A stretch of 64,000 nt of DNA from Asterochloris sp. CNOR1. Taxonomy: Eukaryota; Chlorophyta; Trebouxiophyceae; Trebouxiales; Trebouxiaceae. A program made the position numbers and the translations under genes. Every line of letters begins with the position of its first letter. The first letter of the stretch is position 1. A model generated the notes under the pieces. That model ran no database searches and was not told the DNA's origin. It saw nothing but the letters and a program-made list of their open reading frames with translations. Of this stretch, positions 1 to 64,000 are shown piece after piece. The stretch is from NCBI GenBank assembly GCA_963969365.1, contig OZ017763.1, positions 1,674,001 to 1,738,000 of the forward strand. The letters are read 5' to 3'.

Positions 1-154
1 ACTGCATAGGCCTGCTTGCTGAGCCACCTGCTTTTGCAAAAGTAGACAGGGAGCTGCTTGCGATATACCTGGTGCAATCGGATGCTCCCCATTAGAAGTG
101 CTGGCTAGGCCCTCACGAAGTATGCTCTGGGTGCACCCCAGTCCAGGCAATTAC

Positions 155-3100
155 CTGAATAGTCGGCGATGCCCCCCATCACATCCAGGCGGCCTGGCGC
201 CCTCGTCACAATCACGTCTGTCTGCAGCTCAGGCCAATAAAAAAATGTCAGCAGACATCTGCAGCAGCACATGCTTGACAGCCATGCAGTGCTGCAGGGT
301 GCAGACAGCCTTGCCGTGAACGTGAACACAGCTCCACAGCTGCTGAGTATGACAGTGTGCGCTTCCACCACAAGCTTGCGAGCTGTATTCAGGGATGATG
401 GCTGCAGTACAGTATGGCTTATACACAATTTCGCTGCCGTCAGACACACTGCCCACCTGCCACTGGAACAGACCCCTAGCCGCCTGCATCTCGGGCAGCT
501 CTGCAGCTGCCTCCTCAGCACTCGGCCCGGGACCGCCCAAGGCAGCCAGCAGCTGCAGGAACCTGATGGTGTCAGGGCAGCGTTCCAAGCTGGCTGCGCC
601 TGCAGGGGGCGGCACAGCAAAAGTTATGTCCATGCTCCATCCAGTGCCAGCCAGCATTGCCAACTGCAGCAGGGGCAGTCATGTAGGTGCAGACATGGTT
701 GCCAACCAGCCAGGCAAGTGGGACAGTATTGGCCAAGCAGCAGCTCTGACAGCCAGAAGCGTCAGTCACTCAAGGCAGCATTGTGCATGCAGCACATCTC
801 TGCTTTGGACCACAGAACAGCCTCCGGGCCCTCCTGGAGCCACTTTCACACCACAACAGCACTCCCATGCCATCAAGCCCTATGTGCCATGTTCAACAGC
901 CTCTCACATGTCTGCAAGCCCTGTCCTCAGCAGGACAGGACAGTGTTCCCACCACAATGTAGCAGCCTCACCTTTCAGCACTTCAAAGGTGTCCAACACT
1001 GTCTTCAGTGTGGCCTGCCTTGCTTTTGCGCTGGTGGGTGATTCCCCCTGCACCTCCTCAGGTATGTCTAGGCCCCTAGTGTACCACTCTGGCACGTCCA
1101 CCTGCACTGCACGCAGACAAATGTCAAAAACAGTTGCTCATCTGGTTTCCCTGTCTCTGCTGCAGTGTGATGAATCTATAAGCTGGTCAGCTGTAATAGC
1201 ACGAGCAGCCGTGTGTGGAATGCAGGCGGATTGGCGTGGGCAGATCAGTTGAGAGACCTGCACCCTGTGCTGCAAGACGGCCAAATCAGAGGGGGCCATG
1301 CCCTTAAATCTTGCTGTGTCCAAGTGCACAGGCAGACCACTGCCTCATGAAGCTGCAGCATCACATCGGTCAGAGATCTTCATGCAAGGTGGCACCACTG
1401 GGCGCACTGACCTGGCCCCTACGAGCATTGCGCTGCATCATGTAGCCCCAGACGACAGCATCCCGCAGCCGCACCGACCCTGCCCGGCTGAGGGAGCGGT
1501 CCGGCCCTGTCCCAGTAAAAGCGGAACCATCTGTTGGGGCCATGTATCCCTTGTCCTTGGCAATCTGCAGCAGCAGCTTGGTGGCCACTGCAGCACCGTC
1601 AGTGGGCTCCCTGCAGCAGGATTGGGGTTACAGCTTGATACAGGTCCACCGGAGTGGCCACTGACACCACCATCCAGCTGAGCGGTAGAAGATGTTTGCT
1701 GAATAGGCTTGCACAGCGGTGTGGTTGCCACAGCCAGCAAAAGGGTTTTCCTGCAGCACTCTTGCAGGCCGCAATCCACTTCGATGAGGTATAGTCAAGG
1801 TCAATTTGCAAGAACCCCGGCAGCTGCCCTGCCAGGCCTTTCCCACAGCCAGCCTTGCCAAGGTTGTGATACATATCACACTGCTTTGCCCTCAAGGAAG
1901 GCCCTGCCTGAGAGGCAGCCTGCTGCTTTGGGCAAGCAGGGTTCATGCACGCTGTGCAACCACCTGTAATGGGGCTTCATGGTGGCAGCCTTCTCCAGGA
2001 AGGGTGCCCAGTTGAGCGCCAAGAAGTCCTTACGGTTCATTTCCAAGGCAAAGCCATGCAACTCCAGCAGCTTGCGCAGAAAAGGCTCCTGCAGGGAACC
2101 AACAAAACGGTTGTATCAAAGACGCGTGTGCGTCATGCAGAGGGGCTGCGCCTGCTGCTTCACAGCCAAATGTTGCCGTCAGTGCACATGGCAGAAACCA
2201 GCAGATTGATGCAAGCTTGATGTCAGCTCAGAGAGTGTTGTCCACTATGGTGCACCTCGCTGCCATCAATGCTGATACACCCCTGCTCCAGGTGCTACTG
2301 CTCTTCTGTTGTGTGTCAACATGGGCAACATGCAAGCAGCAAGCAGGGGGTGACTGAACAGCCTGCAGATGCATGTGGACCTCCTCTACGCAAGCAGATG
2401 GCGCAGGCCCTTGCATGAGGAGGTCAGCATGACTCTATTCCAGACATCCACATGGTTGCCTTCAGACACCTCTTTTGACTGGCCACATACCAAACTTGGA
2501 TTCTGGCAGCGCCCATTAGTTGCCTGTTGGCAGGGTTTGCCGAACATGTGCTCTCCCAGCAGCCATCCCTGGGGCAGCCAAAGTCATTGAACAGGATGTT
2601 GAAGGAAAGTGCCTGTGGCTGCCTTCAGTTGTCCTTGACAACCACTCTTCCACTCATCTCTGCACATCTGCACCAAAGAGAACCTCAACTTAGCTCACAC
2701 TGTGACCCGGCCCACCTCGTTGAAGAAGTCTCGCCGGATGAACACAAAGGGCTTGTTGTGCGCCAGCACCTCTGACATGGTCCCGTACCCGATCTTGCCC
2801 ACCACGCAGTCGCACGCATTCACCTGCATCAAGCACGCTGGCCATGTTGCCAAGAGATAGTGCAGCAGGCTGCCCCATGGCCAGTGCCCACTACCAGCTC
2901 CTGCCACCCTTTCCTTGGACTCCTGCATGTTGAGAAGCCTCTCTGACATGCTCGCATACCCAGTCTTGCCCATCGTGCAGTTGCATGAATTGTGCAGCGA
3001 CTGCTTGACATACTGCCCATGCTTGGCGTATCAGGCGCCTGTACACACCATGCTGCATCGGCCATGCAGGAGTGCTCAGACGCTTCAGCTGCAGGACCAC

Positions 3101-6100
3101 GGGCCTGTGACAGGCACTGGTCAGGACTGGCTGCAGTGCCAGTCAAAATGAAGATGCATGCAGCACCTCAGCCTCGTGCGCACTGGTTCTGGCCACTTCA
3201 GGTGCTCTCCCGTGGTGCACAGCATCAATGGCTGTTGCAATGGCCGGGCTTGCGCCAGCTCCACACGCACACGGCAGCTGATTAGCCTGGCAGGACCGCA
3301 CTGCCATGGCCGCAGAGCAGTACCGCCGTCTCTCACCAGGTCTGGAGTGTAGGCGTCCCCAGCAGCCAGCTGGAAGTTGGGGGGCAGGGGCTGCGCTGTC
3401 AGGGGCCGGCCCCCGCTGCAGATCACACACACCCAGCCCGGCGGCAACGTCTCCCTCGTCAGGCACCAGTTGCCTGGCGGCTGGGCGCCAAACATGAAGA
3501 GAGCCAGCTTGGTGGCAGGGTCTGGCAGTTGTAGCTCCTGTCGCACCTGCAGTACAGGAGGAGCTTGCTGGTCCTTGCAGGCCATACTGTGAATGTGACC
3601 GTGTATACGGGCCGTTCTGGGGCAGGAGCAAGTGGTCCCCAATCTGGGATCTCTGTGATGACTTCACACATATAAGAGTACTGTGGATGCCATGGGACCA
3701 CCGGAGTCAATGTAGATACACCCACCTCCTCCCGACTCCTCCTTGCGTGCCTGACCACCAGAGGCACGTCCACCACGTCCTTGAAGGCTGGCATGGGGCT
3801 GTAGCCTGGCAGCCTCAGCACCACATCAGCCTGCGACAGGTCCTCTGCCACCTGCCACACCTGCAGGGGCTACTGGGAGGCTTAGTAACTCAGGCCCGCC
3901 TGGTCATGTCTTGTGCCCAAGGCAGCTTGAGAACCACGAACCAGCCGGGGACAGGTCCTCTGCCACATGCCGCACCTGCACGAGGAACGGCAGTAAGCTT
4001 TGATCAGTGCAGGGTTCAAAGCTGGCATGGGGCTGTGGCCAGGCAGCCTCAGCACCCCATCCGCTGGGGGCAGGTCTTCTGCAATATGCCAGACCTGTAC
4101 GATGCGCAACAATGAGCCGTGATCAGTGAAGGGCTCAATGCTGGCATGCGGTTGCGGCCAGGCAGCCTGAGCCTCCGCTCAGTCTGGGACAGGTCTTCTG
4201 CCACCTGCCACGCCTTCATGTGCTGCACACATACATGAGTGACTTCAAGACCAGCACGGGGCTGTAGCCATTAGACAATCGTCAGCCTGCAAGAGGTCCT
4301 CTGCCACGCGTCAGACCCGCAGAGGGATCAGCAAGGAGCCCTGGTTGGTGAACGCTGCCAAGCTTGCTAGGCACCGCATCAGCCTGGGAAGGGTCCTACG
4401 ACACCTGCCACACTTGCAGGCCGCACAGCAGGTTGTCTGAGCTTGCTCAATAAACAGAGCACAATTCTGCAGGTGCTGCTGGGCTGAGGGACCTGGCATG
4501 ACTGCACATGTCATGCAGTGACTTTGATGAAGTGCCTGCAAACAGCTTCAGCACAGATGGGCCTTAGACAGACCCGCTCCACCTGCAGATGAAGGGTGCT
4601 GATGCTGACTGAGCAGACGTGCCGGCATGCTCAGCAAGCGTCAGCTCCTTTGATCTGCAGGTAGAACAGATTAATCTCCGGCTGGCTAACTGTGCTGCAG
4701 CTGTTTGCAGGCACCCTTTGAGTCATTGCATGACATGTGCAGGCAAGCAGTCAATGAGCAAGCACAGCAGCTGTTGAGGGCACCACCAGCAATCAGGCAG
4801 CAAGTAGACAGGCTCAGCCACCAGCTGGGCCCACGTGAACTTCTGGTGCACAAAATGTGGCCATGGGGTACGAAGTGGCTCCAAAGACAAGTCCACTACA
4901 GCCCAGCTCCTGATGGGTTGTGGCTGCCTGTCTGCAGCGAATCATTCCTGGTACACAAAGCAAACACGATGCAGACTCATAACCAGACGCAGCATCTGCC
5001 TGCCATTGCACAGGCGTATATACACCACGCAGCGGTAAGTCAGGCCCCACACAGGCCTCACATAGGGACATCTGAATTTGGCGTGCAGCTTGACATAAAG
5101 CCAGCAGAGGGAGCAGCAGCCCTCCTCACAAGGAGGCAGGCCCTTAACAGGTACGCTGGAATGAGGTGAGACATCTTGAGATGCTGACATCTTGAGAAGC
5201 CAGTTGATGGGTCTCGGCTGCTCACCATCTTGCGCCATTTGCTGGAAGTCCGGCTGCAGTACTCACTGAAGACAAAGTCTACAAGGCAGGGCGGGAGCAC
5301 TTCAGCAAGCATGTGAGCAGTTGAGTCAGGAAGGGAGGCAGATGAGCGCCATGCAGACCAGGCACATTGGTGTCGACAGAACATGTGCAATCGTATGTGG
5401 GCAGGTGTGCACCACCATGGGCGCCATGCATGCTCAGTCTGAGGCGCGGGCAAGACTTTTTTGACACAGTCTGTACCTCATGCAGTGAAAGATGGTGAAG
5501 CTGATGAACACAGCGGCAGCATGGCGATGTGAACACAGACATAGGTTGGCTAAGGTGGCGGGAGCTATCTCAGCCCACTGAAGTGACCTAAAAGCAGGAG
5601 AGCATCACCAGAGGCAACCCCCAGCTGTTGGTGGCATGCTGGAGTATCAAGCTCATGGTGCACACGCAGGGTAGAGTGATGCTGCAGGCAGCTGTGACAA
5701 GCCCAACCTGCAGACCTGCAACGTGTGGTGTGGGCTCACCCCAGCTGAAGTTGCTGATGCACACACAGGGCACCCCCGCCAACTTGGCGGCAGCGCAGGC
5801 CAGGGGAACTGTGTCAGATACCACCAGGTCGGCCCGGGTTGCCTTGAGCCAGCCCATCTGCAGGCACAGTGCACTTGCAGGCTGTAGCAACCCAGAGGTC
5901 TGCTGCTGCGCCCAGGTGGCAGCAAAGGCTGATGCAGCCGCTGCCTTCCAGAGCAGCCTGCAACCCAGATGCCACAATGGCAGCAGCCCATGCCAAAAGC
6001 TGTGCTGGAAAATCCCCCATATGCAACACAGCTTAAGGCCACACGGGTGCAACTTACTGCAGTCTGCCCACATCGAGCCGTGCAGACTGACACTTTGCAA

Positions 6101-6902
6101 CACTGAGACAGCTGTGGGCTGACCTCTGTCTCTAGCATGCTCTCCCTGTTGGCCACAGCAGTCTGCCAGTACACCTCCAGGGAGGCCTTCATGTCCACAC
6201 TGCAGCAGCAGGCAGCATGTGGGCCATCCTCTTCCTGGGCTGTGGCTGAGCTTGCAACAGCACATCGGAAGGGCACACGTAGCGTGTTTTGGGTCGCTAG
6301 CCAGCCATGTGGGTTCCTGAGCAAGGCATGCCTGCCCATGAGGGGTTACATGGCGTGCATAACTGCATATGGCGATGGAGGGTGGACTGTGCATTCTCCA
6401 TCAAGCCACAGGCTGTGTGCGCTGTCTTGTGGCATGGCTGAAATTTGTATGCTGACAGGCTGGGGTTGTGCTGTGTGTGACACAGCAGTCCTACCTGAAG
6501 GCATCGCTTTGCTTGCTGCCACTGTCAAGCACAGCCTTGCGGAAGGAGAAGCTGCAGCACAGGGCACAGATGAGTGGGGCCTCATGTGGTTGCTAAATGA
6601 GGGACGCAGACAAGAGCATGTCTGCTTCGATGCCAAAGGCAGACCCAACCTTGGCGATTTGATCTCCTGCTTGAAGAACGCTGCAGGCGCACCGCTGACA
6701 GCCACAACTGAATGGCCAGCCTGTGTAAGGTGCTTGGCAATCTCGATCTCTCTGGTGGCATGACCTGGGCGCATGACATTGTGCTGTGCTGGCAGTGTCC
6801 AGAGTCATGAATATGGCTGTGGCGAGGCCAGGACAATGCACACTCACCCAGGCCATGGCCGGTGATGTAAAACACAATCAGAAGGCTGTCCTCCATGTTC
6901 AA
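155..6902 (-). CDS. ARA1: L-arabinokinase, 3' part beyond the left edge
   Basis: Phosphorylates L-arabinose to L-arabinose 1-phosphate for UDP-arabinose salvage; the plant enzyme fuses an N-terminal glycosyltransferase-like domain to a GHMP kinase. Exons (minus): 6902-6848, 6764-6650, 6551-6495, 6199-6124, 5857-5740, 5278-5226, 3860-3726, 3546-3337, 2823-2716, 2088-1964, 1610-1412, 1101-972, 599-457, 221-155. All phases close and give 530 residues. Landmarks in order are ITGHGLGHATREIEIAKHL, ADLVVSDTVPLACAAAKLAG, SNFSW, AEDLSQADVVLRLPGYSPMP, GKIGYGTMSEVL, FIRRDFFNE and, at the last exon, RAPGRLDVMGGIADYSG, which opens the kinase domain. These match the plant protein along its length. The ATP loop and the rest of the kinase lie off the window. 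The start is the first ATG, just before the conserved ITGHG segment; a second ATG follows two codons later. Introns 6 and 8 hold decayed copies of exons 7 and 9. Confidence 0.95.
2915..2990 (-). repeat. decayed copy of arabinokinase exon 9 in intron 8
   Basis: Reads NCTMGKTGYASMSERLLNMQ on the minus strand, against DCVVGKIGYGTMSEVLAHNK in the true exon at 2716-2823. The copy sits about 145 bases upstream of the exon and lacks its 3' half (the FVFIRRDFFNE part). Similarity is plain at base level across about 65 bases. Confidence 0.85.
3780..4430 (-). repeat. tandem array of decayed copies of arabinokinase exon 7
   Basis: The real exon start (acceptor at 3861, residues VWQVAEDLSQADVVLRLPGY) is followed, going upstream through intron 6, by at least five weaker copies. 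They lie at about 3900-3978, 4014-4100, 4138-4212, 4250-4322 and 4350-4422. Each keeps the plus-strand core of a CTGCCACA-like block, a GACAGGTC-like block and a GGCTGTAGCCA-like block, at a period of about 100-120 bases. The 4014-4100 copy still reads VWHIAEDLPPADGVLRLPGH in frame. Others carry stops or frame changes. The working exon is the one nearest the rest of the coding sequence. Confidence 0.85.
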
Positions 6903-7059
6903 GATCTCGGATCGCGCTCAAATTCCATCACCGCCCGAATTAAACAGCACTGCCAAGAGCCAACAGCACAGACAGCTTTCTGCATTCGAGCTCTGAGACA
7001 GGTCAGTCCTTCATTTGCCCCTAGAAAGCGGGTTTCCATATCTTGGGCTCTCTACATAA

Positions 7060-7160
7060 GTCATATTATTGCAGGCCATGTGACACCCCGCAACATGTCA
7101 TATTATCACAGGCCATGTGACACCCGGCATCATATTTACAGGCCATGTGACACCCTGTGA
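7060..7160. repeat. three short tandem repeats upstream of the arabinokinase gene
   Basis: Three copies of a unit containing TCATATT, then CAGGCCATGTGACACCC, at periods of about 37 and 32 bases. They lie about 160-260 bases upstream of the arabinokinase start codon, so they may fall in its promoter. The rest of 6903-7340 shows no gene that I can support. Confidence 0.8.
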
Positions 7161-8025
7161 CAAGTCGACCCTGAGAGGTTGATGCCAGCTCGGTGGTCCA
7201 CCTAGTTGCTTAGTTACAGGCCTTCATTAGCCACGGATTACCTTCAGTGAGCCTCCACATTGACAGCTGTTATTTCCCTAGCTTATGCAGCAGGACCAGC
7301 TTCTCCATGCACACCTGCTCCTCTCCAATGCGCAGCTGCTTCTCCTGTCAATGCAGGTCACCAGACTCATTCTGCCAGCCATTCTGGCTTGGTGCTGCGC
7401 AGCTCATAGAAATCCATTTCCACCATGCTGATCTTGCCCTCCACAACCTCAATCTGCTGTTCCAGCGGGAAAAGCTCATGAGTGGTAACCAATGTGCTGG
7501 ATGCAGCTTGCAAAAAAAGGACACAGAGCATCGGCAGCACCCTGAATCTGCAATACAGTGAGGAATCTCAGAACAGCCAGCAGCTTCACACGCTACCAGC
7601 ACTGCCTTTTCACCTCAGTGTCTGCTTGAAGGGAGGCGTCCTCATGCAGGATGTGCTTGTGGACATGGGCCCGGGTGATTGGCCTGCTGAAAATTGATCA
7701 TAGCAAACCTCGCTGTTGACCTCCTCTGAACAGCTTGGCTTGTGTGACCCATGGGCCTCGTAGAGTTCAAGCTGTACTGCAAGGTGCTTGCTTTTATCTG
7801 TCAGCCTTATAGCCAAGATGATCTGGTGGATGCCTTCATGCATGTCTACACTGCGTCAACCCCAGCACCCATCTTCTCAAAGGTGCCTGTGCTTCATCAG
7901 TGGTTCACAGAGGCGTACTGTATGATTGAGCACATGAGTTCAAAGAAGGGCAAGGCGTCCTGCACGAGGCCCAGACAGGATGTGCCAGGCTGAGACAGCA
8001 TGACATGTACATCAGTGATGGGCCA

Positions 8026-10433
8026 TCAACTCAGGTCCTGGCTGGTGGCAGCAATGGTCCAAGATCTAACCTGCTCACTAAATGGCGTGTGTTCAATGCT
8101 GTGAGGTGGGCAGGACATGCCCAATGATTTATGTCCCTCTGGGTTGCGCAACAGCCTGTTCAATGCTGTACTGTACTCGGCATCCACCTGAGGTCCCAGC
8201 ATGGCATTCAGGCGCTGCCTTGTGCGCTTGGCTGCAGCTGATTGGGTAAAGTGCTTGGCCTGAGTACCACCAGCATCTCCAGCAGCTTCTCTGGAGGTAC
8301 CAGGATCCCCATGAGCTTCCCCTGAGGGGCCCCCATCCTCCGAGCTGCCACCAGGAGCATCTGGCAACAGCTCATCATCCTGGCCGCTCTCCTCCCCTGC
8401 CGCCAGGCCATCGCCTGCGAGAAATCATCAGGACCTGAGAAGTCTGTGATGCTTTTAAAGAACGGCGCCACTGCATGCTTCGCATTCAGATCAGCAGTTT
8501 GGCAGACCACTCCTTACCTGATGGCATCTTAGCTGCCGTCTCTGTCAGCAAGTGCCGCATGCAAGCCACAGCCACACGCCGTTCAGCATCGTTGGGCTTG
8601 TGGTACATCAGGTGCAGCTCCTGGTCAGAGTGGTGGAGAATCATGTGGTCATTGAAGTCCCCTCCAAAAACAGGCACCTTGCTGTTCTCAATGTCCTTGC
8701 AGTCAACAAGGCGCATCTGCTGAATGGCTATGGCTTGAGCAGCCACCTGCGTCCACATGCAGCCTACGCCACCCCGCTCTGCAGCAGAGTTCCAAAAGCT
8801 GAGCTGGAGTGGCTGCTGCATTTTGCACTGCAACTGAACATATGATGCAGTGGCATGCGGGTCCTCCCAGATCACTAGAGTCCATGCCTCTGGAGTCAGC
8901 CCAGCTACTCACCTTCCAAGCGCTTGGTGGTCTTTGACTCATAGAATCCTGCTATGTACCTCAGCAACCTGAGCAGCTGAACTTCATTTGGCTGCTGGCC
9001 TGGCCTCAAATGCAGCCTCTCTACTGCCTGCATTGCAAGATATGAGGTGCCTAGCCTTAATGATGAGCAAGCCACCCAGTGCCTACCTTGGACATATTAA
9101 TGATGTGCAGATGTGGGACCAATGCAGGCATCCACCCACCTGAGCTGAGATTACCACAAAGTCTGTCTTGCTACCGTTGATGACCATATTGGCGTCCAGG
9201 AAGCTAGCTCTCAGAAATGATTGATTGGTGATGGCCAGAACATCTTGCCCATCAAGGGCAATGTGGTCCTTCAGCCACTGGACACCTGCTTTGACATCTA
9301 CTGGATTTGTCTCAGACCCCACCCACCTGCAAACCAGAAGGATTGTCGTCGTACCTGTCAATACACAACAAGAGCGTGACGAAGGGGATGGAGAGGCGTC
9401 CTCTGCACAAAGGGGTCTCACTTGAACTTGCGGAGTGCGGTTGGCATCAATGATTTGTCTGGCGCCAGGCAGCAAGGCACTGCCAGGTTGCGGCAAGCTG
9501 TCAAGCCGAGGCGCTTCAGAGCCTCAAACATGTTGGTGCTGTTGCATGATGAGGCCTGAAGGTTCAACTCATCCTTCATTGCAGCTCGCAAACCGGTCAT
9601 GAGCGGACCCAGCAGCTCGGATGACAGAGCTTTCACAAACTCTCCAAAGCCGTCTGCAGGAAGGACCTGATGTCAGAGGAAAGTACTCAACCATGCCACG
9701 CCAGAAAACATTGGCATTCACCTCCAAGAGAGCTAGGACCTGCTATCGCTGCACGGGAGGGCAATGTTGCGCTGAGTGCACCTGCAAACATACAATCCCG
9801 TTCAAAGCAAGCTCAGCTGGATGACTCTGGATGTTGGGCCTGGCCATGACCCTGGTGTCCCACACATCACAACAAGGCACAGCACATGATCGTCATGGTG
9901 GCCTCTACCATGACAAGCAGCTCAGCATTCTTGAGTCTTTGCACTTACGGCGCACTGAGAAGAGCTCATGAGGTTTGCATTTCCTGGGCGCTCAAGCTCC
10001 AAGGCATCCACACTTCGCGTCAAGGCATCATCACTCACGCTTTTCAATCACTGCAAAAAATGCTGACTTAAAAGACTGCTTACCCTGCAGCCCGATGGTG
10101 CAGCCCTGGTGGGGTGGACAGAGCAGGTCCTGATGTGCCCTGCATGCCCAAGCTCTAGGGCCTCCGCCAGCCCTGGTAGCAGGACCCTGGACAGTGCCTC
10201 CCGCAAGGCGCAGCCCCTGCTGCCGCACGCCATGCAGGTCAAATCTTGCAGCCCTGATTGGGATCCTCACCTCCGGCCACCTGTTGCGTTTCGAATCTCT
10301 CCAGCCGATCCTCTGCTTCCTTCCATATGATCTGGAGCTTTGATGACTTGTCAGGATCCTTCTCATTCAGCCATGCTTTCTTGGCCTCCTTCACATGTAT
10401 CTCCAGCTTCTCCAGATAGTGCTCAGCGTCCAT
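8026..10433 (-). pseudogene. PD-(D/E)XK nuclease-like protein (Crinkler-like), gene or broken gene
   Basis: Not firmly recognised. A likely first exon at 10433-10271 starts MDAEHYLEKLEIHVKEAKKAW (charged helix), followed by 10244-10084. Further coding-looking blocks are 9740-9424 (helical; contains FWRGMVEYFPL and ALSSELLGPLMTGLRAAM), about 9287-9142 (WLKDHIALDGQDVLAI, ending GSKTDFVVISAQ), 8968-8913 (YIAGFYESKTTKRLEG), 8745-8518 (AAQAIAIQQMRLVDC, then VPVFGGDFNDHMIL) and 8413-8026 (a low-complexity acidic and Gly-rich stretch, then a basic helix). The order D (TDFVV), ExK (YESK), Q (QAIAIQQ) fits a PD-(D/E)XK nuclease core like that of Crinkler-type proteins. Near 9655 the coding signal changes frame without room for an intron, and phases do not close between 8913 and 8745, so it may be broken. 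More coding-like sequence continues to about 7340, including coiled-coil-like EQQIEVVEGKISMVEMDFYE. It is divergent from the recombinase gene at 10786. Confidence 0.4.
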
Positions 10434-10785
10434 GCCTGCAGCCACCAGCATCGAGAACACTCCAAAATGGGAATCTAAGCCTCTTTGTTCATAGGTGCAC
10501 ACCATGCAGCACAAGGCACTGACAGCAGGATGTGCACACCTGCACAGTTGGTGTGGAAGTGCTCAGTTCGCTGCTGACCACTGCTTGCTGACGGCAGAAC
10601 CGTGCTTGATGGTAACAGTTTGCGACTGGCAGAGACTAAGAAGATGCAGATATGAAAGCAGCAGCAGCGTATTTCTGCTGCCTGCAAGGGCCTCCCAAAC
10701 CCTCGGTACTACTTGTCTTCCGACCTAATTGCTAGGTCAAATAACCCTAGCGCGCCAAACCAGACCGACCCACCACCACCCACCC
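10434..10785. promoter_or_regulatory. shared 5' region between two divergent genes
   Basis: These 352 bases separate the minus-strand nuclease-like start (10433) from the plus-strand recombinase start (10786). They would hold both promoters. I see no clear promoter motif or repeat. Confidence 0.3.
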
Positions 10786-13700
10786 ATGCAGCACTACCAG
10801 GTGCCATCTGCTGAGTACAGCAGCTATATCAACCATGTCATCAGTCTGGGGCTGGCTGAGGACTACACAGCACAACTGCGTGCCAGCTGCTCCCCAAACA
10901 GCCCCCCTTCCCTCAGAGCGGCCATTGATCAAGCCTGCAGACACCTGTCTGGAGTGGTGGATGATCTCCAGCCAGTGCCGGCCTCTGCCCCTGGTGTGCA
11001 CAGTTTAGAGACTTTGGGCCAGCAGAATGGAGCACCAGTCCCAGAGGCAGCATCTGGCTTGGCAGCAGCCATGCCCAACACTCCTCAGGAGGCAGCTCGA
11101 ATCCTGCTGTCCACCCAGAGAATCAATGTCCGTCATGCTGCAGCTAAGCCACAGAACACAGTCCAGGCTGAAAGGTCTGCTGCCAAGCTCTGGAAGGTAG
11201 GCGCCACATGGCCTTTGATCCCGTTCGTCATGGCACCCTTGACGCTTCCAAGGCACACGTCACTCACACCCACCCGATCCTGCAGAGATACTGTGAGCAG
11301 ATGGCATCCCCTGATGGCGACCTCATGTCTCAGGCCAAGATTCTTGAGTTCTTGGAGTGGCTTGTGGATGAGGCAGTGCAGCAGAATGGTGCTCGCTACT
11401 CGTTCAGCAGTGTAGGGTTAGAGGTCCCTCCACTGCTGTGTCTGAGCTGCGCTCATGTCCTGCCCTCCCCGATCTTTGGCCTGGTGCATGCAGTGACTAT
11501 CTATGCCACCTCAAGGAAGTCCGCAGAGAGCAGTACTCACAGGGCCGCATCACCTCAGATGTACCTGCACCCCTGGAGGTTCAGGCAGTGAGGGACTTAG
11601 TCCGTGCACGTGGCAAGGAGATGCAGGCTGAGAACCTCAATGCTCAAGTGGCAGCTCAGGTGTGCATGGGTCTCCCTGTATTGGGATCGCTGTCGGTGGC
11701 CTGTGGTGGGCTGGCAGCGGCCTGGATCAATGCAGCTGGCTTCTTTGTCCTGACCATGGCTTCCAAGCTGCCATCGGCCAAGAAGTATTAGCGCTGGGTG
11801 TTCTCAGAGTTGGCTGAACAGATGACTGACATGCTTCCTAGCTCTGCTTTGTTCATCCACTTCTCTCTACCAGATTCTGTGTCTGTCTTGAAACATAACA
11901 TCAGCTCAGCTGGCACAAGTCCAGCTATCTGTGACTCCCACGCGTCAAGTTGCTGCTCTGCAGGTGGATGCTGCACTGAGCGCAGGGCAGCTTCGCCAGT
12001 CCCTGCAAACAGCTTTCCAGCAGAAGCAGTGGCAGTGGGCTTTTCTGCTGAGGATGGCAATGACGTTCATGCCAGCCACACTGGGCCGCTCTGATGACCT
12101 GCGCAAGCTTCCCTGGAGCTGCCTGGCACTGAGGACGCAGGATCATGTGGGCCCAATCCCTGCTGTGGCAATCCTCTTTGCTAGCATGCAGGGGAAGACT
12201 GTGAAGCCTGGGCAGTTGGATATCCCTGGTGTCGTCAGGTATGCGCAGTCATGCTGGCAGACGCAGTTGGGCAGTGTGTTGCAGTGTGTTCTTAGTTATT
12301 ATGCCTCCTCTGCCACAGGTACCGAGACCATCGCATCTGTCCCCAGGCAGCGCTTGCCGATCTGGCTGTCGCCACCTTCCACAGGGGCATCAAACTTGAG
12401 GATATGGCCAAGTACATTGTTGCAGCCCCTAGTATGCAGGGGAACCAGCCCATGAGCGGGGAGACCCTCAACGTTCACCTTCGGCAGGCTTTTGAACTTG
12501 CTGGTGAGCCAGTGCATTAATGCTGCAGTTTTTGGATCATGGCTGTCGGTGACATCTGTGGCTTGTTACACCGCAGGCGTGCCCTGTGGCAGGCTTGATG
12601 GGTACTCAGCTAAAGGAGAAGTCAGCCACAAATTCAAGAAGCATGGTGTGGAGGCGGCTAAAAGCGTGGGCATCAACAAAGCGGAGATCAAAATGGCGGC
12701 GAGGTAGGCAACTCAGGACATGCTGTGCACTCCGAACAAGATTGTCCCCGGCTGACCAGTGTTTTGCCTTGCAGGCATGAGTCTGACACCACAGACCTGT
12801 ATTGCATCTTTGACCCGGACACAGCCCACAGGCTGGCTGGGTGGGGACGGGACTGGCAGGACAATCATCGTTTGGGCCAGGCTGATTTCAAGGTGATTGC
12901 AGTGCCAGTGCTTCTCACGCAAATCACCAAGGTTGGGGGAGGGGGGGGACTGATCTGATTGTGTCCTGCAGGCTGAGGAGCATGTGCTGGACCGCATCAT
13001 CCCAGGCTTGACAGTGCTCCTGCGCCAAGCTGGCATGCGATGCCACCCAGCACATCCTTTGCTGGCGTCCTTACGGGCCATCGACCACCTGCGGCAGGTG
13101 TTTGTGCAGGACGCCAGCTTGAGAATTCAGTCATATGGGGACCAGTGGCTGCGCAACATCCCGCCAGCGGCCAAAAGCCTTCTGCAGAGTGCTGTAGGCA
13201 AGCAGCTGCGGCAGGAGACGTGGGACAAACACGTTGCTGCTGAGGCAGTTCTCAGCCAAAAAACTGAGTTCTTCACCAACCCAATGGTGAGCACTGCAGC
13301 CCCTAGGTGTCGTAACCAAACATGCATTGCTCTGAACCTTTGCCCTTCCATGTCGCAGGCTTTCTTCTTCAAGGCGCTGAGTGGAAAGGAGGCCACGCCT
13401 ATGCCTCCTGCCCCTGTGGTGATGCTGCCTCAGGTGCCTCTTTTCGGTGTTCAGCCCCCAGCATCCGCCAAGACCATGCCGTGGGTGCCTCTGGCTTCAC
13501 AGGCCAGCTATGGCGTTACTCTGCCGCCTCAGTCCCTCAGTGCGCCGAGTGCCCCGGATGAGAGGGACTCCTTTTTGCTCGAGAAGCAGGTGTGCAGTCA
13601 ACGGCCTTTCAGCTTGAGCGCCTGTGTGTTGGTCAGACCTTTTCCCCTTGTGAACTGCAGGTCTGGAAGCTCTCAGATTTTCAAACAGTCCCAGAAGCAT

Positions 13701-13999
13701 TTGTGGCGTTCTCAAAGATCTCAGCGGTGCCTTCAGAGATCCGCAGGTGGCATGGCAGCAAGAAGGAGGCAAGAGCCAGCAGCATGGCCTTCTCAAAATT
13801 CAAGAATGGCCTTGCTGCTGAGGTCAAGAACCGCATGGATCCGGATGCCCTGGGAAGCACCATGGCAGCTGTTGTCGGGGCTTTAGAAATGGAACGTGAG
13901 CGCATTCCCGCCACCAGCACAGTCAGCTCGCTGCAGCAGCTATGCAGCAGGTACAGCAGTGATTTCAAGCTGCTTGGCAAGCGTAAGCAGAGCGGCTGA
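10786..13999 (+). mobile_element. Crypton-type tyrosine recombinase, 10 exons, apparently intact
   Basis: Exons 10786-11196, 11286-11416, 11494-11659, 11964-12238, 12319-12503, 12577-12703, 12775-12892, 12972-13286, 13359-13589, 13661-13999. All phases close to a 765-residue protein with no stop. Residues 237-470 look like a tyrosine recombinase catalytic domain: LGRSDDLRKLPW (Arg 278 or 283), QGKTVKPGQ, a helical MSGETLNVHLRQAFELAG segment, then VSHKFKKHGVEAAKSVGINK and ARHESDTTDLY with Tyr 441 as candidate nucleophile. The usual HxxR of box II appears as HKFK (His 407, Lys 410). After a Pro-rich linker, the C-terminal exons (FFFKALSGKEATP; VWKLSDFQTVPEAFVAF; IRRWHGSKKEARASS) resemble the GCR1-type DNA-binding domain that follows the recombinase in Cryptons. 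Cryptons cut and paste through a circular DNA. I could not define the element ends. A domesticated gene is also possible. Confidence 0.72.
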
Positions 14000-14084
14000 G
14001 CATGCCTTTGTTTGTTTGCCGAAACTTTCATTGACGATTCCTACAGCCGTTTGAATGAACAGGTCAGTCTTTTCTGCTGAAAGT

Positions 14085-15195
14085 CATGTTACATTGAGCA
14101 GTGTAACATATCATTCAAAGGTGAGAAAGCACTCCACAGACACGCATGCTTCCCACCAGGGCAAGCCCCTTGAGGCCTGTTCTCTCAGACTTGCCGTGAT
14201 ACCAGGCTTGGTCTACATATCTAGTGTCACAATTCCCCTTGCAAGCATCTCGGAGACTGGACTGAGTGGCACGCATCGAATGATCAGATTTACTAGGCTG
14301 AAACATCAGCTTGAGGTGGTTTAAGTGGCAGCATGGCAGGGCAAAGCCCTGATCAGGGCCTGCAGGGCTTAAAGAAGGCTCAGTCAAAGGCAGGTCCCTC
14401 CAGCTGCAACACAGCATGGTCTCAGGGAGGACCAGCAAGATGCTCAAAGGTTACGAAGGCAACATACCACCTTTTGTCATCACATGCTGCAGCAGTTTTG
14501 CCCTGGTGAACTGGGGAAAGCCAGGTGGTTTTGGCCAATCCTGCCCTTCACGGATTGGCATGAGGCCATCCGTGTGCCACGTCCCAAGACATCTCCACAT
14601 CTCATTGAGACACACCGACACAAGGGACACAGTCTGCCAGGGCCGCAGCTGCTGGCAAGCCTGCAATCTGCCTGGGTGCCTGGGGCAGACTCATGAGCTT
14701 GCTGAGTATGCTGGGATGATCTTGTTGTGTCCTGTGTGTCCTTTGTGTCAGTGCTTTGATGCCCCATCAAGAGAGCTCTCATGGCTCCCTCCCCCTTGAC
14801 CCACGTGTGAGGGGGGCTCAGGTGCTGCCACATGTGAGACTATGCCCCTCTTCATTGATGCCGCAGAGGAACCGAAATCTGTCTGAACCCTTGTGTGGCT
14901 ACAGCCCAAAGCTGCCCCCTGTTCTGCTGACAATTCTGCATGATGTTCATGAGACTTGTCCTCAATTTCTGAAGTGGCTGGTCTCCCCTTCTCAAACCCA
15001 GCCTCTGTGTGCCAGTTTCCTTGCTCAGCAAGTCACATTGACCTGCTAAAAGTCACATTTTACTGAGTGGTGTCAAATGCCACTTAGAAAGTGAGATATC
15101 ACCCCACAAAACCACATGTCATCTTGAGGGGCAAGCCTGCAGGCTTGCCCCCTGACAGACTACACTTGAAACACTCTTGGTCTACATGAATCGAT
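14085..15195. repeat. diverged long direct repeat (about 14085-14225 and 15045-15195)
   Basis: Two stretches of about 140 bases share a run of blocks in the same order: TGAGYRGTGT, an AAAGTGAGA-like block, a CACYCCACA block, CTTGAGG or GGGCAAGCC, and CTTGGTCTACAT. Similarity is moderate and judged by eye. They lie between the recombinase stop and the HUH gene, so they may be terminal or subterminal repeats of one of these elements. The 850 bases between them hold open frames (for example 14484-14696 and 14756-15049) that I cannot assign. Confidence 0.5.
15128..15151. repeat. perfect 24-base palindrome (hairpin)
   Basis: The left arm ggggcaagcctg is followed directly by its exact reverse complement, with no loop bases. 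It lies inside the second copy of the long direct repeat and about 390 bases past the 3' end of the HUH coding region. Hairpins mark the ends of several HUH-type transposons. A smaller palindrome (GCCCTGATCAGGGC) lies at 14346-14359. Confidence 0.9.
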
Positions 15196-15271
15196 GATCT
15201 GCATTCCCGCGTAACCCTGTTCTCTGGGCCAATCAAACATCTCTGGCCAGCCACTGCACAACAAATTTTCA

Positions 15272-15502
15272 CTACACTTGAACTTCACTTGAAGACATCA
15301 ACCTGAGGGAACCAGCCTGACCAAAACATGTCTCACATGTGGTGGCTTTTTGGCCCTGGCACTGGCTACACTTGAATCCCTGGTGGCAAAAGAGGACCTC
15401 CTGGGGGCTTGAAATGGGCTGCACCCGCGCAATCTGTGCATCTGTTACAAAGTCATACGGCGTGGGAACGTGGGTGCGCTTCCCACACCTGTGCTGTGGC
15501 AT
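15272..15502 (-). CDS. cysteine-pair open frame, possibly the tail of the HUH protein
   Basis: A 76-residue minus-strand frame with a zinc-ribbon-like spacing of cysteines (FKCSQCQGQK, then TTCETC, preceded by CGKRTH and FCHQ). It lies 41 bases beyond the stop of the HUH frame in the same direction, so it may be a C-terminal zinc-binding segment separated by an intron or a break. Independent function cannot be shown. Confidence 0.3.
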   Translation of the reverse strand: MPQHRCGKRTHVPTPYDFVTDAQIARVQPISSPQEVLFCHQGFKCSQCQGQKATTCETCFGQAGSLRLMSSSEVQV

Positions 15503-15543
15503 GGTGTTTCAAACAACTTCATGATCTTGTAAACAAGCTTGCT

Positions 15544-16694
15544 TCATCTGGCCTTCATCACATCAGCAATGACAGCTGGTGGCAGGTCATATCTGACTTG
15601 TGCCCGTGCTGGCGCGCGATTAGCTAACCTTTCAAAAGGTGGGCGTTGCTCAAAAAGATCCATGAATGCCTCCTCATAGTGCTGCTTCAGCTTGGCGATA
15701 GAAAGGTTGCCACGTCTAGATAATTTCCTGACAGGCCCAAGGAGCCTGAATCGATAAAAGTCAGGAGCTTCTAAAAATTCATGGTCAACCAACAGTTCCT
15801 CTCGCAGGCATCCGTTGGGCCCTTGCAGGTACTTCATGGAGCGCTTCCGCTTGTCAGTCTGCTCCTTCTTCGGGAGGGCCTTGAACTCCTCCTCGTCATA
15901 GGCAGGGTTGCGAATCAGGTTGCTTCCTTCCGCCTTAGCACAGTGCCAAAAGAGTCCTTGGCCAAAATCATCGGCAAGGCGCTTTTTGTGCAACCCACAC
16001 TCTCTGCCGCGGCTTCCAGCAGACGCTCAAACTCCTTATACGTCTTGCATTGAAATTCTGGAGTTCCTGCCTTGATAGCTGCTGTTGCCACCTGCACCGG
16101 GCCTTGCCGCCCAGAGCCATTTCTGGCACCTCCATGCGAGATCTCCCACTCTCCACTGCACAAGATTTCCACTGTCCTGTGCTCAGGATCCTTTGGGCGA
16201 TGATTCTCATGGTCGTTGTTGTTCAAGTACAGCAACCTGTAGTCGCCAAGCCCCTTCAGGCCGTGAGCTGGTCCAGCATCTGCTGTCAACTCATTGAACA
16301 TCTTGACCTCCACAGACCCAGTCTCTGTGCCAAAGATGAGTGCCATGGAGTCAGCAATACGGGCTTTGACAGCGCTCTTGGTCTTGGGAGCCTCAGACAT
16401 CACTAGGAAATGGACATGGTCATTGCCCGGCTTGTGGTGAAGGGTGCCTGAGTACTTCTTTATGTTGTGTCCAAACACATTCTTCAGAGCTGCCACGCTC
16501 TGCCGCGAGACATGGGGCATCAAGTCTTCATTGATGGTGATGTGGTTGACAACAATCTCAAAGTTGCGGTCTTGCCTCTTGCCGCTGCCTGGCTTAGACT
16601 TCATCCTGGCCTGCCTTCCTATGAGGTGAGATTGAAAAGCTCTAAGTAGGCACACAGGCCTAAACTCATTGATATGAACTTCAAACATTCTCAT
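15544..16694 (-). mobile_element. HUH endonuclease of a Replitron-like element, one frame break
   Basis: Two overlapping minus-strand frames (16694-15915 and 15993-15544) form one gene with a frame change near 16000. The first carries HVHFLVMS at residues 93-100, the His-hydrophobic-His (HUH) metal site of rolling-circle initiators, preceded by FEIVVNHITINEDL and followed by GDYRLLYLNNN, where Tyr 152 or Tyr 156 could be the nicking tyrosine. The second is charged and helical (DEEEFKALPKKEQ; LLVDHEFLEAPDFYRFRLLG). I see no helicase motifs, which argues against a Helitron. Among eukaryotic HUH elements, Replitrons of green algae are the closest match I know. No intron is needed and a GT-AG pair does not explain the frame change, so the copy is probably dead. 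The true start may be the second ATG, at residue 31. Confidence 0.6.
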
Positions 16695-16722
16695 GAAGTC
16701 TTCCGGTGGGCATGAACACCGT

Positions 16723-17013
16723 GACTAGGCTCTGTCGCGGAGCAGGCCTCTAAGTTTCACGCCTTGTTGCGGGGCGTCACATGGCTTACCATAGGTCAGG
16801 GTCTCATCCACATTCTGTGTCCAGCAAAGCTGCGAGCAGCTGTTCAGGATTTGCGTGCGGATCCATGCAGGCCTACATCCAGTCAACAGGTAATGCAACA
16901 TGCCGGCCATGGCCACAAGCATCTCTGTGACCTTTGTAAAGCACCATCTCCTGTCAACTTGTTGAGTGCTTTATTTCTCTGCAGGACAACAGAAAGCCAC
17001 TGCAACCATCATC
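16723..17013. other. gap between HUH element and aldolase gene
   Basis: About 290 bases. I see open frames but no supportable gene; it should contain the aldolase promoter and perhaps one end of the HUH element. Confidence 0.5.
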
Positions 17014-20000
17014 ATGCATTTAACTGCACCCACTCTGGGAGCGCACAAGTGTGCACCAAGGCTGTGGCAGGTGCGGAGGCTGGTGTGTCTTGCATAGAAG
17101 CTACTGCCTGAGCTCAAAGACCCATGAGGGCAACTGGGCCACGCAGGGCAGGAGGAGTGGGGCAGTCAGGCATGGCGCCAGCCAGCGGCGCGCCATGGTG
17201 GTTGCAGCTCTGCCAGCAGCCAACCCCTATGCTGAGGAGCTGAGGAAGACAGCTGGTCAGCCCCTGCTGTGCTGCTTGAAGAGGGTCAGGTGCACTTGAC
17301 AGCGGGCAGCTCCTCCTTCTGCAAAGCAACACGACAGCTCCGGGCTGGGCAGTGCTAGTTTCCAGAGAGGGTTCGTATTGGGGCCAATTTTTGTCAAGTG
17401 CACTGGTGCTGGCCGTGAGTACACGTCATAGCAGCCAGCCAATCACTGCAGCCCATGCTGCTGAGGCCACCCCCCAACATCGCATGATTGGTGTTGGCCA
17501 GTGAGCTCCGGGGATGGCAGCAAAGCTGCTGCAGCAGCTGCTCATCTGCTAGACAGCAGCAACACTTTGCTGGTTTGAGCACCGCAGCACGTTCCTGTGC
17601 CTTGTGCGGGGCCATATGCACAGATCACTTCCTGCATCATGCAGGGTACATAGCAACTCGCGGCAAGGGCATCCTTGCATCTGATGAGAGCAATGCTACC
17701 ACTGGCAAGAGGCTGGCCGTCATTGGTGAGTCCTGGAGGCTAGCAGTGTTCTTAGGTGGCATGCTTTGCATCGATGCATCTGACAAGTGGCAACACCTCG
17801 CCAGACTGCCGTCTTCTGCTGAAGCATCTTTCTGTGCTACCTTGACAGTTAGAAGCATCTCTGTGCAGCCTGGGATAGCTGCTCTTGTACACCTGGACAG
17901 AGTCTGTGGTGGCAGAGCGCCTGAAAAAGACCGCCTGCTGCGGACCTCGGTTCTGACAGGTTGCCTCGAAAGTTTGCAGGGACAATTCAATTTCATCTGA
18001 TGTTTACCCTGCATATGCAGCATGAGAATTAGTTGCGGCCAGAAGGCTGCCCCTGCCTGCAGGCCTTGAGCATGGCAAGTGTTTCTCATGCTCAAAAATG
18101 TTGATAGTAAACAAAGCTGTCTCCTGCCTGGTCAGCTCAGGGCAGGCAAGGGCGACTCTGCTTTTGAAAGAGAGTCGCTGCTGTCCTGGCTGCAGAGTTG
18201 GACAACACCGATGACAACCGCCGAGACTGGCGGGAGCTGCTGTACACAGCTCCTGGCCTGGGCAAGCACATCTCAGGTGAGCACATTATTGCTACACGTT
18301 GGCATGCTTATGCTAGGCCCACACACCGCTGGGCTGGTTAAGCCAGTCTCAGGGGAGCCCTTCGCCTGTGTCTCTGCTGGGCACACCCTCTTGCAAGCAG
18401 CTCGCCAGCCACAAGCCGTTGCCAGCCTGTCTGCACACATGCTGCACTCACAGCTCACACTGATGCCAGGGGCATTCATGCAGGTGCCATCATGTTTGAG
18501 GAGACCCTGTACCAAAGCTCTGCAGCTGGCAAGCCCTTTGTGGACATCCTGCGGGAGCAGGGAATTGTCCCGGGAATCAAGGTCGACACCGGCCTGCAGG
18601 TAGCTGGCATCCTTGCACACGCTGCTTGGCAGGATGCAAGTCAATGCCAAGGAACCTGGAAGCAGGCGGGGGCTTTGACCAGGCATCAAGGTTCCCTCAT
18701 GCAGCCACGTCAGCAGGCTGTATCCTGGCAGCTGCTGTTTGACGGACTGCAGAAGCTGCATTTCACAGCTGACAAGAGCACGATGCCGTCAGTGATGAGG
18801 GAGTACAGACTTCCTAACGCCTGCATGATTTCAGATGGGGCGCCTGCTGCCAGCATCAGTTGGCGCAGATGGCTTTTGCTCCCATTCAGTTGTATGCAAC
18901 CTTGAGGTCACTCTGCTGACCTTGTTTGTGCAGGTGCTGCCGGGCACAGATGACGAGACCAGCACCCAGGGTCTGGACAACCTGGGCTCCAGATGCGCCG
19001 AGTACTACAAGCAGGGTGAGCCCTCACACTCACCCAGTGTCTTGTGTGTGCTAGGGATGAGAGCGGGCCAGCGTGTTGAGGTCAATGTATAGGCGGGGGA
19101 TGTTTGCTTGCTGGCAGGCAGCATTAGCAATCCTGAAGACGTCCGTGGCATGCTCTGCCCAGTGGACTGCCAAGAGCTCACTGTCACAGGTTGGTGGGGA
19201 GACCTCCCACACCGGCAGCTTGCTGATTTCTGTAGGCAAAATCAAAGAGGGCTCTTGCTGAACACAAGCACATGCCGCAATGTCTTTGCAGGTGCCCACA
19301 TTGCTAGAAGGAGGGCAGTGCTGTAGATTGACAGCAGTTGGCGCCTCAATACATGCTGCAATAAAGCTAAAGGGGCCCACTCTGCCGATCAGACGGCGGT
19401 GCTAGAGGCCAGCAGCATCTGCTTCAGAAGGGCCTGCAGCTGTGCTTCTACCTTGCCAAGTGGTGCTGGAGATTGGCAGCTTGTGCCCTTCAACATCTCC
19501 TGCAATTGCCCTTGGCAAGTGATTGCCTGATAGGAGGCGTTGGCTGCAGCCTGAATTTGTCTTGTTGCCGCTGCAGGCGCTCGCTTTGCCAAGTGGAGGG
19601 CAGTGCTGAAGGTTGGCAACGGCTGCCCCTCGACAATGGCGATTCTTGAGAATGCCCATGGCCTCGCCCGCTATGCGCAGATTGCTCAGGTATACTGGCT
19701 CCGGTGGCCTGCACTGCACATGCTGGGAGCTGCTGATGCTCACTCACCACAGAATGTTCCGGCTCACCTGCAGCACTTCTGATGTACCAGCAATCTGTCT
19801 CTGTTGCTGGAACAATGGCAATCTACAAAGGCCTGGCAATTCCGTCAAAGTGGCTTTCTCCTGTCCTTTGCCCTCATTGGCAGCTGGGAGACCATGTGCT
19901 GCACCACTTGGTGCTTTTGCGGCATCTTCTTGACCGCGCACAGTGACAGCCCTGTGCTCGCTGTGGATCTGCTGAGTGTTACCACCTGCAGGCTATCCAG

Positions 20001-23000
20001 CCTGCCCGAGAACAAACTGCAGCACCTGGCTCCCACCTGCAGCATGCTCAAATAGCAGTCCTCAGCAGCTGCCCTGATCTAGCGCCCATGGTGGAGCCAG
20101 CCACTGTCTAGTCTGCCACCAACTGAGCAGCAACCCTTGATGCAACGCAGGACAACGGCCTGGTGCCCATTGTGGAGCCTGAAGTCACATTGGGGCCTGG
20201 CGACTATAGCATTGAGGAGACAGCCTACTGGTGAGCCCACTGGTCCATTCTTCTTCCCTGTGCTGAGCATTGAGGAGACAGCCCACTGGTAAGCCCTGCC
20301 CTGTTGGTGTTGCGTGTTATACTTAGCTTGTCTTTTCAGGACTGGTGGCGGCCTGTTTGGCCCTCTGCTGGTGGGTTGCACAGCTTTTGGCTGCTCACAC
20401 AGTTGTGGCTGCTCAGGGTCGGTGAGTGTACCAGTCCTCAATCAGTCCCAGCCTTGTCCATGATCGACCTGGGATCATTGATGCTTGTGGTGGAGCCACG
20501 ATTGATGATGTCTCCGGGTAACAGCAAGCATGGACATCTGCTCAGCATGTCCCTCTGTCCCAACTCACACAACAGCATGGTCAGCTGCTGTGCTGCACCG
20601 CTTCGAGCTGCGCAGGGCTCCTGTGAGCTGCCGCTATGACACAGTGAGAACACCTCTTGTCCCTTTGAGTAGCTGTTTTCGCTGGAGGGCAAGCTCTGCC
20701 TCGGTGTCCAGCCATTGCCTGCATGCTGCACTGGTCAAGGTGAGGTCCATCATCTCGTCATGCAGCTGGCACACTGATGGCGGCCCACCTTGCGGTCTCT
20801 GTGGCACCTGAGCACACCCCTGTGCATGCTGCTGGCCCGCACAGACATCGGAGCAGGGGTGCCTCCCGTCATACAGGCTTCAGCATCGGGTACCAGGATT
20901 CAGCCATTTGCTTGCCTGGTGCAGGTGGCAGTCAGACATGCAGCAGTGTTAGGACCCTGCCAAACATTTCATGTCACAGCTGCAGCATGGCAGCACTCTC
21001 AGCCGCTGCCCTCATGCCCAACACGTGTGGCTGCATGCAGGTCTGAGCGCACATACAGCCACGTGATGAGGCTGCTAAATGAATATAACGTGGACCTCTC
21101 AGGCATCCTGCTGAAGCCCAACATGTGCCTGCCAGGTGGGCAGCTGCTGCTGTATGCCCCTGTGACAACAACAAGTGGCATGCCCCTGCGCGTTGTCCTG
21201 GCAGGAAACTGACTCGAGGGCGTTGTTGAGTGGTGGTTCAATAACAGAAAGCCCAGAGGCTACCAGTCCATGCTTGAGCACCTGACATCATGTGTTGAGC
21301 CCCTGTGACAGCAGTGAGTGGTCTGCACCTGCTGATTGCCCTGAGTGCTGCCAGCAGCCTTGGCAGGCGCCTTACTGAAGGGGAACGGCTGCCTGTCCGT
21401 GCTGAAGCGCCTGACGTCATGCTGAAGCCCAACAGTATGCCTATCAGGTGGGCAGGTGCTCCCTTTTTGGGGCTGCTTGTTGCTCAGGCATGGGAGAGGG
21501 CCAGCTTTTGTCTGCCAGAATCATGCTGCGAGCCAGCACCCCTCTGACCAACATTTTGATAATTCGAGCCCAGCCGATCACCATCAGAACAAGATATCAT
21601 GGTGCCTGCACCAAGGTTACGGACACTCTCATGCCCAAGTGCAGGAGTGCTGGACAGCTTAGAGACCTGCCGCGCAAATGCCTGCAGGGCTGGGACCCCC
21701 TTCTGGCTCCTCAGAGAGGCATGGCCATCATGGGTAGCAGTCTTGTCTCCTGCGTGTCAATCTGCTGCCAAAGTCAGACCCTCAGTGATCAGACTTCACT
21801 GCCTGCCTGTAGGTCTGGACGCTCCCTCTGCCTCCCCTGAGGATGTCGCAAAGTACACTGTCCGGACGATGCTGCGCACCATCCCTGGCGCCGTCCCAGG
21901 TATCCACTTCCTTTCTGGCGGCATGAGCGCAGAGGAGAGCACCCTCAACCTGCAGGCCCTACAGGTCAGTGTGGCCGTGAACTCTGGCAGCAGTTTGCCA
22001 TTGGCTGGTGCGAGTTTAAGCCAGGATCTGCACCATCTGGCAGCGGGAGCAGAGATGCTGTTTCGCTGTTGAGACAGTCTCAAGATGGTGCAAAGCCGGG
22101 AGGGTGCAAAGCTGTGGGTCTGACTGGGTTAGATGGTGACGAGAAGATGCTAGACGCTTTGCCTGTACAAAACATTGGCAACATGTCGTACAAGGGTTCA
22201 CAGGAAGCAACACTTGGCAGAGCACCCATGGCTGCTGTTGAGATAATTTGGCACTGGCAGGCCCTCCCTCTCAGCAGAGTGGTGCTGTTGGAGCTGTGGG
22301 GGTTTTCTGCGCCCAGCCTGCAGGTGTTGCAGGTCAGTCTGGGGGCAGGCTGTGATGTGAACCGTCCCCTGTGCCAGCTGGCTACCAGGCCTCACAAAGT
22401 TTCTCCTGTGTGGTACCCCACAGGTACCAGAACTGCAGTGCGGCTTACCTGCCTGCCTGCCCAGATGCATGCGAGAGCGCAGCAGCTCATTTGCATCGTG
22501 CCTGTGGGTCTGTCAACATGGTGCCTGAATGCGCTGCACATGCCCATCTGCTTACTCTCCACTTCAGTCAACTTCTCACAGACTACCGGACCCTGCAGGA
22601 CGCCTGCCCAGATGCGCCATGGTCGCTCACCTTCTCATATGGCAGGGCACTCCAGGACAAGACCCTGAAGGTTAGCGGGCTGAGCTTGTCTATTGTGGCC
22701 AGGAGGAGTTGCCTTACTGCGTGGGTCGCAGTGTGCCTTACAGGGACTGCTGCTTTGTCTATGCCTTGCATGCTTGTAACTGGCTGGCTGAGGTGCTTTC
22801 CAGTACCCTGAAAGGCTCAACAGAGGTAGAGAGGCGCTAGAGGCGCTCCAGGCTGAAGTAGTGATCTCTTTGGCATTTGCAGACCTGGGGAGGCAAGCCT
22901 GAGAACAAGGCTGCAGCTCAGGATATTCTGGTGAAGCTGGCAACAGCCAACGGGCAGGCACAGCTAGGCCAGTACTCTGGCCCTCACCCAGCACCTGGCA

Positions 23001-23197
23001 AGGACCGAATTCTCCAGGTAGGCTTGCATGGCCAAGGGGAGATGCACGGCTGCCTGCTTGTGGGTCTATGCAGTGTGTGGCAGAATGCTGTTGTTGTATG
23101 CCTGTAGCCAGCCCTTGCAGAACCCTAAATCATAAAGCCAAATCATCATCTGCTGTGCCTGCAGGCCCTGAGGCTTGGTGGTTCTGGCAAGGCATGA
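17014..23197 (+). CDS. FBA: class I fructose-bisphosphate aldolase, plastid-targeted
   Basis: Interconverts fructose 1,6-bisphosphate with dihydroxyacetone phosphate and glyceraldehyde 3-phosphate (Calvin cycle and glycolysis). Exons 17014-17070, 17147-17255, 17645-17725, 18196-18276, 18484-18599, 18934-19015, 19577-19689, 20151-20230, 21041-21135, 21813-21964, 22599-22670, 22883-23017, 23165-23197; phases close to 401 residues. Landmarks are [45 protein letters not shown] (Lys 142), [26 protein letters not shown] (Lys 265, the Schiff-base lysine), [10 protein letters not shown] and TFSYGRALQ. The first 40 or so residues are rich in Ala, Arg, Ser and Thr, lack acidic residues and end [20 protein letters not shown], as expected of a chloroplast transit peptide before the mature start. 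The protein ends GGSGKA and lacks the C-terminal tyrosine usual in class I aldolases. Several introns hold decayed exon copies. Confidence 0.95.
19290..19510 (+). repeat. two decayed copies of aldolase exon 7 in intron 6
   Basis: The true exon start at 19577 has GCTCGCTTTGCCAAGTGG, then GGGCAGTGCTG and GTTGGCA. A copy at about 19294-19360 keeps GAGGGCAGTGCTG, and one at about 19437-19505 keeps TACCTTGCCAAGTGG, GGAGATTGGCAGC and TGCCC. Spacing is about 140 bases each. Confidence 0.75.
20081..20530 (+). repeat. decayed copies of aldolase exon 8 on both sides
   Basis: The exon end AGCATTGAGGAGACAGCC at 20209-20226 recurs almost exactly at 20267-20284, followed again by a donor-like ACTGGTAAGCCC, so two donors stand 58 bases apart. 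Weaker copies of the exon body (around CCCATTGTGGAGCC) are at about 20085-20115 and 20465-20525. Confidence 0.75.
21280..21460 (+). repeat. decayed copies of the end of aldolase exon 9
   Basis: The end of exon 9 (CTGAAGCCCAACATGTGCC, then CCAGGTGGGCAG) recurs at about 21416-21457 as CTGAAGCCCAACAGTATGCC, then CAGGTGGGCAG. A weaker copy lies near 21286-21320. The first of these keeps a plausible donor. Confidence 0.8.
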
Positions 23198-24213
23198 TGA
23201 GAACACACAGCAAGCAGCTGAGCGACAACACAATTTTGGCACTGTGTCTTGATGCGGCAGCTCCTCAGACTGCAGGCATTTTAAAGGACCCTCAATCCCC
23301 TTCTAAGCATTCTTTGTTGTTCTGCACATGCTTGACATTGTTATCTTGGCCAGACAGAGTGAGTGCATCGTGACTTGTGTGAGAGAATGCCTGAGGGATC
23401 TGTTCAGCGTTATAAGGCAACTACCAAGACCTGAGCATCATGGTGCCTTGCAAGCGTATTGTATTCGAGTGATCACGGATGAAAGCCCCAAAGGAGCCAT
23501 GGGGCTCTGCGCAACCAGATAGCGGGCGCTGCATGGAATTGTAAACCAGGAGTCTTCTGATCTTGGTGCTGGCAGGCAGGCTGAGCCTGGCTTAAGTAGG
23601 GCAGCAGCGCACAAGTGGCTGTTGTTGCCTGCTCTCCACGCACTGCTTCACTCACTGCTTCCACAGCTAAGAGGCGTCTTGTGCAGGGCTTGCCTCCAAG
23701 GCCCTCAGCTGCTTCTGCTGACCCCAGAGGCCGACAAGCTGAAAGTCAGACAGATAGCGCAGCGTTCAGTGTCAGAGCGTGCAATGACAAGGTCAATCAG
23801 TTGGCGGACATGACAGACACCGTGCTGGGACATAGGCAGCAGCTCAGCCAGCCCAAGACACTTGCAGCTGCACAGAGGGAGGCGCACAGGCTGCCCTGTC
23901 TGCAGACAGAGCACCCGAGTGCCTTATGCCAGAATCAGCTGATCAGGGGTTGCTTCTGCTCTCAGCGCCCTCTGTTCACCCTGCCAGAGCCGGCTCAGAA
24001 GGCGCCAGCTGCCACCTTGGGGCTGCAGGACATGCTGGACCTGCTACTACTACCTATGTCGCATGCTACTGACGAAAATGTGCCCTCCCAGCAGCTGTCC
24101 CGGCCCGAAAATGCCTCCGGGGCACTGCGGACAGGGTCTGCAGCTGCAGGAGCCAGGCAGCCTGGTGCAAAGCAGCAGCAAAAGGGGCTGCTTGCCTACA
24201 GTCTGCAGCCTGA
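23198..24213 (+). other. region 3' of aldolase, no clear gene
   Basis: A long plus-strand open frame runs through 23615-24661, but its composition (Ala, Gln, Pro, Leu) and lack of motifs do not support it as coding. It may include upstream exons of the RING segment that follows, since it lies in a different frame and could be joined by splicing. Confidence 0.35.
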
Positions 24214-24477
24214 TTGGCAAAAGCCCAGGCCGCAGCATGCACATGCCCGCCCAGCAGCTGTACGCCTGCTGCACTGCTGGGAGACGAGCTTTGCCCTCCG
24301 GATGAATGCTTGGTCTGCTTGGCTGCCAGGCATCGCGTCTTGCTGGCACCCTGTGGCCACATGCCCTATTGCATCGAGTGTGCAGAGCAGCTGTGCGGCC
24401 CAAATGCCATTCAAGCGATCCACAAGGGACAAATTTGCCGGGAGGCAGTGCTTGCAACTGTCTTCAAGACATTCTAG
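24214..24477 (+). CDS. RING finger exon, incomplete zinc site
   Basis: The frame reads CLVCLAARHRVLLAPCGHMP and then YCIECAEQLCG, giving the first six ligands of a C3HC4 RING (C-x2-C, C-x-H, C-x2-C). Such proteins usually act as E3 ubiquitin ligases. The last C-P-x-C pair is not intact: the sequence continues with IHKGQICREAV, where only one cysteine of the pair is present, and stops at 24477. Either an intron removes the poor stretch between, or the gene is decaying. No certain start was found; the ATG at 24214 is only the first in frame. Confidence 0.4.
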   Translation: MAKAQAAACTCPPSSCTPAALLGDELCPPDECLVCLAARHRVLLAPCGHMPYCIECAEQLCGPNAIQAIHKGQICREAVLATVFKTF

Positions 24478-24762
24478 TGAGTTTTATCGTCGGTCAACAT
24501 TGACCAAAGTTGCCATGATCGCGAATCCGCAAAATAGGGGCCTGTCTCAGCTTACGAGGCCGCTTGATGAGCCACATTTGGTGAGACATGCTCAAAGGCT
24601 GCCCTGGGCCTGGGGCAAGCCACACTCTGTGTGCCAGTGCTGGCGCACATGCAGATCTTGAGACCTGCTGCTGCAACTCACGCATACGATTGCACATGCT
24701 ACAGTCTTGTCAATCAAGACCTGCTGCTGCAGGCAATCCGGCGAGCACCCCTCAGCAGCACC

Positions 24763-25557
24763 ATGTCCAGCCCAGGCCAGGCGCAGGACACTGACACAGT
24801 GCTGGACATCAGTGTTCTGCCAGCAGATCTGCGCAGGCAGACAGCTGCTTGGGTGGAGCACAGCAGCCTTCCTGCCCTGCGCCTCGTCAGTCGCGGCTGG
24901 TACGAGGCAGCCAACCTGGCTGTGCGCCAGCTGAAGCGTCACGAACTCCTCCTGTGGCCAGCGCAAGTGTTGCTCATTGGCCAGAGCTGGCCCAATCTGG
25001 AGCGGCTGGACCTGGTTTCGGGATCTATAATGGCATTACCTGCCAGCGCCTGCCGATCCCTGATATCATCTCTGTTGCCGCTCACGCGGCTTCAGCACCT
25101 CAGCTTGAGCACAGGCGCTGCGCTGCTGCCAGAGAGCCAGGATTTAATGTTCAGGCAGACGCGACTGCTCAGCCTGCGCACGGTTGGCATTCATGATGGC
25201 ATCGGAGTCTCAGATGGTCTGCTGCAACTTATCAGCAGGCTGAGCCACCTGACCAGGCTGGAATGTGACCTCCAAGGCGAGCCTCAACTTGTATCAGGGT
25301 ACAAGCTGGAGCCAGCAACGAACAAGGGTGTGCGGTGCCTGAGCAGCCTGCAGACCCTTCAGGACCTGACCCTGACGGTGCACAACTTTTACACTCTTGT
25401 TACAGGCGAGGCTCTCAGTTCCATAGGGAGCCTGCACCAGCTGACCCATCTGTCCTTGAGAGGGTGGCCCATCAAGGACACGGACCTGAGCCACCTGGCG
25501 CACCTGCAGCTCCACTCACTGGACCTGAATAACTGCATGAGTCTGAGTTCAGACTAG
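24763..25557 (+). CDS. F-box-like protein with leucine-rich repeats
   Basis: A 264-residue frame. Residues 20-65 resemble an F-box (ISVLPADLRRQTAAWVEHSS, LPALRLVSRGWYEA), which would bind SKP1 in an SCF ubiquitin ligase. From residue 80 on there are about six leucine-rich repeats (LERLDLVSGS; LTRLQHLSLST; LLSLRTVGIHDG; LSHLTRLECDL; LQTLQDLTLTV; LHQLTHLSLRG; LQLHSLDLNNC) that would bind a target. The start is the ATG directly before SSPGQAQDTD; the frame is open further upstream to 24631. The frame stops soon after the last repeat. A further in-phase acidic block (SLGSDSGEDSGTEQELDALE, ending at 25686) follows a good acceptor at 25599, so a second exon is possible, although I could not place its donor. 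Confidence 0.6.
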   Translation: MSSPGQAQDTDTVLDISVLPADLRRQTAAWVEHSSLPALRLVSRGWYEAANLAVRQLKRHELLLWPAQVLLIGQSWPNLERLDLVSGSIMALPASACRSLISSLLPLTRLQHLSLSTGAALLPESQDLMFRQTRLLSLRTVGIHDGIGVSDGLLQLISRLSHLTRLECDLQGEPQLVSGYKLEPATNKGVRCLSSLQTLQDLTLTVHNFYTLVTGEALSSIGSLHQLTHLSLRGWPIKDTDLSHLAHLQLHSLDLNNCMSLSSD

Positions 25558-25686
25558 CTAAAGCACATGCATAAGATAAATGTGTTCACAAATTTGCAGT
25601 CTCTGGGCTCGGACTCAGGAGAAGATTCGGGCACAGAGCAGGAGCTTGACGCACTTGAGGAACTTGACAATGAATGGCATCTTTGA

Positions 25687-26453
25687 GCTGAGCATTGAAT
25701 TTGTAAACATCCTGTCTTTCTCTAAACAGAGGTGCTGCTGACAATCTGGATGGCTTTCCCTAAGTATCGAAGAGCACAAAACTAAGTGGCATGAGCAGCC
25801 AGCAGGCCTGAAAGCGGTGCCAGCCAATGGGCCTGAACAGGCCCAACGACAGGATGGATTATGCCTTGGCGGAGGCTCCAGACATAGCCTCGCTGCTGAG
25901 CATGGTGGTGGGTGAGCGTGAGGCCCTGGCGGCGCTGCTAGCTGTGCTGCTTGCTGCCATTTTTGGAGATTGTGGGCAGGACCCACTATGTGTCTGTGCC
26001 AAGGGCAAGCGGCCTACCACATTGTTGGCAGAGCTGCTTGCTGCCATGGACCGGGGATGTGGCAGACGGCTGCAGAGTGTATGTGCCAGGAGCAATGATC
26101 AGCTCAACCATCAAAAGTCTTACACAAGAGACCGCCTGACATAGGCCTGTGACATCGCCTTGCCTATTTTTGGACCATGGACTCCATGACAGGCCCTTCA
26201 GAGCTCAGGGCCAGCCCACTCTTAGATGGATGTTGCCGCCACATGATTGACTTGACAAGTGGGTGAAAGGTGCTACACTTCACCTTGTTTTGTACAGCAA
26301 GGCAGGCACCAAAATTGATGAGGGCGTAGTGTGGGGGAGGGGAGAAACAGATAGACCAATTCTGGAGTGTCTGAACAAAGTGACTGGACTGCTCCCCTGT
26401 TTAGATTCATTCATGGTTTTTCTTGCTTTCCTTCCAAAGCACCACATGAAGCA
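25687..26453. other. gap upstream of polymerase eta
   Basis: No supportable gene. An open frame at 25827-26144 is Ala- and Leu-rich without motifs. The polymerase eta promoter should lie here. Confidence 0.4.
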
Positions 26454-29400
26454 TGGACGAAGTACAGACGCAGAGGGTGATATCCCACATTGACCTCGAT
26501 GCCTTCTGTGAGTCCCAGCATCATAGCATGCCACCTTCAAGCAGCAGTGGTGTGCATCCCAGCACTGAAGCTTCAGCTCCTGACTGCAGATACTCAAGTT
26601 GAAGTGAAGCGAGACCCCAGCCTCCAAGGGAAGCCTGTTGGGGTTGTCCAATATGTGAGCCAGCGCACTGCACTGCCACCTCTGGAAGGACCATGCAGCT
26701 GAAGCCTTGTGCTCCATGCAGAACCCATTCGGCGATCTAAGGACGATCAGGCCTGATGAGGACCGGAAATTTGCTCACAGCAATGGGAGTCTCATTGCAG
26801 TCAGCTATGAGGCGCGGGCAAAGGGCGTCAAGAGGTGGGCTGAGCTAGCACAACGACATGCAAGCAGCTGCAGCTGGACTGCGCAGACTGCTTGGTGTCA
26901 CTGGACTCAGGTGATGGCATGGCTCAGCGCAGCGCAGCGTAACACAGCACGCTCTTTCATCTAATGCCACTACGCTAGTCGGTCGCCTCACCCTGTCATC
27001 AGGTTTCTCTGTCTCTGTCACACAGGCATGGCACTGTGAAAATGCAGCCAGCCAGCAGCCTGTTTACTTTGCTTGACAGGCATTTTCTCCCAATAAATAT
27101 GCAGGGGTGCGTCAAGGGGATTCTGCCAGCAGAGCAGACCCACTACCAGCCAGTAGAGAGGGTCCACGCTGCCTGACATTAGTGGTGCTCCCTGCTTCTG
27201 CAAGTGCTGCTGCAGGATTGCACGGCAGCCACTGCGAAGAGGACTGCCCCGCGCATTTACACAGCGTGGAAGCTTGAAACTGCCTGATGTGCTTGGCTGC
27301 ATGTGTGGCTGGTCCCAAGGGGCAGCTGCCTGTAGTGTGTGCCGTGGCCGGGCTACAAAGGCATTGCATGTTGCCTGATGGCGTGCTGCAATGCAGCTAC
27401 AGGTGCATGGGGAACCTTGCTGGCTGGAGGTCTGCGAGGCAGTGCCCCTCAGCGAGGCATGAAAGGCAAGACGCAGCATGCCTCAGCTGCAGTGCTGCCA
27501 GGTTGTCTGCGGCCTCCAGACCTGACAGGCTTGCTCCCCATGTGCTGTTGCAGGAACATGAGGGGGGATGCTGCCAGGAGGGCGTGCCCCGACATGATTT
27601 TGGTGCAGGTTCCAACTGCGCATGGGAAGGCAGACCTGACCATCTACCGCGAGGCAGGCAAGCAGGTGGGCTGGCGCATCGGCAGTTCCAGGCAAAGGGC
27701 GCAGACTGGTGCTCATTGTGCAGGGGAAGGCTCAGCTGACCATCTGCCTGAGGCAGGCAAGCATGTAGGCTGCGGCTTTGGCCATGTGAACATGGGGCCA
27801 CAGGATGTCTGGAGGACGTGATGGCACCTGGACACCTGTCCACTTACAGAAGGCACTCCTCTAGGCACATGGGGTGGCACAGAAGGACTGAGACCTTTGC
27901 CATGCCAGCCAGCCAGCCACAAAGCGGCGTCTAAGATCCCCTGATGCCTTGCCAATCTGCAGAGAACTCTTGCCAGCCGTGAACCCTGCTGCACCCTCTG
28001 CTGTGAGCACAGTCATGCCCCTGTAGGCATGTGTGAATCGATGGTGCCACTTCCATCAGCAGATGTTCTCTGATGTAGGCATCTTGCATGCAGTTGCTGG
28101 ACGTCACAAGTATGCTGGCTGTGTGGGTGCTGTTGAGGCATCAAGCATCAGCTTCCAAGCATCAACATCAAAGTACACTCCATTCCGTCTCGCAGCTGGA
28201 CCTGGTCGTCCTTGTGCTCCTGCAGGAGGGAACACCTCAGCACACTGCCTTGTCGTGGATGAGCTTAGTATCAGTGCCAGGCCTTTGCTGAAACCCTGGG
28301 GTTCCACTGGGTCACACTCCTCCGCAGGTTCTGGACATTCTGGGGACAGTGGCAATATGTGAGCGCGCCAGTATTGACGAATGCTACCTGGATTTGACAG
28401 AGGAGGCCCACCGTCGCTTGGCGGCTGCTGGGGGCTCGCCACTGCTGCCAGTCAACCCAGAGCAGGTCCATGTTGCCCGTCTGGTGAGCTGCGGCAGCTG
28501 TGAACGGGCTTGCAGTCCTCTTTGCATGAGAGGCAGATGTTGAGCGAGCCTGACAGCTGCTAGGAGCCAGATCAAGGGTTGCATATGCAGTTGTCAGCCT
28601 GGGTGCTTGCCGCTGTGGCCCATCAGGCCATAACAGGTATACATGAACCGCCATGAACCTGTTTGATCTAAGCTGGGCGTGCTCTGTCCTGCACTTCAGT
28701 CAACGTCAGCAGGTCAATGCAGATGCATGGGCTGCACCACGTGCTGCAAAGACTGCATTAGCAGCCCTGATGCTGTCTGCTGGGGGCAGGCAGAGCGCAG
28801 CAGCACACAGGAGTCTGTTGTGCAGCAGAAGTGCTGCTCAAAACTGTGATCAGACTTGACCTTCTTCTGATTGTTGCTAGCAGGCATAGTGCGGCTGGAT
28901 GCTGGGAGATGATGTGCGTGCCCGCCTGAGAGGATCACCCTTGACATCGTGCTGCTCCTATATGCAGGCAGGGGCCAGTACCACAGCAGAGTGGTGGCAG
29001 CGCCCAGCTGAGGCGTGGCAGCCCGGGGAGCGCCTGCTGGCTTGCGGGGCCGTGGCTGTGGCTGACCTGAGGGCGGCGGTGGCCGCGCAGCTGGGGTACA
29101 GCTGCTCTGCAGGTGGGAGGCAGTGCCCCCACCCCTGCCTGCCTCCTTGCCACGCCGCATGCTGCCATCCGCTGCTTGCCAGGAGGTGCAGGCTCTGGAC
29201 CGAACGGGGCACCACATGCGCATCTGGATGCCATTGACCCATTTGCTGCAGGCCTGCACATGACCCCCCCTCACACGCCCTCAGACCCTACTGACTGCTG
29301 CAATCTTGCCACCTACAGGGGTTGCGCATAACAAGATCCTGAGCAAGCTGGCCTCAGCGCTGCACAAACCCTCCCAGCAGACCCTCGTGCCGGCCAGCGC

Positions 29401-32400
29401 CATCCCTGAGCTGCTGCAGGACCTGCCCATCCCCAAGCTCCGCCAGCTCGGAGGCAAGTTTGGCGAAGAGGTGAGCGAGTCAACAATCCGCACAAGGGTT
29501 CCCGATCCCCATGCAAAGCTGCTTCTTACCAGTTCCAGGAGATATGAGGGTTGATTACTGAGGTCCCTGACGGTGCACATTTAGACTCAGACAGCGCGTT
29601 CAGTGAAAAGCAGCCCGTAGCCTGGGGAGGGGGCTTGGCAAGGGCGGCTGGAGCAGCTCAGCATCGTAAACAACTGCTGGTGCACTTGCTTGGGCCAGTA
29701 CAGTGTATCTGCACCACCTGTGAGCGGGACAGGGTGCTGAGAGGTCCAGTCATGGCAGAGTGCTCACAGCAGGCTGGGAGGTTGCTGACATGGTGCACAA
29801 GAGAGGGTGCCAGGGGGCATGGTGCGGAGCTGCAGCACCCTCCGAGGGACATGTCTGAGGTCGCCGCGCATGCCAAGTGCTGGACTCCCTGCTTGGATAG
29901 GCTGTGGTTGCTAATCGGGAGCTGAACTAGCAGCTGAGCAGGTTGGCATCTGTCCCAGGCTCACGTCGGGCCTCAGGACTCATGCAGACCCGCCCCTTGT
30001 TGCAGGGTGTGGCATCCTTGCATGCACATCAGGCCTCACTCAATGGTAGCACGGCACAGAGCTCAGCTGGCGTGTTCAAGTTATGGGCAGCAGTTTGGTA
30101 TCACCAAACACATCTGACTGCTGCTGTGCACAGACCCCTGACCTGCTCATGTCCACAACAGCCTGTCCCTGCTCTCTGCAGGTGATGGCGGCATTTTGTA
30201 TCAAGACAGTAGGTGGGAGACGGCTGCTCATGCCTGCACCTGACTGCCATGTTTGCAGACTGGTGCTCTTGAAAATGTTGTGCTGGTTTGGGGGATGCAT
30301 CAACCTGTTTTTGAGGCTCCTTCTACAAGGAAGGCATGCAGCTCTGGAAATATTGTGCTGGTTGGGGAGGAGGATGCATCAACCTGTTATTGAGGCTCCT
30401 TCCACAAGGAAGGCATGCAGCCTGCTATGCCTTCACATTGCTACTGGGCGGCAAGGAAGCTGCAAATGCCAGCACCTTGCGATGCACCTGGACGGGTGGC
30501 TGCAGGACAGCTGGCGGCGCTGCCCATCCCGCGCCTAGAGACACGCTTCAACGAGGCAGATGCCCAGTGGCTCTACAAGCTGGCGAGGGGTTGCGATACC
30601 GAGGAGGTGGGTCTGAATGCCGTCAATCTTGCCAGCTGGTGTCGTCGCCATGCTGCTCACATTCTCCTGGCCGTGCTGTTGTCAATGTGAACCATACATG
30701 CTGCATAGCAGGGGTGGATTGGGGAGAAAAAGGGGAAGTAGGCCCAGGAGTGGTTAGTGGAATAATGACAGATGCAGCTGGCATGCTGCTTGTCGCTGCT
30801 GACAAGGACGAGCGAGAAGCCGTTCCACCGCCAGAGTGTGCTGGCCATTGACTGGTCCCTCAGCTGCTGCCACCTGCGGGAACCGACGGTCATTGGTAAA
30901 ACGCGTGCTTGCAGATCAAGCAGAGAACGCTGCCCAAGTCCCTCAGCTGTGGGAAGACCTTCCGCAGCCAGACTGCGCTGACCAAGATTGATGACGTGCA
31001 CCACTGGCTGGCGGAGCTGGGCAAGGAGCTGGCGGAGCGCGTGGGGGAGGACAGGTGGGCATCAGGGGGTTTCTCTCTGGGTCTGAGCAATGAGAGAACT
31101 GAGTGGGGAAGCTGAGCTGTGGCTGTGTCTGTGGACGCATGGGCTGTGGCTGGGTCAGGGTCGTGCTAGGGTCGCCAGACATTGATTGTTGAGTAGAAGC
31201 TGGTAGTGGGCGGCTGAGGACAGGTGGCTGCCCTGGAGCCCTGCTAAGTGGCGGGCCTGAGGAGTCACAAGGCTGGCCGATTGCATGGCTGAGAAGTCTG
31301 GCTGTGTTGTGGCGCTGCAAGGTTGCGTGGCTGGGACCCTTATGGCTGGCAGCGCTGTTCAGAAACTTTTTGGAGTGTGCGGCTGTGGTTGAGGACGAGT
31401 CAGGACCAGGTTGCAGCGGTGTGGGAACTGGGGGAGGCACACAGATGGGGGCTGGGGGTTAGGCTGGGTGTGCGTCTTTGGGCTGTGCAATGCTAGCAGG
31501 GAAGCTGGGCAAGGGCTGGCATGGGTGTGTGTAGTGTTGCAGAATGTGTGCATAGGTAGGGTGGTGTGGGTGAGGACTACCAAGGCTGATGGTTGCATTT
31601 CACGGCTGTTGGAGCGAGTGGCTGCAATCAGGTGGGCTTGACGCACTGTCCTCCTCAAAGCATCGGGCAGCACTCATAAGCTCTGCTGCGCAGAGAACAG
31701 GGCGCAGAGGAGGGCTCAAAAGTGCTGGCTGGGCCATGGGCCACATGTTTCTGCTAGCAATGCAAGACTGGGGAAAGCTGCTGCTCACAGCTGCCCAGGA
31801 GAGTGCATATCTCCTGCTGGTACTGTAATTGCCAGACTCAAATGGTCACACAAATGGTGTGGCTGCAGAAAGCCCCCCTGCTGCTTGCCCCAGCCTCTGT
31901 GCCCAGTCACTGACATGGTCTTGTCTGATCTTCAGCACAACCATCTGCAGGTATGCTGGTGGCTGCAGGAGGGCATACATTTACCTGCCAAAGTGATCAT
32001 CTGGTTGAACTTCATGTCATGTGCTTCCATGTACACAGCTGCCCTGCGGCTGCAGGAGGCCATGTGCCCTGCAGGAGGCCATGCGCCCAGCTGACGCAGC
32101 TGCTGAGAGCCTACATTTGGCCACACCAGGCCAGAAATTTCCAACAGCTGCCCTGTGGCTGCAGGAGGGCACATGCCAGGCTGCTGCAGCTGCTCATCTG
32201 GACAGTTTGCTGCCGAATTCACAGCCGCCCTGCAGCTGCAAGAGGTCATGGGCCCATCTGCTGCAGCTTCTGAGGGTCTCTGTTTGGCCGTGTCAAGCCT
32301 CGGCACTGTTAAAGAGCTGCCCTGTGGCTGCAGGAAAGCGCATGCCAGGCTGCCGCAGCTGCTGACGGTCTCCATCTGGACCCATCCTGGCTCTAACCCC

Positions 32401-34019
32401 AAGGAGTGGCAGGGCAGTGGAAGTGTCAGCCGCTCGTGTGCTCTCCGGCGCCCTGAGGCTGGAGTCATTGCAGATGATGCCACGCAGCTGGTGAAAGCTG
32501 GCTTGGATGTTGTACGCTGTCAGGGCCGGCTGAGGAAGAACTCAGTGGCTATGTCTGTTGGAAAGAGAAGAGGGGCTGTGAATCTTCGGTTGTAATGGAC
32601 CTGCCGTGGCCCTAGCAGCCAACCTGAGGCTGGTGCCCTCAAACCAGAAGCATTGCAGAGGATTTGAGGCCGCCAGTGAAAGGGAGTTGGCATGGAAGTT
32701 GTCAGCCGCCAGGCGGGCTGAGGAAGGCTCATAGCAACTGTGCCTGAGGGGGAGGGGCCTGACATTCAGGTCCATTTCAACAGCAGCCGCACAGGGGCTG
32801 GAGCCATTGTAGATGCTGCCACGCAGCATGTGAGACTCCACTGCAAGGTGTTTACTTGTGTCACTTGCATAAATCACTTTGCCCACTAGACCTGCTGCAG
32901 GGGTGCCTTCGTGATCTGCAGCCTAATTGCATGTGTGGAAGGCATTGCATCTAGTGCTCTGCAGCCTCAGGTGTCCTCGGCGACACCTGAGCCCTCCCTG
33001 CTGCTGCCTACAGGTCAAGCGCTGGGCAGCAGACCAGGCCCGATGGCAGATAACTGCCATGTTCATTGCGGCTGCCAACTTTGTGGCAGCTCCGACAGGC
33101 AAGCGGGAGAGGTGTTGTGCCCAAATGCCAGCAGCAGGCTCATGGTGCATAGCTGCTCTCCCTTGACAGCCCACAAAGCGGTACTGTTTGTGGCTTAGAC
33201 TGCAGCAAGAGCGCTTGCTGTTCATGTTTGACTGCCGGATGAGTAAAATGGCAGCATCACCATCTTTTAGCTGAGCTCGCCCCCGGCTGCGGACAAGGCG
33301 CACCTGAACCCTTGCCTGCAGGGTGTTCGCAGATCACCCGATTCCTTAAGCAGAGGCCGCTGCCGCCTGTCCCTGGCAACCTGTCCCCAGAGCATGGAGC
33401 TGAGCCTGCTGAGGTTGCTGCTGAATTGGGATCCCCGGCAGCGCAGGAACACAAGAAAAGCCCCATGGTCAAACAAGGGGCTGTTGCAGCTGCTGACAAT
33501 TCTCAGACGCCGTCCCCTCAGGCGCTCAAATGGAAGGCGGCTGCAGCTGTGCGGGAGCCCAAGCAGCAGAAGCTGTCCTTTGGCGGTAACCAGGCTGCAG
33601 CCGGCGCACCGGCTGAGATACAGGCGCCAGGCCCCTTGCAGTATGCAACAGAGGGGTCTACAAGCGTCTGGCAGACAGCGGCGGCGGCGAAAGCTGGGGC
33701 TGTTTTGCCCCCAGCTGCTGCAAGGCCTGCTGAAGAGTCAGCAGGCACCAGTGGTACAAGTCAGGCATCGCCTGAGACGGGGCAGGAAGGCCCTGCACAG
33801 CCTGCTGCACAGTTGACTGAGGCTGATGTTGATGCTGATGTGTTCAAGCAGCTTCCCTCGGAGGTGCAGCGTGAGCTCAGACTGTCCTTTATGCACGCAG
33901 CTGCATCAGCCCGCCTCAAGGCAGGCAAGCAGCCGCAGCCTGGCAGAAAAGCAGCACGTCCCATAAGTGGCTTCTTCAGTCAGAGGCCTGGGCAGCCCAC
34001 CAAGAAACGTAAGTTGTGA
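26454..34019 (+). CDS. POLH: DNA polymerase eta (Y-family translesion polymerase)
   Basis: Copies past UV lesions such as thymine dimers. Exons 26454-26508, 26590-26654, 26722-26834, 27554-27665, 28328-28483, 28968-29112, 29319-29470, 30182-30212, 30506-30606, 30915-31054, 32334-32490, 33014-33098, 33322-34019; phases close to 669 residues. Metal ligands sit in SHIDLDAF (Asp 14) and in ERASIDECYLDL (Asp 132, Glu 133). GKPVGVVQY, VSYEARAKGVKR, GVAHNKILSKLAS, CGKTFRSQTAL and VSRSC are typical of palm, thumb and little-finger domains. The C-terminal exon is disordered and carries a ubiquitin-binding UBM (DVDADVFKQLPSEVQREL, near 606-623), a PIP-like RPISGFF (650-656) for PCNA and a basic PTKKRKL tail, probably the nuclear signal. 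Intron 12 is GC-AG (donor ACAG/gcaagc at 33098). Exon 8 is only 31 bases. Introns 4, 8, 10 and 11 hold repeat arrays. Confidence 0.95.
27710..27780 (+). repeat. decayed copy of the end of polymerase eta exon 4
   Basis: The exon end GGGAAGGCAGACCTGACCAT (27626 on) and GAGGCAGGCAAGCAGGTGGG recur about 100 bases later as GGGAAGGCTCAGCTGACCAT and GAGGCAGGCAAGCATGTAGG, including a mutated donor. Confidence 0.85.
30265..30425 (+). repeat. two tandem repeats of about 80 bases in polymerase eta intron 8
   Basis: Two close copies share ATTGTGCTGGTT or TTGTGCTGGTT, GGATGCATCAACCTGTT, TTGAGGCTCCTTC and ACAAGGAAGGCATGCAGC. I see no match to a neighbouring exon, so this one may be a plain tandem repeat. 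Confidence 0.9.
31960..32345 (+). repeat. array of decayed acceptor plus exon-11 starts
   Basis: The true junction at 32319-32375 has GCCCTGTGGCTGCAG followed by GAAAGCGCATGCCAGGCTGC. Upstream copies lie at about 31962 (GGTGGCTGCAGGAGGGCATA), 32040 (GCCCTGCGGCTGCAGGAGGC), 32152 (GCCCTGTGGCTGCAGGAGGG) and 32227 (GCCCTGCAGCTGCAAGAGG), at periods of about 75-110 bases. Three keep a usable TGCAG acceptor. The real exon is the last in the row. Confidence 0.9.
32610..32840 (+). repeat. decayed copies of the end of polymerase eta exon 11
   Basis: The exon end (CCTGAGGCTGGAGTCATTGC, GATGATGCCACGCAGCTGG) recurs at 32622-32660 (CCTGAGGCTGGTGCC, GCATTGCAGAGGAT) and at 32797-32838 (GGGGCTGGAGCCATTG, GATGCTGCCACGCAGCATG). 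The second still carries a GTGAG after CACGCAGCAT. Confidence 0.8.
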
Positions 34020-35066
34020 CAATCCTCTGGTCTGTGTTCAGTTATCTCAGTCTCTCTGGTTTGGTCCACCAGTTCATCAAGCTTACTTCATCATTCCTAT
34101 CATATTGATTCAGTGCACTGCCAGCGTCACAGCACTTCTATATGGAGCAGTGAAAATGATGAACAATTCACTGCATGTCAATGACAAGCAGCCCCTTGAG
34201 ATTGTGCAGTCCTTGACCTGATCTCATGCTTGCTGCCCCTCATAAAGCTCTGGTACTGTTCATGGTCAGCACCACACTGTTGGGCTCTGCTGCAGATGCT
34301 TATGATGCCATGCAGAGGTAGTAGGTTACGCAATGTCATTGCCTGAAGCACTGGGGGGGCAAGGTAGGGAATGGGCTTTCAGACAAGCCTGTCCGGATGA
34401 TGCGAAACAAAGACATGATCTCAAGACCTCCAAACATGTGACCAGGGCGAAGTTGAGCGCATGCCAGAGGCGAGCAGCCAGCTCCGCCTGTAGGCATATT
34501 ACTTGATCGCACAACCTCATAAGATGTGGAGGCAGGCTTCCATGTAAGCACAGCCGGTGACTGATGGCCAACGGCTTCACCAACATAGTCTTGATGAGGG
34601 AAAGGAGAGATTGCAGCTGCAGCGCTACAGTAGTCATTGCACAGGGAGCCGTGGCCCTGCTAGCCACACAGACTCGGCTGAATCTTGCAGCTTCCATTGC
34701 AGCTTCTCTGTTTTGATGCAGCCTGGATCAGGACAGCATCGCTCCAGATCCAGCTGCACAACATCACAACAGGGTGAGTGCCCTTCTTCAATGTCATGGT
34801 GTGCCAATCTGAAGCAGAGCCATAGCTCCTGCCAGAGCCCTGCTGTTGAGGTTGTCATTCACTCCTGCCGGTACAGGTCAACTGTTGCAGCGGCCGGACC
34901 CAGCCGCAGGCAGCCACCAGCTGGCCCTTCGCTGGCTTCAGGGCCAGCTGCTCATGTGTCATGTGTACCATTTGCTTCCTGATGACCAGAATCCCGCCAA
35001 TGACCTCTGCTGCTTGAGCCATACAGCCCAGTCAGTTTCACGCTGAGCAACAGCATCACAGCAACC
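34020..35066. other. gap between polymerase eta and the secreted-protein gene
   Basis: A minus-strand frame at 34697-34326 (123 residues) and a plus frame at 34557-34982 exist, but neither shows a motif or a consistent splice structure. I cannot support a gene. Confidence 0.4.
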
Positions 35067-37099
35067 ATGGCGCGTCTTGCTACCCCCTCAACCTTGCTTC
35101 AGACCAGCTGCCTCATCCTCTTTGCAACAGCAGCTGTCCTTGCTGGGGATGACCACACATATGTCAATAATCAGTCCTCGCGGCCTATACGTGGAACCAC
35201 CTCTTAGGATGGCACCTCTGAGTTTGTCAACAGACTTATTGAGCCAGGAGCGCAAGGCAAGTGCACGCTCCTCTTCTCGCTGCTCGCCCACAATCGTGCT
35301 GTCTTTAGAATTGACGTCAGCACCAGCTACTTGCCTTTTGACCTTTGCCGCCATGTTCATGCTTGCTCATGCCCCTTGCCAGGCCTGTTTCGTTGCATCT
35401 TGTGCGCTCATAGAAGGGCAGACAGCTTTTCCATGGAAGCATCTCAGCCTTTGTCCAGCACATGAGATGCCATGCGATGTTTGCAGATGGTGATCAATAC
35501 AGTGAGGGGGAGGGTGTCATTGGGCTGACACTTGCGATAGGTGGATCTCCAGGTGGGTGCTCTGCGTGCCATGCCCATAGGCACCTCTGTTCGCACACCA
35601 TTGCCCTGTTCTGCATGCCATAAAAGTTCTGTTCACCAGGCATGCCCTTCCTCAACCACCAGACTGTTTGCAGGGGTGCCAGAAGTGATTGAAGCTGACC
35701 ACTCTGTCATCTTGTTTGACAGTGATGGTAATGGGGGTGTGGACGTCTATTACAGTGTCTACGGGCAGACAGGCCAGAAGACCGGCAACGTGCTTGTGAC
35801 CATACCTGCTCCGGCGCCACCTCCAGGTTGGTTGGTGCCGCCTTACACTGCAGCTGGGTGGCTGTGTTCCTCTGCCTTGAGCTGGGTGTGCATGTTCTGC
35901 GAGCTGCTCTTGGCAGCCCATTACTGGTGACCAGCCAATCCCTGCTGCTCACACGTGCTTCTTGTCGGCAGCACAGCAGTGGGCTGAGCATTGCAAAGCG
36001 TATGCCGGATATGGCTGATGAGCCTTTGCAATGCCGTCAGCATGCAGTCAAGCACCGCATTGAACTGCTGCCATGCCGCCTTGCAGATGTGGACTTTGCC
36101 CTGTACGTGCTCCCTGACTCCGACAACGACGACATTCAGATCATCACCGACCCCACTGTCATCAGCGATTACCCCTCCTTGAACGATGAGGCAGCTTGCA
36201 CCAGCAACTGCCTGTTCAAGCGCAGCAAAGATGACATCCTCAGCATTGGTGGCACCTCCCAGCTCTTCCGAGACTTCACCAACATTGTTGCCTTGTGGAG
36301 CCAGGATAGCGTGGATTCGGCTAATGGCGCTCAATCGGTGAGCTTGAAGTCCTTTATGACGGGACAGACCAGCACCTCCAAATCTCAGCATATCAGTTCT
36401 TCAACTGGTCCATGTTGCTTGATATAATTAGACGGCTGTTGCACTGCTCATTGACCGCTGTTCCGACTGCCAAGGCGCATGGTGCAGCGGCTGACAGCAT
36501 GAGACTTTTCTACATGCAGAAACCTTGTCACATACCAAGGCCAGGCTGCAAACCTGCGCATTGACAGGTGGGTTGTCACAGCTGGTGCTACTGTTGCATG
36601 GGGAGGAATGAGGGCATTACTTGTTCCGCTGACCTGCCGTGCAGACAGGCGGTGAACATCCAAATCACCCAGCATGGCACAGCCTACAGCTACAATCTGT
36701 ATGCGGTGCAAGTCGGAGGGCAGACTCTGGCCTCAGTGCGAGTTCCTATAGGCAAGCCTTGTTGTGCTTGGTACAGCTGTTCCAGCGCAGTGGATGCATG
36801 CATCACTTCCATCACCTGCAGTCGGTGCTGAGTGTTTGCGCGGCACAGCGTGTCGAGCACTTGAGCTCAGTCCACTCCGGTGCCTGCAATTCGCACACAG
36901 AACAGTGCCTTCTGCTACAGGTTACAATGTTGGTGCACGCCGAATCAGGAACGCCTTTCTGGAGTCACAAAGGCGCGGAGGAACAACCACTATCGCTGTC
37001 CCTGCCAACGCACCACCCCCAGGCACACAAGGGACATCTTCAGCTGTTCGTGGTCTGGCGTGGTTGCTCATTGCAGCCATAGCCATCGTCGGCTCCTGA
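35067..37099 (+). CDS. secreted, probably GPI-anchored protein of unknown function
   Basis: Not recognised. Proposed exons 35067-35190, 35674-35826, 36087-36348, 36520-36567, 36645-36751, 36921-37099 give 290 residues. The N-terminus MARLATPSTLLQTSCLILFA, followed by TAAVLAGDD, is a clear signal peptide. The C-terminus is a Pro/Thr/Ser linker followed by GLAWLLIAAIAIVGS with no charged tail, as in GPI-attachment signals. The middle is acidic and beta-rich (VILFDSDGNGGVDVYYSVYG; LPDSDNDDIQIITDPTVISD; IQITQHGTAYSYNLYAVQVG), which suggests a cell-surface or wall protein. Intron 5 is GC-AG (CCTATAG/gcaagc at 36751). The end of exon 3 is uncertain: the better GT site at 36338 does not keep phase, and the weaker one at 36349 does. 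A possible decayed copy of the signal-peptide exon lies at about 35325-35380. Confidence 0.55.
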
Positions 37100-38134
37100 A
37101 CGTAATTTGAGTAGGACCACATTCTCCAGAGGCATCCGATTAACTCCCTTCCCAACACCACCAACTGCTGTCCTCAAGATCAATTGCATGACCCTGCACA
37201 ACCCCTTCTGTACCTCAGTGAACATCACGTAAATTCCCTTCTATGTGCCAAGTGGGTTACTGACATGTCCATGGAGGGTGCCCTTGGCTCTAGTTCCCAG
37301 CAATAAGCACATATAAACACTCAATTTCACAGTCAAGGAGCGGTGGGCCCCTCTGCCTACCTGGTGTCAGCAGTGAGCAGCAGCTGCTGACTCATCAGTT
37401 GGATGCAATGTCAGTGCATGGGCCATCTCACACCTCAACAAAAAGCTCACCATCTGCGGGTTGAAGGCTGTGGCCGTACTGACAGATCTTGAGGCATTCT
37501 ACAGGTGTTTCGGCTCATTGGCCACACAAGGTATGTGTACCAGTGCCCAGCTCCAGTGCAGCCAGGGTCTCATTGACTCATCATGTGGCTGTGATGAGAA
37601 ACCTCAAGAAGCCGTGTTGCTGAAGCTGTCCAGTGCGTGATGCCTGTTGCCAGATGACACAGGCTTCACGTGGGGCAGCCTGCTACCCACAGGCTGTAGC
37701 CACCTCATCAACCCTCAGGAACTGAGGCGAGCCTGGTGAGCAGCTTGTTTTCATGGAGCCCACTGTCAAGGCACCCAAAGCAAGCTTACATACCTCTACG
37801 CACTCTCTGCATGCATGCAACAATCCTTTCAGCAGAGATACATGTTTGCTGCTTCATCAGAGGACGGGCACGTCTACGTGAGGCACAAGGGCCCACCATG
37901 CTGCAAGGGGAGCACTCAGCCACAGGAGCATTGCAATACCAATGATGACATACGGTGACTTAGGTCACTTGAATCAGGTCACGATTATGACTCAGAGACT
38001 CAGGTCACTTCCATGACTCAGAGACTGCTCTGTCAGTAAAAGCCGGGCAGCAATGCTCAAGCATTTGGGGAAGCTTCTGATTGCATCTTGGCAACATCTT
38101 TGACCTGCAGCTCGCTTCCAAAGCTTCCAATATC
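37100..38134. other. gap upstream of the rhomboid gene
   Basis: No supportable gene. At 37955-38035 there are short direct repeats built from AGGTCACTT and ATGACTCAGAGACT, which may belong to the rhomboid promoter. Confidence 0.45.
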
Positions 38135-41100
38135 ATGGGGCGCTCTTTGGACATACTGAGCAGCTTCAGGAAGAAGGAGAGGGTCCCAAGCAAGGCAGAG
38201 GTCGCCAGCCCTATGGAGCTCAGCACAATTGGGGCTCAGCATGGGACATATAACAACCCAGAGGCCTCACCAGACTCTTTCAATGACAGAGTGGAGCAGG
38301 TGATGCTGTTGCTGGTCATCAAGCTGCCTTGCCGCGTGACTGAGCCAGGCCACATTGTACAGCATCCTGCTGGGGGGCGCTGCTGGCGGTTGCAGACTTG
38401 AAGGGGTCTGGCAGGCCTGCAGCCAGGCAGGCATCAGTGATGTCCCTTACTTCAGCCAGCTCCAGCACCCCAATATGCTCGTGCCTCAAAGTGACCCAGG
38501 TCAGACCATTGTGGGTCAGCAAATGCCAGGCTGCAGGTGGCTCCACCAGGTCGCCTTGATGCACTGCGAAGCGCACCAGATCAACTGGAACATGCTGAAG
38601 ACAGAGTCATGCTGCAGGTCACGCAGATCAATAGTGACGTCAACCGGTCCATGAATCGCTCAGCATCGCGGCGATCCTCCCGCACCTCGGACGCCAGCCT
38701 CCCGGGACCTATCCTCAAGCATAGCCCCTCCCTGCTTCGGCGGACCACCTCCCTCGTCAAGCAGCCTGTGCTGCAGAAGACGCTGTCCAAGTGAGTGTTA
38801 TGCTGTGTCCCCTGAAGCCGGTGGCTGTGAATCGTGTCACAAAACCTGCGCTTGAGCGCCTCCCTGCTCCTTGTGCAAGCAGCCTGCGCTGCAGAGACCC
38901 TGTCTCCCAATGAGCACCCTGCCTTGCTTCATGTGATCAGGTGCTGGCCCCCAGCAGAGCCCCTCCCTGCTGCGGCAGAAAACCTTTCGCCAAACAGCCC
39001 TTGCTGCAGCAGCGGCTGCCCATGCTTGCACCTGTGACATCGCTTGCAAATGGGCTGGAGGGAGCAGCTTGTCTCGCCAGAAATGCTGTCGAGAGAATTG
39101 CACCACCTTCTCTCAGAGCAAAGTGCAGCCACCACGTGAAGCAGCAGCTCCATGGTGGGACAGGGAGTGTTGCGGAGGCAAAGGCTGTTGAGTCAGAACT
39201 GTGCACCTCACTGCCAGAAAACCAGCCAAGTGCCGAGCTGTAGCAGCATTGCAGCAGAAGAAGTCAGTCGCCATTCCTGCAGCGCAGCCTGTTACCTTGC
39301 ATGAGCTTACAAAGCAAAGGTGCTGAGGCTTGAGTGACGTCACGCTTCAGGCTCCGCCACCACATCGCTGGTCACACAGTGCAGCCACAGTGCACCATAC
39401 AAGCTGTGCTATGACTTGCATGATGATGCGCTCCAGGACTCCTGCTCCACTCCTGCTCCACCTGTCCCTGGATGTGGCGAGTATGTCCCAAAAGTGACCG
39501 TGATATGTGTTCCCCAACACTCTGCAGCGCTGCTCACTTCCTGTCGCTCCCTGTGGTGGAAACTTCTGCAAGCTCGTCTGCGAGTGCAGTCTCCCCAGTG
39601 CGCTGCAGGACTGCCCACTACCTGTCGCTGGTGGTGGCAGAGAACCCTGTTGAGGCCCACAGGGAGTGGAGGCGCAAGCAGGTGGGCACATGGGGCTGGC
39701 CTGTCACTGCATTGGCGAGGACTGCTGAGCCAATGTCGAAATGCCCCTGGTGCAAACAGAGGTGAGGCCAGCAAAGGTGCACCCTGGGGGGGGTGGGGTC
39801 AGGACTCCTTCATACCTGCACGTGCCGATTGAGTTGAGACTTGCAGGGGCGTTGTTGAGGGGGCGGCCAGCAGTGTTTTGGCATGCAGAGTGCTGACTGG
39901 GAAGCTGCAAAGTTTGTGGGGGGATGGAATGATTACTTCTGAGATGCCTGCTGCAGGTCGGGAGTGAGATTGCTGCGCGTCTGGGAGTAAGGCTGAAGTC
40001 TGGCGGGCTGCATGGCGCCATTGCTTACATCTGGAATGCTGCTGCAGACGGAGGGTCCAGAGCTCTCAGGAGGAGACCTGGGGTCTGGCAGGCTGCTGTG
40101 TCTGTGGCAAGACAGTCAGCTCACCCACAGGGTTCCCGTTCAAGGCTATGTGGACTGAGCTTGTCAATCTATCATACCTGAGCTGCCCCAGAGTGTGGCA
40201 GGCTGCATGGCAGCATACTCTAAAGCTGACTTTTGCTGCAGACTGAGAGTGAAGATGCTGAGCTCCCGGGGGGGGACCTGGAGTCTGGCAGGTTGCATGA
40301 TGGCCGGCGGCGCACCAGCGAGATAGGCCGGCGCCACACCAGCGAGGTTGGCGAGTACCCAGGCCGGCGCACCAGCGACCTGGAGCTGCACATGCTGGAG
40401 GAAGGTCAGTGATCTGGACACCAACCTCCTACATGGGGGCTGTGCCTGGACAGGTGCAGGCACATTCATCTGTTGGCAAGCGCAGCAAGCTGGAGGTCCA
40501 CAACTCTGGAGGAAGGTGAGTGAAATGGATACCACTTCTGTGCATGGGGATGTGCCCAGGACCAAAGCAGGCACATGCAGCTGTCTGCAAGTGCCCTGCA
40601 GCAAGATGAAGGTGCACATGCTGGAGGAAGGTCTGCGACCTGGACACCAGTGCCACACATGGGGCTGTGCCCAAACAGGTGCAGGCACATCTAGCTGTCT
40701 GCAAACCCCCCGCAGCAAGCTGCTGAAGGTGCACATGTTGAAGGAGGGTCAGTGAGTCAGTAGACTCAGGAAGGGATTGCGACAAAGGTGGAGTCACTCT
40801 GTTTAATTGCAGTCAATACCACAGCAACCTGCGGCAGCACATACGGCTGCGACTCTGGTGTGCAACCGACAAGTATGTGCTGGCTGCATGTGCATGCAAT
40901 GAGACTTTGAGCTCTGAGCAGCTGTGCAAAAGGGAACTTTAAGAAGGCTAACTGCTGTTGCTGCTGGCTTGCGACCTGACCCCTATCAGTGCTTGAGCAC
41001 GGCCAAAGCACTGGAACGGGGGTTGGCCAGTGCTTGTTGCAGAGAGAGCACGTGAATCCATTATTTGACGCAGTACCCAGCGCAGCTGCAACCCTGCGGT

Positions 41101-44100
41101 GCACCCAAGACTCACACCCCACCTCCTCTGCAGGGGATGAGGAGTACTGTGAGCACCAGGAGCTGACCCCAGAGCAGCTGCGCCGAGCAGAGGTCTGTGA
41201 GCGGTGGCAGGCTGCGGCGCGGTCGCTCATGTCCAGCGTGCACATGGTGAAGCACGCAGAGATGCTGGCCGACCGCTTCGCGCATCCAGCTGACAGGTGG
41301 GTGCTGCTGGGGAGGGGTGGGTGCCAGTGTGCTCGAGGCTGCATGCTGTGCAGCGCTGACTCTGGAAGGTCAGGCAGGCAGCGAGGTGGCCAACTGCTGT
41401 GTATGTAGATAAGGGAAGTCGGCAAAATGGATCCGTGTCTTTGGGAAAAGGATTGGCTCTGAGGGCTGGGCCAGGGGGTCGGTTGGGAAAAGCCAGTAGC
41501 TGTCGGAGGCCTGCCCGCACCGCAAGGTAAAGGCGGGCCTCTGCGTGCCTCTGGGGGATCCTTTCAGAAGGTTCGTTACTCCCCTGGCGATGGACAGCCG
41601 ACTCAGAACTGGTACGGACAAGGGGAATCCGACTGTTTAATTTAAACAAAGCATTGTGATGGTCCTAAAGGATGTTGACCCTGCCAACGGCACTGGCCTG
41701 CTGCAGCTCGCGCTCAGCTGTGTGTGGCTGGGGATGACCTGAGACACACAGACATATCGCTCCTTTTGTGTGGTAGCCAACTAACTCCTATCTAGGCAAG
41801 CAAGCTGTGCAGCCTGAATTTTGAATGGCGCTGCCGCTCTCAGGTCCAGTGTGTACCTTATCAAGCCTGCAGAGCTGCCGGTCAGCCTCTGTCTGATGGC
41901 TATATGTGCTGTGGCAGATAGGTGGGAGGGACACGGCCCTATATGATCCAGAGGTGCTTTTGAAACCCCACCAAGTTCAGGTTGACCCCTGAGTTTCTCA
42001 CAAGGGGCATTGCCCACTCAGGGGCAAACCTGCATCAGACATGGACTCTGCTCTGGGTGTGACCGGATCCTCCAGTGGGTTTCCGCCGCGCTCAGCTTGA
42101 AGATGACCAAAGCACCTGGGCTTGTTGCACAGGTTCTATGCCGTCGTGGAGCTGGAGAGGGCGCTGTCAGACAATCCCCACAAGGCTCTTCTGATTGAGG
42201 CGCTGGAGCGCAAGCGCAGCAACAATTTTGACAACTTCTTTGAGCGCCTCATCTCAGAGCTCTTCATCACAGGTCAGGCCTGCACAAGCTGATGGCATGC
42301 GATGCTTGCTTTGCGCCTTCCTGCCCCTGTGGCAAGGCTCATGGGGGTCCTTGCTCCAAAGATTTGCGAGCACAATGTAAAACTTGCACTGTGCCCTGCT
42401 CCTCCACCCTGCAGCTGGGACGATTTTAGGAACTCTCCATTCACTTGGCATGGGCACAGCAGAAGCAACTCCTGCTCGGCAGGGAATCTCCAGTTGGCCC
42501 CCATCCTGCGCTGCAAAGCAGAAGATGTTCAATGCCACAGCCATGCATCAACACATTCTGCTTGCACCAAACTCTTCAGGGCATAAAAGCCATGCCTGGG
42601 CATTTACTGCCAGGCAGGGCGCAACTGCTGCCACCAGCACAAACATGCCCCCGTTGCGCTGCAGGGGAGAAGATGTTTGACCTGTTCACCCCCACGGCCA
42701 TGCACAACCACCTTGTCCCCTTCACCTGCCTCTGGACACTGGCCATGTTTGTTCTCCTCTTCTATATGATTGGCGAGTTTCCCATGTTCTTCCAGCTCTT
42801 CAACACTCTGGTAAGGCGGCACAACAGGCAGCACAGGGTCTTGCGAGGTCCACCATCAGGCCAATACATGCTTGATGCTAAGGTGGACTGACATACGTTG
42901 ACAGTCTGGAGAGCTTCCATACCCAAGCACACGGTGGTCAGCTTTCGGTTGCATCTGATGAGCCCATCAATGCAGCTGCTCAGACCCCATGACATACGGC
43001 AACAAGGCATCTGAGCTTGATCCATCATGTGACGGCTTTGCTTGGCAGTCCCGACGGCAACACACTTGCAGAGCACTCCTGCTCAGCATTGGTCACCTGG
43101 TTCCGCAGAACAAAACCGGTGAGCTTGAGGCCTGGCAGAAGTGCTACTTCCCTCCCCCAGCGGGAAACGGGAACGCGACTTACTACGCAGCCCCACAGTT
43201 GATACACTGGATCACTTCCAAGGTGAGGGCGATCCTGGCCCAGCCCTACCCGCTCATCTCATGCTTAGCGGGTACCTCCCACAGTTGGGATCCTGCTGCA
43301 GCACTCTTGTGCAGCAGTGCTCATTTCAAGGAGCAGCACAGGGTGCAGGGCATTCCTGCGTGCTTTGCCACCTGGACGGTCGATACAGCAGCATCACATG
43401 CTCTGCCACCACCTCAATCTCCCACTGCTGTGCTGGTGCAAGCCAGCTTGTCAGTACCACTGCAACGCCATCCCCGCCCAGTCTCAATGCATTGCTGCCA
43501 CAGATGTCATCTGGGTTCTGTTGCCTGCTGGCTTCACCTCGGAATAGTGTGTCCTGCAGGCTCTTGTGGGGGCCTTCAAGCTCTGTACCTGCTGTCAAGG
43601 CCTTGCCCCAACCACGCTATGCTGCGCTACGATAGAAAATGCTATGCTATGCCATGCCGTGCCAAGCCCTGCTATGCTGACCTCACGAGGACGTTTGCCC
43701 TGCAGAGAGCTCCCTGGTTCCCCATCAATCCTATGCTAGACTGCTTTATGCTGTGCTGCTTGATGCTACGCTGCTCTATGCTATGCTATGAAATGCTACT
43801 CTATGCTATGGTAAGCCCAGCTATGCTGCTGTCAGGAGGGCTCTTGCCCTGCAGGGAGCTCCCTGGTGCTACACCAACCCTGCCTGGACTTTGAATGGGG
43901 ACTACCTCATTCAGTGGGGGGGGCGGTGGGGCCCCTTCATGAAGAGCCAGCCACACAGGTGGGCGCTGTTACGCCCCAAAAGTGCACAGTCGCCCATCCA
44001 GAGGAAGGCGTGCTTACATGAGGAGCTTGGTGATAGGCAATAACCAGCGCAGTCCCGCCCCTTGAGCTTGCAATATGCTTTACAGATGACCCAGCCTTCA

Positions 44101-46206
44101 CTGCGGGCTCTGCAAGCTGCCTCCAACGCCAAAAGTTCCCTTTTCCACGACCTTGGTCCTGCTCTGTCTTCAGCATATCTGCCGCCATTGTCAGCCTGCT
44201 TTGCGCTCCACAAATCACTAATAACACCATGTTTACAAGCAACAAAAGTTACCAGGCCTTCTCATCGGTCTGCTGACAAAGTCCTGCCTGCCCTGCAGCT
44301 GAATGACAGGTTTGTGCATGCATCATACCTGTTGGCTCATATCTGACAATGAGCTTCCCCTGCTCACATCCACTGCCGGCCCTGCAGGTGCTTCAGCCTG
44401 AAACCCTATATTCTGAACCCACTTCTGACACCTAACTTTCAACAGCCTGGTCACGTCCACTTGCTGCCCTGCAGGTGGTTCACAAGCTTTTTCATACACC
44501 AGAGCTTCCAGCACGTGCTGTCCAACATGCTGCTCTTTGTCCTTCTTTGCTACCAAATTGAGGAGAAGTATGGCTGGTGGCGTGCAGTCTTTATCTTCGT
44601 GTGGTCAGCTGTTGGAGGTAAATAGCATGGTCTGCTTGGGTTGAGCTTTGATGTACAGACTGAATCAGGTTGACGGAAGGCATTTGATCTGTGTGTGGTC
44701 AGCGTTGGGGTTGAGTAGCACAGTCTGCATGGGTGGAGTTTGCTCTTGCATATCGCTTCACTTTTGCAGACTGGTACAGGGCAGTCGTTATCTTCATGTG
44801 GTCAGTTGCAAGGGTGAACAGCATAGGCTGCTGAATCTCAAGTCTTCGTTAGCATGACACATGGCTGGTTGAGGTTGACAAATGGCAGTCTTGTTTTTTA
44901 TGTCAGCGCCTCAACCCTTTGGGGAGATGGCGTTTTACTTTCTGGATGGGTGGAGGGCTGTTGCTGTATCGCGCAGGCAGCCCTGGGGATGCGCACCACA
45001 TGCTGCTGGGGTGAGAATTTACTTTGCATAGCAAATGACTGATGTAGGCTGGCAGATAGCACTCTTCATGTTTGTGCCCCGCTGGTGGAATAGTTGACTC
45101 ATGCATGGCACCTAACTTTTCTAGACTGGTGGAGAGCAGTCTCATTTTCATGTGGGTAGCCACTTGATGTGAGCTTACAGCTGCTGAGGCCTGCTGCGGG
45201 CAGCGTGGCGTACATATGGTCAGCTGGTGAAGGAACTCAGGGCAGACTGCAGCACTGAATGCCAGCCTGCCTCTGTCCTCAGATGAGCCAGCGCTGAGAA
45301 TGAGTACACTTGAGAACTGCAGCGTGAACCGCAGGCAGCTCTGCAGCTGTACCAGCACTTCAACCCAGACCAGCGCAGTCACCTGTGCTGCACAGCAGAC
45401 TGCTGCTTGAGAGGTCTGCTGCATCGACAATTGTCATGCGGTGGCCAAGACTCACAGCTCGGCTCCTGCCAATGTCAAGCTGCTGCACAGTGGAGTTGTC
45501 CAAGGCAATTTATGCTGGCCATTACTGCTGACCTCTGTCTGCAGGCAACTTCTTCAGCGCCTGCTTTGAGAGCCACTGCACAGTTGTGGTGGGCGCCAGT
45601 GGAGGCATCTTTGGACTCCTGGGCCTCTTCATCGCAGACATGGTGCTGAACTTTGAGACCTTAAAGAGGTACTTAATGAGAGTCTAGCAAGCCACACGAT
45701 GCAAGAGATTCCGGGAGGCACATCTTGCCATCTGCTGTAGCCATTGATGCTAAAAGCCAGCCCAGCATTCGCAGCTGCTGCCTGGCAAGCCGTGGACCTT
45801 TGACACACATGCCATTCCTAAGAAGTCCTAAATGCTAGCATCGGCACAGGCCTGGCCTGCCTAAGCCACCCTCACAGATGGTTAAGGTGCAGACTCTGAG
45901 CCAGTGCCCCTGTGCTGCAGGCCAATCATGCGCTGCGTATTGATGGTGGCCTTCCTGGTGTACTTCATTGTAACTGTTGCCACAACTCCAACAGGCACCT
46001 CGAACCTGTCCCATGTGGGCGGCTTTATCTGTGGCCTCTTCCCAGGCTTCCTGTTTCTGCCCAACCTTAAGAGTGAACGATGGGAGGCCATCCTGCCCTG
46101 GCTGGGCATTGTAGTGGCGATCGGGGTCTACGTGGGACTCCCTTCCTATTTTTACACCAAGATCATGCCCAACATTGGCAACTGTGGTAACACAAATCAG
46201 TACTGA
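38135..46206 (+). CDS. rhomboid intramembrane serine protease
   Basis: Cleaves single-pass membrane proteins within the membrane. Exons 38135-38299, 38627-38790, 39609-39681, 40242-40404, 41134-41296, 42133-42272, 42665-42810, 43049-43222, 43855-43958, 44475-44617, 45545-45668, 45921-46206; phases close to 614 residues. Residues 1-290 are a long, Ser/Arg-rich cytosolic region (NRSASRRSSRTSDASLPG; GRRRTSEIGRRHTSEVGEYP). A first membrane helix is near 312-330 (CLWTLAMFVLLFYMIGEFP), then a loop with several cysteines. The core has HQSFQHVLSNM (about 440-450), the catalytic serine in GASGGIFG (Ser 497) and the catalytic histidine in SHVGGFICG (His 551), so it is an active type, not an iRhom. It ends in a last helix and IGNCGNTNQY. 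Start ATG chosen as the one that opens the exon with a good donor; additional upstream sequence cannot be excluded. Introns are rich in exon-edge copies. Confidence 0.93.
38850..39030 (+). repeat. decayed copies of rhomboid exon 2 end
   Basis: The exon end (AGCCCCTCCCTGCTTCGGCG, AAGCAGCCTGTGCTGCAGAA) recurs at about 38855-38905 (GCCTCCCTGCTCC, AAGCAGCCTGCGCTGCAGAG) and at 38956-39020 (AGAGCCCCTCCCTGCTGCGG, AACAGCCCTTGCTGCAGCAG). Period is about 105-115 bases. Confidence 0.8.
39950..40105 (+). repeat. decayed copies of rhomboid exon 4 start
   Basis: The true junction at 40230-40300 (GCTGCAGACTGAGAG, GACCTGGAGTCTGGCAGG) has copies at about 40040-40095 (GCTGCTGCAGACGGAGG, GACCTGGGGTCTGGCAGG) and 39948-40018 (GCTGCTGCAGGTCGGGAG, CTGAAGTCTGGCGGGCTGC). 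Confidence 0.8.
40380..40755 (+). repeat. four tandem copies of the end of rhomboid exon 4
   Basis: The true exon end (GAGCTGCACATGCTGGAGGA, then AGGTCAGTGA) is repeated at about 40490-40520, 40605-40640 and 40720-40755. The period is about 115 bases, and each copy includes surrounding blocks such as GTGCAGGCACAT and GGGGCTGTGCC. At least two copies keep a GT donor. Confidence 0.92.
43600..43850 (+). repeat. TATGCT-rich simple repeat and a copy of rhomboid exon 9 start
   Basis: Irregular repeats of CTATG and GATGCTA surround a copy (43698-43735) of the exon 9 junction: TTTGCCCTGCAGAGAGCTCC versus CTTGCCCTGCAGGGAGCTCC at the true site (43843-43862). The copied acceptor looks usable. Confidence 0.85.
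44620..45240 (+). repeat. decayed copies of the end of rhomboid exon 10
   Basis: The exon end (GCAGTCTTTATCTTCGTGTG, GTCAGCTGTTGGAGGTAAAT) recurs at about 44686-44730 (TGTGTGTGGTCAGCGTTGGG), 44781-44830 (GCAGTCGTTATCTTCATGTG), 45135-45175 (GCAGTCTCATTTTCATGTGG) and 45205-45240 (GGCGTACATATGGTCAGCTG). Confidence 0.82.
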
Positions 46207-46561
46207 TGTTACATTAACACTCTCAGCACTTGGAAATGGCTTCAAGTTTCAGAACCACACTTAGTTATGGTGCTTGCTCAGAATGCTGTGGCAGAAACAT
46301 GAGGAGGCTGTTGGCTACTGACGTCCACTGATGACAAGACAACTCTAGAAGACGCGATCTACATCCTGCCAGGCATGCCATTGGAGGCCTTCATGCTGCA
46401 GCATCAGACACATACGTCATGGATGGGGAAAGCTGATGCCTTGGGTGGTGCGCAGCATATGACTTGCCCACTGGGGTGCCAAAGGCAGCATCCCTCACCA
46501 CCTCCATATCAGGCAGGCACAGCCGGCATGGCATACTGAGCCAAACACTCCTGGTGTGCAT
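46207..46561. other. 3'-to-3' intergenic gap
   Basis: The rhomboid and YTH genes converge here. No gene seen; both polyadenylation sites should lie in or near this stretch. Confidence 0.5.
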
Positions 46562-49500
46562 CTAGTGGATATGCAAGACAACACCAGGACGTGCAATGCA
46601 GTGACCATTGTTCACTCGCATGCTGCACCTGCGGTACCAGTCGCGGCAGCGCTGAGGGTCAAAGGCCTGGCCAGACTGCTTGTACAGGTTGGAGTAGAGC
46701 GCCACCACCTGATCCTCATCATTCATGCCCCTGCATGCACCATTGGCATGCCATGGGGTTGCAGTAGCTGTATGATGAATCCTTTGCATTGCAGAAACAT
46801 CACAGACTGTCATTGTCAGTGCCTTTAACAGCATGTGGCAGTCAGGAGGGTACATAGCACCAGATGGCTGCCTGCAAGGACAATCAATCAGCATAGTTCA
46901 GGCCGTGCTGGCAGCTTGCGCAGGCCTTCGGAGTGAACGTGGTGTCTGCACTCAGGAAGCTGCGGGAGCATGCAACGACTTGGCCTGGCCCTGCCAGTGT
47001 CTGTGTGCCCCTGGATTGCTGCTAGTGCAAGCAGTGCTGGCCTGCCCACAGCTGAACCAAGGGCTGGCAGAGGTGTTGGGCTGTTGCAGAAGCTTGGCCC
47101 CCCTGAGAGGCACAACCAAAGGAGCCTGCAGTTGCACACAGGGCAGCAACAGCAGCATGTGGTCAAGTCCACAGCAGGGACAAGTGAAGGTGCTCACATC
47201 CCTCGTCATCTGCGACGAGGCAGGCGCTCTGCTGCCCAGGCAAAGCGCAGGCAGCCCCAGCGCCCCCTCATATCTGCTGCATGTCCATCTTGAAATTTAT
47301 CAAGTGGGTTCATTACACTTCCCCCGTGCGCACTCCAAGGCCAGGGCAAGCGTTGTTGCTGTCAGCAGGACAGACAGCCCCACCCCAGCATGTGCTGCAT
47401 GGTCATCATGGCGTTCATCACTCCCTCAAAGGTTTCGTGCTAAGGGCAGAGGCCTGATCGCATGCAGCAGACAAACTGCAGGCAGCCCCAGCTCACCCCA
47501 TCATCTGCTGCATGGCCAGCATGGGATTCATCAGAGGGTTCATCATAGGGTTCATCATGCCCGCCATGGGGTTCATGCCCATCATCGGATTGATCATTGC
47601 CCCCATGCCCATGCTCATGCTCAGGCTGGGGGCCGCACCGCCTCCGCCGCCAGCGCCATTGTCGGCGCTGCCATTGAGGCGCCTGCTGGTGCCAGCTACA
47701 GGGGATGCCCGTCTGGCTGCAGCCTGGCGGCGGGTGTCCTTGATCTGCACACATGCAGCAGTCCATCAGGCATGCTCAAGGCAGAGCTGTGAGAAGTGCA
47801 GGTGCCGAGAATTCTGTGAGAAGCCTGCGGCCACATGGACATATGGGCAGCAATGCGCAGGGTGAAGGGCAGGACATGGCCACACTGGTAGGGGCAACCT
47901 GGCACCAAATGTCCATGACATGGACCAGGCATAACAGGCAGATACCAGCCCAAAATGGTCAATGAGCCCGCAGCCGCATGCAGGCAGGCAGCAAATTGTA
48001 TGGCCAAGAAGGGGGCTACTCAGCTGGAGCTTAGAGCTGCCTGTCTTCAATCAGGACAAAAGGAGCTTCATGCTGTTGAGCAGCAAGCCCCTGCAAGCCC
48101 GCTGCGCATACGGTCTGCTCTGGGACAGATGGCAAGCTTGAGTCACTGCACCAATTGGTGTCCCAGCAGCAGTGAGAAGACGCTTGACCAGTGCATCCAC
48201 ATGGACAGCTGTGAATCTGAGAACAACCATCAGCCCCATCGAACATGTCCCCCTAAGTGGTAAAGATTGAGGAGTGCAACACGCTCACAGCAACCCTCCA
48301 GGGTACTGGAAATGCCAGGGGCTCACCCTGTCAAACACGTCCCCATACTCTGCGTAGTCCATGTCGAGGAAGTTGGGGCGCTGCCGCTCACGGCTCCTGC
48401 TGCGGCTGCGGTGGCGGTGCCCTCGCCGCTCATCCCTCTGCCAGTCAGGGCTGCTGCCTCGCTGCCTGCAGCACGGTGAGGCAGTGGAATGAGTCAGGCC
48501 TGGCACACTGCTAGCCCTCTGCCAGGGCAGGGCTGCTGCCTTGCTGCCTGCACAGTGGTGGAGTCAAGCCTCCTGCAGTGAAGCCAAGCAGTCAAACAAG
48601 GGCCCTGGTGCGCTGTCCTAAACCTAGGGTACCCCTCCTTTGATACTCTACTGGTATCCCAGAAGTGCTGCTGTGTCGCTTGCCCTCAGAGAGACTGAGG
48701 GCATGCAGACCAGCACCCTTGCCAGCTCCACCAAGGTCTGCTGGAGCATGCTTAAAGGCAGTTCTGCCATTTTCATGCTGTGCGTGCAGCGGCCTGTCTC
48801 ACAGGAGACTGGTCCAGGCAGGGAGGCAGTCGGGTCAAGTGCGTGAGGGCTGCCTCAGGCCATGCATTCGTGCAGCGCGTCCCAGGCAGCAACCTGGGTA
48901 CACTACGCCATCTGGCGGTTTGTCTAAACATGGTTTCAATCCTCCCAGCCCCTCTTGCTTCTGCCACCAGATACATGCTGCTTGACACAGACATGCAGCA
49001 TCCACAGAACAGTGCAGCATTCTGGAGCGCAGGTGGCACCTGCTGCGAGACATCTGTCGTCCTGGAGACTGCCGCCTGACGTTCCTATCATGCGCTTGTC
49101 GGTCGCCATCATACCTGCAGCAGCATAGCACTCCTCCTCGATGGCCGTCTGCAGTATGCATCATAAGCCTGCTGCTTGAAAGCCCCAGCGTATTGCTTGC
49201 CAACAGCCTCTTGCGGAATCCTGACGGTGCTCCTGACGATCTTGTGGGCACCATTGCTCAAAGTCTCTGCGAACCTATCAACCACAACATGGCTCTTCCT
49301 GGTGATGGGTTGTGGCCAGACACCCTTGCAGTCACTTGCTGGATGGGAGCCCGACATACATGAAGTGTAATGAAGCTCTGCACACCTTCCCCCACAGAGC
49401 ACAAAGCTGCACACTGGAGCAGTCTGGCCCACCTGCTGCCTTGCAGCATGCCTGCTGAACCATCCCCTGCTCCAGCCTTCCGACTGAGCTCGGCCATCCC

Positions 49501-52500
49501 GGCCAGCAAAGTCAACTTCTGTGCAGGCTGGCTCCCTGCACACCAGACCACAGGAGCTGCAACTGCCAGACCCACCTGCTCTGCTCCCGTCCGCGGCCAG
49601 TCTGCAGCTCGGCGCGGCCTCGCATGCTGGGCTCGCTGCCAGGGCGGCTGCCGGGCGGCGGCCGAGGTGGAGGCACCGGCTGCCCACCGCCCATGCCCAT
49701 CATCAATCCTGCAAAGCAGCGGCGCAATCGTCCAGCGCATGGCTGGTAGGACAGCGTACCCCTTGCAGACACGAAATTCTTGCCACAGGCACAGCACACG
49801 CAATACTTGCTTCCCCTGTGTGCTTTGCTCGCACTATGGACGCTGTTGTGTGCAAAGCAACACTTGCTGAATGGAGCTTGCTGCCAGGGCGGCTACCAGG
49901 CAGCGACCAAGGTTGGTGCACTGACTGCCGTCACTGATGCCCAGCACAAGCCGAGCGCAAGCTAGGGCTGCTCACCTGGCGGCATTCCACCAAAGTGCAT
50001 GCCCAGCGCCTGGCTCAGCCCCATCATGTCCATGCCCATGGGCCGCATGCCCATCCCCATGTCGCCTGCAGGGTCAACCCAAGCAAGCAGTGAGCTGTGC
50101 CAGGAAACTTAGTGGATGGCTGGCCAAGTTATGCAGGCGCTGCCTGCCCCTGCTGAGTGGCATGCTCTGCCCCGTCACTTGAGCAGCATAGCAGAGGTGC
50201 CATCAATGAAGCAGTCGGCCAGCACCTCAATTTCCAAGCGCAAACAGGCACCTCCCCCTGGAGCTGAAGCCAAAGCTCACGGGCATACCTGACACAGGCT
50301 TTGCCGAGATTACAGGGCTGGACGGACAGGTAGGGGCCACCTCTTTGCAGAGATTTGACATTCCAGGAGACCCTCAAATATGAGGAGCTTCTCAGCAGGA
50401 CACCCATCTCCAGGTACGCTGGCAATCTCCATAAAGGAAGCCAGTTGCTCAAAAGCACAAAGCACCCCAGTGAAGGCAGCTCAGCTTACCAAAGAAGCCT
50501 GGCATAGGGCTCCCCATCAAACCCATCCCCATCTCCTGCCCAGGGCGGGTGCCGCGACCCGCCAAGCCAGCTGGCCGGTTGCTGGGCGGCCGGGGCCCAG
50601 CAGGCGGCGGCAGCACCGGCTTGCTGTTGGGGCCTGCAGCAGTGGCAAGGCAAGGGGCTGCAGAAGGCCATTCAATGTTGACAGCTAACAGCGCCAGCAG
50701 AAGGATGTGCAGCAGGACATGGCAGCTCCAGCTTGCTCTTGATGCCTGCAGCGGTGGCAAGGGCAGGCACACAGGAGGCTAGTCATTGTAGTCTCAGGTG
50801 CAAAAGGTGGTGCAACGAGGAGCAGCAAGCAAGGCTTGTTGTCGGGGCTTGCAGCGGCGGCCTACACTGTCTTCTGCTGGGCATGCAGCTGCAAGCGGTG
50901 AGCAATCCATACCTGACAAGATGGCACAAGCTGGTGCAGCATATGGTGAGGGCAGTACACTGCCAGAGCCGCAGAGCACATGGTGCAAGCTGTTGCAGTG
51001 TGTCAAGTCAATGGCCCAGCACCTGAAAGGAGCTGCACATGATGCAAGCTGGTGCAGTGTGTGAGGGCCATGGCGCACTACATCGCATGCCACAATGCAC
51101 GCATGATGCAAGCGAGTGCAGCGTGTGAGGGCTGTACCCCAATTCATTGCCAGAGCCTCAAAGCATGTGCATACTATTGCGAACACGCAGGTACTGTGCC
51201 TGTGCAGGAGGGGCCTCAAACCGGCCCTGTCGATGCCGGCAAGCAGCTAACCAGACAAGGGCATTGTCAAGGTGCGGCCCATAGAGAGCAGGATGCGCAT
51301 TGTGGCAGTGCACAAGACAAGCCAGCCTGTACCAGGAATGCTGCTAGCCCTGTCAATTTGCATGCTCATTCGGCAAAGTGTTCTGCTGTTGGAGTGGCTA
51401 GGTTTCGGCGTACCTGGCCGAGGGACACCTGCCTTGTCAGCCGCATCTTCGATGAGCTGGCACAGCTGCGCTCCCAGGTCGGGGGGCAGCTCTTGACCGT
51501 CTCTGCAGATCTTGACAGGCTTGCCCTCGTTCAGAGGGTTGTGGAGGTGCTCTGTCTGCTGGAAGCCCAGGTTGAAGGGTCGCACCCTGCACCCGATAGT
51601 GTAAGCTGTAGAGCTGCATGTTGCTGTGTATGTGTTGTACATGAGGGGTGCAGACATGTGGGCCTTGTCACTCACAGATGCACTTGAGCATGAAGCCCAG
51701 CTAATAGGCAGTCTTGCCTGCTCAGAGCAGTGTCCCTAGAAGCAAGAATCTGGGTGCAGCAGCAATGCAGGCTTGCATAGAGGGGTGTGCACACCACTGA
51801 CAGTGCAAGGCTGCTGATGTCAGCAGTGCTTGACAGGGCAGTGTCTGTGTGCAGCTGGAGTGATAGCAGTACAACAGAGGGGAGCAGCGAGGTGTATGCA
51901 TTGCAGTACAGGCACAACGGCAGGTGCACAATCACTGCCTGCATCCAGGATGATTTGCTGGAACACTCAGCAGCTGATGCCTGCAATACTCACCACTGTA
52001 CGTGAAACGTGTTGCCAACGTTGCGCCCCACTCCCTCCCACGCCACAGCGTCTGCCTGCACCCAGCAGAGCTGCATTGTGAGAGCTGCTCAGCTTGACTG
52101 GACCTAAAAAAAGGTCATGTCAGGATCCTGTTTTGGGGCACACAAGGTGTTGGGGAGGTCATCCAGGCACATGCAACATCACCTGGTTGCGTCCCACAGG
52201 GGAGGTCATGCGGGCATAGCCCTGGAAGTGGCCACTCCCATTGACAGAGAAGACCAGCAGCACTTCTGAGGCAGACTTGAAAGCATCATTCAGCTTCTCC
52301 TCGTTGTGCCTCTGCAGCCACGCATGTCAGGGCACAACACTTCAAGCTGGAAAATGTGTCGCGCTGCCACACGTGAGGGCAGCGGGTGGGTCCGGACGGA
52401 AGCAGTGAATGACTTCAGCATGAACCATGAATGCACATCAGGGTCCTCATTCCAGCCAGACACAGATGTGAGATGCTGTGCTGTGGACAAAGAGCAGCGG

Positions 52501-53152
52501 GTGCTTCCCTGTTCACATGCAGGCAAACAAAACACGCATCTCAGGGTCTGTGAAATGCAGGAGTGGGCCGGCTACAGATGTGCCGGCCACACAGGCAGGT
52601 GAGTGAAGAGAATGGGAAGTCCCTGATATCCAGACAGGGCTTTGTCAGCAGCATGCAGTGAGTCCACCAGGGCAGACCACAACACACAGTGGTCAATGTC
52701 GATAAGCAGGCAGGCTCTCAAGCAGGCAGACCATGTCAGAAGGCAGTCAACATGAAGGAGAGTTCTCTCGTCTGCACCTGAGTGGACCAGAGGCCTGTCT
52801 GCATGCTGCGCTCTACGTTTTCCGCATTGACGCTCTTCAGCACAAAGTAGCGCTTGTTGCCGCCAGACCCAGCTTCTACAGGCTTCAGCCTTGACTGAGG
52901 GCGCAGCCCTGGCACTGTGCCGCCACGGGGGCTAGCCTGAGCCTGGGTGCCGTTCCTGGTGGGGGCTGGCACTGTCTGGGCTGGCTCCACCTTCACAAAG
53001 CTCGGGTCCACCCTCATGGGGTCTGCTGACGCAGCACTCGCTGGATTCGTCCTCCCTGGGTCGCTGCTGATGCCGCTGTTGGTGCGGGCTGTGTCATCCA
53101 GGCCGTCATAGTCTAGCTGGTTCTCATCGTCTGACGAGCCGCGCCTGTGCAT
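46562..53152 (-). CDS. YTH-domain m6A RNA reader (YTHDC1-like)
   Basis: Binds N6-methyladenosine in RNA. Exons (minus) 53152-52778, 52311-52183, 52055-51994, 51586-51429, 50633-50490, 50065-49976, 49708-49576, 48465-48327, 47744-47497, 46730-46562; phases close to 548 residues. The YTH domain spans about 100-240: [26 protein letters not shown] (Trp 122, aromatic cage), [31 protein letters not shown] and [28 protein letters not shown] and the KICRDGQE block are closer to the nuclear YTHDC1 group than to cytosolic ECT/YTHDF. The region after the domain is low complexity: Met/Gly/Pro-rich ([20 protein letters not shown]), an RS-type stretch ([14 protein letters not shown]), and a helical end ([20 protein letters not shown]). 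The RS stretch suggests contact with splicing factors (inference). The final stop assumes that exon 10 is last; a donor-like site at its WYR codons leaves another ending possible. Confidence 0.93.
47265..47540 (-). repeat. decayed copies of the end of YTH exon 9
   Basis: On the plus strand the exon end (CATCTGCTGCATGGCCAGCA, GGGATTCATCAG, GGGTTCATC) recurs at 47386-47440 (CATGTGCTGCATGGTCATCA, GCGTTCATCAC) and at 47268-47325 (TATCTGCTGCATGTCCATCT, GGGTTCATTA), a period of about 117 bases. The copies lie downstream of the donor in intron 9. Confidence 0.85.
49625..49940 (-). repeat. copy of part of YTH exon 7 in intron 6
   Basis: On the plus strand 49629-49683 (GCTCGCTGCCAGGGCGGCTG, GGCGGCCGAGGTGGAGGCAC) recurs at 49880-49933 (GCTTGCTGCCAGGGCGGCTA, GGCAGCGACCAAGGTTGGTG), 251 bases apart. 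Confidence 0.85.
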
Positions 53153-53347
53153 GGCTGGTGACTGACAATCAACTTGTCTCCGCTTAGCAGCCTGCTTGGG
53201 GAGCTAGGACAGAAACTGTCAATGCCTGTTGGCAAGCTCAACGCGCTGATGCCTCCTAGTGCTCAGCAGGTGTGCTGGTGCCTGTGGGCAAGGCCGCTTG
53301 TGCTCGGACAGGAGGCTTCAATGGCTTACCAGGCCGCAGGCTACTGT

Positions 53348-54522
53348 TCAGCCCCAGGCTGGCATGCAGGCATAATTGACATTGAGCTGATTGTCGTTGC
53401 CAAAGGCCTGCAGCAAGGGGTTGACTTGGGTTCTTGCCTAGAGCCTCACAACAGCAGCAGAGGGGCAGCACAAGGCGTCAAGGTTTGTCTTGCATGTGCA
53501 CACCTTAGGTGATACGCTTCATGCATGCAGCGCACCAGGCATGGCTTCAACGCAGGGCAGCAGCTCGACAGCAAGGCAGGGGTGCTGCGGTGCGTTGCTT
53601 GGTATGTGCAAGCCCTACAGGATGCTCTTCAGTGAGCAAGAGCAATGCAGATGTCGCTTGATGGGCCAAGACAGCGCGCCTGGACCAGCACTGAAATCTT
53701 CTCGTCCAGGGATGGACTGAAAGCCTCCTTCAGGTAGACAAACTGCAGGGCAGGGATACACAACCTGGTCTGTGGTTGCTACGCTGACAGCCGCCATGAA
53801 GCAGACAGACTGCAGGACAGAGGGCCTCCGCGTGCCAGGGAGGAGGGATCGTGGGAGAAGTGCACAGGAGGTGCGGCAGCAAGACCACCGCAGGGGCAGC
53901 CCCCACCAAAGGCAGACAGGGACATCACAGAAGCTGTGCAAGCAGCCCAGCAGCCCGAAATGTTTGCCGATGTTGCCAACCCTGCAGCACAATACAAGAC
54001 ACTGCCTCCTAGCAGTGTCTGCACACTCTGCATGCTGCCGTCACCACTACTGCTAGTTCCAGTCGAAATGGTCCCGGCACGGGGTGCACCCTTTTCCCCC
54101 TCTCCCTACCCAGACGACAACCCTAGCCTAGCACTGCTGGGCGCTAGCACTCACCACTTGCTCAGTCTTCAAGTTGTCCTGCAGGTACTTGACCACCTTG
54201 GAGAACTTCTCGTCTCCCCCAACCTGCATGATGGGCCGCAGATCTGATGCCCAAACAGGTGCCATAACCAGCAGTGGCAGCATGAAGCAAAGGCACCCCG
54301 ATGCCTGCACGCTGAATGCACATTCAGTCTGGAGACGCAACAGCCTGTACTCTGTGAGCTGCACACCGCTGGCGCAGCTCTTTTGACAAGGAAGTGCAGC
54401 TCATTGTCTCAAGAGCGTAGCAATTGCTGGACGTCTGTGCACGACATAGCTGCTGCTCGCCTTGACTCGAGGGCCTTTCCTGAGGATGGGCGCACCGCCT
54501 GTCGGCTTGAAAAAGATGACCA
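53348..54522 (-). CDS. ATG12: ubiquitin-like autophagy protein ATG12, N-terminus unresolved
   Basis: ATG12 is joined through its C-terminal glycine to ATG5, and the conjugate with ATG16 promotes lipidation of ATG8. Coding blocks (minus): 54522-54471 (VIFFKPTGGAPILRKGPRVK), 54230-54155 (VGGDEKFSKVVKYLQDNLKT), 53742-53680 (FVYLKEAFSPSLDEKISVLV) and 53407-53348 (AFGNDNQLNVNYACMPAWG and stop). These match the whole ATG12 ubiquitin fold, including the FVY, AFSP, NYA and terminal WG positions, so the active glycine is present. The first block is entered in phase 1 from an upstream exon I could not find between 54523 and 55045. The donors after blocks 1 and 3 are either GC sites (after AAG at 54471, after CAG at 53680) or GT sites exactly six bases upstream. 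For block 3 the GC choice gives the normal family length. Confidence 0.9.
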
Positions 54523-55045
54523 CTGCAGAGTGGAGGACAACATGCTGAGGACAACCGAGGCAAGTGATATCAGATCAGGCAGGGCTTCAGGATCGTGCTG
54601 CAGGCTGCTTGAAGGAGCAGCACAGCGTGCAGCGACAGATGCAATGCGAGGCAGTGACCTGCAGGATCACATACCTTTCTCACTCATGAATGCAGCAGGG
54701 CTGCATGCCAGCAAGGAAGCTGCTTATCGAGAGCTGAAGCCTGCTGGGACACGCAAAGATCTCAAGCTGTGCAGGTGCTATGCTCACGGGATGTGGGTGG
54801 GGCACAGAAGTCAGCTCTGTGGCCTGCAAACTCGGCAGACAGACGGGAGAGGGCTTGCCAGCCCTAACTCACCGTATATTACCTTTTGCCCCAATTTCAC
54901 TGCCTGCTTGTGTGCCTGCATGCACTCCTCCTGCTGCAAGAGCACATCAAAGTTGATCTGCATCCAGGTGTTCGGCTCGAGTCTGCCAGAGTCATGCAGT
55001 TTGTGCAAAGGTGTCTGTAGCTAACAGGCAGCACAGCACCTCTCT
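54523..55045. other. 5' region between ATG12 and DHX16
   Basis: The two genes are divergent. This interval should hold the first exon of ATG12 and both promoters. A minus-strand frame at 55008-54811 contains a helical FDVLLQQEECMQAHKQAVKL, but its donor phase does not join to the ATG12 exon. Confidence 0.4.

Positions 55046-64000
<8,955 letters not shown>

Follow-up and report, generated by a model that had tools for sequence, protein, structure and literature searches.

How introns become long in the compact genomes of algae is an open question, and it is raised by a 64,000-nucleotide stretch of Asterochloris sp. CNOR1 (C18:1674001-1738000, hereafter the window), several unrelated genes of which have introns that contain diverged copies of the adjacent exon edge. 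An earlier note on this DNA had read these copies as traces of a continuing, genome-wide process that lengthens introns and had related them to intron gain by tandem duplication. For Asterochloris glomerata, a genome of 56 Mb with a mean of nine introns per gene has been published; the word 'tandem' does not occur in the main text of that paper in the form available (PMC6652019).

The genome searched comprised 56.4 Mb in 21 contigs. Thirty stretches of 10 kb each (20 + 10) were sampled at fixed positions on contigs C1-C18, giving 364 kb together with the window. A small gene finder was trained first on 264 kb and later on all 364 kb; its first versions, which fused neighbouring genes and came to predict minute exons, were dropped. 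Final figures are from the 364-kb version, and every exon border is an ab initio prediction by this gene finder. The model at 52354-54258 (+) overlaps the YTH gene on the opposite strand; therefore, some predicted borders are wrong. The reliable set comprised 307 of 593 predicted introns, selected by flanking exons both of at least 30 bp, a coding score of at least 4, and GT-AG ends. The donor consensus of the 364-kb gene finder was CAG/GTGAG and the acceptor consensus CTGCAG/G. In the 364-kb gene models, the extended acceptor TGCAG/G was strong (T 0.92, G 0.95, and C 0.97 before AG). CTGCAG is palindromic, and the core acceptor motif can therefore be read from both strands.

Local direct repeats, defined as ungapped HSPs with a score of at least 20 at a distance of 30-1000 bp, numbered 69 in the window and 211 in the 364 kb, against 2 in five dinucleotide-preserving shuffles combined. 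Local inverted repeats of the same score within 1 kb numbered only 8 in 364 kb, counted one per antidiagonal. At least one direct HSP was present in 25 of the 30 sampled loci outside the window. TRF independently found four arrays in the window, with periods of 119, 111, 88, and 78 bp. In alignments of the main arrays, the acceptor or donor recurred together with adjoining exon bases, with substitutions and indels between copies.

The introns were searched for copies of their exon edges in two ways. In the ungapped test, the first or last 50 exon bases were compared with the exon's own intron at a score of at least 15, and 47 of the 307 reliable introns had an edge copy; the control on foreign introns gave 2 matches in 1842 tests. 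In the gapped search, an exon edge plus 30 intron bases was used with introns of at least 90 bp (278 of the 307), and 92 edge copies were found in 63 of the 307 reliable introns: 54 of the acceptor edge and 38 of the donor edge. Both sides of the intron were affected, with acceptor-side copies in 41 introns and donor-side copies in 27. A score of at least 20 was reached by 67 edge copies in 50 introns, while foreign introns yielded 1 match in 556 tests, at score 17, and none at 20. The shuffles, the foreign-intron controls, and the inverted-repeat control rule out chance or composition as the source of the copies.

Exon-edge copies in the introns of unrelated genes are thereby confirmed, and they extend genome-wide as far as sampled: by the ungapped test, they were present in 34 of 251 reliable introns outside the window and in 13 of 56 inside it. 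Within the 364 kb examined, this excludes both outcomes that the earlier note had named as fatal to its reading, namely no excess over controls and restriction to the window.

The identities of the genes in the window mostly agreed with the names first given to them. The spliced aldolase model was 99% identical over its full length to protein P0001 of JGI Astpho2, a label that we take to denote Asterochloris. A viral-contig scan with the aldolase found no relative. Two possible acceptors of the aldolase lie 9 bp apart (21813-21822); the model takes the first, and the resulting exon at 21813 adds three residues absent from the annotated Astpho2 protein P0001. The models of DHX16, rhomboid, and polymerase eta agreed with known proteins or Pfam, and the YTH gene was located on the minus strand, where the final gene model is wrong. 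The gene containing exon 3726-3860 (-) is presumably arabinokinase; the submitted part of its model had no Pfam match. Three models between this gene and the aldolase also lacked a Pfam match at E 0.01. The features of the window are collected in Table 1.

Table 1. Exon-edge copies, tandem arrays, and gene models without a Pfam match in the window (positions within the window).
Feature	Position	Strand	Basis or remark
Arabinokinase (presumed) exon, acceptor and start duplicated	3726..3860	-	Gene model, alignment
Arabinokinase (presumed), five decayed upstream copies of acceptor and exon start	3861..4431	-	TRF, alignment; copies of exon 3726-3860 at 115, 234, 353, 456, and 553 bp upstream; copy 'exon starts' 3975, 4094, 4213, 4316, 4413
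Copy of start of exon 2716-2823	2936..2991	-	77% identity
Aldolase, donor-edge copy in intron 18277-18483	18321..18358	+	Score 17, at cut-off
Aldolase, three acceptor-edge copies of exon 19577-19689	19287-19347, 19366-19422, 19453-19495	+	
Aldolase, donor-edge copy of exon 20151-20230	20266..20296	+	58 bp away, 94% identical
Aldolase intron 21136-21812, donor-edge copy and acceptor-edge copy	21417-21460 (donor), 21679-21716 (acceptor)	+	
Polymerase eta, donor-edge copy of exon 27554-27665	27708..27782	+	Alignment
Young intron-only tandem duplication	30265..30421	+	Period 76, 94% identical, 2-bp junction overlap
Polymerase eta, two donor-edge copies of exon 32334-32490	32632-32702, 32788-32833	+	
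Donor-edge copies of exon 38618-38790	38867-38904, 38958-39022	+	Intron 38791-39608
Acceptor-edge copy of exon 39609-39681	39511..39559	+	Likewise intron 38791-39608
Rhomboid, 111-bp array, donor edge of exon 40242-40404	40405..40755	+	TRF, alignment; donor after 40404, copies at 111, 226, and 343 bp
Two upstream copies of start of predicted exon 47468-47733	47237..47420	+	Alignment; exon in earlier gene model, dropped from later one
DHX16, two copies of acceptor and start of exon 62128-62347	61888..62088	+	Alignment; acceptor 62128, copies at 90 and 227 bp
DHX16, two copies of acceptor and start of exon 62720-62821	62553..62671	+	TRF, 78-bp period; acceptor 62720, copies at 78 and 156 bp
TRF array	3942-4215		119 bp period
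TRF array	40373-40755		111 bp period
TRF array	61415-61577		88 bp period
TRF array	62558-62749		78 bp period
Model without Pfam match	7367-10451	-	E 0.01
Model without Pfam match	10786-13999	+	E 0.01, first 523 residues submitted
Model without Pfam match	15544-16604	-	E 0.01

The intron at 3861..4431, with its five copies, is outside the set of 307 because the neighbouring upstream predicted exons are only 9 bp long. In protein-checked genes, edge copies were found in 4 of the 8 introns that the aldolase has between 17255 and 21813, and in 4 of the 7 introns of DHX16 in the part from 59630 on. The rhomboid-gene intron 41297-42132 contains a fragment of eukaryotic large-subunit rRNA (41430-41615 (+), Rfam RF02543, E 5.9e-19), for which a DNA search found this sole genomic place; since the fragment has an exon tail on one side and the copy of that tail (41840-41890) on the other, it may postdate that duplication. 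The youngest edge array seen lies outside the window, at L012:545-748 (68-bp period, about three copies, 94-97% identical), and a large 401-bp duplication with 88% identity was located inside predicted exons at L011:6233-6995.

When all 210 gapped pairs were assigned to classes and compared with circular shifts, pairs of an exon edge with non-exon sequence were in clear excess (88 vs 40.2 +- 6.2 expected). Pairs of an exon inside with non-exon sequence were near expectation (30 vs 27.7), as were intergenic pairs (29 vs 34.8), while intron-intron pairs (47 vs 69.8) and especially exon-exon pairs (16 vs 37.6) were depleted. In these class tests, pairs scoring below 20 were excluded, and exons shorter than 25 bp or with a coding score of 1 or less were not treated as exons. 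The contrast was weaker with the earlier gene model of 264 kb (60 edge pairs vs 38.0 +- 5.9 expected), which also showed no depletion of exon-exon pairs (32 vs 34.0 expected). Intergenic arrays (18 in 77.5 kb) were rejected as a neutral yardstick because this class is probably contaminated by unannotated exons.

Distances within pairs were most often 65-140 bp, with 94 of the 210 pairs falling at 65-139 bp; this mode was clearest for edge pairs, and distances of intron-only and intergenic pairs were broader. The earlier note had put the spacing mostly at 75-120 bases. Most of the remaining pairs lie at greater distances, one reason being that non-adjacent members of one array were also counted.

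The presence of edge copies depended strongly on intron length. By the ungapped test, none of the 69 introns shorter than 150 bp had a copy, compared with 3 of 66 at 150-250 bp, 13 of 81 at 250-400 bp, and 20 of 66 at 400-700 bp; among introns of at least 700 bp, 11 of 25 had one. This dependence supports in part the proposal that the copies lengthen introns. The connection with intron gain was not supported: among introns of at least 90 bp, none of the 92 copies had the geometry of a new intron formed from a duplicated exon piece, as in Rogers-type intron gain, with a copy period within 12 bp of the intron length. The process thus looks like the growth of existing introns.

We consider it probable that small tandem duplications across splice sites lengthened existing introns and were tolerated because splicing stayed with the site that leaves the protein intact. 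The duplications, head-to-tail and in most cases of 65-140 bp, would have hit many genes of the alga. A unit spanning a splice site would create either a second acceptor and exon start upstream or a second exon end and donor downstream. As a rule, one of the two sites would restore the protein, purifying selection would hold splicing there, and the other copy would become part of the intron. Each event would make the intron longer by one unit, the copy would then decay neutrally, and repeated events would produce arrays whose copies, up to about five in number, are of graded age.

The repeats have the properties of small tandem duplications, being direct (211 vs 8 inverted), head-to-tail, and locus-specific: 207 of the 210 copies had no match elsewhere in the 364 kb, and 3 matched at E 1e-4. 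Five clean young two-copy arrays were available for inspection of the junctions. In three of them (30265 and 62853 in the window, and L007:6918), the copies abut with overlaps of 2, 1, and 2 bp, and the other two had values of -5 and -24 bp (L002:7127 and L011:6233). Judged from this footprint, the mutational mechanism may have been the repair of staggered breaks or paired nicks. In roughly half of the pairs, the copies are separated by more than one typical unit or do not abut, which calls for later indels, lost copies, or non-adjacent array members.

The same locus specificity makes it very improbable that the arrays are a transposable element, an introner family, or an ordinary minisatellite that sits in introns by chance. 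A few short-period arrays (27-59 bp) do exist, and a 37-bp minisatellite at 7059-7155 matches L001, being among the very few units shared between loci. Against this, the units include the adjacent exon, and the sequences of two of them, searched genome-wide, had no match besides their own exon (3900-4440) or outside their own array (DHX16, 62553..62671). Neither these two units nor the 210 copies in the 364 kb showed one sequence spread over many genes, as an introner would.

Duplication followed by neutral decay is consistent with the fate of the copies. The graded decay described in the earlier note was borne out: mismatches were spread nearly evenly over codon positions (0.225, 0.204, and 0.263), 33 of the 92 edge copies had a net frameshift, and the substitution spectrum was ordinary (ts/tv of 1.14), CpG sites decaying faster. 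The pattern of decay is that of noncoding DNA. Among 64 copies covering a splice site, AG or GT was lost in 15 and intact in 49; in 43 of these 49, the use of the site would add a stop or a frameshift, which bears on the suggestion in the earlier note that the copies may offer new splice sites. The claim that only one copy per array keeps the reading frame is therefore nearly right, the exceptions being 6 of the 64 copies. Splicing probably ignores most of the copies, judging from these sequences, and they do not seem to be retained as coding exons in the manner of tandem exon duplication.

Selection on the copies was considered in both directions. Destruction of decoy sites by selection was rejected, because AG and GT were retained at least as often as other dinucleotides: AG in 27 of 35 copies vs 90 of 136 other AGs (p 0.31) and GT in 12 of 15 donor copies vs 28 of 62 other GTs (p 0.02). 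There is thus no sign of decoy purging and a weak hint of donor retention. This retention of GT would also be expected if selection maintained the copies as decoys, as alternative splice sites, or as splicing enhancers, and 6 of the 49 copies with an intact site would be frame-compatible if used. We regard such selection as unlikely, since AG retention did not differ significantly, decay was almost independent of codon position, and the splice sites of the copies scored lower than the true ones (a mean of 2.9 vs 8.6 for acceptors and 3.5 vs 6.4 for donors). Strong motifs in intron interiors also lacked a consistent sense-strand enrichment (168 sense and 147 antisense acceptors; 187 sense and 217 antisense donors).

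The ages of the duplications qualify the claim that the process is continuing. Deconvolution of the identities of the 92 edge copies gave a ratio of recent to older rates of 0.36 (5-95%: 0.11-0.71); the process has therefore slowed but has not clearly stopped. Identity above 85% was found in 10 of the 88 edge pairs, whereas a constant rate predicts about 40%; in reliable introns, such pairs made up 18% of edge pairs. The claim is thus only partly supported, being weakened by the scarcity of recent duplications relative to a steady rate. Repeat-induced hypermutation as the reason for the missing young pairs was ruled out by the ordinary substitution spectrum.

The shuffled-intron null proposed in the earlier note cannot separate a process specific to exon edges from random duplication combined with exon conservation. 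We therefore used simulations, which depend on assumed values for exon constraint, indel rate, and unit length (near 100 bp) and were run with several settings; the result of this attempt was mixed. Intron-only arrays were few in the data (17 vs 85 exon-involving). Of the reliable introns, 47 had edge pairs (6 of them also intron-only pairs) and 5 had intron-only pairs alone, an excess that tops the simulations without edge preference. A plain random model with a constant rate fails, predicting about 41 intron-only introns per 53 with edge pairs.

It is quite possible that there is no edge preference at all and that duplications were random and mostly old (more than about 0.25 neutral changes per site), with pairs that include a conserved exonic copy remaining recognisable for longer, while intron-only pairs faded. 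When only duplications older than 0.25 were simulated, the exon-involving share was 0.82 (observed 0.83), the ratio of edge to inside pairs was 195:68 (88:30), the intron extent was at least 20 bp in 0.42 (0.42), and the median scores were 31/27.5/25 (32/24/27). The age deconvolution also agrees with a slowed process, and in reliable introns the mostly old model gave 48:10, closer to the observed 47:5. The age cut-off was, however, chosen to fit, and settings with a trickle of young duplications gave exon-involving shares of only 0.60-0.71 in one set of runs and 0.65-0.68 in another. The model also yielded too few young pairs (5% vs 18% observed), longer mean introns (424 vs 334), and too short a tail of intron extent (75% and 90% quantiles of 30.5 and 53 vs 56 and 121). 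With the deconvolved ages, the predicted ratio of edge to intron-only introns was 1.9, not 9.4. Real copies had shorter exon parts than simulated ones (median 39 vs 65, KS p 5e-8), and their intron parts were relatively better preserved than predicted, being no more diverged than their exon counterparts (exon higher in 12 of 21 vs 56 of 66 in simulation).

Because of these misfits, an approximately four-fold preference for splice sites, in formation or in survival of the duplications, is a realistic possibility, for example if breaks cluster there or if a second splice-site module does no harm or even helps. Thinning the intron-only events to a quarter gave 66:13 (a ratio of 5.2); the observed numbers were 47 introns with edge pairs and 5 in which all pairs were intron-only. 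The exon part of the copies is confined to about 24-69 nt (10-90%), and the intron part is preserved as well as the exon part. On the other side, a preference becomes largely unnecessary under the old-age model, clean young events are few, and the gene models are ab initio. A mechanism that would direct duplications to splice sites at the DNA level is not known to us. Only tentatively do we suggest that introns of this lineage grew mainly by the copying of a 25-70 nt exon edge together with its splice signal, with a bias toward splice sites in duplication or survival. If this doubtful proposal were true, introns would record their own splice sites layer by layer, and splicing would have kept choosing the true site among look-alikes some 60-600 nt away, many of which carry an intact AG or GT.

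With or without such a bias, the probable lengthening event is still visible in about one in five of the introns examined (63 of 307) and, among the 25 longest, in 11. The neighbouring exon serves as a reference for dating each duplication, and the loci are natural experiments in splice-site choice, in which the real site stands next to duplicate acceptors or donors whose age and strength are known. A literature search by title or abstract start found no description of exon-edge copies filling introns. Both the mutation and the tolerance shown by splicing are of a known kind; the form, many existing introns grown by copies of exon edges, is one that we did not find described.

In a study of internal gene duplications, duplicated exonic or exon-intron segments were reportedly retained in the gene product. 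Such duplications are reported to be common and to interact with splicing, as in the alga; there the segment is in the gene product, whereas in the alga the copy is noncoding debris and lies within the intron. Introners, reported in 5% of the species searched, are likewise a genome-wide process that changes introns, but they are interspersed copies of one element, whereas the units of Asterochloris are locus-specific (PMC9860276). Small tandem duplications arising from the repair of staggered breaks by Pol alpha-primase/CST and end joining are short and head-to-tail, like those of the alga (PMC8355091). They were obtained in mouse embryonic stem cells with induced breaks and 43-bp overhangs, while in the alga there is a sequence footprint alone, typically of 65-140 bp and mostly old. 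Core-Reinhardtinia, another group of green algae, likewise have conspicuously long introns, without a short-intron peak and with the cause left open; the passages of that paper examined say nothing of exon-edge copies (PMC8226300). In the RdRp gene of potato, a tandem duplication crossing an intron-exon boundary, as in the alga, made a new intron (PMC4974935); that is one case of a new intron, whereas in Asterochloris many existing introns grow.
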